Shown here one piece after another: positions 1-64,000 of a stretch of DNA of 64,000 nucleotides. Numbering within the stretch: position 1 is the first letter of the stretch; every line of letters starts with the position of its first letter. The position numbers were made by a program, and so were the translations under genes. This DNA is from Chelativorans sp. YIM 93263 (lineage in GTDB: Bacteria > Pseudomonadota > Alphaproteobacteria > Rhizobiales > Rhizobiaceae), in NCBI RefSeq assembly GCF_028767125.1, contig NZ_JAKCWP010000003.1, positions 372,001-436,000 on the forward strand, in the 5' to 3' direction. The notes under the pieces are model-generated. The model was not told the DNA's origin and searched no databases. It saw nothing but the letters and a program-made list of their open reading frames with translations.

Positions 1-1
1 G

Positions 2-190
2 TTGGCCTGGCTGCCCTATTGGCTGGTGCGCGAGCGCATTCGGTCTGGCGCGCTGATCGAACTCCTGCCTGATGAGCCGGAATTTCTATACGATGCCTAC
101 GCGCTGTGGCTGCAGACGCCTCACCTCCCATCGAAGATCCGCCTCGCTGTAGACGCGTTGGTGGCTGCATTGCCCAGGTACATGGCTTGA
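2..190 (+). CDS. LysR-family regulator, C-terminal fragment (cut by window start)
   Basis: Only the last 62 or so residues are inside the window; the reading frame runs off the left edge, so the gene starts upstream. The visible part (WLPYWLVRERI, then a PDEPEFLYDAYALWLQTPHLP stretch and KIRLAVDALVAALP) matches the end of a LysR substrate-binding domain, where the last strand and helix close the effector domain. The DNA-binding part is not visible, so the target is unknown. It reads toward the broken GFA gene just downstream, with a 30 bp gap. Family assignment is by recognition of the C-terminal pattern and is fairly secure. Confidence 0.75.
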   Translation: MAWLPYWLVRERIRSGALIELLPDEPEFLYDAYALWLQTPHLPSKIRLAVDALVAALPRYMA

Positions 191-220
191 AATTGGAGAG
201 AACGGCCATGAAGGCGCAGC

Positions 221-397
221 ATGGAGCAATTCTCCGGCGGTTGCCTGTGCGGCGACGTCCGAATCGTGGCCTCGGGACGCCCATACCAGGTTGGCGTTTG
301 CCTGGACTGTCGCAAACATCATGGCGCCGTTTTATGCCTTTGCGCGTCGTCGCATCCGGCATCATAGAAGCGCGTTTTCAAGTCATCCGCATTCAAG
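221..397 (+). pseudogene. GFA-family (glutathione-dependent formaldehyde-activating-like) gene remnant
   Basis: A start at 221 opens a 48-residue frame that begins exactly like a GFA/CENP-V zinc protein: FSGGCLCGDVRI, then ASGRPYQVGVCLDCRKHHGA, giving the CxC and CxxC zinc cysteines. After HHGA the natural continuation (FYAFA) is found in another frame, so a single-base indel near 332-340 breaks the gene; the first frame stops at 365-367. The rest of the domain (about 80 more residues, including the second zinc-binding half) is missing because the RES toxin gene ends at 398. Probably a dead fragment left by the rearrangement that brought in the toxin-antitoxin pair. Confidence 0.6.
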
Positions 398-1087
398 TCA
401 CTTCACAAAAACGACCTCCGGCCCTTTTCCGCCGCTCCACACCAGCCGGTATGACGCCCCGCGCGTCACCTGCCTGATGCAGTCGGGCCGCAGCGTGGCG
501 ATGCAGGTTCCGCCCGCGTGGCGGACGGCGGGATAGATGATCCCGCCGAGCCCCTGCCCGCGCATTTCTTCTGCCAGCTTCTGTCCGGCCGGGTAGCCGA
601 CCGCCGTGTCGGGATCGAGACAGGGCTCGCCCTCGCGCCCCACGAGCGAGGCCATCCGGCCCGCAATATGCGCCAGAAGCTGCACATATTGCGTGGTGTT
701 TTCCGTTTCGCCGGTGTTCTTCAGTTCGCGCGTCAGGTGAAACCCCACTTCCGCCAGGCAGGTCTCGACGGCCAGCGCCGCATACCAGGCGCCGCGCCCT
801 TCGCCGTTGAAGCGGTTGCCGCCGACGCGCGTGTAGACAAACGCTGCGTTCACGTAGGTCCAGCCATAGCCGAAAGTCTCGGTCAGAAGCTCGCCGGGCG
901 AAACCTCGTCCAGCTTTCCGGCCTGGCCCAGCAGGCGGCTGCTGGTCCTGGCCTCAAGCGCGTCCAGAATCTCTTTCTCGTCGTCATCGTCATAGAGCGG
1001 GGCGATGGCCGGTTCGTCGACATAGGCGCTCGAAAGAAGCCGGTGCGTGTGCGCCTCGTTGAAGTCCACCAGGGGGAAGTCGATCAC
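398..1087 (-). CDS. RES-domain toxin of a RES/Xre toxin-antitoxin pair
   Basis: A 229-residue protein with a C-terminal RES domain. Characterised RES toxins are NAD-consuming enzymes (phosphorolysis or glycohydrolysis of NAD). Visible are the arginine and tyrosine region (RVGGNRFNGEGRGAWYAAL), the glutamate in VETCLAEVGFH, and the C-terminal GGIIYPAVRHAGGTCIA segment. The serine usual in that last segment (P-S-V/A-R) is alanine here, a one-base change (codon GCC). The start overlaps the stop of the antitoxin by 4 bp (ATGA), so the two are translationally coupled, antitoxin first. The Ser-to-Ala change could mean a weakened or dead toxin. The family call is strong; activity is uncertain. Confidence 0.85.
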   Translation of the reverse strand: MIDFPLVDFNEAHTHRLLSSAYVDEPAIAPLYDDDDEKEILDALEARTSSRLLGQAGKLDEVSPGELLTETFGYGWTYVNAAFVYTRVGGNRFNGEGRGAWYAALAVETCLAEVGFHLTRELKNTGETENTTQYVQLLAHIAGRMASLVGREGEPCLDPDTAVGYPAGQKLAEEMRGQGLGGIIYPAVRHAGGTCIATLRPDCIRQVTRGASYRLVWSGGKGPEVVFVK

Positions 1088-1476
1088 ATCCCGCCCCTCA
1101 GCCCGTCGATATGCCGGCGCATGCGCATCATTTCCGGTATGCCGCCCTCGATCATCACGTCCACCGGCGTCCGTCCGCCAAATCCATCATTCGGGCGCTT
1201 GGGCCAGCCATAGGTGAGCGGTCCGTTGAAAAGAAGCCGCAAGCCTTTGAAAAGGCCGATCAAAAGGCTCGCGCGCATCAACTGGTCCTGGTTGAGGTTG
1301 CCAGCAAAGGTTCCGTCCTTCATGCGCGACCATGTGCGCACGTTCACGCCGGCAAGCGCGGCCGCCTCGTCATTGGTCAGCTTCCATTGCGCGGCAATCC
1401 GCGAAAGCGCCTTAACGACCGCCGCCTTCTGATCTTGAAGCGGCGCATCTTCGGTAATATGAAACGCGAGAGCCAT
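1084..1476 (-). CDS. Xre/MbcA/ParS-type antitoxin (DUF2384)
   Basis: A 130-residue protein with an N-terminal helix-turn-helix (about residues 18-60, NDEAAALAGVNVRTWSRMKDG) and a C-terminal MbcA/ParS toxin-binding domain (GLRLLFNGPLTYGWPKRPN, then GGRTPVDVMIEGG). The family binds and blocks its RES partner and represses its own promoter. The start at 1476 has an AGGAG ribosome site 5-6 bases ahead. Two identical palindromes lie directly upstream and one overlaps the ribosome site, fitting autoregulation. It is the promoter-proximal gene of a two-gene operon with the RES gene. Confidence 0.88.
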   Translation of the reverse strand: MALAFHITEDAPLQDQKAAVVKALSRIAAQWKLTNDEAAALAGVNVRTWSRMKDGTFAGNLNQDQLMRASLLIGLFKGLRLLFNGPLTYGWPKRPNDGFGGRTPVDVMIEGGIPEMMRMRRHIDGLRGGM

Positions 1477-1487
1477 CGTCTATCTCC

Positions 1488-1530
1488 TGCCATATGGCAA
1501 AGATATGGGTTTTGCCATATGGCATGTCAA
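1488..1530 (-). promoter_or_regulatory. Twin-palindrome operator and promoter of the Xre-RES operon
   Basis: Two exact copies of the 12-bp perfect palindrome TGCCATATGGCA lie at 1488-1499 and 1513-1524, with centres 25 bp apart. On the minus strand a TTGACA -35 box (complement of 1525-1530) touches the first palindrome, which would fill the spacer, and a CATATC or TATCTT -10 follows. The second palindrome borders the AGGAG ribosome site. A dimer bound at each would cover the promoter and the translation start, as expected for Xre antitoxin autorepression. The repeat is seen directly; binding is inferred. Confidence 0.75.
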
Positions 1531-1694
1531 TCGAAATCGATTGCGAGGAGAGCGGTCGACTGGCCAAATATTCTCAACTGCCCGAACAAATATGCTAACA
1601 ATTATCCGGGAACTGCCTTCCGCTCTGGCCGTTGGGAGATTTCTCGACAGTTAAGGAAGAAGGCTTGAGGAACAAGGTTCCAGGCAGTCCGGCC

Positions 1695-3842
1695 ATGGAA
1701 GAAAAGCGCGTGCCGAAGGAAAGACAGGTGCCGAGGGCGACAAAGCTCCTCGACATTGACGCCTGGATTGACTCTAGCCTCTACGAACTCCGGTTCAAGG
1801 CGGCAGAGGTCTGGGAGAATCTGACCATTTTCTTCCGCCGCTTCCGCGTGCGCGGGCCGAAACGGGCGGTGGTCGAGATTTTCGGCGAAGGCGCCACGCT
1901 TCTTGCCGCCGGTTCTGTGGTCATGCTGGGGCTGGCCACTCCAGCGATCGAGGCCAGCAAAGAGGACTGGCGCGCGCAGGACGATTATGCTGTCACATTC
2001 CTCGATCGCTACGGCCACGAGATCGGCCAGCGCGGAATCCGTCAACGCGACTCCGTGCCGGTGGAGGAGATGCCGCGCCACGTCATCAAGGCCGTATTGG
2101 CGACGGAAGATCGTCGGTTTTTCGAGCATTTCGGCATCGATATCGTCGGGCTCGCGCGCGCTCTGACGGAGAACATGCGCGCCAACACCATTGTCCAGGG
2201 CGGCTCGACGATCACCCAGCAGCTCGCAAAAAACCTTTTCCTCAGCAACGAACGCACGATGGAGCGCAAGATCAAGGAGGCGTTCCTGGCGCTGTGGCTG
2301 GAGGCCAACCTTTCCAAGCGCGAGATCCTGCAACTTTATCTCGACCGCGCCTATCTGGGCGGCGGCACATTCGGCATCGGGGCGGCCGCCGACTTTTATT
2401 TCGACAAGCATGTGCGAGACCTCACGCTCTCCGAGGCGGCCATGATCGCCGGACTTTTCAAGGCGCCCTCGCGCTACGCCCCGCACATCAACCTTCCGGC
2501 CGCCCGCGCCCGCGCCAATGAGGTTCTCACCAATCTGGTCAATTCGCACTTCATGACCGAGGGGCAAGTGCTCTCCGCCCGGCTCAATCCCGCCAGCGCT
2601 GTCGAGCGGGACAATCGGGAAAGCCCCGATTATTTCCTCGACTGGGCCTTCGAGGAGCTCAAGCGTATCGTGCCGCCCGGCACGACGCATTCGCTGGTCG
2701 CGCGAACGACGATAGATCTGAACCTGCAGCAGGCGGTGGAAGAGTCGATCGAGCATCACCTGCGCCAGCACGGCAATGCCTATGACGTCGAGCAGGGCGC
2801 GGCAGTGATGATGGAAACCAATGGTGCCATCCGTGCGCTCGTTGGCGGACGGGATTACGGCCAAAGCCAGTTCAACCGCGCCACAAAAGCGCAGCGCCAG
2901 CCCGGCTCATCCTTCAAGCCCTACGTTTATGCGGCAGCGATGGAGGCGGGATTCACCCCCGAGTCGATCGTCCCCGACGCGCCCATCAACTGGGGCGGCT
3001 GGGCCCCGCAGAATTACGGCCGCAGTTATGCCGGCCGCGTCGATCTGGCCACGGCGCTCGCCCGCTCCTATAATACCGTACCCGTGCGTCTCGCCCACGA
3101 TCACCTGGGTATCGACGCGATCCAGCAGCTTGCCGAGGAAATGGGAGTGGAAACACCGCTTAACGGCCATAAGACGATGGTCCTCGGCACCTCCGATATG
3201 ACGGTGATGGATCAGGTTACCGGCTACAGTGTCTTCGCCACGGGCGGCTATGCCGGTCTGCGCCATGGAATATCGCAGTTGCGTACGCATTCCGGCGAGA
3301 TCATCTACGATCGATCGCATGATGCGCCGCCGCCGCACCGCGTGCTGTCCCAGCAGGCGGTTTCGCACATGAATTCCATACTCGTGCAAGTACCGGAACG
3401 CGGCACCGGACGGCGCGCGGCGCTGGCAGGCGTGCGCTCGGCCGGCAAGACCGGCACGACCCAGTCCTATCGCGATGCATGGTATGTCGGTTACACCGGC
3501 AACTATGTCGCCGCCGTCTGGCTCGGCAACGACGACTACCGCCCCACCGAGCGCATGACCGGCGGCTCGCTGCCGGCAATGGTCTGGCAGAGGTTCATGA
3601 CCTACGCGCATCAGAACGTCGAGCTGAAGCCGATTCCCGGCATTGAAAACCCGCTTCCCGAAGAGGGTACTGAGGTTGCTGCAACCGAAATACCCGAAGG
3701 CGGGCCGCCTGTTCGGCACAGACCTCCCCGCCGTCTCTCCTCGGCAACGCGCGTCGTGATCGAAGGACTGACGGATCTCTTCGGGCAAAACACCACTCCG
3801 CAGACCACCGCTGGCCGCACGCTCGATCTTCCAGCCCTATGA
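1695..3842 (+). CDS. mrcA: Penicillin-binding protein 1A, bifunctional glycosyltransferase/transpeptidase
   Basis: Class A PBP that polymerises glycan strands and cross-links peptidoglycan in the periplasm. Order seen (715 residues from this start): short cytoplasmic N-terminus, one membrane helix near 68-84, GT51 domain (EDRRFFEHFG at about 138-147 with the catalytic Glu, GGSTITQQLAKNLF at about 169, then KIKEAFLALWLE), and a transpeptidase domain with SSFK near 404, SYN near 456 and KTGTTQ near 582. The start is set at ATG 1695 because related proteins begin about 15 residues before LLDIDAWIDSS; the frame stays open to a TTG at 1632, a possible earlier start. A proline-rich tail ends the protein. 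Confidence 0.92.
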   Translation: MEEKRVPKERQVPRATKLLDIDAWIDSSLYELRFKAAEVWENLTIFFRRFRVRGPKRAVVEIFGEGATLLAAGSVVMLGLATPAIEASKEDWRAQDDYAVTFLDRYGHEIGQRGIRQRDSVPVEEMPRHVIKAVLATEDRRFFEHFGIDIVGLARALTENMRANTIVQGGSTITQQLAKNLFLSNERTMERKIKEAFLALWLEANLSKREILQLYLDRAYLGGGTFGIGAAADFYFDKHVRDLTLSEAAMIAGLFKAPSRYAPHINLPAARARANEVLTNLVNSHFMTEGQVLSARLNPASAVERDNRESPDYFLDWAFEELKRIVPPGTTHSLVARTTIDLNLQQAVEESIEHHLRQHGNAYDVEQGAAVMMETNGAIRALVGGRDYGQSQFNRATKAQRQPGSSFKPYVYAAAMEAGFTPESIVPDAPINWGGWAPQNYGRSYAGRVDLATALARSYNTVPVRLAHDHLGIDAIQQLAEEMGVETPLNGHKTMVLGTSDMTVMDQVTGYSVFATGGYAGLRHGISQLRTHSGEIIYDRSHDAPPPHRVLSQQAVSHMNSILVQVPERGTGRRAALAGVRSAGKTGTTQSYRDAWYVGYTGNYVAAVWLGNDDYRPTERMTGGSLPAMVWQRFMTYAHQNVELKPIPGIENPLPEEGTEVAATEIPEGGPPVRHRPPRRLSSATRVVIEGLTDLFGQNTTPQTTAGRTLDLPAL

Positions 3843-3866
3843 CCGGAAAGTGAGCGACCGGCACGC

Positions 3867-4451
3867 ATGCTGAGAACGGCTTTCCTAACCCTGGTTGTCC
3901 TTGCCATTGCGCTCGGCGGCGGCACCGCCAGCGTCTGGTACGTGCTGGAGGAACTTCCGGCGTTCGGCATCGTCAGGATCGGCGAATGGACTGCCTCTCC
4001 CCATTTCGGCACGCCGGATGCCGGCCCCTACGTGCGGGCGCGTTTCGCCCGGGAGGGCGGCATTCCGCTCGGCCAGTCGGAGGGCATTGCCTTCACCGCA
4101 ACGCGTGATTCCGGCGGCGCTCCGCTGCGACGCGAGTGCAGCTATCACATTGAAGGTCCGTTTCCGTCAGCGCGCCTGTGGACCCTTTATGCCGCCGCAC
4201 CCTCCGGTGAGCCCCTACCCTCCTTCGCGCGTCGCCGGCCAGCACTTCATTCCCGGATGCTACTGCGGCAGCCGGATAACGGGTTCACCATCACGGTTGC
4301 ACCGAAACCCGCGGCGGGAAACTGGCTGGCAACCGGAGGAAGCGGCCCCATGCACCTCGTCCTGACGCTTCTCGACACACCCGTTTCCACGGGTCTCCAG
4401 CTGGGCCAGCCACAAATGCCGGAAATCACGCGGACGGAGTGCGATGTATAG
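3867..4451 (+). CDS. DUF1214 domain protein
   Basis: A 194-residue protein with an N-terminal signal anchor (LRTAFLTLVVLAIALGGG) followed by a DUF1214-like domain (SEGIAFTATRDSGGAPLRREC, YHIEGPFPSARLWTLYAA, then ITVAPKPAAGNWL). No biochemical function is known for this domain; it is usually paired with DUF1254. The gene follows the PBP gene by 24 bp and overlaps the next gene by 8 bp, so the three may be transcribed together, which suggests but does not prove an envelope role. Confidence 0.72.
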   Translation: MLRTAFLTLVVLAIALGGGTASVWYVLEELPAFGIVRIGEWTASPHFGTPDAGPYVRARFAREGGIPLGQSEGIAFTATRDSGGAPLRRECSYHIEGPFPSARLWTLYAAAPSGEPLPSFARRRPALHSRMLLRQPDNGFTITVAPKPAAGNWLATGGSGPMHLVLTLLDTPVSTGLQLGQPQMPEITRTECDV

Positions 4452-4986
4452 GCTGCTTTTCGCCATCGCACTCGGCCTGGTCGGCGCCGGGATTGTGCAC
4501 ATCCTCATTCTTTTCATGCTGCCCGTACATTCGGTGCAGGATGCCTGGAGCCGGATCTCACCGGTCGCCGCCCCTTTCGAAACCGTCCAACTCAGCGAAA
4601 GCCCGTCGGCGGACAACCTGCCGGCCCCGGACAACCCATTTCTCGAGGCGGCCGCCTGCCGTTTCGATCTGTCGGATGGCGCGGTCCGCGTCCAGGCGGA
4701 AGGGCAAATGCCGTTCTGGTCGCTGTCCATCTTCAACCGTATGGGAAACAATGTCTTCAGCATCAATGACGATGCCTCCCATGAGCGCGCGTTGGATTTC
4801 GTCCTGACGGCAACCGATGACGGCCAGCAGGCACGCGAGATAGCCAACGACCTGCTGGAAGAGTCCATTGTCGTGGAAGGGGTGCCAGAGGAGGGGATTG
4901 CACTGGTGCGCGTCTTCGTCCCCGACGAGACCTGGAGCAACCTCGCCCGTGACTTTCTGCGCAGCCTCGACTGCCGGCCGATGTAA
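4444..4986 (+). CDS. DUF1254 domain protein
   Basis: A 180-residue membrane-anchored protein: one N-terminal helix ([21 protein letters not shown]), then an extracytoplasmic domain with an SVQDAWSRI motif, CRFDLSDGAVRVQAEG, MPFWSLSIFNRMGNNVFSIND and a C-terminal VPDETWSN region. This is the short proteobacterial DUF1254 type usually coupled with a DUF1214 protein, as here, where the start overlaps its neighbour by 8 bp. Function unknown. The pair probably works together in the periplasm. Confidence 0.72.
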   Translation: MYRLLFAIALGLVGAGIVHILILFMLPVHSVQDAWSRISPVAAPFETVQLSESPSADNLPAPDNPFLEAAACRFDLSDGAVRVQAEGQMPFWSLSIFNRMGNNVFSINDDASHERALDFVLTATDDGQQAREIANDLLEESIVVEGVPEEGIALVRVFVPDETWSNLARDFLRSLDCRPM

Positions 4987-5059
4987 CTCCGCGGCAACGT
5001 GACGGTTACGTTATAGCGCCGGCTCTCAAGAGCGCCAGTTCACAACTCGCAACGCCCAG

Positions 5060-5239
5060 TCAGCTTCGCCGTCGCCGCACGCGCTTGCAAGCCGGCTCCG
5101 GTTCATTCTCGGAACCGTCATCCTCGATGCGTTCGTATTGTACACCGGTAAATACGATGATGGTCGCCTCTCCGCCCGGTGAGGATGACCTTGCCTTCTC
5201 ATCCCGCGCCGGCGGCGTGAAGGACAGGATTGTTGCCAT
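5060..5239 (-). CDS. Small conserved hypothetical protein (MATILSF family)
   Basis: A 59-residue protein beginning MATILSFTPPARDEKARSS, then a hydrophobic core (GGEATIIVFTGVQYERIED) and a basic tail (CKRVRRRRS). I recall short proteins of this pattern as common in Hyphomicrobiales, without a known function. ATG 5239 is preferred over ATG 5254 because GGGAG lies 6-7 bases ahead of it. It is divergent from the DUF2336 gene, and the shared upstream region holds two CtrA-like boxes. Confidence 0.6.
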   Translation of the reverse strand: MATILSFTPPARDEKARSSSPGGEATIIVFTGVQYERIEDDGSENEPEPACKRVRRRRS

Positions 5240-5308
5240 GCCTTGCTCCCGCATTGGACCAAATTTTGGTACGCAACGCCCTCCCGCTGCAATGAACGCA
5301 TGTCATGG

Positions 5309-5388
5309 TTAACACATCGTTAGCATTCATACTCCTCCGCCAAATTGGTGAATACAAGCCTTAAGAAGGCGGTTAATGGGTCGCTAAC
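5309..5388. promoter_or_regulatory. Two CtrA-like boxes in a divergent promoter region
   Basis: At 5309-5323 the sequence is TTAA-N7-TTAG (read on the minus strand, CTAA-N7-TTAAC), and at 5373-5388 it is TTAA-N7-CTAAC. The alphaproteobacterial cell-cycle regulator CtrA binds TTAA-N7-TTAAC, so each has one mismatch in the same half-site position. They lie between the divergent genes at 5239 (minus) and 5437 (plus). The motifs are seen; CtrA control is inferred. Confidence 0.4.
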
Positions 5389-5436
5389 GGATTGTCTCTA
5401 ATTTGAACAATCAGGCTTCGCCGGCCAGTTCGGCGG

Positions 5437-6393
5437 ATGCGCGTGTTCATCGTCTTTCCGGTTCCAGGTCATTGTTGCGTGTTGAAGGCGGATTTCAGGC
5501 ATATCGCGTTTACAGGAAAGGAGCGCAATCGCGAGCGCCTCTTCCGTGCCGCCATAACCGCCTTTTGCTCGCTCACCCGGCCTACGCGAAATGAAATCGC
5601 CCAGCTCGACGATCTGACGCTGGGGCTCTACGATGCAGTGTCCACCGAAACGCGGCGCTTTGCGGCCGCGGCCTTGTGTGAGTGTGCCTTCGCGCCGCCC
5701 GGTATCATCCACCGCCTTTGCGCCGAACCCATCGAGATTGCCGCGCCGCTTCTGGTGCGTTCACGTGCCTTGAGCGACATCGACCTAATTGCGCTGATCG
5801 GCCGGCATGGCCTCTCCCATGCGCGGGTGATCGCGCGGCGTGACGGCCTCAACCCGGCTATTGCATCGCTGATCCGCACCCTGATCGCCCGTGCGCAGGC
5901 GGAAGGCGCGCCAGTGATCTCAAAGTCGGCGATCGAGTCAGCTGGCGATATCGACCGGCTCGAGCCGGTTCGCGAGCGGTTGCGCGAGGTCATGCGGGAC
6001 AGCAACCGGACCGCCGAAGAAGGCGATCAATTGCCCACACACGAGAGCGGTTTCAGCGCATTGCTCAACCCCGCCCTCGCCGGAGACCGGGATGCGTTCG
6101 CCGCTGCCTTGGGCCGCGCGATCGATTTTCCGGCAAGCCGCGTCCGCGGCATTGCCGCCGCCGCAACCTATTCCGACCTGATGATCTGCCTGAAGGCCGC
6201 AGGGCTTGGCGCCGAGCAGGCATTTGTGATCACCGCGGCAACTTACCCCGCCCAGGTCTCCCATCCTTCCGCTATCCGGCTTTTCCTTCAGCGCTATGAC
6301 GCGCTAGGCGCAGAAACGGCACGGGAAAAGATCGCAAACTGGCGGCAAGCCCGGCTCGAGGAAAATCTTCAGTCGGTCGCAAGCGCCAGATAG
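5437..6393 (+). CDS. DUF2336 domain protein
   Basis: A 318-residue cytoplasmic protein with the helical DUF2336 pattern (LFRAAITAFCSL, ETRRFAAAALCECAFAP, APLLVRSRALSDIDLIALIGRHG, then ARVIARRDGLNPAIASLI). The alpha-helical repeats resemble HEAT-like scaffolds; in alphaproteobacteria such proteins often sit near two-component genes, but no reaction is known. The first 30 residues are unlike a usual DUF2336 start, so translation may begin at a later GTG. The 3' end overlaps the convergent DUF1491 gene by 25 bp. Confidence 0.7.
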   Translation: MRVFIVFPVPGHCCVLKADFRHIAFTGKERNRERLFRAAITAFCSLTRPTRNEIAQLDDLTLGLYDAVSTETRRFAAAALCECAFAPPGIIHRLCAEPIEIAAPLLVRSRALSDIDLIALIGRHGLSHARVIARRDGLNPAIASLIRTLIARAQAEGAPVISKSAIESAGDIDRLEPVRERLREVMRDSNRTAEEGDQLPTHESGFSALLNPALAGDRDAFAAALGRAIDFPASRVRGIAAAATYSDLMICLKAAGLGAEQAFVITAATYPAQVSHPSAIRLFLQRYDALGAETAREKIANWRQARLEENLQSVASAR

Positions 6394-6713
6394 TCCGATA
6401 TGTCGCTATCCATCTCGACCTCGACGATCCAGACATCGGGGTCAAAACGCATCTCCTTTTCCAGATGCCGCTCTATGTCGGCCTCCTCCGTGGTCGTTGT
6501 GACGTGCGTGAACTGGCGATCATCGGGCTTTGCCTCGTCATAGCTCGTCTGCGGCGCAGGTCCGTAGAAATGCAGCTCACCCAGCCGGGTACGCCGGATC
6601 AGGAAGATCGCGCCGGCCTCCCGCGCGCCCCGGCGCCGGATCGTGGCAAAGCCGCCATCCGAGAAGATGCGTTTGAGCAGGGCGGAAACCCAGAGATCGC
6701 TTGTCACGCGCAT
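6369..6713 (-). CDS. DUF1491 family protein
   Basis: A 114-residue protein that starts MRVTSDLWVSALLKRIFSDG and continues with ATIRRRGAREAGAIFLIRR, LGELHFYGPAP and a C-terminal RFDPDVWIVEVE. This is the compact DUF1491 pattern found across alphaproteobacteria, of unknown function. It is a single gene, convergent with and overlapping the DUF2336 gene by 25 bp. Nothing unusual in length or composition. Confidence 0.78.
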   Translation of the reverse strand: MRVTSDLWVSALLKRIFSDGGFATIRRRGAREAGAIFLIRRTRLGELHFYGPAPQTSYDEAKPDDRQFTHVTTTTEEADIERHLEKEMRFDPDVWIVEVEMDSDISDYLALATD

Positions 6714-6813
6714 CGGGCGCGTCCTTTTACTTTTCCGTTTTGCACTTGATTACATTTGTCCGGGGCGAGATAGGATGGGATTAGTAGAACGAGAATAACA
6801 TTCTCAATTATCG

Positions 6814-7386
6814 ATGAAATTACGGGCAGTTCCCATGCCAAAAACAATTCAGGGCTTGGCCTTGGCAATCCTGTTTAGCACTTCCGCCGCTCATGGCGAA
6901 AGCCAATCGCAACAGGCGATCGATGACGCCTTCAATGCGGTTGACAAGGTGCTTGCACGCAAGGATCTCAACAACATTCCGGACTACAAGGACGACCGAA
7001 GTTCGCCTGAGGTGCTGATCGAGTCCTTTTACAACGCAATCAACAGGGGCGAGTTCTCGCGCGCCTACAGCTATCACGATGGCCTGTCGGACTTCCCTTC
7101 CTGGGTTCTTGGATATGAGAACACCCGCAGCATCAAGCTGCACACCGGATCAAGCGAAGGAGATCCCGGCGCGGGCGTTCTATACTGGCATCAGCCGGTT
7201 GCCATCGAAGCGGAAAGCTATGATGGGAAAAAGGAAGTTTTCAGCGGCTGCTATGAAATCTCACAGGCCGCTCCGCTCAACCAGGAAGCTCCGCCTTTCC
7301 GTCCAATGACGATCTCGAGCGGCTCACTGGAAAAATCCACGGAGAGCCTGGAGAACAGCCTGCCCGAGAGCTGCATGCCTGATTGA
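6814..7386 (+). CDS. Secreted or periplasmic protein of unknown function
   Basis: A 190-residue protein with a signal peptide (KTIQGLALAILFSTSAAHG, likely cleaved after AHG) and no membrane segment after it. The middle part (SPEVLIESFYNAINRGEFSRAYSYH) looks like the helix pair of an NTF2-like or DUF4440-like fold, but I cannot assign a family. Two cysteines (GCYEIS and ESCMPD) could form a disulphide. ATG 6835 is a possible alternative start. It stands alone, convergent with the peptidoglycan-binding gene. Confidence 0.6.
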   Translation: MKLRAVPMPKTIQGLALAILFSTSAAHGESQSQQAIDDAFNAVDKVLARKDLNNIPDYKDDRSSPEVLIESFYNAINRGEFSRAYSYHDGLSDFPSWVLGYENTRSIKLHTGSSEGDPGAGVLYWHQPVAIEAESYDGKKEVFSGCYEISQAAPLNQEAPPFRPMTISSGSLEKSTESLENSLPESCMPD

Positions 7387-7392
7387 GGAGCT

Positions 7393-7420
7393 GTCCAGGC
7401 CTTGGGGCAAGCCACTGGAC
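7393..7420. terminator. Hairpin between convergent genes
   Basis: GTCCAG and CTGGAC form the base of a stem, closed at the top by CTTG/CAAG around a GGG loop, with a bulge and a mismatch between. It lies 6 bp after the stop at 7386 and before the convergent stop at 7438. No T-run follows on either strand, so it would be a weak or Rho-assisted terminator at best. Confidence 0.35.
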
Positions 7421-7437
7421 GGGTGGCGCACAGACGA

Positions 7438-8406
7438 TCAGTTGATCAGGCCGACTTCCCGCATCTTCGCCAGGAATTCGTCGTCCGGTTGGCCCGTGAC
7501 GGAAAGGCCGAAGAGCGACTGGAACTCGCGGATCGCGTCCTGCGTGTCTTTGCCCAGAACGCCGTCCACCTCGATACCGTCGTTTCCGAAAGCCCTCAGA
7601 CCCGCCTGTACCCGTCGGACTGTGGGGTCGGCATTGTTGAGGGACGCCATTTGCAGGTCAGCCCCTGAACCCGAGCCCGGCGCCGATACACGCCGCTGCT
7701 CCCGTGCGGACGCTGGTTCCGGCTCCTGTGTGGGTGCGGGCTCTTGTTCCGGTACAGCGGGTTCCGGCTCCGCTTGCCTGTTCGCGGTCAGTTCCGGCCT
7801 TGGTATAGGCGTGGGCGCCACGGCGGGAACAGCCGTTTCCTGTGACTCGAGACCGAGCTGCTCGAGCAGCGCAGAATCGATACCGCCATCAATCTCGAGG
7901 CCGACAATTCGCCGGTAATTCTCCACTGCCGCGCGGGTTTGTGGCCCGATCATGCCGTCGACCTCACCGTCATAAAGGCCAAGCTCCTTCAGAACGCCTT
8001 GAGCTGAACGCACCGTCGGGTCTCCTCCGGTCGGATTGACGGACCCGGTCGATTGCGGTTCCGGACGCGGCTCGACATTCGCGGTCTCCTGCTCGGGCGC
8101 GATCTGCCGGACATCGGATCGCGAACCGTTGGCCGGCTCCGCCTCCGCTGGCCGGGGCTCTGGCGCCGGCTGTGGCGCCGGCGGAATAAAGGGCTGCTCG
8201 CGTGTGGCGACGAAGGCTCCCGGATGGGACTGTGGCTGATACCAGACCGCGTTGGCCGAGACGAATGACAAGGCGACGACAAACGCCGTCGTGCCGCCCA
8301 CTGCCGCGGGGTTGCGCGCGGCGAAACGCCCAACGGCGGCCAGCGCCGCCCCTGCCATTGCCCCGACGCCGATGCGGCGCTCAGGCTGTCTTTCGTAAGC
8401 CGTCAT
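7438..8406 (-). CDS. Membrane-anchored protein with two peptidoglycan-binding (PG_binding_1) domains
   Basis: 322 residues from ATG 8406 (GGGTGG ribosome site just ahead). One membrane helix (NPAAVGGTTAFVVALSFVSA), a proline/glutamate-rich linker, a first PG_binding_1 repeat (DPTVRSAQGVLKELGLYDGEVDGMIG), another Pro/Glu linker, and a second repeat (DPTVRRVQAGLRAFGNDGIEVDGVLG, ending QSLFGLSVTG). It probably tethers the membrane to peptidoglycan or senses it. Its start overlaps the end of the histidine kinase gene by 26 bp, so the two are coupled. No catalytic domain is present. Confidence 0.82.
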   Translation of the reverse strand: MTAYERQPERRIGVGAMAGAALAAVGRFAARNPAAVGGTTAFVVALSFVSANAVWYQPQSHPGAFVATREQPFIPPAPQPAPEPRPAEAEPANGSRSDVRQIAPEQETANVEPRPEPQSTGSVNPTGGDPTVRSAQGVLKELGLYDGEVDGMIGPQTRAAVENYRRIVGLEIDGGIDSALLEQLGLESQETAVPAVAPTPIPRPELTANRQAEPEPAVPEQEPAPTQEPEPASAREQRRVSAPGSGSGADLQMASLNNADPTVRRVQAGLRAFGNDGIEVDGVLGKDTQDAIREFQSLFGLSVTGQPDDEFLAKMREVGLIN

Positions 8407-10141
8407 TGGTCCACCCGTCATTCCATTTCCCACCGTCTTCGTCGGTGCCCGATTTTTCCTCGCCCTCCCCATCCATCTGTCCCGCAGGCAGCGAGACATG
8501 GACCCGTGTTCCGCAGCCGGGCGTGCTTTCGATCGCGATGCCGCCGCCCATGCGCTCCAACAGTCCCTTCACCAGCGCCAACCCGAGCCCCGCTCCATCG
8601 TACTGGCGCGTATAGTCGTTCTGCACCTGCGTGAACGGCGTTCCGATCCGCTCCAGATCCTCGGCCGAGATCCCGATTCCGGTATCGCTGACCGTGAAAT
8701 CGAGGCGCTCCCCCCGCCGACGCGCAGATATGGTGACCGCACCTGAAGGCGTGAACTTGACCGCGTTCGAGACGAGATTGACCAGCACCTGCTGGACCGC
8801 GCGCCGGTCGCAGTGCACGGTGCCGACATTCTCCGCGATATCCGCCCGCAGAATAACCGACTTCGCCTCCGCCTCCTGCCCCATCATTGTGAGACACAGC
8901 CGAACCGCCTCAGCGAAGGAAAAGGTTTCCGGCTGCAGCGTATACGACCCTGCCTGCAGTTTGGAAACATCCAGAATGGCGTTCACCACGGAAAGCAGAT
9001 GTCCGCCTGCAACGCGAATCGTGGCGACGTATTCGCGCTGCTTCTCGTTGGCAAGCTTGCCGAACATCTCGTTTTCAAGCAGCTCGGAGAAACCGACAAT
9101 GGCGTTGAGCGGCGTGCGCAATTCGTGGCTGACGGAGGCGAGAAGCCGGTCCTTGGTCATAGCCGCATTGTCCGCCGCGTCCCGCATGTCCGCGGCCCTT
9201 TGCTCGAGCTCGGCCGCGACATCGTTGTCCCGCAGCACGGCCACGAACGTCCCGCCTGCCGGGGTCGCGGCAAGGTCGAGAATGCAGGGCCGGTAGATCA
9301 CGCTCACGGGCGCATTCGGCTCGGCGGCCATGCGCAGGCGCAGATTCACTCTCCGCGCCGCCGCGCCCTCCTTGAGATCCGCGAGCGCCTCAAGATAGAG
9401 GATCCGGTCGTTCAAATGCACGCGGTCGAACAAGCCTGTGCCAAGCACGATCTCCGGCGCCACATTGAGAAGCGCCTCGGTGCCCCGCGAGGCGTCGACC
9501 ACCTCGCCAGCGCCGTTCAGGCGCAGCACGGCCGCCCCGATCATCTCCTCGACAGACGGAGTTGCCTGCTCGGGTTCGTCGGCCGTGCCGGCGGCTTCAA
9601 AAGTGGGAACGCGCGTAAGGACAAAGCCGCCATAGGCGAGCGGAATCAGCCATTGCCATGGTGAAGGTGCCATGGACGCCAGGTCGGAGAAAGCCGTCAC
9701 GCCCAGCCCGGCGCCAGCGCCAAGGGCTGCTATGGCTGCCGCGACACCCCATCCAAGGGCGGCACGCGTGCGCGCTGTCCAGGCGCTCTCTACAATGAGA
9801 GCCGCGCTCAAGGCGGCAAACGGCGAAGCCAGTCCACCACCGGCCGCAATCAGAATCGCGACGGCAGCCGCCCCGAGAGCGAGCGCTGCCGGCTCGATGA
9901 ATTGCCGACGGGCCGTAACCATCAGCGTGAAAGGGGCCATCAATCCGATCCCGAATACCAGTGGAATGGCGGCAAGCGCCGTGCCACCGCCAGTGCGCCC
10001 TATGACGATCTGGGCTGTCGCAACGGCCACCAACACCGCCCCAACCAGCAAGGCCTGCAACAGCCGATGCTGCCGCCCGCGTTCCTCAACGCGGGTGACG
10101 GAGGGGTGGACCAGGCGGTCGAAGGCCGCCTTGATGCTCAT
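8381..10141 (-). CDS. Membrane histidine kinase, DivJ/PleC/PdhS type
   Basis: 586 residues from ATG 10141 (the start MSIKAAFDRLVHPSV matches related kinases; the frame is open further upstream). Five or so membrane helices lie in the first 200 residues, then a PAS-like domain (VLRLNGAGEVVDASRGTEALL), the phosphoacceptor box ASVSHELRTPLNAIVGFSEL with His about residue 339, and an ATPase domain with LVNLVSNAVKFTP, DTGIGISAEDL, FTQVQN and GAGLGLALV. The HELRTPLNAI-GFSE box is typical of kinases acting on DivK/PleD in the CtrA cell-cycle network; which one this is cannot be told here. It is followed by an overlapping peptidoglycan-binding protein gene. Confidence 0.85.
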   Translation of the reverse strand: MSIKAAFDRLVHPSVTRVEERGRQHRLLQALLVGAVLVAVATAQIVIGRTGGGTALAAIPLVFGIGLMAPFTLMVTARRQFIEPAALALGAAAVAILIAAGGGLASPFAALSAALIVESAWTARTRAALGWGVAAAIAALGAGAGLGVTAFSDLASMAPSPWQWLIPLAYGGFVLTRVPTFEAAGTADEPEQATPSVEEMIGAAVLRLNGAGEVVDASRGTEALLNVAPEIVLGTGLFDRVHLNDRILYLEALADLKEGAAARRVNLRLRMAAEPNAPVSVIYRPCILDLAATPAGGTFVAVLRDNDVAAELEQRAADMRDAADNAAMTKDRLLASVSHELRTPLNAIVGFSELLENEMFGKLANEKQREYVATIRVAGGHLLSVVNAILDVSKLQAGSYTLQPETFSFAEAVRLCLTMMGQEAEAKSVILRADIAENVGTVHCDRRAVQQVLVNLVSNAVKFTPSGAVTISARRRGERLDFTVSDTGIGISAEDLERIGTPFTQVQNDYTRQYDGAGLGLALVKGLLERMGGGIAIESTPGCGTRVHVSLPAGQMDGEGEEKSGTDEDGGKWNDGWTNDGLRKTA

Positions 10142-10610
10142 GGACCAATCCGCAAATGAAAACGCTCGTGTGCTCAAAGTGACGCGCTCGACTTGTCTTC
10201 GCTTGACGCGTTTTTCTTCTCGAGCCGAACCTCGCACCCAGCCTTTAGGAAAGGATAAACGCGGAGACTGAAAACAGCCGGTACAGTGGAAAAACACCCC
10301 CGAAATAGCCCCCTCCCACCGGTAGAATGCGTGCATGGTTAACAAAGGGTCGATGAAGGCCGCGCCCGCTTATGGTCAAATTAGAGGCGCGAAAAGTCGC
10401 GCCGAACGAAAAATTGCCAAACATATACAGCAGGTTAAATGATTTCCGCCGGGTCACCGAAATCGTATGCAATTGATTAAAAGGCGTTTCAAAGGCCGAC
10501 ATGTACTGATTTGAAGCGAGTTTGCCTTCGATTTGACGCGCATTTTAACGACCTGGTTGCCCACGGCAGGCATAATCGAAATAGACAAACGCCGGGAGCA
10601 TTCACGCAAC
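10142..10610. other. 469-bp intergenic region
   Basis: Lies between the divergent kinase gene and the DUF5330 gene. Open frames here are only upstream extensions of those genes with composition unlike coding sequence. A TTAAC half-site near 10337 is present without a properly spaced partner. No RNA gene or strong hairpin recognised. Confidence 0.5.
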
Positions 10611-10955
10611 ATGATCAGTTTCCTGATCCGCTGCATATTCTGGTTCTCACTGGTTCTCCTGTTCCTGCCCATCAATGTGAGCGAGCAGGCGCCCGGAGTG
10701 GAGTCCGTCAATCCCCTTCAGGCAATCGCGGCGGTCCGCGACACCGTGCGCGATCTGGCCGATATCTGCATGCGGCAGCCGGACGTCTGCGCAACGGCAA
10801 GCGCCGCCGTGCAAACGATCACCGCGCGGGCCAAGGAAGGCATGCGCATCGCGCGGGAGTTGGTGGAGGAAGAGCATTCGGCCAGTCCCGAGGCCGCCCA
10901 GCCGGCCGTCGAGACACCGGCGGAGGACGACGCAGCCGAATCGCAGTCGCAATGA
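10611..10955 (+). CDS. DUF5330 domain protein, membrane anchored
   Basis: 114 residues from ATG 10611. It starts MISFLIRCIFWFSLVLLFLP (one membrane helix), then an extracytoplasmic helical part with two cysteines in LADICMRQPDVCATA, and an acidic low-complexity tail (VEEEHSASPEAAQPAVETP). The pattern is that of the Hyphomicrobiales DUF5330 family, function unknown; the two cysteines could form a disulphide outside the membrane. The frame is open upstream to 10533, but homology supports the shorter start. It precedes sufE by about 50 bp. Confidence 0.7.
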   Translation: MISFLIRCIFWFSLVLLFLPINVSEQAPGVESVNPLQAIAAVRDTVRDLADICMRQPDVCATASAAVQTITARAKEGMRIARELVEEEHSASPEAAQPAVETPAEDDAAESQSQ

Positions 10956-11006
10956 GCGAAATTTACCCGTGACGCCCGCCGTCTCAACCACTATATGCGG
11001 CGCATG

Positions 11007-11429
11007 ATGACGAGTATCGAGACAATCCGCGAGGACTTCGCCTTTCTGGACGACTGGGAAGAGCGCTACCGCTATATTATCGATCTCGGTAACGACCTGC
11101 CCGAATTTCCCGAGTCGGCACGCGACGAGCGGCACAAGGTGCGCGGTTGCGTGAGCCAGGTCTGGCTTCACACAGAGATCGGCGAGGGAAACGACCCGGT
11201 GGTGACATTCCAGGGCGATTCGGACGCGCATATCGTGCGCGGGCTGGTGGCGATCGTCCTGTCGCTCTTCAGCGGCCGGCGCGCCAGCGAGATCCTCTCC
11301 ATTGATGCCGAAGACACGATGCGCGCGCTCGGCCTCGACGAACACCTCACGCCCCAACGCGCCAACGGCCTGCGCGCCATGATCCACCGCATCAAGGATG
11401 AAGCCGGCACCGCGATGACCGCGGCGTAG
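11007..11429 (+). CDS. sufE: SufE cysteine-desulfurase activator
   Basis: 140 residues with the SufE pattern: FAFLDDWEERYRYIIDLG, then DERHKVRGCVSQVWLHTEI, where the Cys of RGCVSQVW is the sulfur acceptor that takes persulfide from SufS for Fe-S cluster assembly, and SIDAEDTMRALGLDEHLTP near the C-terminus. In-frame ATGs at 10995, 11004 and 11007 are all possible starts; homologues begin MTSIETIR, so 11007 is used. No other suf genes lie nearby, so this is the usual stand-alone sufE of alphaproteobacteria. Confidence 0.9.
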   Translation: MTSIETIREDFAFLDDWEERYRYIIDLGNDLPEFPESARDERHKVRGCVSQVWLHTEIGEGNDPVVTFQGDSDAHIVRGLVAIVLSLFSGRRASEILSIDAEDTMRALGLDEHLTPQRANGLRAMIHRIKDEAGTAMTAA

Positions 11430-11456
11430 CGTTTACTGGGGCAGTTACAGCACCTT

Positions 11457-12260
11457 TTAGATAATCCGCCGCCGGAGCGTGCCGGCCACCACCTCACCCG
11501 CAATGACAAGCGCCAGGATCGCCAGCAGGACCGTCGCCGCCTCCTGCCAGTTGAAGGTGTCGATCGCGCCCTGGAGGATCAGGCCGATGCCGCCGGCGCC
11601 GACCAGGCCGAGCACTGTTGATTCGCGCAGGTTGATGTCCCAACGCAGGATGCTGACGGCCCAGAACGTCGGCATCACCTGGGGCACGATGGCGTAAAGG
11701 ATCACCTTGAAGCGCGAGGCACCCGTTGCTTCCAGCGCTTCGACCGGCCGCCGGTCGATTTCCTCGATCGCTTCGCCCAGAAGCTTGCCGATGAAGCCTA
11801 TGGAGCGGAACATGATGGCCAGAATGCCAGCGATGATCCCGGGGCCGAAAATCGCCACGAACAGGAGTGCCCAGATGATCGTGTTGACCGAACGGCTGGA
11901 GACCAGGATCAGTCGGCCGAGCCAGAGCGTCGCCGCGTTCGGAGTCGTGTTCTGCGCGGCGATATAGGCGACCGGCAGCGAGACCATAACGGAGAGCGCG
12001 GTCGCGATGGTGGCGATGTTCACCGTTTCCAGAAGAACCCAGAGAATACTGGACAGGTTGGCCGTGTCGGGTGGCACCATGCGACCGAAGAGATCGGCCA
12101 TCTGCTCCGGCGCGTCATAGACCCAGGCCCAGACAACGTCGATGCTGGTAAGCGCCCAGACGATGGCCGCCACGCACACGAGATAGATCGCGAAGCGCTG
12201 CAGCCGCTGGCGCGGCGTGAAGCGCACCCATTCGTCCGGTGTCGCGTCGAGCCCTACCAT
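11457..12260 (-). CDS. phnE: Phosphonate/phosphate-type ABC transporter permease, second subunit
   Basis: 267 residues with about six membrane helices and the PhnE inner-membrane signature (EAIEEIDRRPVEALEATGAS, VPQVMPTFWAVSILRWDINLRESTVLGLVGAGGIG), which contains the EAA loop that docks on the ATPase. It is the last gene of the phnD-phnC-phnE-phnE operon, and its start overlaps the end of the first permease by 7 bp. Two different PhnE proteins per operon is a common arrangement, presumably forming a heterodimeric channel. Confidence 0.88.
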   Translation of the reverse strand: MVGLDATPDEWVRFTPRQRLQRFAIYLVCVAAIVWALTSIDVVWAWVYDAPEQMADLFGRMVPPDTANLSSILWVLLETVNIATIATALSVMVSLPVAYIAAQNTTPNAATLWLGRLILVSSRSVNTIIWALLFVAIFGPGIIAGILAIMFRSIGFIGKLLGEAIEEIDRRPVEALEATGASRFKVILYAIVPQVMPTFWAVSILRWDINLRESTVLGLVGAGGIGLILQGAIDTFNWQEAATVLLAILALVIAGEVVAGTLRRRII

Positions 12261-13072
12261 ATGCGTTTCCTGATCTGTCCGCTGATCCCCTCACTGATGA
12301 GGATCGCGCCAACAATGACCATGGTGATGGCCAGCGCGAAGTCGTAATCATAGCGCCCGAAGGCGTTGGCCAGCGTGGAGCCGATGCCGCCGGCGCCAAC
12401 GATGCCGACCACGGCCGAGGCGCGCAGGTTGGAGTCGAGCTGATAGATGCTGAGGCCGATCTGGCGCGGCATGATCTGCGGGAAGACGGCGTAGATGATC
12501 GTCGGCAGATAGCCTGCACCGACGGCGCGCATCGCCTCAACCTGCCCCCAGTCGATCTCCTCGATCCGCTCGGCCAGCATCTTCGCCACGAAACCGATGG
12601 AATAGACGATGAGCGTCAGAACGCCGGCAAAGGGGCCGAAGCCCACCGCCTTGACGAAAATGATGGCGACGATCACCGGGTGGAAGCTGCGGGCGACGAC
12701 GATGATGGCCCGGCCCAAAAAGTAAACCGGCTTCGGCGCCAGGTTCTTGGCGGCCATGAAGGCGATGGGAATCGACAGAAATACTCCGGCGACAGTCGCC
12801 AGAATCGCGATCTTCAGGCTTTCCAGGAAGCCGTCGATCAGAAGCCCGCTGCGCTCGAAGCTCGGCGGGAAGGCGCCGCTGAAGATGCGGGCCGCGCGGG
12901 ACGCTCCCTCGGCCATGCGCTCCCAGTCGAAGGGAAGCATGTAGACGGCCCACGCAACATAGGCGAGGACCGCCACAGCCAGCGTATAACGCAGAACCGG
13001 ATTGGCGATCATGGGCGGCTTGCGCCAGGTGTCCGGCAGCTTGCCGTCATTGGCGGGCGCGTGGGCGCTCAT
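12254..13072 (-). CDS. phnE: Phosphonate/phosphate-type ABC transporter permease, first subunit
   Basis: 272 residues. A hydrophilic N-terminus of about 25 residues is followed by membrane helices and the PhnE signature: RIEEIDWGQVEAMRAVGAG (EAA loop) and PQIMPRQIGLSIYQLDSNLRAS, then VVGIVGAGGIGSTL. It pairs with the downstream permease and with PhnC. It overlaps phnC by 4 bp upstream and the second permease by 7 bp downstream, so it is translationally coupled within the operon. Confidence 0.88.
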   Translation of the reverse strand: MSAHAPANDGKLPDTWRKPPMIANPVLRYTLAVAVLAYVAWAVYMLPFDWERMAEGASRAARIFSGAFPPSFERSGLLIDGFLESLKIAILATVAGVFLSIPIAFMAAKNLAPKPVYFLGRAIIVVARSFHPVIVAIIFVKAVGFGPFAGVLTLIVYSIGFVAKMLAERIEEIDWGQVEAMRAVGAGYLPTIIYAVFPQIMPRQIGLSIYQLDSNLRASAVVGIVGAGGIGSTLANAFGRYDYDFALAITMVIVGAILISEGISGQIRKRIW

Positions 13073-13866
13073 GCCGTTTTCACCTTGAACTCGGTTTCGT
13101 CGCCGCCTCCGACCGCGCGCTCGTCGGCGGGCGTGCCGGCATAGATCTCGTCCATGGCGGCGCGGTCGAGCGCCGAAGGCTCCGCATCGAACATGATGCG
13201 GCCGAAACGCATGCCGACGATGCGGTCCGAATAGGCCTTGGCCTCGCCGACATTGTGAATGTTGATGAGCACGGGCAGCGAGAACTCGCGCGACAGGGCG
13301 CGCAGAAGCTCCATAATCTGCTCGGAGGTTTTTGGATCGAGCGATGCGGTCGGCTCGTCGGCCAGAAGAATCTCCGGCTCCTGCATGAGCGCGCGCACCA
13401 CGCCCACGCGCTGGCGCTCGCCGCCGGAAAGCTCGTCGGCGCGCTTGCTGGCGTAATGGGCAATGCCGACGCGCTCCATCAGTTCATAAGCGCGGCGGAT
13501 GTCCTTCCTGGGATAGCGGCGCGTGATCGCGCGCCAGGTCGGCAAGTAGCCAAGCCGGCCCGACTGCACGTTCTCCATCACCGTGAGTCGATCGACCAGA
13601 TTGAAGCCCTGAAAGATCATGCCGATGCGCCGGCGCGCCGCTCGCAACTCGCTGCCGCGCAGCGACGACAGCGTGACATCGTTAAGCTCGATGGTTCCGG
13701 AGGTCGGCTCAACCAGGCGGTTGATGCAGCGCAGCAGTGTGCTCTTGCCAGCCCCCGAGGCACCGATAACGGCGACGATGCTCTCGCCCGGAACTTCGAG
13801 GTCGAGCCCCTTCAAAACCGGTTCGCCGTTACCATAGCGCTTCACCAGTTGCGAGATTTTCAGCAT
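13069..13866 (-). CDS. phnC: Phosphonate/phosphate-type ABC transporter ATP-binding protein
   Basis: 265 residues from ATG 13866, chosen because GGAG lies ahead of it and homologues start MLKI. Walker A GASGAGKST, Q-loop IFQGFNLVDRLTV, signature LSGGERQRVGVVRALMQ, Walker B ILLADEPTASLDP and H-loop INIHNVGEAKAYSDRIVGMR are all intact, so it should power the importer. It follows phnD by 72 bp and overlaps the first permease by 4 bp. Confidence 0.9.
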   Translation of the reverse strand: MLKISQLVKRYGNGEPVLKGLDLEVPGESIVAVIGASGAGKSTLLRCINRLVEPTSGTIELNDVTLSSLRGSELRAARRRIGMIFQGFNLVDRLTVMENVQSGRLGYLPTWRAITRRYPRKDIRRAYELMERVGIAHYASKRADELSGGERQRVGVVRALMQEPEILLADEPTASLDPKTSEQIMELLRALSREFSLPVLINIHNVGEAKAYSDRIVGMRFGRIMFDAEPSALDRAAMDEIYAGTPADERAVGGGDETEFKVKTA

Positions 13867-13938
13867 GTTCCAAGGGCTCCACGGAAGCGGCAACGCGCGA
13901 CCGCAAAGCGACCGCGCATCCCCTGCGTCATCCCGATT

Positions 13939-14949
13939 CTACTCGCTTGCCAGACCCTGCGGCGTGTATTCGACGCCATTGGCCTCCTGGATCTGGCGGA
14001 TCACCGCCCAGTCCTCCTCGTAGGTTATGGGGACGAACTGGCTCACGCCCTCGAATTCCTCGCCCAGGGCCGTTCCCTGGAAATCAAACGAGAAGAATGC
14101 CTCCTTGATCGAGTCGACAAGCTCGGGGTCGAGATTGTGAGCGTAGGTGTAGGAGGTCGTCGGGAAGGGCTGAGATTCCCAAACGATCTTGACTTCCTCG
14201 GGATCGTACAATCCGCGATCGGCCATGCGCTCAACCACTTCGGAAGCGACTGGTGCGGCATCGTAGTCACCCGCGGCCACGCCCAGCATGGATTGGTCGT
14301 GCGAGCCGGAATAGATCACCTCATAATCCTCATCCGGCACGACTCCGAGATCCGGGAACAGCGCGCGCGGTGCCTGATTGCCGGAGTTCGAGGTCGGCGA
14401 AGTGTGGGCAACTCGCTTTCCGGCGAGGTCCGGCATCTCATCGATGCCGCTATCGTTTCGGGTGTAAACCTGAAGCGTATAGCCGAAGCGGCCGTCTTCC
14501 GACCCCATGATCGCAAAGGGCACCGCACCGGCGAGATTAACCGCGAAAGGCGTCGGCCCGGTCGAGAAGCCGGCGATATGGAGCCGGCCGCTGCGCATGG
14601 CCTCGACTTCGGCCGAGTTGGACTGCACGGCAAAGAACTGCACGGTCTTGCCCGTAACCTCCTCAAGATGATCGATGAAGGGTTCCCAGATATCCTCGTA
14701 GATCGCGGGATCCTCGACCGGCGTGTAGGCGAAGACCAGCGTGTCGGGATTTACCGACTCGGACGGATCGCTCGGCGGGTCCGCGACCAGATCCCCGTCA
14801 GCATCGCAATAGGCGGTGTCCAGCTGGCCGCGATTGGGACAGTCATCGTCCTGCGCCTGGGCCGGAGCGGCAAGAAGCAAGGCAGCGAAGCTCACGGCAG
14901 TGGCCAAGCCGCCGCCCATAAACCACGTTCTCTGTTGCGTGTGTGTCAT
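13939..14949 (-). CDS. phnD: Phosphonate/phosphite/phosphate-type ABC substrate-binding protein
   Basis: 336 residues from ATG 14949, preceded by GGAGGAT. A signal peptide (ATAVSFAALLLAAPAQA) is followed by an unusual segment with two cysteines and an acidic loop (CPNRGQLDTAYCDADGDLVA, about residues 37-56) before the PhnD fold proper: VFAYTPVEDPAIYEDIWEPF, MRSGRLHIAGFSTGPTPFAV, AHTSPTSNSGNQAPRALF and SGSHDQSMLGVAAGDYDAAPV. The acidic loop resembles a calcium-binding DxDxDG loop. No phosphonate catabolic genes are adjacent, so the ligand (phosphate, phosphite, a phosphonate or something else) is open. Confidence 0.85.
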   Translation of the reverse strand: MTHTQQRTWFMGGGLATAVSFAALLLAAPAQAQDDDCPNRGQLDTAYCDADGDLVADPPSDPSESVNPDTLVFAYTPVEDPAIYEDIWEPFIDHLEEVTGKTVQFFAVQSNSAEVEAMRSGRLHIAGFSTGPTPFAVNLAGAVPFAIMGSEDGRFGYTLQVYTRNDSGIDEMPDLAGKRVAHTSPTSNSGNQAPRALFPDLGVVPDEDYEVIYSGSHDQSMLGVAAGDYDAAPVASEVVERMADRGLYDPEEVKIVWESQPFPTTSYTYAHNLDPELVDSIKEAFFSFDFQGTALGEEFEGVSQFVPITYEEDWAVIRQIQEANGVEYTPQGLASE

Positions 14950-15383
14950 CTGATTATCCTCCCTGGAAACTCTTGGCGGCGCGCCACCCGCCAACTGTTT
15001 CGAGCGTAGCCAGCTTTTGTGGTACTTTGCAATAGTTTGCGCTGCAAATACCGACTACCCTCAAAATTTACAGAACCTTTGGTCGAACAAGTGGGAAGTC
15101 AGGCATTTCAGGCGCGACGAGGAGTCTGCCGCGACCACAGAAATTCGGGCGCGGAAGTGCAGCGCTATAGCCTGATCGCTTCGATCCACCGGCATTGTAG
15201 CAAAACTGCCATCGAATCATGTCACATAGGTCGATCGGAAAATAAAAAAATGGCGATGGGACACCTGCTAGTTCAACATCTGCACGTAACCGGCTGCAGA
15301 GACTTCCGTTTACACTCCGGTCTGGGGCTTCTGAAAAGCGACCATGGCGCGGTGGCGACCGCCTTTGGCGCGGAGACGCGCTG
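14950..15383. other. 434-bp divergent intergenic region, phnD / deoR-type regulator
   Basis: Holds the promoters of the minus-strand phn operon and of the plus-strand regulator. A 121-residue open frame crosses it (15019-15384) but has no domain pattern, no clear ribosome site and a mixed amino-acid composition. I looked for a Pho box (two CTGTCAT-like direct repeats 11 bp apart): CTGCCAT and ATGTCAC occur near 15205-15225, but with 13-bp spacing, so it is not convincing. Confidence 0.4.
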
Positions 15384-16157
15384 ATGTCCCGCCTGCGCAA
15401 GCGCGACCGGCAGGAGCAGATTCTTCTTGCGTTGCGCCACCATCCGCATGTCCGCACGTCCGATCTCGCCGCCCAGTTCGGTGTGTCGACGGAGACCGTT
15501 CGGCGCGACGTGAATGCCCTTAGCCACGAAGGCCTCATTCAGCGCGCCTATGGCGGTGCCGCCGCCAAGCCGATGGGCGCGCAGCCCCCTTTCGGCGAAC
15601 GCGACAGGGCCCGGACGGAGGAGCGCGCGCGTATCGGCAGAAGCGCCGCGGAAATCGTGCGCCCCGGCGAAGTGCTGGCCATCGACGCCGGATCGACGAC
15701 GCATCAACTCGCTCTGAGTCTCGCGGCAATTGGTAAGGAACTCACCGTATTGACCAACAGCCTCGCCGTCGCCACGGCGCTGGGGCGCAACGACACCATT
15801 CACGTCGTGATGTGCCCGGGCGATTTCATGAGCGAGGAAGCCGGCGTCTACGGCCCCGAAACGCTGGATTTTTTGAGCCGGTATAATGCCAATCGCGCAT
15901 TCATCGGCTGCAGTGGCGTCAGCACCAAGGGCGTGACGGATGCCAACCTCGCCGCGGTCGCGGTCAAGCGCGCGATGATCCGACAGTCGCGCGAGACCTG
16001 TTTGCTGGTCGACCACTCGAAATTCGGCGTGGAGCTGGTCGCGACCGTCGAACCGCTTTCGGCCCTGAACGGGCTGGTGACCGACCGGCCACCGCCCATG
16101 CAACTCCAAGAGGCGCTCCAGCGCTCAGGGGCGACAATCCGCATAGCCGGCAGATAG
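15384..16157 (+). CDS. DeoR/GlpR-family transcriptional regulator
   Basis: 257 residues: N-terminal DeoR helix-turn-helix (KRDRQEQILLALRHHPHV, then FGVSTETVRRDVNALSHEG and the GLIQRAYGGA end of the wing) and a C-terminal DeoR sensor domain (VLAIDAGSTTHQLALSL, LTVLTNSLAVATAL, CPGDFMSEEAGVYGPETLDF, FIGCSGVSTKGVTDANL, LLVDHSKFG). The family usually represses and senses phosphorylated sugars or polyols. It is divergent from the phn-type operon, which suggests it controls that importer; a DeoR regulator is not the expected partner for a phosphate-starvation transporter. Confidence 0.87.
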   Translation: MSRLRKRDRQEQILLALRHHPHVRTSDLAAQFGVSTETVRRDVNALSHEGLIQRAYGGAAAKPMGAQPPFGERDRARTEERARIGRSAAEIVRPGEVLAIDAGSTTHQLALSLAAIGKELTVLTNSLAVATALGRNDTIHVVMCPGDFMSEEAGVYGPETLDFLSRYNANRAFIGCSGVSTKGVTDANLAAVAVKRAMIRQSRETCLLVDHSKFGVELVATVEPLSALNGLVTDRPPPMQLQEALQRSGATIRIAGR

Positions 16158-16170
16158 CAGCCGCCCAACG

Positions 16171-16992
16171 CTACGTCCGCAGGCGCGGACGATAGTCCTC
16201 CGCACCCCAGTGCAGAACGCTTTGGCGTCGCGGCCGCGGCGGCGGTTCATAATGCCGGCTGAGGGCGGCAAGCGCGGTTTTCAGCACCACCTTGGCGGAG
16301 CGCACCGGCCAACCGCGCTCTGCCTCCACGCGCTCAAGGCCCTTTAGAAAACAGCACACGTCCACCAGAACCCCGGCCAGCTCCGGACCCACGGCCGCGA
16401 GCGCGTGCTCCACCCGCTGCCGGGCCGCCAGGGCTGCCTCCGTCAGTTCCGCGATACCGTTCTCCCGCCCGCCGCGTTTGCCCCTGTTGACTGGTTCGCT
16501 CCAGCTTGCGCCAAGACGCGGCATGATCTGCCCGCGCGTGAAATCTGCGCGCAGCCGCTCGCCGGCACGGAATTCCGCCTCGTCCAGAAAGGGCCGGCCG
16601 TCCTTGCCGCGCCTGCGGGCGAGTTGACCCAACGGCGATTCCGAAAGGTTCACCTCGACCGTCTCGGGACCGTCCTCCGTGAAGTCTGTGCGTGTGCCGC
16701 GCTCTATGTGCTGTTCGCGGAAGGGCTCGTCCTTGGCGCTCGCGCGCCGCGTCAGTGCCCTTCCCTCAGGTGTCAACGCGAGCACACCATTCTCAATGCC
16801 GACCAGAGCCGCGCGCTGCAAATCGCACAAGGCCGCCGCGGAGATCGAGATAACGCCGCGTTCTCCGCCGTCGAGCAGCAGCCTGCCCTCTTTCGCCGCC
16901 TTTCGTATCGTCCCCGCGCCACTGGCAAGAAAGCGCACGGCGCGCAAACACTCCTTGCGGGCGCGATCTGATTCCATCTTCTGCCGCTTCAT
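16171..16992 (-). CDS. DUF6456 domain protein
   Basis: 273 residues. The C-terminal half has the DUF6456 pattern (SPLGQLARRRGKDGRPFLDEAE, GERLRADFTRGQIMPRLGASW, VLVDVCCFLKGLERVEAERGWP, SAKVVLKTALAALSRHY); the N-terminal part is helical and could be DNA-binding (FLASGAGTIRKAAKEGRLLL). Similar to a replication- or phage-derived helix-turn-helix protein; function unknown. Its start overlaps the stop of the DnaA-C-type gene by 4 bp (ATGA), so the two are coupled, hinting at a shared role at DNA. Confidence 0.75.
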   Translation of the reverse strand: MKRQKMESDRARKECLRAVRFLASGAGTIRKAAKEGRLLLDGGERGVISISAAALCDLQRAALVGIENGVLALTPEGRALTRRASAKDEPFREQHIERGTRTDFTEDGPETVEVNLSESPLGQLARRRGKDGRPFLDEAEFRAGERLRADFTRGQIMPRLGASWSEPVNRGKRGGRENGIAELTEAALAARQRVEHALAAVGPELAGVLVDVCCFLKGLERVEAERGWPVRSAKVVLKTALAALSRHYEPPPRPRRQSVLHWGAEDYRPRLRT

Positions 16993-17423
16993 TGCACCAC
17001 CTCAACCTGCCGAAATGCCGCTGCCGTCACGCGTTCGACCATCAGGACGATGCAATCGAAGTCCTGATCGTCACGCAGATCCTCCACCAGATGGCATGCG
17101 TACTGAACCGTCGTACGGTCGCGCCCGAAACCGCGGGCGACATCGGTCATGCTGAGACCGAGTACGACGTGGGTAACGTACATGCTAATCTGGCGCACAC
17201 GGGTCACACTCGTGGAACTTCGCCCCGGCTGCCGCAACTCCCGGCCGCTGATATTGAAGAGCGCAGCGGCCATGTCCATTACGCACTCGCAGATATCGGT
17301 AATCCGTTCATCGCTCACCGGGCTCAGCCGGCACGGGAAAAGCTCCGGGCCCTGGGCGGCCGTCTCCTGTTCACCTCCGTGAACATCCTGCATCTGACCG
17401 ACGGTCTTCAATAGCACTGGCAC
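16989..17423 (-). CDS. DnaA C-terminal (domain IV)-like helix-turn-helix protein
   Basis: 144 residues with a C-terminal domain like DnaA domain IV, which binds DnaA boxes: SRELRQPGRSSTSVTRVRQI, MYVTHVVLGLSMTDVARGFG and RDRTTVQYACHLVEDLRDD, corresponding to the basic loop and the helix-turn-helix (DRTTV aligns with DnaA's DHTTV/DHSTV). There is no AAA+ ATPase, so it cannot initiate replication itself; it may compete for or regulate DnaA-box sites. The start is GTG 17423 with AAGGGG close ahead; ATG 17393 is an alternative. Coupled to the DUF6456 gene. Confidence 0.8.
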   Translation of the reverse strand: MPVLLKTVGQMQDVHGGEQETAAQGPELFPCRLSPVSDERITDICECVMDMAAALFNISGRELRQPGRSSTSVTRVRQISMYVTHVVLGLSMTDVARGFGRDRTTVQYACHLVEDLRDDQDFDCIVLMVERVTAAAFRQVEVVQ

Positions 17424-17632
17424 ACCCCTTTTTCGAATTTATGAGGAATAAATTCTTATATCGCAGTGCGCGCTAGACGTGAACAAAAACAGAACAAATT
17501 AATTGGAGGGATTCAGTTAAACCCTTGAAACATCGGGAGCTTTTATTTCAACAACCAGAAAAAGCATGCAATTTTATCCCCGCCCCGCCCGCCGGCCTCA
17601 CAGTGATCTCGCGTGAAAATGGAGATCAGCGC

Positions 17633-17920
17633 ATGGAAGCATTAAAGAAGCAGGCGGCTGCGTTTCTGGACGCAAAGGAGGATCGAACGGCGGAAGCGCG
17701 GCAGACGGCGGCGTTCTTCCTGGTTTCAGGGATTGATCTGAGCGCGGCGCTCAAGATGTCGGATCCGGAGAAGGCCATCGTGCTGGCACGCATCGGTCGG
17801 CTGATGCGGCGGGAACGGCTGAAGGGGGTCAGGCGCAATTGGAGCTACGACCTCAACCGCCACATCGCGCTTAAACAGGCCTACGACCGCCTGAAGCGCT
17901 CGCGTGCCGCCAACCAATAA
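17633..17920 (+). CDS. Small conserved cytoplasmic protein, unknown function
   Basis: 95 residues from ATG 17633 with GGAG 8 bases ahead. Entirely helical and charged: KKQAAAFLDAKEDRTAEARQ, FFLVSGIDLSAALKMSDPEK, IGRLMRRERLKGVRRNWSYD, NRHIALKQAYDRLKR. I recall proteins of this pattern (ending WSYDLNRHIALKQA) as widespread in Hyphomicrobiales without a known function. It is a single gene, convergent with mucR, sharing the hairpin just after its stop. Confidence 0.7.
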   Translation: MEALKKQAAAFLDAKEDRTAEARQTAAFFLVSGIDLSAALKMSDPEKAIVLARIGRLMRRERLKGVRRNWSYDLNRHIALKQAYDRLKRSRAANQ

Positions 17921-17949
17921 AAAACTCGCGGGCCGAGAGGCCCGCGAGT
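17920..17949 (-). terminator. Rho-independent terminator for mucR
   Basis: An 11-bp perfect stem, ACTCGCGGGCC (17924-17934) and GGCCCGCGAGT (17939-17949), with a GAGA tetraloop as read on the plus strand. On the minus strand the stem is followed by TTTTTATT, a proper U-tract, so it mainly ends mucR transcripts. It sits 4 bp after the plus-strand stop and may also slow transcription from that side. Confidence 0.85.
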
Positions 17950-18009
17950 CTACATATCAGTAATGCAGCATAGAAATGCCGCATCTTCTGTTTCGTCAGC
18001 GGATGAAGT

Positions 18010-18435
18010 CTACTTCGACTTCCGCTTGCGCCCCAGGCCCATCTTTTTCGCCAGTTCAGAACGAGCCATGGCATAGTTCGGCGCAACCATCGGATAGCTG
18101 GGGTCGAGACTCCACTTCTCCCGATACTGCTCCGGCGTCAGCCCGTAGTGGGTCATGAGATGCCGCTTGAGCGATTTGAACTTCTTACCATCTTCAAGGC
18201 AAACGATGTAATCGTCGTGAACCGAGCGTTTGGGGTTCACAGCCGGTTTGGGCTTCTCCGCCGGCGGCTCCTCGCCGCTGCGGGTCACCTTTCCGAGTGC
18301 TGCATGAACATCAGCAATCAGATTCGACAGCTCCGAAGCTGGAACCGGATTATTGCTGACGTATGCCGCGACAACATCAGCGGTCAACTCGATAATCGTT
18401 TCGTCGTTTCTTGTTTGTTGTTCATCCATTTCCAT
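18010..18435 (-). CDS. mucR: MucR/Ros-family zinc-finger transcriptional regulator
   Basis: 141 residues: helical N-terminal oligomerisation region ([34 protein letters not shown]) and the MucR zinc finger [20 protein letters not shown] followed by [16 protein letters not shown], with the Cys and two His ligands of the prokaryotic C2H2-like fold, then a basic tail (GLGRKRKSK). MucR acts as an H-NS-like global silencer binding AT-rich, T-A-step DNA, and represses its own gene. The 324 bp upstream are AT-rich, which fits autoregulation. It ends in a clear terminator. Confidence 0.93.
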
Positions 18436-18759
18436 CGCCCTTGCCCAGTGGCCCTCCCCACATCCTGAAATCTCATTGCAGTGCTGGGTAATTAAATTTT
18501 GATAACTTTCTTACGATCACCCAACCGATATACAGCAGGCAATATTCACTTTTGGCATGCCCCGTCAACTCACAAAATCTTTCCTGTAAAGACTAGGATT
18601 TGCCGTTTACTTGATTTTCACTGAAGTATCACAACCTTCAGTGTAGTAGATAACCAATTTTCATGCCTTGGTTTTATAAATACGTATATAGAAGTTGTAC
18701 TGAGCCAGTTCAATATGTGCGCTGGCCTTGCTTACGAACTGCCGCACTGCCCAGCAGTG
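18436..18759. other. AT-rich intergenic region upstream of mucR
   Basis: This 324-bp stretch between mucR and the end of the Mrp operon is clearly more AT-rich than its surroundings (for example around 18480-18520 and 18590-18690). A plus-strand frame at 18663 is short and without recognisable features. It probably holds the mucR promoter and MucR binding sites; nothing else is seen. Confidence 0.5.
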
Positions 18760-19122
18760 CTATTTTAGCTCGCCATTGTCTTCGTTGCGGATCGTGTCCA
18801 CCATATCATCGTGAACGGAGCCGCCCCACATGCGGTAGCCGGCGACGTAGGCCGCCTTGGCCAGCAAGTGCGCCGAAACCGGCGCAGTCAGGATAAGAAA
18901 GACTATTGCCGCCAGGGCCCGGGTCACAATGGCGGTTTCAGCGGAGAAGAGTGCAAGGGCGATCAGAATACACCCTGATCCCACTGTTCCCACCTTCGAG
19001 GCAGAATGCATACGCGAGTAAAGATCAGGCAGACGCAACAGACCGACTGTAGCGATAAAAGTAAAACCGGAGCCGATGAGGAGCAGGACGCCTACGGCGA
19101 TGTTCTGCAGAAGCTCAATCAT
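18760..19122 (-). CDS. mrpG: Mrp antiporter subunit G
   Basis: 120 residues with three membrane helices: [36 protein letters not shown] and [20 protein letters not shown]. The motif [19 protein letters not shown] is the MnhG/PhaG signature. Part of the Mrp Na+(K+)/H+ antiporter complex. ATG 19122 is preferred over ATG 19128 because GGAG then lies 7 bases ahead. It is the last gene of the seven-gene operon and overlaps mrpF by 8 bp. Confidence 0.9.
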
Positions 19123-19453
19123 CCTCATTCTCCACGAACAGGTGGAGCGGATCCTCGCTGATGAATTCCTCCTGGTATCGCTGGCTCATCACAAAGCGTG
19201 CGAAGGCCACCGTTGCGAGGAAGCCGACCAGGCCGAGTGCAATGGCGATGTCCAGGTAGAGTGTGTAGCCCGTGCGGATTCCGATCACGACGATAAAGCC
19301 AATGGCGATCATCACCAGCATATCGAGGCCAAGAATCCGGTCCGGCAGCCCGGGCCCCATGACAACCCGCAAAACCGCGAGCAGGAACGAGAGGCTCAGC
19401 ACGCCGAGGGCGACCAACTCGGCGAATGCAAGAAAATCCTGGCCATTGGTCAT
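19115..19453 (-). CDS. mrpF: Mrp antiporter subunit F
   Basis: 112 residues, three membrane helices ([40 protein letters not shown] and [20 protein letters not shown]), with the MrpF motif [17 protein letters not shown]. The acidic tail ([14 protein letters not shown]) is cytoplasmic or loop. Small subunit of the Mrp complex, coupled by a 4-bp overlap to mrpE and by 8 bp to mrpG. Confidence 0.9.
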
Positions 19454-19923
19454 TGGAACGCCTCCATGATCCTGCGTTCGAAGCCGCTCGCGATATCTTC
19501 GCGCAGCGTATCCGGGTCGGAGCAGTCAAGTGCGTGGACGTACAGGTATTTTCGATCCTCGGACACATCCACCGACAATGTGCCCGGCGTCAGCGTGATC
19601 AGATTGGCCAGGAGCGTGATCTCGAAATCGCGCTCCAGCCTGAGCGGATAAGCAAAGATGCCCGGCTTTACATCCATGCGCGGCGAGAGCACCAATATGG
19701 CCACCCGCCATGCCGACTTGATCAATTCAACGATGAACAGCGCTGCAAGCCGTATAAACTGGAAAGTCCGCCGAAAGTAGCCAAGCGATCCGACCTGTTC
19801 CCGGATCAGGTACAGTGCGGCGGCGCCGAGAACATAGCCGAACACGAGGTTCACCAGCGTGAAGCTGCCCGTGACAGCGGCCCAGGCGAGGGCCAGCAGG
19901 ATGTTGGCGAGGTACAGGTTCAT
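19450..19923 (-). CDS. mrpE: Mrp antiporter subunit E
   Basis: 157 residues with two N-terminal membrane helices ([35 protein letters not shown]-type segment), an [20 protein letters not shown] helix and a cytoplasmic domain with [20 protein letters not shown], the conserved MrpE core, ending RIMEAFQ. Required for a functional Mrp complex in other species. It overlaps mrpD and mrpF by 4 bp each. Confidence 0.9.
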
Positions 19924-21485
19924 TGCGCCGCTCCCTCGGGAAAGACGGTGCCGATATAGGTCGTCGCGTCAATGAGACCGCCGGCAGCACTTTCGGCAAG
20001 ACCGATAACCGGATCGGGATAAAGCCCAATGATAAGCATGGGCAGCGACAATGCCGTCAAGACGCCGTATCCCAGCGCCGGCGACATTCCTGCCTTGATC
20101 GGTTCCGCATTCTCCGGGAGCGGGCGCCAGATCGCCAGAATGAAGACGCGGCCGAGCGCGACCGTCGTCAGGAACCCAGTCAGGAGAATGGTGAAGCCGA
20201 GCCACGACCAGCCGGACTCCAGCGAGGCCTGGACGAGCATAACCTTCGGCCACAGGCCGGAGGCCGGCGGAAGCCCGGCGATGGAAAGGACGAGGAACAG
20301 CGCAAAGGCGGCAATCAGCGGACGGGCGGCATAGAGCCCGCCGAGATCGCGCAGCGAATAGCTCCCGCCCAAACTGTTCATCACACCGGCGAGCAGATAG
20401 AGCGCGCCCAAGACGATCATGGAATGGAGCGCGTAGAAAACCGTTCCGGCGAAGCCTTCCGGCGTCCCGATAGCGATGCCCGCCAGCATGATGCCGATAC
20501 CGGAAATGACGACAAAGCCCAGCGCGCGCCGGATATCGGTCTGCGCCAGGGCTCCCATGATCCCAAGTATCATGGTCGCCGCCGCCACCCAGGCGATCAG
20601 GACGGAGAGAATCTCCAGCTCCGGCGGAAACAGCATGCCGAAGGTGCGCAACAACCCGTAAATGCCTACTTTCGTCAAAACTGCGCCAAAGAGGGCAGAC
20701 GTGACGATGCGCGGCGTGTGATAGGACGCCGGCAGCCAGAAATTGACCGGGAAGGCCGCCGCCTTCATGGCGAAGGCCAGGAGATACAACACGGTGAGCG
20801 TCATCAGCGGAGCGGTATCCCGCAGATCGCCTGCCTTGCGCGCCACATCGGCCATGTTGAGCGTGCCGAAGATGCCGTAGAGATAGGCCGTCGCGATCAG
20901 AAAGAACGTCGTGCCGATGAGATTGAGGATCGCGTATTTGGTCGCGCCGTCGAGTTGGCGGCGTTCCGACCCCATGACCAGGAGGCCGAACGAGGAGATC
21001 AGGAAGACCTCGAACCAGACATAGAGATTGAACATGTCGCCGGTCAGGAACGCGCCGTTTACGCCGGCCATCATCAGGATCAAGAGGGCATAATACCCGT
21101 AGCGCCGGCCCACCGTGCCGATATCGCTCGTGGCGTAGAACGCGCAGACCACCGCGACCAGCGTTCCGGCGACCGCGAAGGACGCGCCGAGCGGATCCGC
21201 CACGAATGAAATGCCGAAGGGCGGGAGCCAGCGGCCCATGGTCATGACGACGATGCCCTGCTCCAGCACCCGCATGAGCAGCAGTACAGTGCACACGAGC
21301 GTTGCAAGGAGCCCGCCGGCCGCCAGCCAGCCGTGCATGCGCGTTTCGCGGCGCGCGACAAGCAGAATGCCCCCTACCACCAGCGGGATGGCAACGGGCG
21401 CGACCACAAGCCAATCGGCCAGCGGCACGGGTTCCAGCACCATGGCACCTGAAAGATCGGCGGTATATTCAGTTTCTACTGCCAT
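19920..21485 (-). CDS. mrpD: Mrp antiporter subunit D
   Basis: 521 residues, about 14 membrane helices, of the NuoL/M/N-like family (proton-translocating). Seen are the conserved VWFEVFLISSFGLLVMGSE segment with the key Glu, AFAMKAAAFPVNFWLPASYH with the functional Lys, and ALAQTDIRRALGFVVISGIG. One of the two large ion-translocating subunits of Mrp. The start at 21485 is supported by GAGG 5 bases ahead. It lies 7 bp after mrpC and overlaps mrpE by 4 bp. Confidence 0.93.
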   Translation of the reverse strand: MAVETEYTADLSGAMVLEPVPLADWLVVAPVAIPLVVGGILLVARRETRMHGWLAAGGLLATLVCTVLLLMRVLEQGIVVMTMGRWLPPFGISFVADPLGASFAVAGTLVAVVCAFYATSDIGTVGRRYGYYALLILMMAGVNGAFLTGDMFNLYVWFEVFLISSFGLLVMGSERRQLDGATKYAILNLIGTTFFLIATAYLYGIFGTLNMADVARKAGDLRDTAPLMTLTVLYLLAFAMKAAAFPVNFWLPASYHTPRIVTSALFGAVLTKVGIYGLLRTFGMLFPPELEILSVLIAWVAAATMILGIMGALAQTDIRRALGFVVISGIGIMLAGIAIGTPEGFAGTVFYALHSMIVLGALYLLAGVMNSLGGSYSLRDLGGLYAARPLIAAFALFLVLSIAGLPPASGLWPKVMLVQASLESGWSWLGFTILLTGFLTTVALGRVFILAIWRPLPENAEPIKAGMSPALGYGVLTALSLPMLIIGLYPDPVIGLAESAAGGLIDATTYIGTVFPEGAAQ

Positions 21486-21492
21486 TCTTGCC

Positions 21493-21870
21493 TCAATACC
21501 CCAGCGGCGGGAGCTCGTTGCCCTTCGGCTCCGCGACCCTCATCTCGTCCGTATCGTCCGTGCCGATCTCCTGATAGGCCCGGAACGCCAGGACCAGAAG
21601 GAAAGCGAAAATGGAAAAGGCAATGACAATCGCCGTCAGGACGAGCGCCTGCGGCAGGGGGTTTGCCGTCGTCTGGCTCGGCGTATCTGCATCGATCGGG
21701 ATGATCGGTGGCATCTCGCCCAACAGGCGACCGGCCGAGAAGATCGTCAGGTTGACCGCGTTACTGAAGATCGAAACACCGAGGAGAATGCGGATGATAT
21801 GCTTGGAAAGCATGAGGTAGATGGAGACGGCAAAGAAGACGCCTACGGTGAAGACAAGGGCCACGTCCAT
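21493..21870 (-). CDS. mrpC: Mrp antiporter subunit C
   Basis: 125 residues, NuoK-like with three helices: ALVFTVGVFFAVSIYLML, IIRILLGVSIFSNAVNLTIF (with the NuoK-type GVSIFSNAVNL motif) and ALVLTAIVIAFSIFAFLLVL. The loop GEMPPIIPIDADTPSQTTAN contains the conserved region before DPLPQALVLTAIVI seen in MrpC proteins (here NPLPQALVLTAIVI). It starts where mrpB ends (1-bp overlap). Confidence 0.92.
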   Translation of the reverse strand: MDVALVFTVGVFFAVSIYLMLSKHIIRILLGVSIFSNAVNLTIFSAGRLLGEMPPIIPIDADTPSQTTANPLPQALVLTAIVIAFSIFAFLLVLAFRAYQEIGTDDTDEMRVAEPKGNELPPLGY

Positions 21871-22292
21871 CAGATACGCTCCTCCCGCTCTTCAAGCCCA
21901 AGGGCAATCGAGGTCAGCGAACCGAGGACGACCAGATACACACCGACGTCGAAGAGCAGCACGGACGACAGGTCCACGTGAACGCCGAGCACGTCGATCG
22001 GGGCCCACAAGCCGGTGAGAAACGGCGTGCCGGCAAAGATAGACATCAAACCGGCGCTCGCAGCCGACAACAGGCCTATCCCCGAAATGGTCATCGGATG
22101 AAAATAAATCGCGCGGCGTACCGGCGAGACGCCGCAGGCGATGCCGTAGATGGCGAAGGCGGAGGCGGCGATCAGGCCGGCGATGAAGCCGCCGCCCGGC
22201 TCGTTGTGTCCGCGCAGCAGCACGAAGATCGAGAAAAGCACCATGAGACTGGCGAGATACGGCGCGATGGTGCGGAATATCAGCGTGCGCAT
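21870..22292 (-). CDS. mrpB: Mrp antiporter subunit B
   Basis: 140 residues with four membrane helices and the MnhB pattern ([59 protein letters not shown]); the GHNxPGGGFI motif is diagnostic. In many rhizobia this domain is fused to MrpA (PhaAB); here it is a separate gene beginning 1 bp after mrpA, the arrangement of Bacillus-type seven-gene operons. Confidence 0.92.
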
Positions 22293-22293
22293 A

Positions 22294-24648
22294 TCAGCTC
22301 TCCCTTTCCCTTGCCGACTTCAGGTCGACCTGCGCGCGGCCTGGGCGAATGCGCACGAGCGCGAGGATGGCCAAGCCCGCTATCATGACGACGGCGATCT
22401 CGCCCAGCGTGTCGAGCCCGCGGAAGTCCACGAGGATCACGTTCACGATGTTACGGCCATGGGCGATCACACGGGAGTTTTCCGCAAAGAACACGCTGAG
22501 CGTGGTGTCGAACGGCAGCTCGATAACACGCAGCAGAAAGAGCGATAGCCCGAGACCGCAAGCGACAGCGATGAGAACGTCGGGCACCTTCTCGCGGGTC
22601 GGCCGGTGGTCGGTCGGCGAGAGGCGCAGCCGCGTCATCACCAGCGCCAGGATGACCACGGCCAGCGTTTCCACCATGAACTGGGTAAAGGAAAGGTCCG
22701 GCGCCCCCAGGAGCATGAAGATGAGCGCCACGGCAAAACCCTGGATGCCGAGCGAAACGATGGCCGTCAGCCGGTCGCGCGCCCAGACGACAGCGCCAAG
22801 GCCGATGAAGGCGACGGCGAGCACGGCCCACTCGTAGAAATGCAAGGGGGAGAAGGTCGGGATGGCAGGCAGTTCATCGAACACCAGCATCGGCACGAAG
22901 AGTGCTGCTATCAGAACGGTGAAAACAGTCGTTACGTAATTGTCGAGACGTCCGCTCTGAATCACACCCGTGACGGAGTAGGAGGACCGGATGAGCCCGC
23001 GGATCGCTTGATCGAAGCCCCGGTCGGGGCCCCAGCCGATCGCTGCAAGCGTGGAGGTCATCGCCGCGCGCCCGCGCGCCAGCGACATATAGGCCAGAAT
23101 GCCGAGCGCGACCGTAATCACCGAGAGCAGAAGCGGCATGCCGATGTGCGGAATTACGGATATGTGAATGCTGACGGGCTCACCATAGACGGCGCTCGCC
23201 ATTGGGCTCGATATCAGGTGGTGGCTGCCCTCTGACAAGAGCGCCGAAACAAGTCCGCTCACCGCAAGAACGAGCGGCCCGAGCCACAGCAGGATCGGGC
23301 CTTCATGCGGCGTCTTCGGCGTTTCCACCCTGGCGCCGGTGAACGGTTTCAGCCCCACTGCGAACCCGATGGCGAACATCAGCGCGTTGCCGATCAGCGC
23401 GACCACCGTCAGCAGAATGCCCCAGCCGGCACCGGTCGCAAGCCCGGCGTAGATCTCTTCCTTGGCAAGGAAGCCGAAGAAGGGCGGCAGCCCGCCCATG
23501 GAAAGGGCGGCGAGCACCGCGGCGGCAAAGGTGATCGGCATGGCGCGGCCGATTCCGCCGAGCTGGGTTATGTCGCGCGTGCCGGTCTCATGGTCGATTG
23601 CGCCGGCGACCATGAAGAGCGCGCCTTTGAACATGGAGTGGGCAATGAGGTACAGCACCGCCGCCTCGACTGCCACTTTGGAGCCGAAACCGGTGAGCAT
23701 GACGAGCAGTCCGAGCGAGGCCACCGTCGTGTAGGCCAGCATCAGCTTCAGATCGGTCTGCCGCACGGCCAGAAGGGTGCCGACGAGCAGCGTCGTGCCG
23801 CCAAAGATCGGCAGGATCGTCTCCCAGGCCACGGTCTCGCCCATCACCGGGTTCAGCCGCATGAGCAGGTAGACGCCCGCCTTCACCATGGTGGCCGAAT
23901 GCAGATAGGCCGAAACGGGTGTGGGCGCTTCCATGGCGTTGGGCAGCCAGAAATGGAACGGAAACTGGGCCGATTTCGTGAAAGCGCCGCCGAGAATGAG
24001 AAGCAGCGCGGCGATGTAGAGCGGCGAGGCGCGCAGGGCGTCGCTGTCCAGGATCGCGGAGAGCGAGTGCTCACCCGTGATGCTCGTGATCACCAGAAGT
24101 CCGGCCAGCAGTGACAGACCGCCTGCCCCCGTTACGACCAGGGCCTGAAGCGCGGCACGGCGGGAGGCCTCGCGCACATGATCGAAACCGATCAGCAGGA
24201 AGGAGGTGATCGAGGTCAGTTCCCAGAACACGAAGAGCATGAGGAAGGAGTCGGCGACCACCAGCCCCTGCATCGCTCCCATGAACATGAGGATGAACGA
24301 GAAAAAACGGCCCTGCTGCGGATTGCCCTTGAGGTAGCCGCCCGAGTACAGCACGACCAGCGTGCCGATGCCGGAAATGAGCAGTGCGAATGTCAGCGAG
24401 AGCCCGTCCAGATACCAGGAGAACTCGACGTTAAGGCGCTCGATCCAGCTATAGCCGCCCGCCACCGGTTCGCCGGCCGCCACAGACGGCAGGAAGCCTG
24501 CAAAATGATAGAAAATGAAGAGCGGGGCGAGCGCTAGGACCCAGGCGGCGTTGTGGGCCAGCCAGCGAGTGAGAAGCGGAGCAAGTCCTGCCGCGATGAA
24601 CGGCAGGATCAGCACAAAAAAGGTCAGCAACGGCCCGTCGGCTGCCAT
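22294..24648 (-). CDS. mrpA: Mrp antiporter subunit A
   Basis: 784 residues, the largest Mrp subunit: NuoL-like core with the [20 protein letters not shown] segment (key Glu), [20 protein letters not shown] (functional Lys), and [20 protein letters not shown], followed by C-terminal helices (FALTERNATIVE-free MnhA extension) including [20 protein letters not shown]. Length matches stand-alone MrpA. It is the first gene of the mrpABCDEFG operon; the likely promoter lies in the 206 bp before msrB. The complex exchanges Na+ or K+ for protons and supports alkali and salt tolerance. Confidence 0.93.
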
Positions 24649-24854
24649 GAATAGTCCCCGCTAGAAGCCCCCAACTCTCTTGTTTGCGATGGTGAAAGCC
24701 ACGACATTCGCCGCCGTCACATAGACGTTCATGCCGCGCCGGGCAAGACAAGCCGGGTTGCAAGCCGGTTTATTCACGGGATTGCCGCGCAGACACTGCA
24801 AAGGTGCGTCGTTGCGTCCTACATATGCCATGACGACGGGCAAAGAGGTTTGAT

Positions 24855-25262
24855 ATGGCTGAAGACACCCCGCTGAAAATCCGGAAGACGAATGAAGAGT
24901 GGCGCGAAAAACTCACGCCGGAGCAGTATTACGTCACCCGAGAACACGGCACCGAACGCGCCTTTACCGGCCCCTACTGGGACAACAAGCGCGAGGGCCT
25001 TTATCGCTGCGTGGCCTGCGCCCGGCCGCTGTTTTCGTCCGAGACGAAATACGACTCCGGCACCGGCTGGCCGAGCTTCTATGCCCCGGTTGATGACGAC
25101 GCGGTGTCGCTTCACAAGGACCGCTCGTGGTTCGCCACGCGGACGGAAGTCCGCTGTGCCGATTGCGATTCCCATCTGGGCCACGTTTTTAACGACGGGC
25201 CGGAGCCGACGGGCCTGCGCTATTGCATGAACGGCCACGCGCTCGATTTCGAAGAAAAATAG
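24855..25262 (+). CDS. msrB: Peptide-methionine (R)-S-oxide reductase MsrB
   Basis: 135 residues, complete SelR/MsrB fold: [20 protein letters not shown], zinc cysteine pairs CVAC (in [11 protein letters not shown]) and CADC (in [14 protein letters not shown]), the [10 protein letters not shown] motif, and [13 protein letters not shown] with catalytic Cys124. It reduces methionine-R-sulfoxide in proteins. GAGG precedes the start by 6 bases. Single gene, divergent from the Mrp operon. Confidence 0.95.
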
Positions 25263-25494
25263 GAACGGGCTAGCACGTTCTGGGCATCAGCGTCTTTTCG
25301 ACGCAGGATGGCAAAAAGTCCCGTCACCGGTACAGCGCTTCGCTCTGATAGGCTCGCTTCGCATATAGGTGATTCGCATTGTATCCGTGGCCATTGGCTT
25401 TGATCGTCTCGCACAGTGGGACGGCTCGGGCACCGCGCCGGCGGTCAAGTATTAATACCGCCCAGCAACTCGATTTTTCAGGAGTATCCTTCCC

Positions 25495-27591
25495 ATGTCG
25501 CAGGCCGCCTCCCCCACAGCGCCGAAAGCAGAAAAGCGCCCCGCCGAGGACACCCGGCACGGGATCACCCGGACGGACGACTATGCCTGGCTGCGGGCGG
25601 ACAACTGGCAGGAGGTGCTGAAGGATCCTTCCAAACTGGCGGCGGATATTCGGGCCCATCTGGAGGCCGAGAACGCCTATCAGGAGCAGCTTTTGGAGGA
25701 CACGAAAGCGCTTCAGGAACGGCTTTTTTCCGAGATGAAGGGGCGCATCAAGGAGGACGACAGCTCCGTGCCGATGCCGGACGGGCCGTTCGCCTATGGC
25801 ACCGCCTTCCGGAAAGGTGGCGAGCATCCGCGCTTCTTCCGGACCCCGCGCGAGGGCGGTGATGAAGATGTCCTGCTGGACGGCGACACGGAAGCCGAAG
25901 GCAAGGCTTACTTCCAGATCGGCTCGGCTGATCATTCCCCGGACCATACGCGCCTTCTTTGGAGCGTGGACGACAAGGGCTCCGAGTTCTACACACTGCG
26001 GGTGCGCGGGCTTTCCGACAAGCGCGACCTAGACGACCGGGTGGAAAACACGGGCGGCTCCGGCACCTTCAACGCCGATGGCAGCGGGTTCTACTATGCC
26101 CGGCTGGACGATAACCACCGTCCGTCCAAGATCTGCTTTCACGAGATCGGCATGGATGCTCAAGGGGATCGGCTCGTCTACGAAGAGTCGGATCCGGGTT
26201 TCTTCATGAATGTCTCCGGTAGCCGGCTGAACGACTGGATTTTCATCGACATCCACGACCACGAGACGAGTGAGTACCGCGTGCTGCCCGCCGGCGGCGC
26301 CGGTAGTGCGGAGCCCGTCCTTGTCGCGGCGCGCGAAACGGGCGTCATCTACGATCTGGAGCCGGGCGGGCAGGAGTTCTTCATTCTGACCAACGCCGAC
26401 GACGCCAAGGACTTCAAGATCATGACCGCTCCGGCCGAAGCGCCGCAGCGGGAGAACTGGCGCGAACTGGTGCCGCACGAACCGGGCCGGCTAATCCTCT
26501 CGGTGCTCGCCTTCAAGGACTACCTCGTTCGGCTGGAGCGGAAGGACGGGTTGCCGCGTATCGTCGTGCGCGAGCGGACAAGCGGCGAGGAGCACACGAT
26601 CGCCTTGGATGAGGAAGCTTATTCGCTGGGGCTCATCGGCGCGCTGGAATACGATACGGAGACCTTCCGTTTCGTCTATTCATCCATGACGACGCCGGCG
26701 CAGGAATTCGACTACAATATGCGCACGCGCGAGCGCACTCTCCTCAAGACGCAGGAGGTTCCTTCCGGCCACAATCCGGAGGACTATGTCACGCGCCGGC
26801 TGATGGCGCCCGCGCCCGACGGCGAACTGGTGCCGATCTCACTTGTCCATCGCCGCGACCTGAAGCTCGACGGCTCCGCGCCGTGCCTGCTCCATGGCTA
26901 CGGCTCCTACGGCATCACGATGCCGGCCTCCTTCCGCACCAACCCGTTATCGCTGGTCGATCGCGGCTTCGTCTTCGCCATCGCCCATATTCGCGGCGGA
27001 AAAGACAAGGGGTTTGCCTGGTACGAGGATGGCAAGCGCGACAAAAAAGAGAACACCTTCACCGATTTCATCGCCTGCGCGCGACATCTGGTGGCGGAAG
27101 GCTATACGAGCCACGACCGGCTGGTGGCCGAAGGCGGCTCGGCGGGGGGCATGCTGATGGGCGCCATTGCCAACATGGCGCCGCAGGATTTCCGCGCCAT
27201 CGTCGCGGCCGTTCCCTTCGTCGATGTGCTCAACACGATGCTGGACGACACGCTGCCCCTCACCCCACCGGAGTGGCCGGAATGGGGCAATCCCATCGCC
27301 AGCAAGGAAGACTACGACACCATCGCCGCCTATTCGCCCTACGAAAATGTGCGCGACCAGTCCTACCCGGCCATCCTGGCGCTTGCCGGCCTGACGGACC
27401 CGCGCGTGACCTACTGGGAGCCCGCCAAGTGGGTCGCGCGCATCCGCGATCACAATACGGGCGACGGACCGATCCTGATGAAAACCAACCTCGACGCCGG
27501 CCACGCCGGCGCCTCCGGCCGCTTCGCGAGCCTGGAGGAGAAGGCGCTGAGCTATGCGTTCATGTTGAAGATGGTGGGGATAAGGGACTAG
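25495..27591 (+). CDS. ptrB: Oligopeptidase B-type S9 serine peptidase
   Basis: 698 residues, as usual for oligopeptidase B. An N-terminal beta-propeller half (HGITRTDDYAWLR, SVDDKGSEFYTLRVRGL) is followed by the alpha/beta hydrolase: LLHGYGSYGITMPASF, HIRGGKDKGFAWYEDGK, the nucleophile motif EGGSAGGMLMGAI (Ser near 548), GLTDPRVTYWEPAKW (Asp near 634) and DAGHAGASGRF (His near 669). It cleaves after basic residues in small peptides in the cytoplasm. CAGGAG precedes the ATG. Single gene. Confidence 0.93.
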   Translation: MSQAASPTAPKAEKRPAEDTRHGITRTDDYAWLRADNWQEVLKDPSKLAADIRAHLEAENAYQEQLLEDTKALQERLFSEMKGRIKEDDSSVPMPDGPFAYGTAFRKGGEHPRFFRTPREGGDEDVLLDGDTEAEGKAYFQIGSADHSPDHTRLLWSVDDKGSEFYTLRVRGLSDKRDLDDRVENTGGSGTFNADGSGFYYARLDDNHRPSKICFHEIGMDAQGDRLVYEESDPGFFMNVSGSRLNDWIFIDIHDHETSEYRVLPAGGAGSAEPVLVAARETGVIYDLEPGGQEFFILTNADDAKDFKIMTAPAEAPQRENWRELVPHEPGRLILSVLAFKDYLVRLERKDGLPRIVVRERTSGEEHTIALDEEAYSLGLIGALEYDTETFRFVYSSMTTPAQEFDYNMRTRERTLLKTQEVPSGHNPEDYVTRRLMAPAPDGELVPISLVHRRDLKLDGSAPCLLHGYGSYGITMPASFRTNPLSLVDRGFVFAIAHIRGGKDKGFAWYEDGKRDKKENTFTDFIACARHLVAEGYTSHDRLVAEGGSAGGMLMGAIANMAPQDFRAIVAAVPFVDVLNTMLDDTLPLTPPEWPEWGNPIASKEDYDTIAAYSPYENVRDQSYPAILALAGLTDPRVTYWEPAKWVARIRDHNTGDGPILMKTNLDAGHAGASGRFASLEEKALSYAFMLKMVGIRD

Positions 27592-27655
27592 GGCACTCAT
27601 GAGGTGCAGCACGCGTCGGCAATCTGGGAGTTCGCGAGCGTACTTGGGAGAGATG

Positions 27656-28027
27656 ATGGCAAAGGCAGTTGGTATTGGAGGGCTATTTTTCAGGGCGGCG
27701 GATCCGCAGGCTTTGGCGCAGTGGTACGAAACGCATCTTGGCGTGACCGAGATGAGCAAGGGTGTCTGGCAACAAGAACGTGGCCCGACCATAATTGCAC
27801 CTTATCCAGTATCTTCTGATTACCTGGGGTCACAGGATCAAAAATGGATGCTTAATTTCCGCGTCGACGACCTTGATGGTCTGATCGGAAATTTGCAGGC
27901 AGCCGGAGTCGCGGTAGAGACGAGTGACGAATGGAATTCCTATGTAGGCCGCTTTGCGAGGATCCATGATCCCGAAGGCAACCCGATTGAACTTTGGGAA
28001 CCAACCGATCAAAGCAGTTGGCAGTAG
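27656..28027 (+). CDS. VOC-family (glyoxalase/bleomycin resistance-like) protein
   Basis: 123 residues forming one VOC module: VGIGGLFFRAADPQALAQWY, ETHLGV, NFRVDDLDGLIGNLQAAGV, GRFARIHDPEGNPIELWEP. The family binds a metal and diverse small molecules; the final Glu of PIELWEP is a typical metal ligand. ATG 27656 is chosen over 27653 because GGGAG then has proper spacing. It starts 65 bp after the peptidase gene. The substrate cannot be told. Confidence 0.82.
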   Translation: MAKAVGIGGLFFRAADPQALAQWYETHLGVTEMSKGVWQQERGPTIIAPYPVSSDYLGSQDQKWMLNFRVDDLDGLIGNLQAAGVAVETSDEWNSYVGRFARIHDPEGNPIELWEPTDQSSWQ

Positions 28028-28069
28028 GCGGCGGATTGGCCGCACCCAGCGTTGCGAACCGCGCGTGAC

Positions 28070-28732
28070 CTACCGGCAACCGGCGATCTCAGTTGAAGTT
28101 TTCACCGGCGCTGCGACAAGTGGGGTCACCGCAAGGCCCAGATAACCCCGTATTGCGCGCGACAGACGTTGCTGGAGGTCATCAAAGTCTCGCTGGTCGG
28201 ACTGGATCGCGGCGTCGGAAATACCGCGCGACAGTGCCATCAAGTCGAAGGCCGTACGCTCCGGTTCCATGATGCGCCGTTCCCTCAACACCTCTACGAT
28301 CAGTTCGCGCATGCGCGCCTTGAGCGCATGGATCTCGTCATTGAGCTGCAGTTCGGATTCCACTCGCTCCAAGGCCTGCGCTAGCGCCGGCCGGCGCAGG
28401 TGGTGCCGCAGACTGGCGGCGATCAGCGCATCGAGGGCAAAGGCGAGATCCTTACCCTTCGCCTCCCGTGCCGCTTCCTCGAAGTCGGTGAGCATGTCCT
28501 GCCGCATCTGGCGGATCAGTTCGGCAAGGATCGCCTCCTTGCCGGGAAAGTACTGGTAAAGCGTTCCGACCGACACGCCTGCCCGTTCAGCGACGTGATT
28601 GGTGGTCAACCTGTGACCGCCCTCCGTCTCCAAAATGCGAGCAGCCCCCTCCAGAACCGCTACGTAAGTCGCCTGGCTGCGGCTCTGTCGCGGTGTTTTT
28701 CGCGGATTCAGTCTCGGCTTTGTCATCATCAT
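28070..28732 (-). CDS. TetR-family transcriptional regulator
   Basis: 220 residues. N-terminal helix-turn-helix with SRSQATYVAVLEGAARILE, TTNHVAERAGVSVGTLYQYF and PGKEAILAEL; the C-terminal ligand domain has no known signature. Divergent from the SDR gene, 72 bp away, with a near-palindrome in between, so it probably represses the SDR-methyltransferase pair and itself. Three in-frame ATGs (28732, 28729, 28726) make the exact start uncertain by one or two residues. Confidence 0.85.
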   Translation of the reverse strand: MMMTKPRLNPRKTPRQSRSQATYVAVLEGAARILETEGGHRLTTNHVAERAGVSVGTLYQYFPGKEAILAELIRQMRQDMLTDFEEAAREAKGKDLAFALDALIAASLRHHLRRPALAQALERVESELQLNDEIHALKARMRELIVEVLRERRIMEPERTAFDLMALSRGISDAAIQSDQRDFDDLQQRLSRAIRGYLGLAVTPLVAAPVKTSTEIAGCR

Positions 28733-28750
28733 CGGATGCGAGTAGAATAT

Positions 28751-28762
28751 GAGTAATTATTC
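28751..28762. promoter_or_regulatory. Candidate TetR operator
   Basis: GAGTAATTATTC, an inverted repeat with one mismatched pair (GAxTAATTAxTC), within a longer weak symmetry ATGAGTAATTATTCGCAT. It is centred in the 72-bp gap between the divergent TetR and SDR genes. Seen as a repeat; repressor binding is inferred. Confidence 0.4.
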
Positions 28763-28804
28763 GCATTATCGTTTGCACCAAAGAAACGGTCAAGCGGAGC
28801 GCAT

Positions 28805-29563
28805 ATGCGCGATAGTTTTGAATTTCGCGGCAAGAAGGTCCTCGTGACGGGCGGCGCGCGCGGCATCGGTCTTGAGCTGTCGCGCCAGCTGGTTGCGAAG
28901 GGAGCGAGCGTCGTGGCGGTCGGGCGCGATGCGGAGACGCTCGCCGCACTCGCAGAAGAGCTCGGGCAGGCCGTTGCGACACGGCAGGCCGATTTATCTC
29001 AGCCCGAGGCGGTCCCGGCGTTGACCGCATGGATGCATGACCAGCATTCGGATTGCAGCGTGCTCATCAACAACGCGGCGGTCATGCATCATCTCGACTT
29101 GACCGAGGATAGCCTGGACCGGCTTGAGGCTATCGGCACCGAAGTGGCCATCAACACGACCGCTCCGCTGCAGCTTGCTGTCGCGATGCTGCCGGTGCTG
29201 CGCGCCCATTCCTCTGCAGTGATCGTCAATGTCACCTCCGGCCTTGCCATCGCGCCCAAGCGGGATGCTGCGGTCTACTGTGCCACCAAAGCAGCTCTAC
29301 GCAGCTTCACACGTTCGCTGCGCGATCAGTGCCGCGCAGCAGGCCTGTCCGTTCGTGTGTGCGAGGCCGTCATGACACTGGTCGACACGACCCTCTCGCG
29401 CCCTGCGCCCGTGCGCAAATACCCGCCGGCTGAGGCCGCCAGGGACGTGATCGCCGGCGTCGAGCGTGGACTGGAAGAAATCTGGATCGAGAAAACCAAG
29501 CTCTTGCGCCTCGTCCACCGCCTCTCGCCCAGCCTCGCCTATCGCATCATGCGTGATCGCTGA
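28805..29563 (+). CDS. Short-chain dehydrogenase/reductase
   Basis: 252 residues, classical SDR fold: KKVLVTGGARGIGLELSRQL (TGxxxGIG nucleotide motif), LINNAAVMHHL, VTSGLAIAPK with the catalytic Ser, and YCATK (Tyr and Lys of YxxxK). The C-terminal part (PPAEAARDVIAGVERGLEEI, then LLRLVHRLSPSLAYRIM) is like the DltE-type SDRs that act on lipid-like substrates. First gene of a pair with the methyltransferase, controlled by a divergent TetR regulator. Substrate unknown. Confidence 0.85.
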   Translation: MRDSFEFRGKKVLVTGGARGIGLELSRQLVAKGASVVAVGRDAETLAALAEELGQAVATRQADLSQPEAVPALTAWMHDQHSDCSVLINNAAVMHHLDLTEDSLDRLEAIGTEVAINTTAPLQLAVAMLPVLRAHSSAVIVNVTSGLAIAPKRDAAVYCATKAALRSFTRSLRDQCRAAGLSVRVCEAVMTLVDTTLSRPAPVRKYPPAEAARDVIAGVERGLEEIWIEKTKLLRLVHRLSPSLAYRIMRDR

Positions 29564-29592
29564 CCCGGTATACGCCAACGCAGGAATATCCG

Positions 29593-30180
29593 ATGCCCAA
29601 GCTCACCACCTTCTCTGCCCAGCTTCTGCGTAGGCCGCGCGAAGTGTCCGCGCTTGCACCCTCCTCCCGCCATTTGTGCCGGGCGATGGCGATGCAGATC
29701 CCCTCTTCGGCCCGGCGGGTGGCCGAACTCGGCCCTGGAACCGGCAATGTCACGCGCGAGATCATCGAAGTCGGCATTCAGCCGAAAGACCTCAGCCTCT
29801 TCGAGATCAATCCGTATTTCAGCCAATGGCTGCGCAATACCTATCCCGCTGCTACCGTCTTCAACGAACCGGCACACAAGCTCGCCCTTGCCGGACCCGA
29901 ACCGATCGATGCGGTCGTGTCCGGCCTACCGCTTTTGTCGATGACCGCCGGCCAGCAGCAGGAGATCCTGTCAGCAGTCTTTTCCCAACTCGGTGAGGAC
30001 GGGGTCTACATCCAGTTCACATACGGCCCGGCATCGCCGGTGCGGCAGAACATCGTCACAAGCCTGGGTCTGACCTACACCCGCACAAACCGGGTGTGGT
30101 TCAACCTACCGCCAGCCGTTGTCTATGTTTATCGGCGCGCGCCCCGCCGCGTCCAGCAGCTGGCATTCGTCGCTTTGTAG
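29593..30180 (+). CDS. SAM-dependent methyltransferase, PmtA-like
   Basis: 195 residues: LRRPREVSALAPSSRHLCRA, the SAM motif VAELGPGTGNVTREI, ISLFEIN-type acidic motif (DLSLFEINPYFSQWL), and a core like rhizobial phospholipid N-methyltransferases (AVVSGLPLLSM, EDGVYIQFTYGPASPV, VWFNLPPAVVYVYRR). PmtA converts phosphatidylethanolamine to phosphatidylcholine; this protein shares that layout, but the true pmtA may be elsewhere. AGGAA precedes the ATG; the gene follows the SDR gene by 29 bp. Confidence 0.75.
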   Translation: MPKLTTFSAQLLRRPREVSALAPSSRHLCRAMAMQIPSSARRVAELGPGTGNVTREIIEVGIQPKDLSLFEINPYFSQWLRNTYPAATVFNEPAHKLALAGPEPIDAVVSGLPLLSMTAGQQQEILSAVFSQLGEDGVYIQFTYGPASPVRQNIVTSLGLTYTRTNRVWFNLPPAVVYVYRRAPRRVQQLAFVAL

Positions 30181-30276
30181 CTAGCCGGCGCGAGAAACCG
30201 CCAATCAGCGCTGTTTTACTCCGGCGGCAACCCAGATCTGCGGCGACATGCATTCGACGCCGATGCCCCCACAGCC

Positions 30277-31188
30277 CTAATTCGCCGCCGGTATCGCCTT
30301 CAGATAGGCAGCGATCGCCCGACGATCCTCATCCGGAAGGCGCGCCATGTTCCGCTGCACGTCCGCCATGGCGCCGCCGACCACATCGAAGTCCGGCGTG
30401 AAGCCGCTTTCGAGGTAATAGGCGATGTCGCCCGCCGACCAGGAACCCAGACCATCCTCACTCGGCGTGATGTCGGGGGCACTGCCCTCCCCTTCCATCA
30501 TCGGCGCACCGGCCAGCCACCGGTCGAAATTCTGGCCGCCCATGAAATTGCGCGGCGTGTGGCATTCGCCGCAATGCCCCGGACCTTCGACCAGATAGCG
30601 CCCGCGCAGCACCTCTTCCGGCGCGTCGGCCGGCAGGTCGACAACCGGCTGATCGTGCATGTAAAGCAGCTTCCACAGGCCGATCCCGCGGCGAATATTG
30701 TAGGGGAAAGAAAGCTCGTTCGCCGGCGCGGCCTCGGCCACCGGCGGCAGTGCGTTCAAATAGACGAAGAGATCCGCCACGTCCTGCTCGTCCATTCGCG
30801 CGTAAGAAGAATACGGAAAAGCCGGATAGTAATGCTCGCCTTCCGGTGAGACGCCGCGCATCATGGCATTGGCGAAGTCCGCTTCGCTCCAGTCACCGAT
30901 GCCGTGCTCGGGGTCCGGCGAGATGTTGGGCGCGATGAAGGTGCCGAAGTCGGTTTCCAGCGCGCGGCCGCCGGCCAGCTCCAAAAGTGCATCGTCCTCG
31001 GCGTCCGGGCGGGCGTGACAGGATGCGCATCCACCGGCCCAGAAAACGCGCTCGCCACGGTCCGGATCTCCGGGCCCTGCCGCGGCGAGCGCCGAGCCGT
31101 CCAGCCGCTCGGGCTGCGTCAGAAGCCAGAAGGCCGCACCCGCCGCCACAACCAGCGCGACGATAACGTAGAGCGATTTGCGCAGCAT
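30277..31188 (-). CDS. Membrane-anchored dihaem c-type cytochrome
   Basis: 303 residues: an N-terminal signal anchor (LYVIVALVVAAGAAFWLLT) and two cytochrome c domains with CASCH (about residues 54-58) and CGECH (about 207-211) haem sites. Downstream motifs such as FGTFIAPNISPDPEHGIGDW and GSAPDITPSEDGLGSW, with MMRGVSPEGEHYYPAFPYSS, match the cytochrome subunits of membrane-bound dehydrogenases (alcohol/gluconate-type). It follows the cytochrome c' gene by 14 bp and probably passes electrons in the periplasm; no dehydrogenase flavoprotein is adjacent. Confidence 0.85.
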   Translation of the reverse strand: MLRKSLYVIVALVVAAGAAFWLLTQPERLDGSALAAAGPGDPDRGERVFWAGGCASCHARPDAEDDALLELAGGRALETDFGTFIAPNISPDPEHGIGDWSEADFANAMMRGVSPEGEHYYPAFPYSSYARMDEQDVADLFVYLNALPPVAEAAPANELSFPYNIRRGIGLWKLLYMHDQPVVDLPADAPEEVLRGRYLVEGPGHCGECHTPRNFMGGQNFDRWLAGAPMMEGEGSAPDITPSEDGLGSWSAGDIAYYLESGFTPDFDVVGGAMADVQRNMARLPDEDRRAIAAYLKAIPAAN

Positions 31189-31202
31189 GAAGCTCCGGCC
31201 GA

Positions 31203-31652
31203 TCAGTTATCCTGGATGCGGAAATCTTCGTGGCAGTCCTTACAGTTCGAGAGCACCGGCTGGATCGCTTGCTGGAAGGCGGCCAGGTCTGCCGGGCCGT
31301 CCTCGCCGGCCGCTTGGACAGCAGCCGCCGTATCAGTTTGGAAATCGGCAATCGCCTGCTGGAAGCCTTCCATGTCCTCCCAGATACGCGGCGAGGCATC
31401 CGAATCGCCTTCCTGAGTGCCTTCGGGGAAGTAATCGCCATAAGCCTGCGAAACGCCGTAGAGCGTGGCGATGGCCGCCTTGGCGACGGTCGGGTTGTAT
31501 TCGATCTCGCCCTTCATCATGCCGGCCGAGGTGGCCGCGGAGGCGGCGGCCGCCTGCATCAGTGACTGGCGCACGACAATCGGATCGTCGGCGGCTGCCA
31601 CACCAACCATTGTAAAAAGCAACGCGGAAACGGAAATCGCGAGTCTTTTCAT
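31203..31652 (-). CDS. Cytochrome c-prime family protein
   Basis: 149 residues with a signal peptide (RLAISVSALLFTMVGVAAA) and a C-terminal CKDCH haem site (VLSNCKDCHEDFRI), the typical position in cytochrome c'. The four-helix body is visible as RQSLMQAAAASAATSAGMMK, NPTVAKAAIATLYGVS, RIWEDMEGFQQAIADFQ and DLAAFQQAIQPVLSN. Such proteins bind NO or act in electron transfer in the periplasm. First gene of a two-gene cytochrome operon; GAGGGAG ribosome site ahead. Confidence 0.88.
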   Translation of the reverse strand: MKRLAISVSALLFTMVGVAAADDPIVVRQSLMQAAAASAATSAGMMKGEIEYNPTVAKAAIATLYGVSQAYGDYFPEGTQEGDSDASPRIWEDMEGFQQAIADFQTDTAAAVQAAGEDGPADLAAFQQAIQPVLSNCKDCHEDFRIQDN

Positions 31653-31841
31653 ATAAAGGGCTCCCTCTCTTATGATGCGCTACCATAGCGGCTCACTCGT
31701 TGCCGATATTTAACAATCAGGGCTTTTCCAATCACGGTTTTGTGAGTCGGCCCCTCTTTTGGCGCTGAGGCGCTCGCACGGGGAGACATTTCCCGGCAGC
31801 GCCAACGCGCTTCGTCACCGCTCCGGCAGCGCACCCCCTCC

Positions 31842-31872
31842 AAAAACAGAAAACCCGGCACGCGGCCGGGTT
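31842..31872 (-). terminator. Rho-independent terminator after sodB
   Basis: Stem AACCCGGC (31852-31859) and GCCGGGTT (31865-31872) with a 5-base loop; on the minus strand it is followed by TTCTGTTTTTG, a U-rich tract. It lies 27 bp after the sodB stop. Confidence 0.85.
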
Positions 31873-31898
31873 CTCGAAAGTGGAGTCGCAAAAGGCGC

Positions 31899-32501
31899 TT
31901 AGCCCGTCGCCTTCTCGTAGCACTCGAGGACGTAGTCCCAGTTGATGAGGTTGTCCACGAACGCCTCCAGATATTTCGGCCGCGCGTTGCGGTAGTCGAT
32001 GTAATAGGAATGCTCCCACACATCGACGCCGAGGATCGGCGTGCCGCCGTGAACGAGCGGGTTCTCGCCGTTTGGCGTCTTCATGATCTCCAGCTTGCCG
32101 TTCTTGACGGCGACCCAGGCCCAGCCGGAGCCGAACTGCGTGACACCGGCATTGATGAAGTCGGCGCGGAACTTGTCGTAGCCGCCGAGATCGCTGTCGA
32201 AAGCCTTCTGCAGCGCACCGGGCAGGCTGGTGCCGCCGCCGTCCTTCTTCATCCAGTTCCAGAAATGACGGTGATTGTAATGCTGACCCGCATTGTTGAA
32301 GAGGGTCTGGTTCTTACCGAAGGACTGCTTGACGACCTCTTCGAGCGAGAGGTTGTCCATGCCGGCCTCGGCTGCCAGCTTGTTGCCGGTGTCGACATAG
32401 GTCTTGTGGTGCTTGTCGTGGTGATATTCCAGCGTTTCCCGCGACATATAGGGCTGCAGAGCCTCGTAGTCGTAGGGCAGGTCCGGCAGTTCAAAGGCCA
32501 T
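31899..32501 (-). CDS. sodB: Iron-type superoxide dismutase
   Basis: 200 residues, full length. Metal ligands lie in LEYHHDKHHKTYVDT, HYNHRHFWNWM and DVWEHSYYIDYRNARPKYLE. The FNNAGQHYNHRHFW segment, with Gln before the His, and GSGWAWVAVKNGKLEI point to the iron form (or cambialistic) rather than the classic manganese form. Dismutates superoxide in the cytoplasm. Single gene with its own terminator. Confidence 0.93.
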   Translation of the reverse strand: MAFELPDLPYDYEALQPYMSRETLEYHHDKHHKTYVDTGNKLAAEAGMDNLSLEEVVKQSFGKNQTLFNNAGQHYNHRHFWNWMKKDGGGTSLPGALQKAFDSDLGGYDKFRADFINAGVTQFGSGWAWVAVKNGKLEIMKTPNGENPLVHGGTPILGVDVWEHSYYIDYRNARPKYLEAFVDNLINWDYVLECYEKATG

Positions 32502-32600
32502 TTCGGTCTCCCTCGTAACGATGTTGAATATCTACGATGCGCAGATGGGGTAGCCCCTCTGCTTTGGCAACTCCCCTCGCCGGTATCTTCGATTAAAAAG

Positions 32601-33479
32601 TTAGCCGGCGGGGGTCGAATGCGCCCACTCCCAATAGAGTGTCCGCGCCTTTTTGGCTACAGGGCCGGGCTGGAGCTGGCGGTCTTCTATGCCGATCACC
32701 GGCACAACCTTGGAATGATTTCCTGTGGAGAATATCTCGTCAGCCTCCATGAAGTCCTGAACGCTCAGCGTCCTTTCAATCACCGGCATTCCGGCGCCAC
32801 CCAGGAGGGTCATTACGCGGGCACGCGTGATGCCGGAGAGAAACGTGCCGTTCGGCGCGGGGGTGAATATCTGGCCATCCTTGACCACGAAGACATTGGA
32901 CGTCCCCGTCTCGGCCACATTGCCGAGCATGTCGAGCACCAGCGCGTTGTCAAAGCCGCGCGCCTTGGCATCGAGAATAGCCCGGCCATTGTTGGGATAG
33001 AGACAGCCGGACTTGGCGTTCGTCGGCATGGTCTCGAAGCTCGGACGGCGGAAGCGCGACACACCGACCGAGAAGCCCGAGGGTGCTATCATCGGCGCCT
33101 CGTGAAGACAGAGGCAGAAGCGCGTCGAGTCCGGGTCCGCCGGCACGCTCATATAGCCGCCATGCTCGGCCCAATACATGGGCCGGATATAGACGGCGGT
33201 GTTGCCGTCGAATTTCTTCAAGCCCTCCCAGGTCAGCGAAACGATTTCTTCCGCGGGCATGGTCGCATTGAGGCCTAAGGCCCGGGCCGAGGCATTCACG
33301 CGTTCGGCATGGCGGTCCAGATCCGGCGCCACACCCTCGAACCAGCGTGCGCCATCGAAAACGGAAGAGCCCAACCACATGGCGTGCGTGCGAGGGCCGG
33401 CAATGGGCACATTGCCCTCATGCCAGTCGCCATCGATATAGGTCCACGTCGCGGACTGCGCCTCGGGAAGTTTCGTCAT
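32601..33479 (-). CDS. ilvE: Class IV aminotransferase, branched-chain amino-acid type
   Basis: 292 residues from ATG 33479 (homologues start near MTKLPEAQ; the frame is open upstream). PLP fold-type IV features: GPRTHAMWLGSSVFDGARWF, VYIRPMYWAEHGGYM, NAKSGCLYPNNGRAILDAKA with the likely PLP lysine, VLDMLGNVAETGTSNVFVVK with the conserved Glu, GTFLSGITRARVM and ADEIFSTGNHSKVVPV. Most proteins of this type are branched-chain aminotransferases; a D-amino-acid or related substrate cannot be excluded. Single gene. Confidence 0.85.
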   Translation of the reverse strand: MTKLPEAQSATWTYIDGDWHEGNVPIAGPRTHAMWLGSSVFDGARWFEGVAPDLDRHAERVNASARALGLNATMPAEEIVSLTWEGLKKFDGNTAVYIRPMYWAEHGGYMSVPADPDSTRFCLCLHEAPMIAPSGFSVGVSRFRRPSFETMPTNAKSGCLYPNNGRAILDAKARGFDNALVLDMLGNVAETGTSNVFVVKDGQIFTPAPNGTFLSGITRARVMTLLGGAGMPVIERTLSVQDFMEADEIFSTGNHSKVVPVIGIEDRQLQPGPVAKKARTLYWEWAHSTPAG

Positions 33480-33897
33480 GTCTCGCCATGCCTCTCGATT
33501 GCTTATTACAGGCATAACGCTTTGCGCGAAGCCGTCAATCGCCACGTTTCCAGGATGCGTCGGTCCAGAATGCAACGCAAATGCGGGCGACCGGCTTCAT
33601 CAAGCGATAACTACCGCGAAAGAATCCTGCGCCCGTTTCACATCTCCTTTCGGGCGTTTCGCGTATTTCGAGTATCTCTGAACCTACCGGCATCGCGAGC
33701 TGTTGATAACGATGTTGCCTCCGAGTGTTGCAGAAAGGTCATAGGAGAGATGGCGCGTCATGGGATAGCACAAGCTGCCTTGGTTTCTCCATCTTGGTTC
33801 TGGAACAGTCCCGGGGTCCCAGCCAGCAATCTGGAACCAACCACCCGGCCTGCTGCTTTGACAGGCATTACGTTGTTTATGAGAGTGAAGTCTTCCC
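33480..33897. other. 418-bp intergenic region, aminotransferase / L,D-transpeptidase
   Basis: Divergent region holding the two promoters. Short frames across it show no domain pattern or good ribosome site. No RNA gene, repeat or clear operator seen. Confidence 0.5.
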
Positions 33898-34644
33898 ATG
33901 TCCGAGAATGAAGCCGTGTCCTCCCTTTCGCGCCGTGCTTTCCTGGCTGCAGCCGCTGGTGCGGCCACGGTCTCGCTGTCGGCATGTGTGAGCGTGCCCT
34001 CCGAGCCGCGCCCGAACGCATTTGTCGAGCCGGAGCCGGTGATACCGCCGGGAAGCAACCGGGAAATGTATGCCGCAATGGTCGATGACGGCCATGAAAT
34101 TCCGGCGGTCCCGATCGAAAGCATCGACCCGCAATTCCTGCGGCAGGAGGTTTCCGACCCCACCGGGGAAACCCCCGGCACCATCGTCGTGGATACCTCC
34201 CAGCATTTCCTCTACCTTGTGCGGGAAGGCGGCCGTGCCATGCGTTACGGCGTCGGGCTCGGCCGGGCCGGGTTCGAGTGGTCCGGACGTGCGGAGATCG
34301 CACGCAAGCAGGCTTGGCCGAAATGGTATCCACCCGCCGAAATGATCGATCGGGAGCCGGACCTGGAGAAATACCGGCCCGAGTACGACAAGGCTTCGGG
34401 CGAATGGCGCGGCGGCATGGAGGGCGGCATTATGAATCCGCTCGGCGCCCGCGCGCTCTACATATATGAAGATGGCAAGGACACGCTTTATCGCGTGCAC
34501 GGCTCGCCGGAATGGTGGACCATCGGCAAGTCCGTCTCTTCAGGCTGCGTGCGCATGCTGAACCAGGATGCAATCGATCTTTACGGACGCGTTCCGGTGG
34601 GATCTCCGATTCTCGTGACAAGCGGCCTCGAAATTACGGTATAG
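33898..34644 (+). CDS. L,D-transpeptidase (YkuD), exported
   Basis: 248 residues. The N-terminus has a twin-arginine-like and lipobox-like pattern (SRRAFLAAAAGAATVSLSAC), so the protein is probably an exported lipoprotein anchored at Cys30. The YkuD domain follows: GTIVVDTSQHFLYLVREGGR, KWYPPAEM, GGIMNPLGARALYIY, and the catalytic YRVHGSPEWWTIGKSVSSGC followed by VRM, with His and Cys217. It forms 3-3 cross-links in peptidoglycan or attaches outer-membrane proteins to it. Single gene. Confidence 0.9.
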   Translation: MSENEAVSSLSRRAFLAAAAGAATVSLSACVSVPSEPRPNAFVEPEPVIPPGSNREMYAAMVDDGHEIPAVPIESIDPQFLRQEVSDPTGETPGTIVVDTSQHFLYLVREGGRAMRYGVGLGRAGFEWSGRAEIARKQAWPKWYPPAEMIDREPDLEKYRPEYDKASGEWRGGMEGGIMNPLGARALYIYEDGKDTLYRVHGSPEWWTIGKSVSSGCVRMLNQDAIDLYGRVPVGSPILVTSGLEITV

Positions 34645-34680
34645 GTCCTGGCAATCTTCCTCTCACGACTGCCGGAAAGC

Positions 34681-34698
34681 GTGTTGCGTATGCAACAC
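34681..34698. promoter_or_regulatory. Perfect inverted repeat upstream of mutA
   Basis: GTGTTGC-GTAT-GCAACAC, with 7-bp perfect arms, 37 bp after the L,D-transpeptidase stop and 148 bp before mutA. CCGG flanks it on both sides. No T-run follows, so it is more likely an operator than a terminator. Known regulators of propionyl/methylmalonyl-CoA genes bind TTTGCAAA-like sites, to which TTGC...GCAA bears only partial likeness. Confidence 0.4.
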
Positions 34699-34845
34699 TA
34701 CCGGCCAGACCGGTCAGAGCCGCCTTGCCATAATCCTGCCACCGACTTACCGTCCCCGGCAAAAGCATCCGAAGGATGCATTGCGGCGAGCGGCAGGTCA
34801 TCCTAAAATCGACTGACTGCAGCCAGGCTCCGGCAGGGAGGGACG

Positions 34846-36285
34846 ATGGATCGCTCGATCCTCAGGGATACAGAATTTACCGCCGTCGATCGTCGACGGT
34901 GGCTGGAGTTCGTTGCCAAATCCATCGGCAAGGACACCGATTACGAATCCCTGGTGCGCCATACGGATGACGGCCTGCCGATCGAACCATTGCACGAGCG
35001 GAGTCCGGACGCCGCCCCTCTGGCGCGCCTCGATCCGCATTCCTCCTGGAAGATCATGCAGCGGATGGATGATCCAGATCCGAGGCGTGCCAATGCCCAG
35101 GCAAAGATAGACCTGGAGCAGGGAGCGACGGGGCTATCGCTGATCTTCGCCGGTGCGCCCAATGCGTTCGGCTACGGGCTTACGGCAACCCAGGAAAGCC
35201 TGGAAGCGGCGCTTGCGGATCTGTCGTTCGAGAACATTCATCTGCGTATCGATGTTCATCCGCAAAGCCGTGCATCCGTGGACTGGCTCGTCCATGTGCT
35301 GCAGGTCAAGCGCGCCGATCCGGAGAAGCTCAGCCTCTCCTTCGGCATCGATCCCGCCTCGCTCTTTGCCGGGACGGGGCGCATGCGCATGTCCATCGAA
35401 GCGCTGGAAGCCTCCATGCCGCAATCGCTGGCCGGTTTCTTCGCCATGTCGCTGCCGGGCATCCTTCTTGAGGCGGATGGGCGTGTCTTCCACAATGCCG
35501 GCGCGAGCGAGGCGCAGGAGCTCGGCATCATGCTCGCCTCGGCCATCGCTCATCTCAGAATGTTCGAGGAAGCGCGGCAGCCCCTCATCTATGCTGTGCC
35601 GCATATCGGTTTCTCGGTCAGCGTCGATCAGAACCAGTTCCTCTCCATGGCCAAGATCCGGGCGCTGAGGAAGCTCTGGGCGCGCATGCTGGAAGCCTGC
35701 GAAATAAAGCCCGTTCCTGTGGCCATCCATGCCGAGACTTCCTACCGCATGATGACGGCGCGCGATCCCGAAACCAACATCCTGCGCAACACCATTGCCA
35801 CCTTCGCCGCCGCCGTGGGCGGGGCCGACTCGATTTCCGTGGTGCCGCATAGCATCGGTCATGGCCTGCCGGATGGTTTTGCCCGCAGGCTGGCGCGTAA
35901 TACCCAGCTCATCCTGGCCGGCGAAAGCCATCTCGATTTCGCGACCGATCCGGCAGTTGGATCGGGCAGCGTCGAGACGCTCACCAACGGGTTGTGCGAG
36001 AAAGCCTGGGACGAGTTCCGCAAGATCGAGGCCGAAGGCGGCGTTCTGCGCAGCCTGGCGGCCGGGAATATCCAGAAGCGCGTTGCGGAGGCCCGCGCCG
36101 CGCGGCTTTCCTCCTATCGCGAAGGCGCGCACAACATTGTCGGCACAACGCTCTACGAAATGGAGAAAGAGCCGGCCGTGACCACGCTCAAGGCCACCAG
36201 GCAACCATTGCCCACGGATGGCGTGGTATCGTGCGAGCGCCTTGCCGCCTCGCGCATTGACGAGGGTCTCGGAGAGACCGAATGA
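34846..36285 (+). CDS. mutA: Methylmalonyl-CoA mutase small (beta) subunit
   Basis: 479 residues. It has the mutase TIM-barrel pattern ([47 protein letters not shown]-type [40 protein letters not shown]) but no C-terminal cobalamin domain with DxHxxG, as expected for the non-catalytic subunit. It partners with MutB to convert (R)-methylmalonyl-CoA to succinyl-CoA. GGGAGG precedes the ATG. Its stop overlaps the mutB start by 4 bp (ATGA). Confidence 0.92.
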
Positions 36286-38408
36286 TTCCGGATTTTTCGG
36301 GTCTCACCTGGTCGCCGCCGGCCGGGACGGGCAACGAGCCGCCCCAGGACTCGAGAGAGACGCCCGAAGGAATTGCCGTCCGCCGCGCCTATGGCGAAGC
36401 CGACCTGAAGGGTCTGCCTTATCTCGACACCTATCCGGGCCTCCCGCCTTTTATCCGAGGCCCCTACCCCACCATGTATGCGCAGCGGCCATGGACCATC
36501 CGCCAGTATGCGGGGTTCTCGACGGCAGAGGAATCCAACGCCTTCTATCGGCGCAACCTCGCCAATGGTCAGAAAGGCCTTTCCATTGCCTTCGATCTGG
36601 CTACGCATCGTGGCTATGATAGCGATCATCCGCGTGTGGCGGGCGATGTCGGGATGGCGGGCGTGGCGATCGATTCCATCCTCGACATGCGCCAGCTCTT
36701 CGACGGCATCCCGCTCGACGAGATGACCGTATCGATGACCATGAACGGCGCTGTGCTGCCGATCATGGCGCTCTACATCGTGGCGGCCGAGGAGCAGGGC
36801 GTTCAGCAGAAGGACCTTGCCGGGACCATTCAGAACGACATCCTGAAGGAGTTCATGGTCCGCAACACCTATATCTATCCGCCCAAGCCCTCCATGCGGA
36901 TCATTTCGGATATCTTCGCCTATACGGCGGAGCATATGCCGAAGTTCAACTCCATCTCGATCTCCGGCTATCACATGCAGGAGGCCGGCGCGACGGCCGA
37001 CCTGGAGCTTGCCTACACGATTGCCGACGGCATCGAATATGCGCGCGCGGGTATCGCGGCCGGTCTCGATATCGACCGTTTCGCTCCTCGCCTCTCCTTC
37101 TTCTGGGGCGTCGGCATGGACTTCTTCATGGAGGTAGCCAAGCTGCGGGCGGCGCGGCTCGTCTGGGCCGCACTTGTGAAGCGGAACTTTGATCCAAAGG
37201 ACCAGCGCTCCCTGGCCCTTCGCGCTCACTGCCAGACCTCCGGCTGGTCGCTGACTGCGCAAGACCCGTACAACAACATCATCCGCACGATGCTCGAGGC
37301 GATGGCGGCTACCCAGGGCCATACGCAATCGCTTCATACCAACGCGTTTGACGAAGCACTGGCCTTGCCCACCGATCATTCGGCCCGCATCGCGCGTAAT
37401 ACGCAAATCGTACTGCAGGAGGAATCCGGCACGACAGGCATCATCGATCCCTGGGGCGGCTCAGCCTTTGTCGAGCGCCTGACGCATGATCTTGCCGCCC
37501 GTGCTCTCTCCCACATCGAGGAAGTGGAAAAGCTGGGCGGCATGGCTCAGGCGATCGAAAAGGGCATTCCAAAGCTGCGCATCGAGGAGGCCGCCGCACG
37601 CACGCAGGCGCGCATCGATTCCGGTGAGCAGCCGGTGATCGGGGTCAACCAGTTTCGCCCCGACGAGGACCGCCCGGTCGACGTTCTCAAGATCGAGAAC
37701 TCCGAGGTCCGTGCGCGCCAGCTCTCTAAGCTGCAGCAGCTTAAAGGCACGCGCGATGTCGGCGCGGTGGAACGCGCGCTCTCCGATTTGACGAAGGCGG
37801 CCGAAGAAGGTCAGAATCTCCTGGAACTCGCTGTCAAAGCTGCCCGCGCCCATGCCACGGTGGGCGAGATCACCCAGGCGCTGGAAAACGTCTTCGGCCG
37901 GCACGTTGCGAAGATCCGCACCATCTCCGGCGTCTACCGCAAGGAAATGGGTGATAGCCCGGCGGTTGCCCGCGCGGAGCAGAAGATCAACGCTTTTCGC
38001 GAGAAAACGGGAGGACCGCCGCGCGTTCTCGTAGCGAAGCTCGGCCAGGACGGGCATGACCGCGGCCAGAAGGTGATCGCCTCGGCCTTGGGCGATCTCG
38101 GGTTCGAGGTGACGGTGGGCGCGATGTTCCAGTCCCCCGAAGAGGTGGCAAAGCTGGCCGGCGAGAAAGATGTCCACATCATCGGCGTTTCCTCGCTCGC
38201 GGCTGGCCATCTGACGCTTATTCCGGAATTGAAGGAAGCGCTCGCAAAGCGCGGCCGCGAGGATGTGCTCATCGTGGCCGGCGGGGTGATCCCGCCGGAC
38301 GACTTCGAGGCCGTGCACGCGGCGGGCATAGCGGAAATCTTCCCGCCCGGTACCGTCATCCCGGAAGCGGCGGGGCGGTTGGTCGACACGCTGCTTGAAC
38401 GGGACTGA
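36282..38408 (+). CDS. mutB: Methylmalonyl-CoA mutase large (alpha) subunit
   Basis: 708 residues. Substrate-binding barrel ([107 protein letters not shown]) followed by the cobalamin domain ([20 protein letters not shown], with the cobalt-ligand His near residue 591, and [10 protein letters not shown]). All B12 motifs are intact. Last step of propionyl-CoA, Val and Ile breakdown. Coupled to mutA; no epimerase or MeaB gene is adjacent. Confidence 0.95.
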
Positions 38409-38451
38409 CAATGGCGGCATCTTCGATGACCGGAGATAGCGCCGCCTCTTT

Positions 38452-38606
38452 GCGCCCCCCTTTGTTCTGCCGGACATCTCCTCCACATATTGAGAGATTG
38501 CGCCGGCCGCTTGCCCCGGTATCTATTCTGCAACGTTTACGATTGGTGAAGGTCGTCGCGACGGCCGATCTCCCCGTGTGGAGATGTCCGGCAGGACAGA
38601 GGGGGC
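38452..38606. repeat. Degenerate Mesorhizobium-type intergenic palindromic element
   Basis: Long imperfect inverted repeat: left arm 38452-38487 contains CTGCCGGACATCTCC followed by CCACA, right arm 38577-38606 contains TGTGGAGATGTCCGGCAGGA. The arms match over about 28 positions with a few mismatches and one 3-base gap, around a 90-bp centre. I recall near-identical arms (CCCCTCTGTCCTGCCGGACA) as a high-copy intergenic repeat in Mesorhizobium and relatives. The only copy in the window; it lies between mutB and corA. Confidence 0.75.
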
Positions 38607-38643
38607 ATGAAGGACGCCGGCACCCCCAAACAAGGGCAACACC

Positions 38644-39633
38644 ATGATCCAGGTCTTTTGTATCGAGGACGATTATCTCCTGGCGGTCGAGGTTCAGCCA
38701 GGCGAAGCATTGCCCGACAATGCCTTATGGATCGATCTTTTCAACCCGAGCGAGGACGAGGACAGGGCCGTCGAGACCTGGACGGGCGCGGACATTCCCA
38801 CCAGCGAAGACATGGTGGAAATCGAGGAGACGAGCCGCTTCTATTCCGAAGCGGGCGTGCAATATCTGACCGTTCCTATCCTTCACACCGTTGACGACGA
38901 ACACAGGACGGTCGCGCCGGTCTCTTTTGTGATCACGGGCGGGCGTCTCGTCACGGTGCGCCACTCCGATCCAAAGGCGTTTTCATTCTATATCAACCGC
39001 GCGACGAAGCCGGGGAACAGACTGCTTGGAAAGAATTCCAACGGCAAGACGGTGATGATCGGCCTCATTGAGGCGGTTACCGATCGCTTGGCCGACCTCC
39101 TGGAGAACGTGACCGAGGACATCGATACGGCCTCGGACAGAATATACCACCGGCCAGTGAATTCACGCCCCATGAGCACGAAGGAATTTCGCCGCATGCT
39201 GACCCGCATCGGTCGGCAGGGCACTTTTCTTTCCAAGGCCCGAGAAAGCCTGTCCGGTATCCGGCGTTTCGTTGCCTATGCCACCACCATCATGGGCACG
39301 GAAAAGCAGCAGGATCTGCGCACGAGGATCAAGGCACTCGAACGCGACGCAAACTCGTTGGAAAACTACGTCGATTTCCTCTCAAACAAGATCACCTTCC
39401 TGCTCGACACTATCGTCGGACTCATTTCGGTCGAGCAGAGCGCGATCATCAAAGTCTTCTCGGTGGCGGCGGTCGGCTTCATGCCTCCGACGCTGATCGC
39501 CTCCATATACGGGATGAACTTCGACTTCATGCCGGAGTTGGACGAGCGCTGGGGGTATCCGCTGGCGCTTTTGCTGATGTTCCTCTCTGCCGCCCTCCCG
39601 CTCTACTACTTCCGCAGAAAGGGGTGGCTCTAA
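38644..39633 (+). CDS. corA: CorA-family magnesium/divalent cation channel
   Basis: 329 residues: a large cytoplasmic N-terminal domain (WIDLFNPSEDEDRAVETWTG, VSFVITGGRLVTVRHSDPKA, a long coiled helix ALERDANSLENYVDFLSNKI) and two C-terminal membrane helices with the YGMNF selectivity signature (IASIYGMNFDFMPELDERWG) and YPLALLLMFLSAALPLYYF. It mediates Mg2+ (possibly Co2+/Ni2+) uptake. Its end overlaps the convergent asparaginase gene by 4 bp. Confidence 0.92.
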   Translation: MIQVFCIEDDYLLAVEVQPGEALPDNALWIDLFNPSEDEDRAVETWTGADIPTSEDMVEIEETSRFYSEAGVQYLTVPILHTVDDEHRTVAPVSFVITGGRLVTVRHSDPKAFSFYINRATKPGNRLLGKNSNGKTVMIGLIEAVTDRLADLLENVTEDIDTASDRIYHRPVNSRPMSTKEFRRMLTRIGRQGTFLSKARESLSGIRRFVAYATTIMGTEKQQDLRTRIKALERDANSLENYVDFLSNKITFLLDTIVGLISVEQSAIIKVFSVAAVGFMPPTLIASIYGMNFDFMPELDERWGYPLALLLMFLSAALPLYYFRRKGWL

Positions 39634-40637
39634 CCCGCCAAATCCCCCGCCGGTCGCAATCCGCCCACCTCGATACCGCGCCAGTTCTTCTGTACCGGCC
39701 GTGCCATCGCGGCAAGCTGGCCGCGCAACGGATCATCGGCTTTCAGCAGCCTGGCAGCCGTGGAAGCGATCATTACCTCGGCAGCCCGCGTCGCGCCGTC
39801 GTCGCATTTTAACGCGATGCCGAGCCCGAGCTCCGGGATCGCAGCACAAAAGACGCCCTCCGCCCCTGTCTTGGTGAAGAGACGCCCCTTTCCCGCTTCA
39901 ATCATGACCGTGTCAGCGCGATCCGTGCCAGCGACGAAGAATGGCTCAGCCATGCAGGCGGCAAAAAGGCGCTGGGCGGCCCTGGCCCGCTCCGGCGAAA
40001 GTCCGTTGCCCGTGGCCATGCGGGCAAAGCCGGTTGCGAGATTCTTCAGGGGTACGGCGTAGGTCGGGATCGAGCAACCGTCCGTGCCGCAGGTGTCCGT
40101 CGCGTGGGCCGCGCCCGTCACGTCTACCAGCGCCTCTCGGATCATCTCCTGAAGCGGGTGGCCATGGGCCACATAGCCCTGGTGATCGATGCCCGCGTGT
40201 GCGCAGGTGCACAGGAATCCGGCATGCTTTCCGGAGCAATTGTTGTGCAGTTGTGAGGGTGCGCCGCCACTGCGTGCGAGCGCAAGATAGGTTTCGTGGT
40301 GCTTGGGCCAGTGCACGCCGCATTCATAGGCGTTCTCATCAAAGCCGGCGCAATTCAGCATCGCGCGCGCGGTCTCCGTGTGCGCCGGTTCACCCGAATG
40401 GGAAGCGCAGGCAAGCGCAAGTTGCCGGTTGCCGAAGCGATAAGCATCGGCCGCGCCGCTTTCCACGAGCGGCAGGGCTTGAACCGCCTTCACTGCCGAG
40501 CGGGGGAAAACTGGCCGCTCCACGTCGCCGATCTCGAGCACGAACTTGCCGTCGCCGTCCACCACCGCGACTGCCCCGCGGTGCCGGCTTTCTACAACGC
40601 CGCCACGGAACGCTTCCACAAGAACAGGGTTTGCCAT
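39630..40637 (-). CDS. Class 3 (rhizobial-type) L-asparaginase
   Basis: 335 residues of the Rhizobium etli asparaginase II family: VESRHRGAVAVVDGDGK, VFPRSAVKAVQALPLVESGA, LACASHSGEPAHTETARAML, HNNCSGKHAGFLCTCAHAG, and DTCGTDGCSIPTYAVPL. Structural work on this class places the active site at a Ser-Lys pair with cysteine/zinc nearby; the SAVK and CSGKH motifs seen here fit. It hydrolyses asparagine to aspartate and ammonia. Single gene, convergent with corA. Confidence 0.9.
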   Translation of the reverse strand: MANPVLVEAFRGGVVESRHRGAVAVVDGDGKFVLEIGDVERPVFPRSAVKAVQALPLVESGAADAYRFGNRQLALACASHSGEPAHTETARAMLNCAGFDENAYECGVHWPKHHETYLALARSGGAPSQLHNNCSGKHAGFLCTCAHAGIDHQGYVAHGHPLQEMIREALVDVTGAAHATDTCGTDGCSIPTYAVPLKNLATGFARMATGNGLSPERARAAQRLFAACMAEPFFVAGTDRADTVMIEAGKGRLFTKTGAEGVFCAAIPELGLGIALKCDDGATRAAEVMIASTAARLLKADDPLRGQLAAMARPVQKNWRGIEVGGLRPAGDLAG

Positions 40638-40690
40638 TGTCTCACCATCTTTGCTGTACGTTATAGCTGCACTACCATGGACGAGCCCCT

Positions 40691-41533
40691 GTGCGGAAAA
40701 TCAAGTTTTTCATAGCCTTCATCCTGATCGTCTTCTTGCTGCCGGTGGCAATTTATGCCGGCTGGTGGATGGTACAGGAGCGCCCCTCCTCCTGGCGCGC
40801 CGCCGACTGGGGTGCTTCCGGCCTGCTGCCGGCGGAAAATGAGAATCAGGATGCGGCCATATACGTTCTGGCGGCGCGCACCGGGGGGCTGAAAGGTGCG
40901 CTTTCCGTGCACACCTGGATCGTCCTCAAGCCGCAGAACAGTGTTTACGAGCGCTATGACAAGGTTGGCTGGGGCAGCCCCGTGCGGCGCGACAGCCGGC
41001 CACCGGACGGGCTGTGGTATTCCAATACGCCTTGGGTCGTGGCGGCCATACACGGGGGTGACGCACAACGGCTGATCCCGAAGGTGCGCTCGGCGATCGA
41101 GAACTACCCCTATTCCAACAATGGCGACTACAGGATCTGGCCGGGGCCAAACTCCAACTCGTTCGTCGCTCACGTGGCGAACGAGGTGCCCGAACTCGGC
41201 GTGCACATGCCGGCCATTGCCATCGGCCGCGATTTCCGCCCCGGCTGGTTCGTGTTCGAGCACGATGCGGATTGGTCGGATTACAGGGTTGCGCTGGGCG
41301 GCTATGCGGGGCTGGCGCTCGGTCTCGATACCGGATTGGAATTCAATTTTCTGGGCCTTGTCGCCGGAATCGACTTCGTTAAGCCGGCGATCAAGCTTCC
41401 GGGCTTCGGCCGGATCGACCTGTGGTCCAATGCTCAGGCTCAGTCGCCGCGCGAAACGCCGGAGACTGAAAAACCGCCGTCGACAACCAATGTGTGGCCA
41501 GTGACCGAACCGGCCTCCGAGGAAAGCAAATAG
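40691..41533 (+). CDS. DUF3750 family protein
   Basis: 280 residues from GTG 40691. One N-terminal membrane helix (FFIAFILIVFLLPVAIYAGW), then the DUF3750 pattern: AAIYVLAARTGGLKGALSVH, TWIVLKP, YERYDKVGWGSPVRRDSRPP, and NGDYRIWPGPNSNSFVAHVA (an NlpC/LRAT-like core with His). Function unknown; the fold suggests a hydrolase or acyltransferase. The last 94 bp run antisense over the end of the convergent SDR gene, and the tail (PRETPETEKPPSTTNVWPVT) is low complexity. Confidence 0.75.
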   Translation: MRKIKFFIAFILIVFLLPVAIYAGWWMVQERPSSWRAADWGASGLLPAENENQDAAIYVLAARTGGLKGALSVHTWIVLKPQNSVYERYDKVGWGSPVRRDSRPPDGLWYSNTPWVVAAIHGGDAQRLIPKVRSAIENYPYSNNGDYRIWPGPNSNSFVAHVANEVPELGVHMPAIAIGRDFRPGWFVFEHDADWSDYRVALGGYAGLALGLDTGLEFNFLGLVAGIDFVKPAIKLPGFGRIDLWSNAQAQSPRETPETEKPPSTTNVWPVTEPASEESK

Positions 41534-42183
41534 GCAACCGCCGCGGCGATCTCGCCAGGGCCGACGCAGCGTCGCTGCGGCGTTTGCGCCAGCCAGCGGC
41601 GGCGGCGCTCGATATCCGCATCGAAGGAAGACGCCGGGTCTTCCACGATGCCTGGGGCAACGCAGTTGACTCGAACGCCCCGGCCAGCCAGTTCCACCGC
41701 CATGACCTCCGTCATCATCTTCACGCCCGCTTTCGACGCGCCATAGGCCATTGCGCCCGCATTGGCGCGCAGCCCGCTGACCGATGACAGATTGACGATC
41801 GCCAGCGTGTCGTCCATGCGCTCGAGCGCGGCCTGTGCCGCAATGAATGATCCGACAAGATTGATTTCCAGAATCTCGCGGAAGAGTTCGGCGCTCGTCT
41901 GCTCGACTGACAGTTCGCGCCGCAGCCCGGCGCAATTCACGAGTGCGGAAACGGGTCCGAACACATTCACCGCCGCATCGAAGGCGTCGGCAAGCTCGTC
42001 CTCATCCGTGACGTCGGTAGCTAAGAACACCGCTTCCTCGCCATTGAAGAGATCTTCCGCCTCGGCCAACGCTTCCCGGTCTGCATCGATTGCGGCGACG
42101 CTCCAGCCGTCATCCAGCAGGCGCTCGAGCACGGCGCGTCCCACACCCGCGGCCCCGCCCGTAACGACGGCCATTCGGTTCAT
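41440..42183 (-). CDS. SDR-family oxidoreductase
   Basis: 247 residues from ATG 42183 (MNRMAVVTGG; the frame is open upstream but without SDR features). Classical SDR: VVTGGAAGVGRAVLERL, LVNCAGLRREL, VNLSSVSGLRANAGAMAYGASK (catalytic Ser, Tyr and Lys), VNCVAPGIVEDPAS and GHTLVVDGGFS. Divergent from betI; a BetI operator between them might also affect it. Substrate unknown. The 3' end overlaps the DUF3750 gene by 94 bp. Confidence 0.85.
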   Translation of the reverse strand: MNRMAVVTGGAAGVGRAVLERLLDDGWSVAAIDADREALAEAEDLFNGEEAVFLATDVTDEDELADAFDAAVNVFGPVSALVNCAGLRRELSVEQTSAELFREILEINLVGSFIAAQAALERMDDTLAIVNLSSVSGLRANAGAMAYGASKAGVKMMTEVMAVELAGRGVRVNCVAPGIVEDPASSFDADIERRRRWLAQTPQRRCVGPGEIAAAVAYLLSSEAGSVTGHTLVVDGGFSVSGVSRGD

Positions 42184-42316
42184 TCCGCACGTATCCTTGG
42201 CAAGAGCATACCCACCAACGCCTTTCCTCCTCTCCTCCGGCGGAATGGTAGCATATCGCGCCGGGGCGGTCGCGGGTTTTGACGGGATAGAGGCATGAAA
42301 CCGGGATAAGGTTTTC

Positions 42317-42338
42317 ATTGATTGACCAGTCAATCAAT
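42317..42338. promoter_or_regulatory. BetI operator palindrome
   Basis: ATTGATTGAC-CA-GTCAATCAAT, with 10-bp perfect arms, ends 14 bp before the betI start. It resembles the TTGATTGA-type operators bound by the choline-sensing repressor BetI. It also lies 134 bp upstream of the divergent SDR gene. Confidence 0.8.
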
Positions 42339-42352
42339 ATTATATGGGCGCC

Positions 42353-42940
42353 ATGCCCAAGGTTGGAATGGAACCCCTTCGCCGCCGTGCGCTCATCGAT
42401 GCCGCAGTCGCCGCGATTGGCGAGCGTGGCACGCTGGACGTCACGATGTCCGACATTGCCCGGCGTGCGGGTGTTTCGCCGGCGCTGGCGCATCATTATT
42501 TCGGCGGAAAGGAGGATCTGCTTTTCGCTACCATGCGCCACATCCTGAGCGAACTGGGCCGCGACCTGCGTGAGGCCATCGCCGGACGAGAGGGCGCGGA
42601 ACGGGTTCGCGCGATCATCGCAGTCAACTTCTCCGCCAAGCAGTTCCGGCCCGAGGTGATCGGCGCCTGGCTTGCTTTCTATGTCGAGGCGCAGAGATCG
42701 GAGGCGCTGCGGCGCTTGCTGCGCGTTTACGCCCGCCGACTGCATTCCAACATCGTCTTTGGTTTGCGTCCTTTGATGCCGCATTCCGCCGCGGAGCGCA
42801 CGGCCGAAGGGATCGCCGCCCTCATCGACGGGCTTTACATCCGCCGCGCGCTGAAGGACGGGCCGCCCGATGCGGCGTCCGCGATCGCGGCGGTGGAGGA
42901 TTATCTGTCACTCAGACTCGGGATAAGCACACATGCTTGA
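42353..42940 (+). CDS. betI: BetI, choline-responsive TetR-family repressor
   Basis: 195 residues from ATG 42353, where the protein starts [17 protein letters not shown] like known BetI proteins (ATG 42344 is also in frame). Helix-turn-helix [20 protein letters not shown]; the ligand domain has [20 protein letters not shown] and the C-terminal [14 protein letters not shown] typical of BetI. It represses the betIBA genes when choline is absent. The stop overlaps the betA start by 8 bp. Confidence 0.93.
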
Positions 42941-44585
42941 AGCCGATTATGTCATCATCGGGTCCGGCTCGGCCGGGTCTGCTCTTGCCTACCGGCTTTC
43001 GGAAGACGGCAAGCATTCGGTGATCGTCATCGAGTATGGCGGCAGCGATTTCGGACCGTTCATTCAGATGCCGGCCGCCCTCTCCTTTCCCATGAACATG
43101 CGGCGCTACGACTGGGGTTTCCAGAGCGAGCCGGAGCCGCATCTGGGCGGGCGCAGGCTCGCCACGCCGCGCGGCAAGGTTCTCGGCGGCTCTTCCTCGA
43201 TCAACGGCATGGTCTATGTGCGCGGCCATGCGCGCGACTTCGACCATTGGGCCGAAACGGGCGCGCACGGCTGGGCGTTCAAGGATGTTCTGCCCTACTA
43301 CAGGCGCATGGAGAACGCACCGGAAGGCGAAAACGGCTGGCGCGGCACCGAAGGTCCGCTGCACGTGCAGCGCGGCCCAGGCGTCAACCCGCTTTACCAG
43401 ACCTTTATCGAAGCGGGGCGCGAGGCGGGCTTCGAAACCACCGACGACTATAATGGCGCGAAGCAGGAAGGCTTCGGCCCCATGGAGCAGACGATCCACA
43501 AGGGTCGCCGCTGGTCCACGGCCAACGCCTATCTGAAGCCGGCACTCAAGCGAAAGAATGTGAGTCTTGTCAAAGGTTTCGCGCGGCGTGTGATCATTGA
43601 GAATCAACGTGCCGTCGGTGTTGAGATTGAAGCTAAGAATTCGATTCAAGTTGTTAAAGCACAATGTGAGATTGTTATTGCCGCATCAGCGATCAATTCA
43701 CCCAAGCTCCTCATGCTCTCTGGAATCGGGCCGGCGAACGAACTCCAGCAGCATGGCATAGAGATTGTCTCGGACAGGCCGGGCGTGGGGCAGAATTTGC
43801 AAGACCACTTGGAGTTGTACATTCAGCAGGCCAGCCTGCAGCCGATCACGCTCTATTCCAAGCTCAACCTCTTCTCCAAGACGATGATCGGGGCGGAATG
43901 GCTGTTCTTCAAAACCGGGCTCGGCACGTCCAACCATTTCGAGTCGGCGGCCTTCCTGCGCTCGGCCGCGGGCGTCGAATACCCGGATATCCAGTACCAC
44001 TTTCTTCCGGCTGCGATCCGCTATGACGGGAAGGCTGCCGCCAAAGCGCATGGCTTCCAGGCCCATGTCGGCCCGATGCGCTCCAAGTCTCGCGGCTCGG
44101 TCACCCTCGCTTCGCCCGATCCGTGGGAGGCGCCGAGCATCCTGTTCAACTACATGTCTCACGAGGACGACTGGCGCGACTTCCGTCATTGCATCCGGCT
44201 GACAAGGGAGATTTTTGCCCAGGACGCTTTCAAACCCTATCGTGGGCACGAGATTTCTCCTGGGGAAGATATGACTTCGGACGAGGCGCTCGACGACTTT
44301 ATCCGCGAGCATGTGGAAAGCGCCTATCACCCCTGCGGCACTTGCCGGATGGGCGATGCCGACGACCCGACGAGCGTCGTCGATCCTCAGCTGAAGGTGA
44401 TCGGCGTGGAGGGCCTGCGAGTGGCGGACTCGTCCATTTTCCCGCGGATCACCAACGGCAACATCAATGGCCCCTCCATCATGGTTGGAGAAAAAGCCGC
44501 CGATCACATTCTGGACAAATCGCTCCTGCCAGCTTCAAATCAGGAACCGTGGATCAATCCGCGCTGGCAGGAATCGGACCGCTGA
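42933..44585 (+). CDS. betA: Choline dehydrogenase BetA
   Basis: 550 residues, GMC flavoprotein of usual length: FAD motif [52 protein letters not shown], and the C-terminal active-site part [18 protein letters not shown] with His, then [20 protein letters not shown]. Oxidises choline to betaine aldehyde at the membrane. About 60-120 bp near 43621 are strikingly AT-rich compared with the rest of the gene, though the protein stays in frame and fits the family. Confidence 0.94.
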
Positions 44586-44599
44586 CATTGGAGAGCCCC

Positions 44600-46063
44600 A
44601 TGCACGCGCAACCGAAAGCATCGCACTACATCAACGGGGATTTCGTGGAGGATACGCACGGCGATCCGCTCGATGTCTTCTATCCGGCGACGGCGGAGAA
44701 AATCGCTCAAGTGCATATCGCCACGCCCAATATTGTCGAGCTTGCCGTCGAGGCGGCACGTTCCGCTCAGGACGCCTGGGCGCGCCTCAGGCCGATCGAG
44801 CGCGGGCGCGTTCTAAGGCGTGCCGCCGACATACTGCGTGAGCGCAATGACGAGCTGGCGCGGCTGGAAACGCTCGACACCGGCAAGGCCATTCAGGAGA
44901 CGCTGGTTGCCGATCCCGCCTCGGCGGCGGAAGCGCTGGAGTATTTCGGCTGCGCCGTCGCCGCCCACAACGGCGATCATATCGAGCTCGGAGGCCCCTT
45001 CGGCTATACGCGGCGCGAGCCGCTCGGAGTCTGTGTCGGCATCGGCGCATGGAATTATCCCATCCAGATCGCCGCGTGGAAGGCAGCACCCGCACTCGCG
45101 GCGGGCAACGCGATGGTTTTCAAGCCATCGGAGAACACGCCGCTTTCAGCGCTGGCGCTTGCCGAGATCCTAACCGAGGCGGGCCTGCCGGACGGGCTTT
45201 TCAACGTCGTTCAGGGCGCGGGAGAAACGGGTGCCGCGCTCACCAGCCATCCCGGCGTGGCAAAGGTCTCCGTCACCGGTTCCGTCGCCACGGGCAAGAA
45301 GGTGATGGCGCTTGCCGGCGAGCACATGAAGCACGGCACGATGGAGCTTGGCGGGAAATCGCCCATTGTCGTGTTCGACGATGCCGATGTCGAAAATGCC
45401 AGCGGCGGCGCGATGCTCGGCAATTTCTATTCCACCGGACAGATCTGCTCCAACGGCACGCGGGTCTTTCTGCAGAAGGGCATTTATGACCGCTTCCTCG
45501 AGCGGCTGACCGAGCGCACGCGCGCCATCCGGCTGGGCGATCCGCTCGACCCGGACACTCATCTGGGCCCCCTCATCTCCGCCGCGCAGCGCGAGCGCGT
45601 CATGTCCTATATCGATATCGGAAAGCAGGAAGGCGCACATCTCCACTATGGCGGCGGCACGCCCAGCTTGCAGGGCTTCGAGGACGGCTTTTACATCGAG
45701 CCGACAATCTTCACGGAAGTGGGCGACCACATGCGCATCGCCCAGGAGGAGATCTTCGGGCCGGTCATGTGCGTCTTTTCGTTCGACACGGAAGAAGAAG
45801 CCATCGAACGGGCCAACGACACCGCCTTCGGCCTCTCTGCAGGCGTCTTCACGCGCGACATGGCACGCGCGCACCGCGTCGTCGCCGAGCTTCAGGCCGG
45901 CACGTGCTGGATCAATGCCTACAATTTGACGCCGATCGAACTCCCCTTCGGCGGCGTGAAAGATTCAGGGATGGGCCGCGAAAACGCCCTTGCGGCGCTT
46001 GATCACTATACCCAGATCAAGTCGGTCTATGTCGAGACCGGCGACGTCGACAGCCCTTACTGA
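44600..46063 (+). CDS. betB: Betaine-aldehyde dehydrogenase BetB
   Basis: 487 residues from ATG 44600, 14 bp after betA (the frame is open upstream through betA but the homologous start is [14 protein letters not shown]). ALDH features: [68 protein letters not shown] (catalytic Glu), [13 protein letters not shown] (catalytic Cys) and [13 protein letters not shown]. Converts betaine aldehyde to glycine betaine with NAD. Completes the betIAB operon for osmoprotectant synthesis or choline breakdown. Confidence 0.94.
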
Positions 46064-46136
46064 TCCGTGTTAGGCAAACAGGGTTTTTCGGCTTGCGAAG
46101 GGGCGGCACGGCAGCTATAAGCCCGCCGTCGGGTTA

Positions 46137-46213
46137 CGGAGTGTAGCGCAGCCTGGTAGCGCACCTCGTTCGGGACGAGGGGGTCGCAGGTTCGAATCCT
46201 GCCACTCCGACCA
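46137..46213 (+). tRNA. tRNA-Pro (anticodon CGG)
   Basis: 77 nt with encoded CCA. Acceptor CGGAGTG pairs with CACTCCG, discriminator A; anticodon stem CCTCG/CGAGG with loop TTCGGGA gives anticodon CGG; T-arm GCAGGTTCGAATCCTGC. Reads CCG proline codons. Confidence 0.97.
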
Positions 46214-46548
46214 GACAAATCAGTGACACACTATACTCATCTCGATTCACGGCAACGGCAATGAAAACACATTGCCCTCTCCCTGCTCTGCCGCTGGTGA
46301 ATGCATCGCCATCCTCAGCCTGATGCTCGGGTAACGGTGTATCCCCTTCAAGCGTACGAGGTCAGCGGCCAGCCAACATTCGTGCCGGCCTGCATGAGCC
46401 AAGTGGCCGCGGTGTACCGAAGTAGTGGACGGCGCAATCGCGCTCATCACCACCGCATCGTGCAGCGCGCGCTGACCATGGGGACATGGCAGTGCCTATC
46501 CATTTAGACTTCAGTGTCTACGGCCAGACACTGCAAAGCGTGCAATGT
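46214..46548. other. 335 bp downstream of tRNA-Pro, no clear gene
   Basis: Short frames only (about 68 residues on each strand), none with a recognisable domain or ribosome site. The region separates the tRNA gene from the catabolic island. I found no repeat of the tRNA 3' end in the window, so there is no evidence of an attachment site, though worn-out remnants of a mobile element cannot be excluded. Confidence 0.4.
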
Positions 46549-48024
46549 TCAACAGGCCCAGTAGAGGCTTTTCGCCTGCTGGTAAGCACGAAGTCCTTGC
46601 AGTCCTTTTTCCCGTCCAAGCCCGGAAAGTTTGAAGCCGCCGAATGGTGCCGCGATCGAGAGCTGCTTATAAGTATTGATCCAGACGGTTCCCGCCTCGA
46701 GCGCCCGCGCCGCGCGCCAGGCTTTCCGGTAGTCGTTCGTCCAAATTCCGGCGGCAAGGCCGTAGACGCTGTTATTTGCATCCGCGATCAGGTCGTCCTC
46801 GCCGTCGAAGGTCATGAAGCACAGGACAGGGCCGAATATTTCCTCCTGCGCGACCTCGGCGCTGTTGTCCATCCCGCCGATGATCGTCGGCTGATAATAA
46901 GCGCCATCGGCGAAGACCTCGCCTTCGGGGCGGCATCCGCCCAAGAGGATCTCGCCACCGGCCTCCACGCCGCGCCGCACGAAATCCTCGACACGATCCC
47001 GGTGCGCGAAGGAGGCTAGCGGCCCCAGCACGCTTTCGGGGTCGCTCGGCGGACCGAGCCGCATGCCCTCCGCCTCTGCGACCAGCAGGCCCTGGAACTC
47101 ATCCGCCACGGATTTTTCCACGAACAGACGCGAACCGGCAACGCACGACTGGCCGGTTCCGCCAAAAATACCCTTCGCCACCGATTTGGCTGCGGCTTTC
47201 AGATCGGCATCGGCAAAGACGATGTGGGGCGACTTACCGCCCAGTTCGAGGATCATCGGGACCAGCCGGTCGGCCGCGCCCCTGGCGATGCTCTGGCCCG
47301 TCGACGTGCCGCCGGTAAAGCTGATGAGGCCAATGCGGGAATCTTCCACAAGCGCGACCGCAGTCTCGACGCCGCCAGCGACCACCGAGAGGAGGCCTTC
47401 GGGAAGTCCTGCGGCAACGACGCACTGTCCCAGCGCCAGCGTGACAAAGGAGGTTGTCTCGGCCGCCTTGAGCACCACCGAATTGCCCGCCGCCAATGCC
47501 GGCGCGAGCTTTTGCGCGCCCATGGTCAAAGGCGAATTCCAAGGTGTCAGCGCGGCGACCACCCCGACCGGCTCATGAACGGTCATCGTGAAATAATCGC
47601 CGCGCGCGGGCGGCATCGCGTCCTCGATGCATTCGCACACGGCCGCGTAATAGCGAAAGATGCCCGCCGCCGCCATCGCCTGCGCCCGGCTTTCGGTGCG
47701 GGTTTTGCCGTTCTCGTTCATCTGCAGCTCGGCCAGATGGTCGGCCTGTCTCTCGATCTCATCGGCAGCCCGCGCGAGAACACGCGCGCGCATATGGGGC
47801 GGCTGCAGACCCCAGGCTGTGCTGCGTCCGGCTTCCTGCGCAAGCGCGATGGCGTTGCTGACCTGTGCGGGCGTGGAAGTGCCAATACGTCCGATCCGCT
47901 TGCCGTTTGCCGGATTGATGACGTCCATGACCGGCCCGTCGCCAGCGACGGGACGGCCGCCGATCAGCAGATCCTCGATCCGGTCCGGCAGTGGCATAGT
48001 AGCCGGCTCAGCGAACAGCGACAT
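46549..48024 (-). CDS. NAD(P)-dependent aldehyde dehydrogenase of the catabolic island
   Basis: 491 residues from ATG 48024, with AAGGAA ahead. ALDH superfamily: VVAALTPWNSPLTMGAQKLA, LKAAETTSFVTLALGQ, SFTGGTSTGQSIARGA, LELGGKSPHIVFADADLK (Glu), GTGQSCVAGSRLFVE (Cys), EEIFGPVLCFMTFD. It is closest in pattern to ALDHs acting on semialdehydes or hydroxyaldehydes, not BetB. Last gene of the minus-strand operon that begins at 53847, 16 bp after livF, so it probably oxidises an aldehyde made from the imported compound. Confidence 0.88.
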   Translation of the reverse strand: MSLFAEPATMPLPDRIEDLLIGGRPVAGDGPVMDVINPANGKRIGRIGTSTPAQVSNAIALAQEAGRSTAWGLQPPHMRARVLARAADEIERQADHLAELQMNENGKTRTESRAQAMAAAGIFRYYAAVCECIEDAMPPARGDYFTMTVHEPVGVVAALTPWNSPLTMGAQKLAPALAAGNSVVLKAAETTSFVTLALGQCVVAAGLPEGLLSVVAGGVETAVALVEDSRIGLISFTGGTSTGQSIARGAADRLVPMILELGGKSPHIVFADADLKAAAKSVAKGIFGGTGQSCVAGSRLFVEKSVADEFQGLLVAEAEGMRLGPPSDPESVLGPLASFAHRDRVEDFVRRGVEAGGEILLGGCRPEGEVFADGAYYQPTIIGGMDNSAEVAQEEIFGPVLCFMTFDGEDDLIADANNSVYGLAAGIWTNDYRKAWRAARALEAGTVWINTYKQLSIAAPFGGFKLSGLGREKGLQGLRAYQQAKSLYWAC

Positions 48025-48040
48025 TAGCGAATTCCTTTCT

Positions 48041-48754
48041 TCAATGGCCGAGATAGGCAGCACGGATTTCCGGGCTTGCCAGCAATTCGTGACCCGTACC
48101 GGTGAGTTTGACGCTACCGGTCTCGAGCACGATGCCCGTTGCGGCCAACGACAGCGCCATCTGCGCATTCTGTTCGACGAGCAATACCGTCATGCCCAGC
48201 CCACGGCTGATCTGCTCGATGATGCGGCCGAGTTCGGCAACGATAATGGGTGCAATACCGAGCGACGGTTCGTCGAGCAGGAGAACGCGCGGTTGCGCCA
48301 TCAGCGCGCGGCCGATAGCGCACATTTGCTGCTCCCCGCCCGAAAGCGAGCCGGCCGCCTGCCTTTTTCGTTCCTGCAGGCGGGGGAAGTACCCGTAGAC
48401 ACGCTCCAGCATTTCTCGTCGGGCGCGGCGATCGGATACCGTGTAGGCACCCATCATCAGGTTCTCCTCCACCGTCAGCCTGCCGAACAACCGCCGCCCC
48501 TCCGGCGATAGCGCGACGCCAAGCCTGAGGGCGGCGCCAGGTTTCGGCGCAACCGCTTCGCCGCCAACGGTGATGGTGCCTTCGACCGGCTCCACCAGCC
48601 CGCATATTGCCTTAAGAACGGTGCTCTTGCCCGCCCCATTAGAGCCGACCAGTGCCGCAATCTGGCCCTCCGGGACGTCGAAGCTGACACCATGAAGCGC
48701 GCGGACGGGCCCGTAATTGACCGTCAGTTCGCGGATAGACAGATCACTCGGCAT
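48041..48754 (-). CDS. livF: Branched-chain amino-acid-type ABC transporter ATPase LivF
   Basis: 237 residues from ATG 48754. Walker A GSNGAGKST, signature SLSGGEQQMCAIGRALMA, Walker B VLLLDEPSLGIAPI, H-loop LLVEQNAQMALSLA and the LivF-typical PEGRRLFGRLTVEENLMMGA. Pairs with LivG to power the importer. Overlaps livG by 11 bp. The substrate is set by the binding protein, not by this subunit. Confidence 0.92.
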   Translation of the reverse strand: MPSDLSIRELTVNYGPVRALHGVSFDVPEGQIAALVGSNGAGKSTVLKAICGLVEPVEGTITVGGEAVAPKPGAALRLGVALSPEGRRLFGRLTVEENLMMGAYTVSDRRARREMLERVYGYFPRLQERKRQAAGSLSGGEQQMCAIGRALMAQPRVLLLDEPSLGIAPIIVAELGRIIEQISRGLGMTVLLVEQNAQMALSLAATGIVLETGSVKLTGTGHELLASPEIRAAYLGH

Positions 48755-49517
48755 GTTCGACTCCAAGGTAGGCCTCGATGACCTTGGGGTCGTTCTGCAC
48801 ATCGGCAGGCCGGCCATCTGCGATTTTTTCACCGTGGTCCAGCACCACGATGTGATCGCACAACCGCATGATGAGGCGCATGTGGTGCTCGACGATCAGG
48901 ATGCTTAAGCCAAAGCGGTGCTTGAGATCGGAAAGGATGGAAGCGAAGCGATCGATCTCGTCCGGATTGAGCCCGGCGGCGGGCTCGTCCAGGAGCAGAA
49001 GCGAGGGACGGGTTGCAAGGCCGATGGCCACCCCCAGACGTTTCTGATGACCATAGGCTAGCGTCCCCGCGATACGCTCGGCATGAGCGGTCAGCGCCAG
49101 CACCTCCATCACCTCCTCGGCCGTGGCATGGGCGGCGGCTTCGGCCTCGCGCGCCCGCTCGCCCCCAAACAGTGAGGGAATTAGCCCCAGCGGGTAACGC
49201 AGCAATGCGCCACGCAATATGTTTTCCCGGACCGTCGCCTTGGGAAAGGTCGTGGCAGCCTGAAAGGTGCGGGCAAGGCCGCGCCCCACGATGCGGTGCG
49301 GCGGCAAGCCGGTGATCTTACTGCCGTTGAAAACAACCTTGCCCGCAGTGGCCGGCAGGGTGCCCGTAATGAGATTGAAGCAGGTGGTTTTGCCGGCGCC
49401 ATTGGGACCGATAACCCCCGTTGTTTGGCCCTTTTCCGCCGTGAAGCTTACATCGGAAAGCGCTGCCAAGCCGCCAAATCTCTTGCTGAGCCCTTCGACC
49501 GTTAGAATACTGCTCAT
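48744..49517 (-). CDS. livG: Branched-chain amino-acid-type ABC transporter ATPase LivG
   Basis: 257 residues from ATG 49517 (GGAGAG ahead; the frame is open upstream within livM). Walker A GPNGAGKTT, LivG motif ARTFQAATTFPKATVRENIL, LAYGHQKRLGVAIGLAT as signature region, Walker B LLLLDEPAAGLNPDE and LIVEHHMRLIMRLCD. The ABC signature reads YGHQKRLGVA rather than LSGGQ-like, common in LivG where it is YGxQRRLEIA. Overlaps livM by 4 bp. Confidence 0.92.
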   Translation of the reverse strand: MSSILTVEGLSKRFGGLAALSDVSFTAEKGQTTGVIGPNGAGKTTCFNLITGTLPATAGKVVFNGSKITGLPPHRIVGRGLARTFQAATTFPKATVRENILRGALLRYPLGLIPSLFGGERAREAEAAAHATAEEVMEVLALTAHAERIAGTLAYGHQKRLGVAIGLATRPSLLLLDEPAAGLNPDEIDRFASILSDLKHRFGLSILIVEHHMRLIMRLCDHIVVLDHGEKIADGRPADVQNDPKVIEAYLGVEHAE

Positions 49518-50485
49518 CGCTGATCTCTCCGCAAACGGGCGATTTGCTCCGGCAGCCCGGCTAGGCCCTGCGGCAGAAACCGCAGCACTGCAATCAGGAT
49601 GACACCATAGATAATATGCTGGTACTCCACCGCTCCGCGCAGGAATTCGGGCAACGGCGTCAGGAAAACAGCGCCCACCAGCGGTCCCCAAAGCGCAAGA
49701 CGTCCACCCGTAACCAGCATGATCACGTAGGAGACGGAGAGTTGGAAGGCGAAGGTCTCCGGAGAGACGAAGCCGACATAGTGTGCCATGATCGAGCCGG
49801 TGGCACCGGCAATGGCACAACCGATGACGAACGCGAGGCTCTGCGTGCGGGCCGTCGGGATTCCGGAGGATTCGGCCAGCGCCGGGTTTTCCTCGACAGC
49901 GGCGAACCGGCGGCCAAGCTGGCCATTGCGGATCAGCCATAGAAGCGCCATCACCACGGCGAGGCAGATCAATGTGAAGATATAAACCTGCCATTGGGCG
50001 GCGAGCGTTATCCCGAACAGTTGGATCTTGGGAACGCCGGCGATCCCGCTCGAACCGCCGGAGATGCCAGGGAACTCAAGCATCACAAGACGGAACAGCT
50101 CGTTCAACGCGAAGGTGATCAACACGAAATACACCCCGCGCAGGCGCAAAAGTGGCGCACCTATGATATAGGCGACGGCCCCGGCGACCACGGCAGCTGC
50201 AGGCAGCCCGACCAGAAAAGGCAGATCCAGGCGCGTGACCAGGAGAACCGACGTATAGGCTCCAATGCCGACAAAGGCGGCATGCGCCAGCGACAGCTGG
50301 CCCACCCAGGCGATGACCGCCAGACCACCCGTCGCCATGCCGGCCAAGCAAACCATGATGCCGATATGGAAATGGAAGACGCTGCCGGTGAACCACGGCA
50401 CCGCGGCTAGAGTTGCCAGCAGCGCCACGAACAACCAGCCGCCGAATGCGCTTGCCATTGGGGGCGCAGAAACCGAAGTGCTCAT
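49514..50485 (-). CDS. livM: Branched-chain amino-acid-type ABC transporter permease LivM
   Basis: 323 residues, about nine membrane helices. LivM motifs: VIAWVGQLSLAHAAFVGIGA, LRLRGVYFVLITFALNELFR, RRFAAVEENPALAESSGIPT, AFVIGCAIAGATGSIMAHYV and GGRLALWGPLVGAVFL. Forms the membrane channel with LivH. Overlaps livH and livG by 4 bp each. Confidence 0.9.
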   Translation of the reverse strand: MSTSVSAPPMASAFGGWLFVALLATLAAVPWFTGSVFHFHIGIMVCLAGMATGGLAVIAWVGQLSLAHAAFVGIGAYTSVLLVTRLDLPFLVGLPAAAVVAGAVAYIIGAPLLRLRGVYFVLITFALNELFRLVMLEFPGISGGSSGIAGVPKIQLFGITLAAQWQVYIFTLICLAVVMALLWLIRNGQLGRRFAAVEENPALAESSGIPTARTQSLAFVIGCAIAGATGSIMAHYVGFVSPETFAFQLSVSYVIMLVTGGRLALWGPLVGAVFLTPLPEFLRGAVEYQHIIYGVILIAVLRFLPQGLAGLPEQIARLRRDQR

Positions 50486-51345
50486 GCCTCCCCCCTTCCA
50501 AGCAGGCCGGCTGGCCGGATCAACAGGACCACGACCACCAGCGCGAATGTCACGATGTCGGCTGCCGAAGCACTGACGAAGGAGCTCGTCAGGCTTTCAA
50601 TCAAGCCAAGCAGGATTGCAGCCAGCGCAGCACCGGGGATAGAGCCGAGGCCCCCGAGGATCACGACGATGAAAGCCTTCAGAAGCGGCGTCGCACCGAT
50701 GAAGGGCGAGACGCCGAAAAGCGGCGCCATCAACCCACCGGCAACGGCGGCAAGCGCCACACCAAGTCCAAGCCCCAGCGGATACATGATCTCAAGCCGC
50801 ACGCCGTAGATCGCTGCAACTTCCTGATCCTGCACCAGGGCCCGCAATGCGCGCCCCATGCGGGTGTGCATCAGGAAGACGTAGAACGCCAGCAGGATCA
50901 CCACGCCCACGCCAAGCGTGAGGGCGCGCGATTGTGGAACGATGAGGTCTCCGAGGCGGTATACCCCCGACACAAGGGCGGGGAAGGATTGAGGATCGGG
51001 CCCGAAGATTATGAGCGCGGCGTGCTGCAGGATCATGGCCAAGCCGAGCGAGGCGATCATGCCCGACAGCTCATCCGCGCGAAAAGGCCTGAATACGATC
51101 CGCTCCACCAGCGCCCCGAGCAGGATCGCCAGCGCAGCGGTCAAGGCTAGCGCGAGTGGGAAGGGAAGCCCAAGCCAGTTCACCCCGATCAGTGCGAGGA
51201 AAGCCCCGATCATGTAGAATTCGCCATGTGCGAAATTGACGATTCGCATGACGCCGAATGCAAGGGTGAAGCCTATCGCCATCATCAGATAGAGCGTTCC
51301 GAGAATCACCCCATTAATGATCGATTGTGCGATCAGAAAACTCAC
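50482..51345 (-). CDS. livH: Branched-chain amino-acid-type ABC transporter permease LivH
   Basis: 287 residues from GTG 51345 with AAAGGT ahead (an upstream open extension to 51393 is poorly conserved in type). LivH motifs: INGVILGTLYLMMAIGFTLA, FGVMRIVNFAHGEFYMIGAF, TRMGRALRALVQDQEVAAIY, GVALAAVAGGLMAPLFGV and VVILGGLGSIPGAALAAILL. Partner of LivM. It follows the binding-protein gene by about 60 bp. Confidence 0.9.
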   Translation of the reverse strand: MSFLIAQSIINGVILGTLYLMMAIGFTLAFGVMRIVNFAHGEFYMIGAFLALIGVNWLGLPFPLALALTAALAILLGALVERIVFRPFRADELSGMIASLGLAMILQHAALIIFGPDPQSFPALVSGVYRLGDLIVPQSRALTLGVGVVILLAFYVFLMHTRMGRALRALVQDQEVAAIYGVRLEIMYPLGLGLGVALAAVAGGLMAPLFGVSPFIGATPLLKAFIVVILGGLGSIPGAALAAILLGLIESLTSSFVSASAADIVTFALVVVVLLIRPAGLLGRGEA

Positions 51346-51405
51346 GAACCGGACCTTTCGTTGAAGAAGATCGCGCGCGAGCGGAGCTCGCACGCGGTGT
51401 TTGCG

Positions 51406-52578
51406 CTATTCGCAGCCCGTCGTGGTGCATCTGGCGACGATGACCTCGGCGCCGTCTTCCACCCGGGCGATGTAGAACGGGGAGTCGAGCTGATGCGCAA
51501 TGCCGTAGGGCTCCTCGCCGGTCCAGTTCATGGTGCCCAACACGCCTTCGTAATCGGTTAGTCCTTCGAGCGCCGTCTTCACAGCCTCGGTGTCCTCGAC
51601 AGTGCCGGCCTCCTGCATGGCAGCGAACAGCATCTTGGTGCCGTCGTAGAAGAAGGGCGAGAAGCCGTTCATCGTCTCGCCATACGTTTCGACATAGCGC
51701 GCTTCGTAAGCGGCGGCTTTCTCGACGCCCGGATCGAACGCCGAATGCACGAACATGCCTTCGGTAGCCGCGTTACCGGCGACATTGACGATCTCTTGTG
51801 TCGCAGGACCGCCCGTGCGCACGATGACGCCCTCAAAGCCTATGTCGCGGGCCTGCTGAACGATCTGCCCCGCCGTAACCGGAGAATTGCCGTCCAATTC
51901 GATCGCATCGACGCCCTGCGCCACGATGCGTGTGAGCAGTGGGATGAAATCGACGCGGTCGCGCTCGAAGAATTCCACGGCCGCCAATTCCGCGCCGGCC
52001 GCCGAATAGGCCGCGGCAACATCCTCGGCGATCGCTTCGCCCGTCTCGTCTTTCGGAAAAAGGGCGCCCACCGTCTTGATGCCCTGGTTGGCCACGATCC
52101 AGTCGATCTGTGGTTGCGCCACCTCGGCGGTCGTCGGATTCGGCCGGAACGTGTACGGCTTCTCCGGCGAAAGCGCCTGCGCGGTGAAGCCGAGCGTCAT
52201 CGTGATAACACCGTTTTCCTCGGTGATTGGCTGAATGGCCAGAATTGGTGCGGAGCCGACCGTACCGATGATATACTTGACCTTCTCCTCGAAAACGAGG
52301 CGATTGGCGGCTGTGACCGCTTCATTTGCCTTGTAGGAATCGTCGTACGGGATGACCTCGACCTTATAATTCGTGCCGCCGACTTCCAGCCCGCCATTCT
52401 CGTTTACGTCTTCGGCCGCGAGTTCGGCCGCGCGCAGCATCCCTTGCCCCCAGCTTGCTCCGGCACCGGAAAGGGTGACCAGCGCGCCGATTTTCAACGT
52501 CTCTTCCTGCGCTATCGCGTTGCCGGCCATCAGGGCCACGGCAGAAGTTATTGCCAGAATTCTGCTCATTCTCATCAT
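51406..52578 (-). CDS. Periplasmic binding protein of the branched-chain-type ABC importer
   Basis: 390 residues from ATG 52578, preceded by GGGAGGAAAT. Signal peptide ILAITSAVALMAGNAIAQ, then the type I binding-protein fold: IGALVTLSGAGASWGQGMLR, AAELAAEDVNENGGLEVGG, YDDSYKANEAVTAANRLVFE, VEFFERDRVDFIPLLTRIVA, PFFYDGTKMLFAAMQEAGT. Family members bind branched-chain amino acids, amides, aromatic acids or others. Coupling to a hydrolase and CoA-degrading genes argues for an organic acid or ester breakdown product rather than leucine. A CTTTGCE-type tail with one cysteine ends it. Confidence 0.88.
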   Translation of the reverse strand: MMRMSRILAITSAVALMAGNAIAQEETLKIGALVTLSGAGASWGQGMLRAAELAAEDVNENGGLEVGGTNYKVEVIPYDDSYKANEAVTAANRLVFEEKVKYIIGTVGSAPILAIQPITEENGVITMTLGFTAQALSPEKPYTFRPNPTTAEVAQPQIDWIVANQGIKTVGALFPKDETGEAIAEDVAAAYSAAGAELAAVEFFERDRVDFIPLLTRIVAQGVDAIELDGNSPVTAGQIVQQARDIGFEGVIVRTGGPATQEIVNVAGNAATEGMFVHSAFDPGVEKAAAYEARYVETYGETMNGFSPFFYDGTKMLFAAMQEAGTVEDTEAVKTALEGLTDYEGVLGTMNWTGEEPYGIAHQLDSPFYIARVEDGAEVIVARCTTTGCE

Positions 52579-52591
52579 ATTTCCTCCCGTT

Positions 52592-53473
52592 TCATTTGGC
52601 CGGCGTGCTTGCTTCAGCCGGCGGAGCCGAGGCTGCGATTTCCTGCAGCACCGGATGCAGGTAGCGGGCAAACTGCCCGTAATTCTCGCTCATCGGAAAA
52701 TGGCCCAACCGTTCCATTACGATCGCGCCGCATCCCGGAATCTGTTCCGCCGTGGCCAGCATGTCCTCGGGCCGGCACGAGAAATCGTACTCGCCTGCCA
52801 TCAGCCATAGTGGACAGCGCTGTGTGTCGATCCGACGAATCGTCTCGCGCAGGTCGCCATCGACGCGATAGAACCAGAGGTCGCCTTTGAAGATGCCCGG
52901 ACCGCCCTGCATGTAGTGCCAAAGGGTCTCGTGCCGGTCGGCCTCGGGGCCACCGGGCGCGATCAAGCCCGAGATGAGCGCGGCGCAAACTTCGCCGCCG
53001 TGAACGTCGGGGCGATGCAGCCAATCCGTGTCGTACCACGGCTCCTGCCACGCCGCGCCCTGCGCGCCGATTAGCCCCCGGAAACAGCCGGCGTGATCGG
53101 CCGCGAGCTGCAACACGATGCGCCCGCCAATAGAGCAGCCGAGCACGACCGGCCGGTCAAGGCCGAGCGCCTCGCAGACTGCAAGAATCGTCGAGACATA
53201 GGCGGCAGTAGTGAGGCGGTATTCCTCGTCCTGCCAACCTTCCGGCGGGCTGGATTTGCCGTGCCATGGCATATCGAAAGCAATGACGCGGAAGCGGCTC
53301 GTCACTTCAGGATCCAGGAGAAGGTCCCGGTACTGCCGGCCGTCCGCACCCGCCGTGTGAAGACAGAGAAGCGGGATGCCCTCGCCTGCTTCCTCAACAT
53401 AAAGGCGATGTGGCCGCCCACCGATTTCGAGGCGCAGATAGCGTCCGGTGATTGAGTCAAAGCGCGCGGTCAC
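52592..53473 (-). CDS. Alpha/beta hydrolase
   Basis: 293 residues. Fold features: YVEEAGEGIPLLCLHTAGAD (oxyanion region), VIAFDMPWHGKSSPPEG, the nucleophile elbow VVLGCSIGGRIVLQLAADHA (Ser in G-C-S-I-G), WLMAGEYDFSCRPEDM (acid) and RLGHFPMSENYGQF (His). Similar to meta-cleavage-product and ester hydrolases. It overlaps the SCP2-like gene by 4 bp and precedes the binding protein by 13 bp, so it probably opens an ester, lactone or C-C bond of the imported compound. Confidence 0.85.
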   Translation of the reverse strand: MTARFDSITGRYLRLEIGGRPHRLYVEEAGEGIPLLCLHTAGADGRQYRDLLLDPEVTSRFRVIAFDMPWHGKSSPPEGWQDEEYRLTTAAYVSTILAVCEALGLDRPVVLGCSIGGRIVLQLAADHAGCFRGLIGAQGAAWQEPWYDTDWLHRPDVHGGEVCAALISGLIAPGGPEADRHETLWHYMQGGPGIFKGDLWFYRVDGDLRETIRRIDTQRCPLWLMAGEYDFSCRPEDMLATAEQIPGCGAIVMERLGHFPMSENYGQFARYLHPVLQEIAASAPPAEASTPAK

Positions 53474-53847
53474 GACGCGCCCCTGGGCAGAGCGACGATG
53501 TCCTTCACAAGTTGAAGGTGGCGCATCAGCGGCAGGAAGTTGCCTTCAATGCGCATGCGTCCGTGCCGGGCCATGCCGAAAATATCGTTGGCATCGGGCC
53601 GGGGAAACAGCGACCAATGATCGGCCCACGCGTCCGGCGCAGCCCTCAGCGCCACGTCCCACCCGTCCATCGGACCGGAAGTGTCCTGGATCTGAAGCGT
53701 TCCACAATCGAGCCGCAGCCGCTTGCACTCTTCACCTGCCTCGAGCAACAGGGTGATCCGGGCTCGCGCGGCCCCCCGAACCAACGCTTCAGACGCTGCG
53801 AACAGGGCAGGAATTCGCGCAAAAGACTCGGCAATCCCGCTCCCCAT
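53470..53847 (-). CDS. Small SCP2-fold-like protein, unknown function
   Basis: 125 residues: ESFARIPALFAASEALVRGA, ARITLLLEAGEECKRLRLDC, WDVALRAAPDAWADHWSLFP, RPDANDIFGMARHGRMRIEG, NFLPLMRHLQLVKDIVALPR. The last segments resemble sterol-carrier (SCP2-like) domains, where a hydrophobic pocket holds a lipid or acyl-CoA, but the match is by eye only. First gene of the operon with the hydrolase, suggesting it holds the hydrophobic substrate or an intermediate. Confidence 0.6.
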   Translation of the reverse strand: MGSGIAESFARIPALFAASEALVRGAARARITLLLEAGEECKRLRLDCGTLQIQDTSGPMDGWDVALRAAPDAWADHWSLFPRPDANDIFGMARHGRMRIEGNFLPLMRHLQLVKDIVALPRGAS

Positions 53848-53967
53848 CTACGCCTCCATGTGGTTTGTTTGGCAGAACATTTGGTCTGTTTTATAAACGC
53901 ACTGTCAGCGGTTTGGCAATGCGTTTTCGTTTTCGAGCTCCCGCCAGCCCTGTTGAAACGCATCCTA

Positions 53968-53986
53968 ACGAAACAAATTGTTGCGT
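53968..53986. promoter_or_regulatory. Candidate IclR operator in the divergent promoter
   Basis: Inverted repeat ACGAAAC-AAATT-GTTGCGT with one mismatched pair; the 9-mer TAACGAAAC at its left edge recurs (reverse strand) upstream of the IclR gene at 56041-56058. It sits between the divergent operons starting at 53847 (minus) and 54032 (plus). Confidence 0.5.
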
Positions 53987-54031
53987 CTAGCAGAATTTTA
54001 GGTCTATTTCCTGAAACAGGAGGTACTGAAT

Positions 54032-55000
54032 TTGTCTATCGATCCAAAATCTCCCCTATGCCCCCTCGAGCAGGTCACACGCATCGGCAGCGGCCTGGAA
54101 CGACCTGAATCCGTTCATGCGTTTGCAGATGGCACCCTTGCCGTTTCGCACCGCGGGCGCGGCGTAAGCCGCATCTCGGCCAACGGCACCGTCACTACGA
54201 TCGGGCCCGATCCGGCTCTTGCGGGCGGGCACGAGTTGGTTCCGAACGGAATCGCACCACAGCCCGACGGAAGCTTCCTTTTGGCCAACATCGGAGAGGG
54301 CGGCGGAATCTGGCGGCTCGCGCCGGACGGCAGCCTCTCGCCGCACCTGATGGAAGCCGACGGCGTGTCACTGGCTGCGGCCAACTTCGTGATGACCGAT
54401 CACGAAGGACGCACCTGGATAACCGTCAGTACGGTCCGACAGCCGCGATTCGCCGCCTACAGCGACAAGGTGGCCGACGGTCTGATCGTGCTGATGGACG
54501 GTAAGGGCGCGCGGATCCTCGCGGACGACATCTGCTTTTCGAACGAATGCCGCCTTACGCCGGATGGTGCGGGCCTCGTCATCAGCGAAACCTTTTCACG
54601 ACGAATCACCCGCTTCGATCTGGCCGATGGCGGCCTCACCAATCGCCGCACCTTCGCCCAGTTCGGCCGCGGCGATTTCCCCGATGGCATCCGCTTCGAC
54701 AGCCGTGGCAACCTCTGGGTAACCTGCATCGTCTCGAACCGTCTGTGGCGCCTTTCGCCGGAAGGCGCGAAGAGCCTTATCCTTGAAGATTGCGACGATG
54801 CCCTTGTCGACCGGGTGGAGACGGCGCTGGCTGAGGCGCGCATGGGGCGCGAGCACTTCTACGACACCGGCGCCAGCCGCCTCGGCAACATGGCGAGCAT
54901 CGACTTCTCCGCTGACGAAAGCACGGCCTATCTCGGCTCGCTTTGCGGCGATTCGATCCTTTCCCTCCCTATCAAGCACATTCCAGGAGAACAGACATGA
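54032..55000 (+). CDS. SMP-30/gluconolactonase-like protein
   Basis: 322 residues from TTG 54032, supported by a perfect AGGAGG 9-14 bases ahead. Six-bladed propeller of the SMP-30/LRE family: LERPESVHAFADG (metal Glu), VPNGIAPQPDGSFLLANIGE, FVMTDHEGRTWITVST, DDICFSNECRLTPDGAGLVI (Asn) and FPDGIRFDSRGNLWVTCI (Asp). The family opens lactones of sugars and other acids. First gene of the plus-strand operon, overlapping the dehydrogenase by 4 bp. TTG as start suggests modest translation. Confidence 0.85.
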   Translation: MSIDPKSPLCPLEQVTRIGSGLERPESVHAFADGTLAVSHRGRGVSRISANGTVTTIGPDPALAGGHELVPNGIAPQPDGSFLLANIGEGGGIWRLAPDGSLSPHLMEADGVSLAAANFVMTDHEGRTWITVSTVRQPRFAAYSDKVADGLIVLMDGKGARILADDICFSNECRLTPDGAGLVISETFSRRITRFDLADGGLTNRRTFAQFGRGDFPDGIRFDSRGNLWVTCIVSNRLWRLSPEGAKSLILEDCDDALVDRVETALAEARMGREHFYDTGASRLGNMASIDFSADESTAYLGSLCGDSILSLPIKHIPGEQT

Positions 55001-55878
55001 CTTCACCGACGATCGGCTTCGCCGGCCTCGGCGTGATGGGCGAGCCCATCTGCCGCAATATCCTCAGCAAGTCCGGCGCGGCGATGCATGTCTTCGATCT
55101 CAAGCCCGAGCCCGTCGAACGGCTGGTGCAGCTTGGCGCGCAGCGCGCCGAAAGCGCGGCCGAACTGGCAGAAAAGGTCGATATCCTTTTTCTGTCGCTT
55201 CCCGGCGGCAAGCAGGTGGAGGCGGTGGTGCACGGTCCGGGCGGGGTGCTCGAAACGGCACGCGAAGGCCTCCTCGTGGTCGATATGTCCACCGCGCCCG
55301 TCGGTCTGACCAGAAGCCTTGCCGATGACCTAGCCGCCAAAGGGATTGCCTTCGCCGATGCACCCGTGGCGCGTACACGACAGGCGGCAGAGGACGGAAC
55401 GCTATCGATCATGGTCGGGGCCAGTGACGAAATTTTCGCACGTCTTCGTCCAATCCTGGCCCACGCGGCGACCGACATCACCCATTGTGGCCCCGTCGGT
55501 TGCGGTCAGGTGGTCAAGATCCTAAACAATATGGTGCTGTTCGAAACCGTCGTCGCGCTTTCGGAAGCCTTGGCGCTAGGCAAGTCCGCCGGCGTGGATG
55601 GGAAACTGCTGTTCGAGACTCTGTCCAAGGGATCGGCAGACAGTTTCGCGCTGCGCAATCATGGCATGAAGGCGATGCTGCCGGACGTGTTTCCCGAGAG
55701 CGCCTTCCCCACCGACTACGCCCTGAAGGACGTCGCCTGCGCGCTCGATCTGGCGGAGCTGACCGGCATTCGGGCACCGGGCGCGGAGCTGGCCAAAGCC
55801 CGCATGGAGAAGGCACGCGAGGCCGGCTTCCCGAACGCTTACTTCCCCGTTCTTGCACGCGTCATCGACAAGGTCTGA
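54997..55878 (+). CDS. Beta-hydroxyacid dehydrogenase (3-hydroxyisobutyrate dehydrogenase family)
   Basis: 293 residues from ATG 54997 (CAGGAGA ahead; overlaps the lactonase stop by 4 bp, ATGA). Nucleotide motif IGFAGLGVMGEPICRNIL, substrate loop FADAPVARTRQAAEDGTLSI, and GCGQVVKILNNMV with the catalytic Lys. The substrate loop reads DAPVART instead of the DAPVSGG of classic HIBADH, pointing to a different acid. Would oxidise a beta-hydroxy acid (or reduce the semialdehyde) made after lactone opening. Confidence 0.85.
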   Translation: MTSPTIGFAGLGVMGEPICRNILSKSGAAMHVFDLKPEPVERLVQLGAQRAESAAELAEKVDILFLSLPGGKQVEAVVHGPGGVLETAREGLLVVDMSTAPVGLTRSLADDLAAKGIAFADAPVARTRQAAEDGTLSIMVGASDEIFARLRPILAHAATDITHCGPVGCGQVVKILNNMVLFETVVALSEALALGKSAGVDGKLLFETLSKGSADSFALRNHGMKAMLPDVFPESAFPTDYALKDVACALDLAELTGIRAPGAELAKARMEKAREAGFPNAYFPVLARVIDKV

Positions 55879-56040
55879 GCGCCGCAGGGGTTCTCTTGGT
55901 CGAACGCCCCATGGCAGATTCGTCACGGTTTTTCGCTATCTGGCAATAGCGCGATATGGCTGGGGACAAGCGATCGATGTCGGTTTCAGGTTAAAGGCGC
56001 CGTGGCAGAATGGCCGCATTCGCCAGATGGCCGATTGCAG

Positions 56041-56056
56041 CGAAATGATCGTTTCG
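56041..56056. promoter_or_regulatory. Candidate autoregulatory operator of the IclR gene
   Basis: CGAAATGATCGTTTCG, a 16-bp palindrome with a single mismatched pair, ending 44 bp before the IclR start. With the following TTA it contains, on the reverse strand, the same TAACGAAAC 9-mer found in the divergent promoter at 53966-53974. Confidence 0.6.
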
Positions 56057-56100
56057 TTAAACAGAACAGATGCGCAGCACACAGGCAACGAGGTAGGCGC

Positions 56101-56838
56101 GTGAGCATGGATCAAAAGTTCGATATGGATGCGGACAAATCGCAGCGTGGCGTCGCGGCGGTGGACCGGGCCCTGTCGATAATTGCGGCCCTGGAAGCCT
56201 GGAGCATGCCGCGAAACCTGTCAGAGATTTCGCGTGCAACCGGTCTCTATAAAAGCACGATCCTGCGTCTCCTGCAGTCGCTGCAGGACGCAGGCTACGT
56301 GATACGTGTTGACGAATCCAAATATGCCCTCGGCCCGACGGTCATGCAGCTGGGCCTCGCTTACGAGCGCGCTAATCCGCTGCGTCATCTGTTTTTGCCG
56401 GTCATGCAGCGGCTGGTCGACGCCGGTCTGGAAAGCCCCTCCTTCCACATTCGCCAGACCGCCGAGGAACGCGTGTGCCTGTTCCGGCTGGACTCCAATC
56501 ACTCGACGCTCGACCGTGTGCATGCGGGGGATCGCCTTCCGATGCGCCGCGGCGCGGCGGGCAAGGTTCTGCTTGCTTTCGGCGAGGATCACGCCGAAGG
56601 CGAGGAGATGGATCAGATCCGGCGTGACTGCTTTGCCGCATCCCTCGGCGAGCGTGACAAGTTTTGCGCCGGTGTGGCCGCTCCGGTCTTCACCCGCCGC
56701 GACCGGCTGATGGGTGCCCTCTCCCTCTCCGGCCCCAAGGAACGCTTCACCCCTGAAGATGTCGAACGGATGAAGGGGCCCTTACAGGCCGCTGTCCGCG
56801 AATTGACGACGGAGATGGGCGGGACCTATCCCACTTGA
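56101..56838 (+). CDS. IclR-family transcriptional regulator
   Basis: 245 residues from GTG 56101, favoured by GAGG about 8 bases ahead; ATG 56107 is the alternative. N-terminal helix-turn-helix (GVAAVDRALSIIAALEAWSM, LSEISRATGLYKSTILRLLQ, SLQDAGYV) and a C-terminal effector domain (RGAAGKVLLAFGE, FCAGVAAPVFTRRDRLMGAL). IclR regulators often sense aromatic or small organic acids and sit beside the catabolic genes they control. It follows the dehydrogenase gene by 222 bp and carries its own candidate operator. Confidence 0.9.
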   Translation: MSMDQKFDMDADKSQRGVAAVDRALSIIAALEAWSMPRNLSEISRATGLYKSTILRLLQSLQDAGYVIRVDESKYALGPTVMQLGLAYERANPLRHLFLPVMQRLVDAGLESPSFHIRQTAEERVCLFRLDSNHSTLDRVHAGDRLPMRRGAAGKVLLAFGEDHAEGEEMDQIRRDCFAASLGERDKFCAGVAAPVFTRRDRLMGALSLSGPKERFTPEDVERMKGPLQAAVRELTTEMGGTYPT

Positions 56839-56862
56839 GCCGGCATTACTCCGGCCGCGACC

Positions 56863-57261
56863 TTAGACGGGGCGAAAGAACGGCAGTGGCGGCCCCTCCC
56901 CTTGCCGCCTGAATTCCACCTCCACGGCGTCGCCGATGGCGAGCTTTTCGGGCGCATCGGTCAGGATTTGCGTCATCATGCGAGGTCCTTCCGCCAGATC
57001 GACCAGCGCGACTGCATAGGGCAAATCCTCCTTGAAGGGCGCCGCAGCGCGATGCACAACCGTGACCGCATGAACTGTGGCTCGCCCAGACACCGATACC
57101 CATTGAAGATCGTCGGAAAGGCAAGACGGGCAAACGACGCGCGGATAAAAGACATGCTCGCCGCAGCCGGTGCATCGCTGCACCTTCAGAACGCCTTGGG
57201 CAGCGGCTTCCCAGAAGGGCGTGGTTTCGGAATCCGGAACGGGAACGGGCTTGTTGCTCAT
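56863..57261 (-). CDS. DUF35 / OB-fold nucleic acid-type zinc-ribbon protein, thiolase partner
   Basis: 132 residues: a zinc ribbon with four cysteines (VQRCTGCGEHVFYPRVVCPS followed by C) and an OB-fold (GRATVHAVTVVHRAAAPF, PYAVALVDLAEGPRMMTQI, IGDAVEVEFRRQG). Such proteins form complexes with SCP2-type thiolases or aldolases acting on acyl-CoA (seen in acetoacetyl-CoA thiolase/HMG-CoA complexes and steroid side-chain aldolases). Its start overlaps the thiolase stop by 4 bp. Last gene of the minus-strand operon. Confidence 0.88.
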   Translation of the reverse strand: MSNKPVPVPDSETTPFWEAAAQGVLKVQRCTGCGEHVFYPRVVCPSCLSDDLQWVSVSGRATVHAVTVVHRAAAPFKEDLPYAVALVDLAEGPRMMTQILTDAPEKLAIGDAVEVEFRRQGEGPPLPFFRPV

Positions 57262-58424
57262 CGGCGTGGCTCCTTGCCAAGGATAAGGGTGGATCCGGCG
57301 GAGAGCGCGCCGCCGGTTCCATGAACGAGGGCGAGATTCACCGGCACCTGCCGCTCGCCCGCCTCGCCACGGATCTGGCGCACGGCCTCCACGAGAAGAA
57401 AAATGCCGTACATGCCCGGATGGGTATAGCTGAGACCGCCGCCCTGGGTGTTCATCGGAAATTCACCGTCGGGCGCAATGCGTCCGTGGGACACAAAATC
57501 CCCGCCCTCGCCTTTCCCGCAGAACCCCAGGTCCTCCAGTGTCATCAACGCGGTGATGGTGAAGCTGTCGTAGATCATCGCCAGGTCCATGTCCTGTGGC
57601 CGCAGGCCGGCGCTCGCAAAAGCCGCGGGCCCGGTGCGCGCGGCGGGCGTTACCGTCAAATCGGGCATGTTGGCGATCGAGGAATGGGTATGCGTCTCGG
57701 CCGAACCCCACAGCCAGACGGGTGCCTTGCGCGCATCCCGCGCCCGGTCGGCCCGGGTGACGACCACGGCGCCGCCGCCGTCAGTCACGAGACAACAATC
57801 GAGCTTGCCGAGCGGCGTGGCGATCATCGGTGCCGCAAGCACATCTTCAACGGTCAGCGGCTCATGCCGTGGCGCGTCAGGGTTTAGCCTCGCCCAGGCG
57901 CGCGCGGCGACCGCAATCTCAGCCAACTGCTCGCGGGTGGTGCCGTAGAGATGCATGTACCGGGAGGCTGCCAGCGCATAGGCGCCGGTCATCATCGGCA
58001 AGCCCCAGGGCGCCTCGAACTGCGAAAAAGGCAACCAGGGATCCGTGCCGCCGCCGAAGCCTGCACCGCCGCTCCGCTGGGTCGACCCGTATGTGATCAG
58101 GCAAGTGTTGCAAAGACCGGCATCAATGGCGAGGGCCGCATGCTGCACATACGCTTCGAATGAGCAACCGCCCAACGAGGTGGAGTCACTGTAGCTGGGG
58201 CAGATGCCGAGATACTCAGCCACCTGCACCGACGGCATCCTGGTGCCGTGCGACGAGCCGATCGACAACACGCCGTCCACTTCCGACAGGGGAATGCCCG
58301 CATCTTCGAGAGCCCGCTTGGCCGCCTGCGCATGCAGCTGCATTTCCGTGCGGTGCGGCAGGATACCGACCTCGCTTTCGGCGGCACCGGTAATCGCCAC
58401 CGCATCCCTGAAATTGCGCCCCAT
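57258..58424 (-). CDS. SCP2-type thiolase / acetyl-CoA acetyltransferase family
   Basis: 388 residues from ATG 58424, starting MGRNFRDAVAITGAAESEVG, 4 bp after the FadJ-like stop. Thiolase-fold signatures: LHAQAAKRALEDAGIPLSEV, DSTSLGGCSFEAYVQHAALA (Cys), EPLTVEDVLAAPMIATPLGK, DGGGAVVVTRADRARD, and a C-terminal NLALVHGTGGALSAGSTLIL. It belongs to the group that works with a DUF35 partner, present next door. Expected to cleave a 3-ketoacyl-CoA (or do a retro-aldol step) at the end of the pathway. Confidence 0.85.
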   Translation of the reverse strand: MGRNFRDAVAITGAAESEVGILPHRTEMQLHAQAAKRALEDAGIPLSEVDGVLSIGSSHGTRMPSVQVAEYLGICPSYSDSTSLGGCSFEAYVQHAALAIDAGLCNTCLITYGSTQRSGGAGFGGGTDPWLPFSQFEAPWGLPMMTGAYALAASRYMHLYGTTREQLAEIAVAARAWARLNPDAPRHEPLTVEDVLAAPMIATPLGKLDCCLVTDGGGAVVVTRADRARDARKAPVWLWGSAETHTHSSIANMPDLTVTPAARTGPAAFASAGLRPQDMDLAMIYDSFTITALMTLEDLGFCGKGEGGDFVSHGRIAPDGEFPMNTQGGGLSYTHPGMYGIFLLVEAVRQIRGEAGERQVPVNLALVHGTGGALSAGSTLILGKEPRR

Positions 58425-58428
58425 GCGC

Positions 58429-60495
58429 TCAATCCTCGCTGTTTCGTTCTGCATTCCATTCGGCGAAGCTGCGGCCTTCGCCTGCCAATTGGGCAAGGAG
58501 CGGCGCCGGCCGCAACCTTTCCTCTTCCGCCTCCCGCGACCAGGCGTCGAGCGCAGAAGCGATCCGGTCCAGCCCCTCCTGGTCAGCCCAGTACATGAGG
58601 CCGCCTCGCCAGGCCGGGAATCCGTATCCATGGACATAGATCACGTCGATATCGCTCGGGCGCGCAGCGATCCCTTCTTCAAGGACGCGCGCTCCCTCGT
58701 TGACCATCGGATAGAACAGCCGCGCGATGATCTCTTCCTCGGAAAAAGTGCGCTGCTTGACGCCCAACCGGACGGCGATGCTTTCGATCAGCCTGTCTGT
58801 TTCGGGATCAGGAATGGGCGTGCGCCCGTCTTCGTAGCGATAGTACCCCGCCCCGGTCTTCTGGCCGAGGCGCCCCATCTCACACAGCGCGTCGGCTACC
58901 GGCAGATTGTAGCCCTGGCTTTGCCGGACAAGGCGGGAGACATCGAGGCCGGCCAAATCATTCATCTGGAAGGGGCCCATGGCCATGCCGAAGCGCGTCA
59001 CCGCGCCGTCCACCTCAGCCGGCCGTGCGCCCTGCTCGAGCAGCAACTCCGCCTGGTGGTGGCGCTGGCGCAGGATGCGGTTGCCCACGAAGCCCGGACA
59101 ATTACCGACGACAGCCGGTTGCTTGTCCAGCCGCCCGGCGATGGCAAGGGCTGTCGCCAAGCTATCGCCCGATGTTCTGGCGCCCCGTACGATCTCCAGC
59201 AGGCGCATCACGTTGGCCGGTGAGAAGAAATGCAGGCCGATCACGCGTTCTGGATGTTGTGTGGCGGAGGCTATGGCGTTGATGTCGAGCGATGAAGTGT
59301 TGGACGCCAGCACCGCCTCGCCGGCAACGATTCCGTCGAGATCGCGAAACAGCCGCTGCTTGAGTTCCATATCCTCGAAGACAGCCTCCACCACCACATT
59401 GGCGCCGTCCGCCGCGTCCAGCGCGGTAGCGGGGGTGATGAGTGCCATTCGCGCCTCGCATTCGTCCGGGCTGATCCGCCCGCGACCGACCGAAATCTCG
59501 TAATTTTTACGAATCCGCGCTAAGCCCTTCTCGAGCATCTCCTGCTTGGCATCGATCAGAACCACCGGAATGCCGGCATCGGCAAAGCTCATCGCAATGC
59601 CCCCGCCCATGGTGCCCGCGCCCACGACGGCCGCCCGATCAATAGTCCCAGCCGTTCCGGAGACGTCCACGGGCAGGCGCGCAGCCTTTCGTTCCGCGAA
59701 GAAGAGGTGCCGCATCGCGGCCGATTGATCCCCCGAACGCAGCTCCTGAAAGCGTCGCTGCGCCTCCTTTTGTGCCGTCGCATCATCCTGCCGGAAGCTG
59801 TCGCGAACCGCCTCGACAAGCGCCGCTAACGCATCGGCCCCGCGTGCGCGGCGCAATACCTTCTCGGCGGTATGCTCGAAGTCTTCACGATCAGCCCGCG
59901 CAGCCGCCGCCGTTTTCGGATCATCCGCCAGCTGCTGTGCCAGCGCGATGGCGGCACCCTGCAGATCATGCGAGACGGCGTCGACCAGCCCCATGCTAAG
60001 CGCCTCCTCGGCATCAAGCCGGCGACCCTCGGCCATGAGCCTGAGCGCCGCCGCCGCGCCGATGAGCCTTGGCAGACGGAACGTGCCCCCTGCGCCCGGA
60101 ATGAGACCGAGGCGTATCTCGGGCAACCCTATCTGCGCATCGGGCGCGGCGACGCGGCCATGACAGGCTAGCGCCAGTTCGAAGCCGCCGCCGAGGGTGG
60201 GACCATGTATAGCAGCGACCACTGGCTTCTTCAGCGCTGCGATGTGCATGAATATCTCCGGCGAGGTCGGTTCTTGCGGCGGAGCGTTCAGCTGACGGAT
60301 ATCCGCTCCGGCGCAGAGCGAGCGCCCTTTGCCAGCTATCACCACTGCCCGCACGTTGGAATCAGCGGCAGCCTTATCGAGGCACGCCTCCAGGTCGACG
60401 CGCATATGGTGGCTGAGCGCGTTGACCGGCGGGTTGTCGATCATCAACAGCGCCACATCGTCCACGCGCTGAAGGGTTACGGCACGTTCAGTCAT
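58429..60495 (-). CDS. fadJ: Bifunctional enoyl-CoA hydratase / 3-hydroxyacyl-CoA dehydrogenase
   Basis: 688 residues. N-terminal crotonase domain: GKGRSLCAGADIRQL (oxyanion hole), GGGFELALACHGRVAAPDAQ and IGLPEIRLGLIPGAGGTFRL with both catalytic Glu. Dehydrogenase domain: GAGTMGGGIAMSFADAGIPV, SNTSSLDINAIASAT, GLHFFSPANVMRLLEIVRG (catalytic His) and two C-terminal HCDH domains (NCPGFVGNRILRQRHHQAEL). Does the hydration and oxidation steps of beta-oxidation. Starts 1 bp after the TctA stop. Confidence 0.92.
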   Translation of the reverse strand: MTERAVTLQRVDDVALLMIDNPPVNALSHHMRVDLEACLDKAAADSNVRAVVIAGKGRSLCAGADIRQLNAPPQEPTSPEIFMHIAALKKPVVAAIHGPTLGGGFELALACHGRVAAPDAQIGLPEIRLGLIPGAGGTFRLPRLIGAAAALRLMAEGRRLDAEEALSMGLVDAVSHDLQGAAIALAQQLADDPKTAAAARADREDFEHTAEKVLRRARGADALAALVEAVRDSFRQDDATAQKEAQRRFQELRSGDQSAAMRHLFFAERKAARLPVDVSGTAGTIDRAAVVGAGTMGGGIAMSFADAGIPVVLIDAKQEMLEKGLARIRKNYEISVGRGRISPDECEARMALITPATALDAADGANVVVEAVFEDMELKQRLFRDLDGIVAGEAVLASNTSSLDINAIASATQHPERVIGLHFFSPANVMRLLEIVRGARTSGDSLATALAIAGRLDKQPAVVGNCPGFVGNRILRQRHHQAELLLEQGARPAEVDGAVTRFGMAMGPFQMNDLAGLDVSRLVRQSQGYNLPVADALCEMGRLGQKTGAGYYRYEDGRTPIPDPETDRLIESIAVRLGVKQRTFSEEEIIARLFYPMVNEGARVLEEGIAARPSDIDVIYVHGYGFPAWRGGLMYWADQEGLDRIASALDAWSREAEEERLRPAPLLAQLAGEGRSFAEWNAERNSED

Positions 60496-60496
60496 C

Positions 60497-62017
60497 CTAT
60501 GTCTCCATTGAAGTGGTCACCGCATTGCGCCGGCGCCACGCCCGCAACGCCTGCCACAAAGAGAGCAGGAGCAAGCCCAGGGCGAGAGCGAGAAGGCCAG
60601 CACTGATCGGGCGCTCGATGAAAATGGCCAGATCCCCGCGCGATACCAGAAGCGCTCGCTTGAAATGCTCCTCGATCAGCGGGCCGAGGATGAAGCCCAG
60701 CAGAACCGGAGCGGTCGGGTAGCGAAGCATGTTCATGAAGAAGCCAAGAATGCCAAAGGCGAGAGCAACGCCGACATCGAACGGGTTGGATCGCACCGAG
60801 TAGACACCCACGCAGATGAGGAAGAGCATGGTCGGGTAGAGCACTCGATAGGGGACTGTCAGCAGCCGCACCCAAAGGCCGATCAGCGGCACGTTGAGTA
60901 CCAGCAGCATGATGTTGCCGATCCAAAAGCTGGCCACCAGTCCCCAGAACAGCGTCGACTGCTCCTGAATGAATTGCGGCCCGGGGATGATGCCGTGGAT
61001 CATCAGCGCGCCCAGCAGAATGGCCATCACCGCATCGCCTGGCACGCCGAGGCTGAGCGTCGGGATAAAGGCCGCCTGCACGGCGGCGTTGTTGGCCGAT
61101 TCCGGCGCCGCGACACCTTCGACGGCACCCTTACCGAAGCGGGACGGGTCCTTCGCCACGCGCCGCTCCACCGCATAGGCGATGAAGGTCGCCATCGAGG
61201 GTCCGGAGCCCGGCAGCGCCCCGATGATTGAGCCGATGCCGGCGCCGCGCAGCGACGGCCACGGAATCCGGCGCCAATCGTCGCGCGTCGGCAGCAGGGA
61301 ACGAAACGTAATGTCGCGCGCCAGGACCTGCGGTTGTTCGCGCCGGACTAGGGTCGACAGGATTTCCGATATGCCGAACAAGCCCATGGCGATGGCGACA
61401 AGCTGAAAGCCCTCCGCCATTTCGTAGCGGCCGAAAGTAAAACGCATGAGGCCGGAATTGATGTCCGTCCCGGGAATGGCGAGCGCCAAACCCAGCACCA
61501 CCATGGCGAGCCCTTTGAGAGGCGAGCCGACGCTGAAGGTCGAAGCGGCTACGAGACCAAGGAACATTGCCGAGAAATACTCTGCCGAGTTGAACGAAAG
61601 CGCCAGGTTCGCGAGCATTGGCGTAAAGAACATCATCAGGCAGATCGCGAACATGCCGCCGAAGAAGCTGGTTATCGACGTCGTGAACAGCGCCACGCCG
61701 GCGCGCCCGTCGCGTGCCATTGGATATCCGTCGAGGCAGGTGACGGCCGCCGTCGCGGTGCCTGGAATGTTCAGCAGGATCGCAGCGGTCGAGCTGCCAT
61801 ACTGAGCGCCGTAGAAGATGCCAGCCAGCATGATCAGCCCGACCATCGGGTCGAGATAGTAGGTGAGCGGCAGGAGCATCGCGATTGCCGCCAGCGCGCC
61901 GATGCCGGGAAGGACGCCGACAAACGTGCCGACGGATACACCGATGAAACAGAAGAGCAGCGCGTCCAGGCTGAGGGCGGCCGAAAAACCGTGTGAGAGA
62001 TTGGCGAGCGTTTCCAT
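60497..62017 (-). CDS. tctA: Tripartite tricarboxylate transporter large permease TctA
   Basis: 506 residues with about 11-12 membrane helices. TctA signature: VGVLPGIGALAAIAMLLPLT, GIFYGAQYGSSTAAILLNIP, GTATAAVTCLDGYPMARDGR, GIGSIIGALPGSGPSMATFI, VEGVAAPESANNAAVQAAFI and PTLSLGVPGDAVMAILLGAL. Couples proton or sodium flux to uptake of carboxylates handed over by a TctC binding protein. No tctC lies in the window; it may be just upstream, past the right edge. 3 bp after tctB. Confidence 0.92.
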   Translation of the reverse strand: METLANLSHGFSAALSLDALLFCFIGVSVGTFVGVLPGIGALAAIAMLLPLTYYLDPMVGLIMLAGIFYGAQYGSSTAAILLNIPGTATAAVTCLDGYPMARDGRAGVALFTTSITSFFGGMFAICLMMFFTPMLANLALSFNSAEYFSAMFLGLVAASTFSVGSPLKGLAMVVLGLALAIPGTDINSGLMRFTFGRYEMAEGFQLVAIAMGLFGISEILSTLVRREQPQVLARDITFRSLLPTRDDWRRIPWPSLRGAGIGSIIGALPGSGPSMATFIAYAVERRVAKDPSRFGKGAVEGVAAPESANNAAVQAAFIPTLSLGVPGDAVMAILLGALMIHGIIPGPQFIQEQSTLFWGLVASFWIGNIMLLVLNVPLIGLWVRLLTVPYRVLYPTMLFLICVGVYSVRSNPFDVGVALAFGILGFFMNMLRYPTAPVLLGFILGPLIEEHFKRALLVSRGDLAIFIERPISAGLLALALGLLLLSLWQALRAWRRRNAVTTSMET

Positions 62018-62020
62018 AGC

Positions 62021-62467
62021 TCACCACCAGAACGGGTCGAGCGAAACGCCGAGCCCGGGAACGAAAAGGAGGTAGCCGGCAATGGCAATGACTGCCGCCG
62101 ACAGCAGGGCCGGCATCGCCCGGAACGGCGGGTCGGCGAACGCCGCAAGCACGATCATGCCGAGGGTTGCCGGAATCATACCGATGTGGCGTACCGTGAA
62201 GGCGAAGAACAGGATCGACAGGCCGATGGCAATGAGCGGTCGCAATCGGATCTCAAAGACCTCCTCCGGCGCGCGCAACGCCTCGAAGAGCAGACCGACG
62301 CCGAAGAGAGCGAGGAGCGTGCCCAGCGCCACCGGCATGAAGCCCGCCCCCATCCGGCGCAGCGACCCCAGTGGATAGTCCATGCCTTTCGCCGCCATGA
62401 AGACGCCGAAGGCGAGCACGGTCAGCGCCGCCGCCGTCTCCGGCCAGTTGATGTGTCGTCCCTTCAT
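62021..62467 (-). CDS. tctB: Tripartite tricarboxylate transporter small subunit TctB
   Basis: 148 residues with four membrane helices: AALTVLAFGVFMAAKGMDY, GFMPVALGTLLALFGVGLLF, RPLIAIGLSILFFAFTVRHI and IPATLGMIVLAAFADPPFRA. The SLRRMGAGFMPVALG segment is the TctB motif. Small membrane subunit paired with TctA. It follows the carboxylase gene by 20 bp. Confidence 0.88.
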   Translation of the reverse strand: MKGRHINWPETAAALTVLAFGVFMAAKGMDYPLGSLRRMGAGFMPVALGTLLALFGVGLLFEALRAPEEVFEIRLRPLIAIGLSILFFAFTVRHIGMIPATLGMIVLAAFADPPFRAMPALLSAAVIAIAGYLLFVPGLGVSLDPFWW

Positions 62468-62487
62468 GCCGCCTCCCTATTGTCGCC

Positions 62488-64000
62488 TTACCAGGCGTCG
62501 ACCATGGGTCGTTTGGACTCTTTCGGCAGTCGCGCCCGCGGCACCGCGGCCAATCCCGCCGCCAACAGGCTTCTGGTCTCGGCCGGGTCGATGACAGCGT
62601 CGATGCTGAGATAGGGGGCGATATTGACGGCCTTGCCCGCCTCATACATGCCGGCGACGATCTCGCGATAGCGTTCATCGCGCGCCTGCGAATCCGTGAT
62701 CGCCTCGAGCTCCTTGCGGAAGCCCAAACGCGCAGCGCCTTCAAGGCCCATGGCGCCAAATTCTCCGGACGGCCAGCTGAGCGTCATCTGGCTGCTTTCG
62801 TGAAAGCTGCCGCCGCTCATGGCCATCGCCCCCAGGCCATAAGCCTTGCGCAGGATCACCGTCAGGAAGGGCGTGTTGAGGCTGGCTCCCACCAGGAACA
62901 TCCGGCTGAAATGGCGGACATTGGCGCGCGTTTCCGCGTCCGGGCCCACCATAAAGCCGGGCGTGTCGACGAGACTGATGATCGGCAGGTCGTAGGCATC
63001 GCAAAGCTGCATGAAGCGCGCCGCCTTGTCCGCCTCGTCACGATCGAGCGCTCCGCCATTGACGGCGGCAACATTGGCCATGACGCCGCACGGGCGGCCT
63101 TCGATGCGGATAAGCGCCGTCACCAGCGCGGGACCGAACTGGCGGCGCAGTTCAAGCACGCTGTCCTTGTCGGCCACCATCTCTATCAAGGGCCGTACGT
63201 CATAGGCGCGTTTGCGGTCTTCAGGAACCGCGCCGCGCAGCATGCGCTCATCACCCGCCTCCCAATCCTCAAGTGAACCCTGGAAATAGGACAGATACTT
63301 GCGGGCGGCAGCTGTGGCTTCTGCTTCGTCCGCAACGAGGACGTCGATAACCCCGTTCGGCGCCTGCACCGAAACGGGTCCAACCTCTTCCGGCCGGTAA
63401 ACGCCAAGCCCCGCCCCTTCGATCATCGCCGGTCCGCCCATACCGATATTTGCATCCTCGGTGGCTATCACCACGTCGCAGACCCCCAGTACGGCCGCAT
63501 TGCCGGCAAAGCAACGCCCCGAAACGATACCCACCATCGGAGCCACGCCAGACATGCGGGCGAGCTGCCAGAATGTCGGGTTGGCGAGATTCACGCCCGG
63601 GCGGTTATCCGTGTCACCTGGACGGCCGCCGCCGCCCTCGGCATAGATGACGACGGGCAATGCTGACCTTTCTGCCACCCGCAGAAGCCGGTCCGTCTTA
63701 CGATGGCCGATATTGCCCTGGGTGCCCGCAAAGACCGTATAGTCATAGGACATGACCGCCGCACGTGCCCGTTCGGAGCCAAAGATCGAGCCATTGATGG
63801 TGGCAAGCCCCGCCACAAGTCCGTCGGCCGGGCTGATCTGCCGCAGATGCTCTTCCGAATGGCGGCTGCGCTGCGCGGCGACGGCCAGCGCGCCATATTC
63901 GACAAAACTGCCTTGATCGCAGAGATCCGCGATATTCTCGCGCGCGGTACGCTTGCCCTTTGCATGCCGCCGTTTGACGGCTTCGGGCCGGGCGGCGTCG
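62488..64000 (-). CDS. Acyl-CoA carboxylase carboxyltransferase subunit (cut by window end)
   Basis: The reading frame runs off the right edge, so about 503 residues are visible and the N-terminus is missing. Carboxyltransferase features: TARENIADLCDQGSFVEYGA, VVIYAEGGGGRPGD, GIVSGRCFAGNAAVLGVCDV, ATEDANIGMGGPAMIEGAGL, KAARFMQLCDAYDLPIISLV followed by DTPGFMVGPDAE, and LRKAYGLGAMAMSGGSFHES. Related to propionyl-, methylcrotonyl- and geranyl-CoA carboxylase beta subunits; no biotin carboxylase lies in the window. First visible gene of the beta-oxidation operon. Confidence 0.88.
   Translation of the reverse strand, partial: DAARPEAVKRRHAKGKRTARENIADLCDQGSFVEYGALAVAAQRSRHSEEHLRQISPADGLVAGLATINGSIFGSERARAAVMSYDYTVFAGTQGNIGHRKTDRLLRVAERSALPVVIYAEGGGGRPGDTDNRPGVNLANPTFWQLARMSGVAPMVGIVSGRCFAGNAAVLGVCDVVIATEDANIGMGGPAMIEGAGLGVYRPEEVGPVSVQAPNGVIDVLVADEAEATAAARKYLSYFQGSLEDWEAGDERMLRGAVPEDRKRAYDVRPLIEMVADKDSVLELRRQFGPALVTALIRIEGRPCGVMANVAAVNGGALDRDEADKAARFMQLCDAYDLPIISLVDTPGFMVGPDAETRANVRHFSRMFLVGASLNTPFLTVILRKAYGLGAMAMSGGSFHESSQMTLSWPSGEFGAMGLEGAARLGFRKELEAITDSQARDERYREIVAGMYEAGKAVNIAPYLSIDAVIDPAETRSLLAAGLAAVPRARLPKESKRPMVDAW

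Follow-up and report, generated by a model that had tools for sequence, protein, structure and literature searches.

We identified a cluster of approximately 19 genes, apparently served by one regulator, that looks like a complete and undescribed route for the uptake, opening, oxidation and breakdown of an ester or lactone. The cluster is cut by the right edge of the window, the 64,000-nucleotide stretch of DNA that was analyzed, and its genes go on past position 64000. It probably constitutes a catabolic regulon of two modules under a single IclR-family protein, with blocks A and B forming module 1 and blocks C and D forming module 2. This reading draws on the observed gene content, conserved linkage, placement of a palindrome and intact catalytic residues. 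ORF and codon scoring, together with Pfam and NCBIfam profile searches, agree with the original prediction of three blocks within the window and with its gene families and their order. Each family is already known; the combination is without match in the literature searched, most of it at the level of listed titles, in keeping with the earlier remark that the gene set was not recognized as a described pathway.

Operon A consists of eight minus-strand genes, running from an SCP2-like protein to an aldehyde dehydrogenase, and includes a complete Liv/HAAT-type ABC importer (binding protein, two permeases and two ATPases together). Block B lies on the plus strand.

46137..46213, plus strand: tRNA-Pro (CGG), found with ARAGORN; genus-conserved DNA ends and the accessory region with the island starts here
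46549..48168 (ORF), minus strand: A1, aldehyde dehydrogenase (PF00171), ortholog in relatives' clusters
48041..48832, minus strand: A2, LivF-type ATPase, profile match, present in relatives' clusters
48744..49517 (start inferred, ORF to 49994), minus strand: A3, LivG-type ATPase, profile match, present in relatives' clusters
49514..50485, minus strand: A4, LivM-type permease (PF02653)
50482..51393, minus strand: A5, LivH-type permease (PF02653)
51406..52578 (start inferred, ORF to 52671), minus strand: A6, LivK-type binding protein (PF13458)
52592..53473, minus strand: A7, alpha/beta hydrolase (PF00561), Ser-Asp-His retained
53470..53847, minus strand: A8, SCP2-like small protein paired with the hydrolase, from a distant relative and a model
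53874..53887, no strand: predicted IclR operator AGAACATTTGGTCT, before A8
53992..54005, no strand: lower-scoring operator-like site ahead of B1, within the range of shuffles
54032..55000, plus strand: B1, SMP-30/gluconolactonase-family lactonase (PF08450)
54997..55878 (start inferred, ORF from 54943), plus strand: B2, beta-hydroxyacid dehydrogenase, 3-HIBADH family (PF03446/PF14833)
56107..56838 (start inferred, ORF from 56002), plus strand: B3, IclR-family regulator (PF09339/PF01614)

The Aldedh domain of A1 begins at residue 79, and its true start is probably further in than the ORF start. B2 retains the catalytic Lys, and B3 carries both the HTH_IclR and IclR_C domains. The A8 protein itself has no Pfam SCP2 match; a distant relative matches Pfam SCP2 at E 0.008, below the cut-off, and a low-confidence predicted structure of A8 (pLDDT 58) matches mostly SCP2 structures in a structure search.

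Block C and, past the window edge, the divergent block D carry the genes for CoA-dependent breakdown, a second transporter and a carboxylase.

56863..57261, minus strand: C1, DUF35/ChsH2-type Zn-ribbon OB-fold protein (PF01796 and PF12172)
57258..58409 (start inferred, ORF to 58637), minus strand: C2, SCP-x-type thiolase-like protein (NF004811, above cut-off)
58429..60495, minus strand: C3, FadJ-like enoyl-CoA hydratase/3-hydroxyacyl-CoA dehydrogenase, profile match, catalytic residues retained
60497..62017, minus strand: C4, TctA (PF01970)
62021..62467, minus strand: C5, TctB (PF07331)
62488..64000 in the window, continuing to 65841, minus strand: C6, single-chain acyl-CoA carboxylase, domain profiles
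65857, past the window edge, no strand: strong operator-like site in the C6/D1 divergent promoter region
65987, past the window edge, no strand: weak operator-like site, score within shuffle range
65957-67018 (ORF), past the window edge, plus strand: D1, TctC, profile match, divergent from C6
67085-69271, past the window edge, plus strand: D2, NDP-forming acyl-CoA synthetase, profile match

At C1, a longer ORF in another frame (56849-57322) has no family match, and the correct frame is 56863-57261. The acyl-CoA carboxylase of the original prediction holds as a family assignment but does not end at the window edge: the part seen there is the end of C6, a chain of 1117 residues in which biotin carboxylase, BCCP and carboxyltransferase follow in order and the AMKM lysine is present. 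Three opened neighborhoods of plasmid-borne relatives of the carboxylase had other contexts and were uninformative on its role. A tctC, a CoA ligase and a biotin carboxylase had been expected past 64000, and these were found as D1, D2 and the biotin carboxylase domain of C6; the tripartite tricarboxylate transporter is thus complete, with TctA and TctB in the window and TctC past its edge. The suggestion that a CoA ligase and an acyl-CoA dehydrogenase, neither visible in the window, might lie beyond it was borne out for the ligase, whereas no acyl-CoA dehydrogenase was seen. D2 has CoA-binding, Succ_CoA_lig and ATP-grasp_5 domains. NDP-forming acyl-CoA synthetases carry a phospho-His motif, and this His is retained in all five loci, of eight, in which the position aligned, the other three being cut.

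Each of the two divergent promoter regions contains a palindrome of 14 bp whose core, RAACA-N2-TGTTY, is shared with a published IclR consensus, that of group 2, of which it forms part (PMC8222616). Judging from these sites, B3 would act on the predicted operators before the A/B and C/D operons. The strict form of the palindrome occurs at two places in the 4.25-Mb genome, both at the island, and at 13 places across eight genomes, 12 of them in intergenic regions of the clusters, the pattern having been derived from sites in these same clusters. With a matrix built from relatives only, the top four matches in 124 kb are the four promoter-region sites. A looser pattern is found once in the 6.5 Mb of Azospirillum, before an SBP-HIBADH-Liv-TcuAB operon. 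This looser pattern is rarer than its backward control (1-10 versus 15-35 places per genome) and therefore shows no enrichment across genomes in general. By matrix score the A/B promoter of Palleronia has just a poor site, and the stretches of Oceanicola that were read show no IclR gene.

Genome comparison, directed at the case of independent blocks that never occur together, placed genes of all three blocks together in four of ten loci (L036-L039). Martelella limonii, M. mediterranea IOP_24, Oceanicola sp. S124 and a Rhodobacteraceae MAG have the whole set, or as much of it as their contigs show. The gene order to be sought in other genomes therefore recurs as a gene set with the order of blocks changed, which argues for more than chance. 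The A and B module also occurs without the CoA block in one genome (G694) and on a Palleronia plasmid with no CoA block nearby, and M. mediterranea DSM 17316 has it with a CoA-block remnant. Conversely, an Azospirillum and an Ectothiorhodospiraceae MAG have, in the stretches that were read, the CoA block but not that Liv block. Because the blocks are together yet reordered in some genera and separate elsewhere, they are linked modules, modular rather than indivisible, and a single obligatory linear pathway is not proven. The gene set is rare enough that finding relatives took wide scans: setting aside the genome itself, no thiolase above 58% identity was found among 151 family genomes sampled, and no TctA above 63% among 385 class genomes.

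It is very improbable that common catabolic genes became neighbors here by chance, in an accessory region next to tRNA-Pro. The families are common, and the region with the island spans about 73 kb where two compared members of the genus have 4-10 kb; however, the reordered recurrence of the same combination in other genera and the palindrome common to the clusters largely refute this explanation. The betAB stretch is matched in 13 of 16 genus genomes (its own included), and in 12 of the 16 the match reaches the tRNA end. The region was also tested for an integrase/att origin, which was rejected, as there is no PF00589 (integrase) match on contig C21 and no repeat of the tRNA-Pro end in the stretches searched.

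For the favored two-module regulon, we infer the order of reactions and the substrate as follows. In module 1, which in several relatives has tcuAB in the cluster, a small ester or lactone would be taken up by the Liv-type ABC importer and hydrolyzed by the alpha/beta hydrolase, helped by its SCP2-like partner. The SMP-30 enzyme would open the lactone, the HIBADH-family enzyme would convert the hydroxyacid to a semialdehyde, and the aldehyde dehydrogenase would yield the carboxylic acid. In module 2, TctABC would take up this acid or a relative, and the NDP-forming synthetase would charge it with CoA. The FadJ-like enzyme would then hydrate and oxidize the enoyl- or 3-hydroxyacyl-CoA, and the thiolase-like/DUF35 pair would cleave a branched acyl-CoA. 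The single-chain biotin enzyme may carboxylate an acyl-CoA intermediate or product. In place of the acyl-CoA dehydrogenase that is missing, a TcuAB-type enzyme probably desaturates the free acid, acting in trans here.

The idea of one pathway under one IclR regulator, built on an observation now confirmed, is supported by the co-occurrence of the blocks and by the palindrome common to their divergent promoters, and qualified by modules that also stand apart. A rather unlikely alternative is that the modules are independent pathways with a common regulator and neighborhood, module 1 converting a lactone or ester to a TCA-cycle acid and module 2 serving a separate organic acid imported by TctABC, with inducers from the same source. 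The two different importers and the existence of each module without the other would fit such an arrangement. However, the Ectothiorhodospiraceae MAG has a single gene row in which the CoA block is succeeded by TcuA-like, ALDH and HIBADH genes, and three other genomes each line up genes for a hydrolase, an ALDH, a CoA synthetase and FadJ in a single row. A Rhodococcus gene row combines lactonase, HIBADH and ALDH with CoA enzymes.

All six relatives with the core block have a gene for a TcuA-like flavoprotein within or close to the cluster, and TcuAB might fill the missing dehydrogenation step. In the Martelella cluster, TcuA scores above both NCBIfam cut-offs and TcuB above one of its two; the TcuA-like protein of the Ectothiorhodospiraceae MAG likewise clears one of two. 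In the window genome, tcuAB lies outside the island, on contig C22, adjoining a LysR-type gene (type judged by eye) and a different TctA. On the TcuA tree six island copies form one clade (95/99), and those of Azospirillum and Ectothiorhodospiraceae fall elsewhere; the island label needs three changes, a value that 41 of 500 shuffles reach, so a single origin of the link is not established. It is possible, though unlikely, that the route is a new one in which a carboxymethyl-gamma-lactone (or ester) is opened and its hydroxymethyl group oxidized to a carboxyl, giving tricarballylate, which TcuAB desaturates to cis-aconitate for the TCA cycle, with a linked CoA branch in which a single-chain biotin carboxylase acts alongside an enzyme of thiolase fold that has both a thiolase Cys and an aldolase-type Tyr.

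The C2/C1 pair may cleave by either of two chemistries. It resembles the benzoylsuccinyl-CoA thiolase BbsAB (PDB 7PXP), in which the partner of BbsB is a DUF35 protein (PMC12329534). However, C2 has YDSF where BbsB has HDAF, and scores 130.7 bits against the NCBIfam BbsB equivalog, under its cut-off of 750. A less likely possibility is that the pair is an Ltp2/Sal-type retro-aldolase, so that the CoA branch cleaves the side chain of a 3-hydroxyacyl-CoA rather than a 3-oxoacyl-CoA. YDSF, present in all seven cluster homologs, resembles the YDHF/YDCY aldolase motif described in PMC12329534, and the nearest solved structure to C2, 4u4e, has Ser in place of the thiolase Cys. Ltp2/Sal enzymes are recognized by the YDxF/Y tyrosine without the thiolase Cys, but C2 has both YDSF and Cys82. 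This Cys aligns with that of BbsB and is kept in 7/7 cluster homologs, unlike in six relatives of 52-57% identity; in addition, the adjacent C3 retains its dehydrogenase residues and C1 has no hydratase fusion. The retro-aldolase question concerns one step and is compatible with the regulon. A thiolase paralog in the same genome, on contig C3, sits in an unrelated cluster.

The regulon, with its predicted operators, would serve a compound class without an identified breakdown route. Members of Hyphomicrobiales and Rhodobacterales carry the full set, and the core block extends to further groups. Such a regulon would show single-chain acyl-CoA carboxylases and thiolase/DUF35 pairs at work in a definite catabolic context, and it hints at where tricarballylate might arise physiologically. 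Routes for pantoate, mevalonate, camphor, domoate, jasmonate and sulfoquinovose, as generally known, were rejected for their poor fit with the CoA block or TcuAB.

The AttKLM/BlcABC operon of Agrobacterium, for gamma-butyrolactone, encodes a lactonase, a hydroxyacid dehydrogenase and a semialdehyde dehydrogenase, acting in that order. The enzyme steps proposed here follow the same order, and the Azospirillum version encodes an MBL protein resembling AHL lactonases and an ALDH resembling SSADH, each named for its best-matching family, with both scores under the cut-off. In contrast, the lactonase of the island belongs to the SMP-30 family and is not an ortholog of the MBL lactonase; the island pairs it with a HIBADH-family enzyme and adds an importer, a hydrolase, the CoA block and, in relatives, tcuAB. 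Tricarballylate utilization (TcuAB with a transporter) is matched by the TcuA and TcuB families in relatives' clusters. There, however, tcuAB keeps company with the lactonase/HIBADH pair, and the island in the window has no tcuAB, unlike the tcu locus. The itaconate/methylsuccinate cluster likewise breaks down a branched dicarboxylate through CoA-dependent steps, with a lactonase gene proposed in one cluster, but the main text of that report has no thiolase, IclR or tricarballyl- term (PMC12290011). C6 may be classed by its sequence with the long-chain acyl-CoA carboxylase (PDB 4RCN), which similarly has BC, BCCP and CT in one chain and aligns with C6 over nearly its full length (1075 bits; residues 28-1093).

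Codon-scored open reading frames in the window and the flanks of the same contig, combined with family searches, bear out the three gene blocks of the original prediction and their order. Block C crosses the window edge and is followed by a fourth block, giving a total of 19 genes (8 + 3 + 6 + 2, with TctC and the synthetase counted in), hereafter the island; blocks A and B form module 1, and blocks C and D module 2. Coordinates past the edge continue the window numbering.

Gene blocks of the island
Block A, minus strand: aldehyde dehydrogenase (ALDH), LivF, LivG, LivM, LivH, LivK, alpha/beta hydrolase, SCP2-like protein
Block B, plus strand: SMP-30 lactonase, beta-hydroxyacid dehydrogenase (3-HIBADH family; HIBADH), IclR
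Block C, minus strand: DUF35, thiolase-like protein, FadJ-like enzyme, TctA, TctB, carboxylase
Block D, 65957-69271, plus strand: TctC and a 728-residue NDP-forming acyl-CoA synthetase

The tctC, CoA ligase and biotin carboxylase that the original prediction proposed to seek past position 64000 are all present, as TctC, the NDP-forming synthetase and a single-chain carboxylase. This carboxylase, one chain of 1117 residues, carries biotin carboxylase, biotinyl and carboxyltransferase domains and aligns with the long-chain acyl-CoA carboxylase 4RCN along almost its entire length (1075 bits). Block D is followed by a further ABC system (permease, binding protein and ATPase), and no acyl-CoA dehydrogenase was found among the ten ORFs of locus L003 scanned against families.

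Using the thiolase as a query against 84,980 species genomes, we recovered ten loci. The C block is present in six of them (L036-L041, 75-91% identity), and A and B genes are found as well in four (L036-L039: two Martelella, Oceanicola sp. S124 and a Rhodobacteraceae MAG). The Oceanicola contig (L038) has FadJ, thiolase and DUF35, and TctA lies with an operator-like site on a separate contig, C337. The four weaker loci (L042-L045, 55-57%) have only thiolase and DUF35 within the stretches examined. Block order differs among the window, Martelella and the two Rhodobacteraceae, and the linkage has thus outlived rearrangement. In the comparison with other genomes that the original prediction proposed, the blocks occur together in four of the ten loci, in changed order, and are also found apart. 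Among 394 genomes of the family, the hydrolase occurs at 80% identity or more in four, the window genome and three others (G667, G774 and G694), all of which carry A and B. G667, probably the same genome as the M. limonii of L036, also has the C block, G774 has a C remnant, and G694 has IclR and a best TctA match of only 38%. If G667 and G774 are the Martelella genomes (M. limonii and M. mediterranea DSM 17316), Martelella falls in the same family as the window, leaving the Rhodobacteraceae as the more distant carriers. In Palleronia, a plasmid holds A, B and tcuAB (tricarballylate-utilisation genes) together with other CoA genes. In M. mediterranea DSM 17316 (L046, 14932-17547) all that is left of the CoA block, next to module 1, is thiolase, DUF35 and short genes for a synthetase and a dehydrogenase.

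The island begins about 335 bases after a tRNA-Pro (CGG) gene (46137-46213), the left boundary of a roughly 73-kb accessory region (about 46214-118950). Immediately left of the tRNA lie choline dehydrogenase and betaine-aldehyde dehydrogenase genes (betA and betB, 42933-46063); this stretch is matched in 13 of 16 genus genomes, the window's own included, and through the tRNA end in 12 of the 16. Of the four genus members compared, two regain synteny at about 118,950, after 4-10 kb against some 73 kb in the window genome; the other two do not regain it within the 20 kb taken. No integrase was found on the contig carrying the island, and the stretches searched contain no second copy of the tRNA end.

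One palindrome is common to the divergent A/B and C/D promoter regions, as AGAACATTTGGTCT at 53874 and as AGAACATATGTTCT at 65857. The window genome (4.25 Mb) has two places that fit the strict pattern AGAMCWWWYGKTCT, both in the island. Across eight genomes this pattern occurs at 13 places, one elsewhere in G151 and 12 in cluster intergenic regions (the Oceanicola C337 site being so counted from its position before TctA), and the backward control gave five strand-matches in total. Since AGAMCWWWYGKTCT was drawn from these very clusters, a matrix built from ten sites in relatives only is the fairer test, although the promoters of relatives and window share descent. The four highest scores in the 124 kb examined are 65857 (25.7), 53874 (22.9), 65987 (14.6) and 53992 (14.3), and they divide evenly between the two divergent promoter regions; site 65987 falls within the longest TctC ORF, yet upstream of the likely TctC start. 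Because six mononucleotide shuffles reached maxima of 12.5-17.9, only 65857 and 53874 are individually convincing. The A/B promoter of Palleronia has only a poor site (10.1), which counts against a shared operator.

In Azospirillum, AGAMCWWWYGKTCT is found at no place. A single place in 6.5 Mb fits the looser AGAMCNNNNGKTCT; it lies 134 bases upstream of an SBP-HIBADH-Liv-TcuAB operon, and the carboxylase is preceded by a site with one mismatch to this pattern. On its own AGAMCNNNNGKTCT is unspecific: the window genome has ten places and four genus members have 6-10 each, fewer than the backward control gives (15-35 per genome). The palindrome core fits the group-2 consensus for IclR regulators, TGRAACAN1-2TGTTYCA (PMC8222616), at RAACA-N2-TGTTY. 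An IclR gene lies in or adjoins the cluster in the window, G694, Martelella, the Rhodobacteraceae MAG (79% to the Martelella protein, beside the synthetase), Palleronia, Azospirillum and an Ectothiorhodospiraceae MAG; none was seen in the Oceanicola stretches examined.

A candidate for the missing dehydrogenation step is TcuA: at all six loci with the C block, a TcuA-like gene is part of the cluster or is found no more than about 13 kb away on the same contig. Martelella, Oceanicola and the Rhodobacteraceae MAG share the row SMP30-HIBADH-TcuA-TcuB, and in Azospirillum halopraeferens HIBADH-LivGFHM-TcuA-TcuB adjoins the CoA block. The Ectothiorhodospiraceae MAG has a DUF35-TcuA-like-ALDH-HIBADH row, its TcuA-like protein being only 36% identical and above one of two NCBIfam cut-offs, with no TcuB seen in the stretch. 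Martelella TcuA exceeds both cut-offs and its TcuB one of two; near a Shinella relative (75%) are acnA and a gene with a PrpF domain. In the window genome itself, tcuAB is confined to contig C22, outside the island, next to an apparent LysR gene and a TctA that shares 32% identity with the island TctA. In a TcuA tree six island copies form one group (95/99), the Azospirillum copy appears to group with the C22 copy and Methylobacterium (89/96), and a very long branch leads to the Ectothiorhodospiraceae copy. The island label requires three changes on this tree; 41 of 500 shuffles needed no more.

Related gene rows lend support to a step order in which a lactone would be opened to a hydroxyacid and oxidised through a semialdehyde to an acid. 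An SCP2-hydrolase-ALDH-FadJ row with a CoA synthetase is found in Agrobacterium larrymoorei (an acyl-CoA dehydrogenase gene ahead), G628 and G686. Four neighbourhoods of 48-50% HIBADH relatives contain an AHL-lactonase-family gene (three), ALDH (two) and an acetate-CoA-ligase-family gene (one). The Azospirillum cluster, where no SMP-30 match was seen, encodes an MBL protein resembling AHL lactonases and an ALDH resembling SSADH, each below its family cut-off. Such replacements appear to preserve the order of steps. If TcuAB acts on tricarballylate, as the family name says, the lactone may be a carboxymethyl-gamma-butyrolactone. HIBADH paired with an AHL-lactonase-family gene is a recurring unit, carried with importer or CoA genes by Agrobacterium larrymoorei, Salipiger and Rhodococcus plasmids (L132, L133, L134). 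The SCP2-like/hydrolase pair has benzoate or ring-cleavage genes next to it in Limimaricola, Sulfitobacter and Marinibacterium, and not in Xanthobacter; among these neighbours, on Rhodobacterales plasmids (L107, L108, L111), are genes for benzoate dioxygenase and ring-cleavage dioxygenase.

Residues that we take to be catalytic have been kept throughout, in the window as in each relative with an aligned position (cut loci yield no residue): hydrolase Ser-Asp-His, HIBADH Lys, FadJ Glu/Glu and His/Glu, biotinyl Lys and synthetase His. The thiolase-like protein (57258-58409) has a thiolase-type Cys82 and an aldolase-type YDSF at once. Cys82 aligns with the Cys of BbsB (one column off in 7yvy) and is kept in all seven cluster homologs; Ser or Ala stands there in all six relatives of 52-57% examined (L042, L043, L044, L068, L072, L073). 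YDSF is close to the YDHF/YDCY motif of the Ltp2 and Sal aldolases, as given in PMC12329534, and YDSF or YDAF is also found in these six relatives. Judged from its residues, the protein would be likelier to perform thiolysis than retro-aldol cleavage.

The original prediction did not recognise its gene set as a described pathway, and the open-licence papers searched likewise gave no match to that set, or to a pathway combining the joint set with the shared palindrome and the TcuAB link. The constituent parts are all known families.
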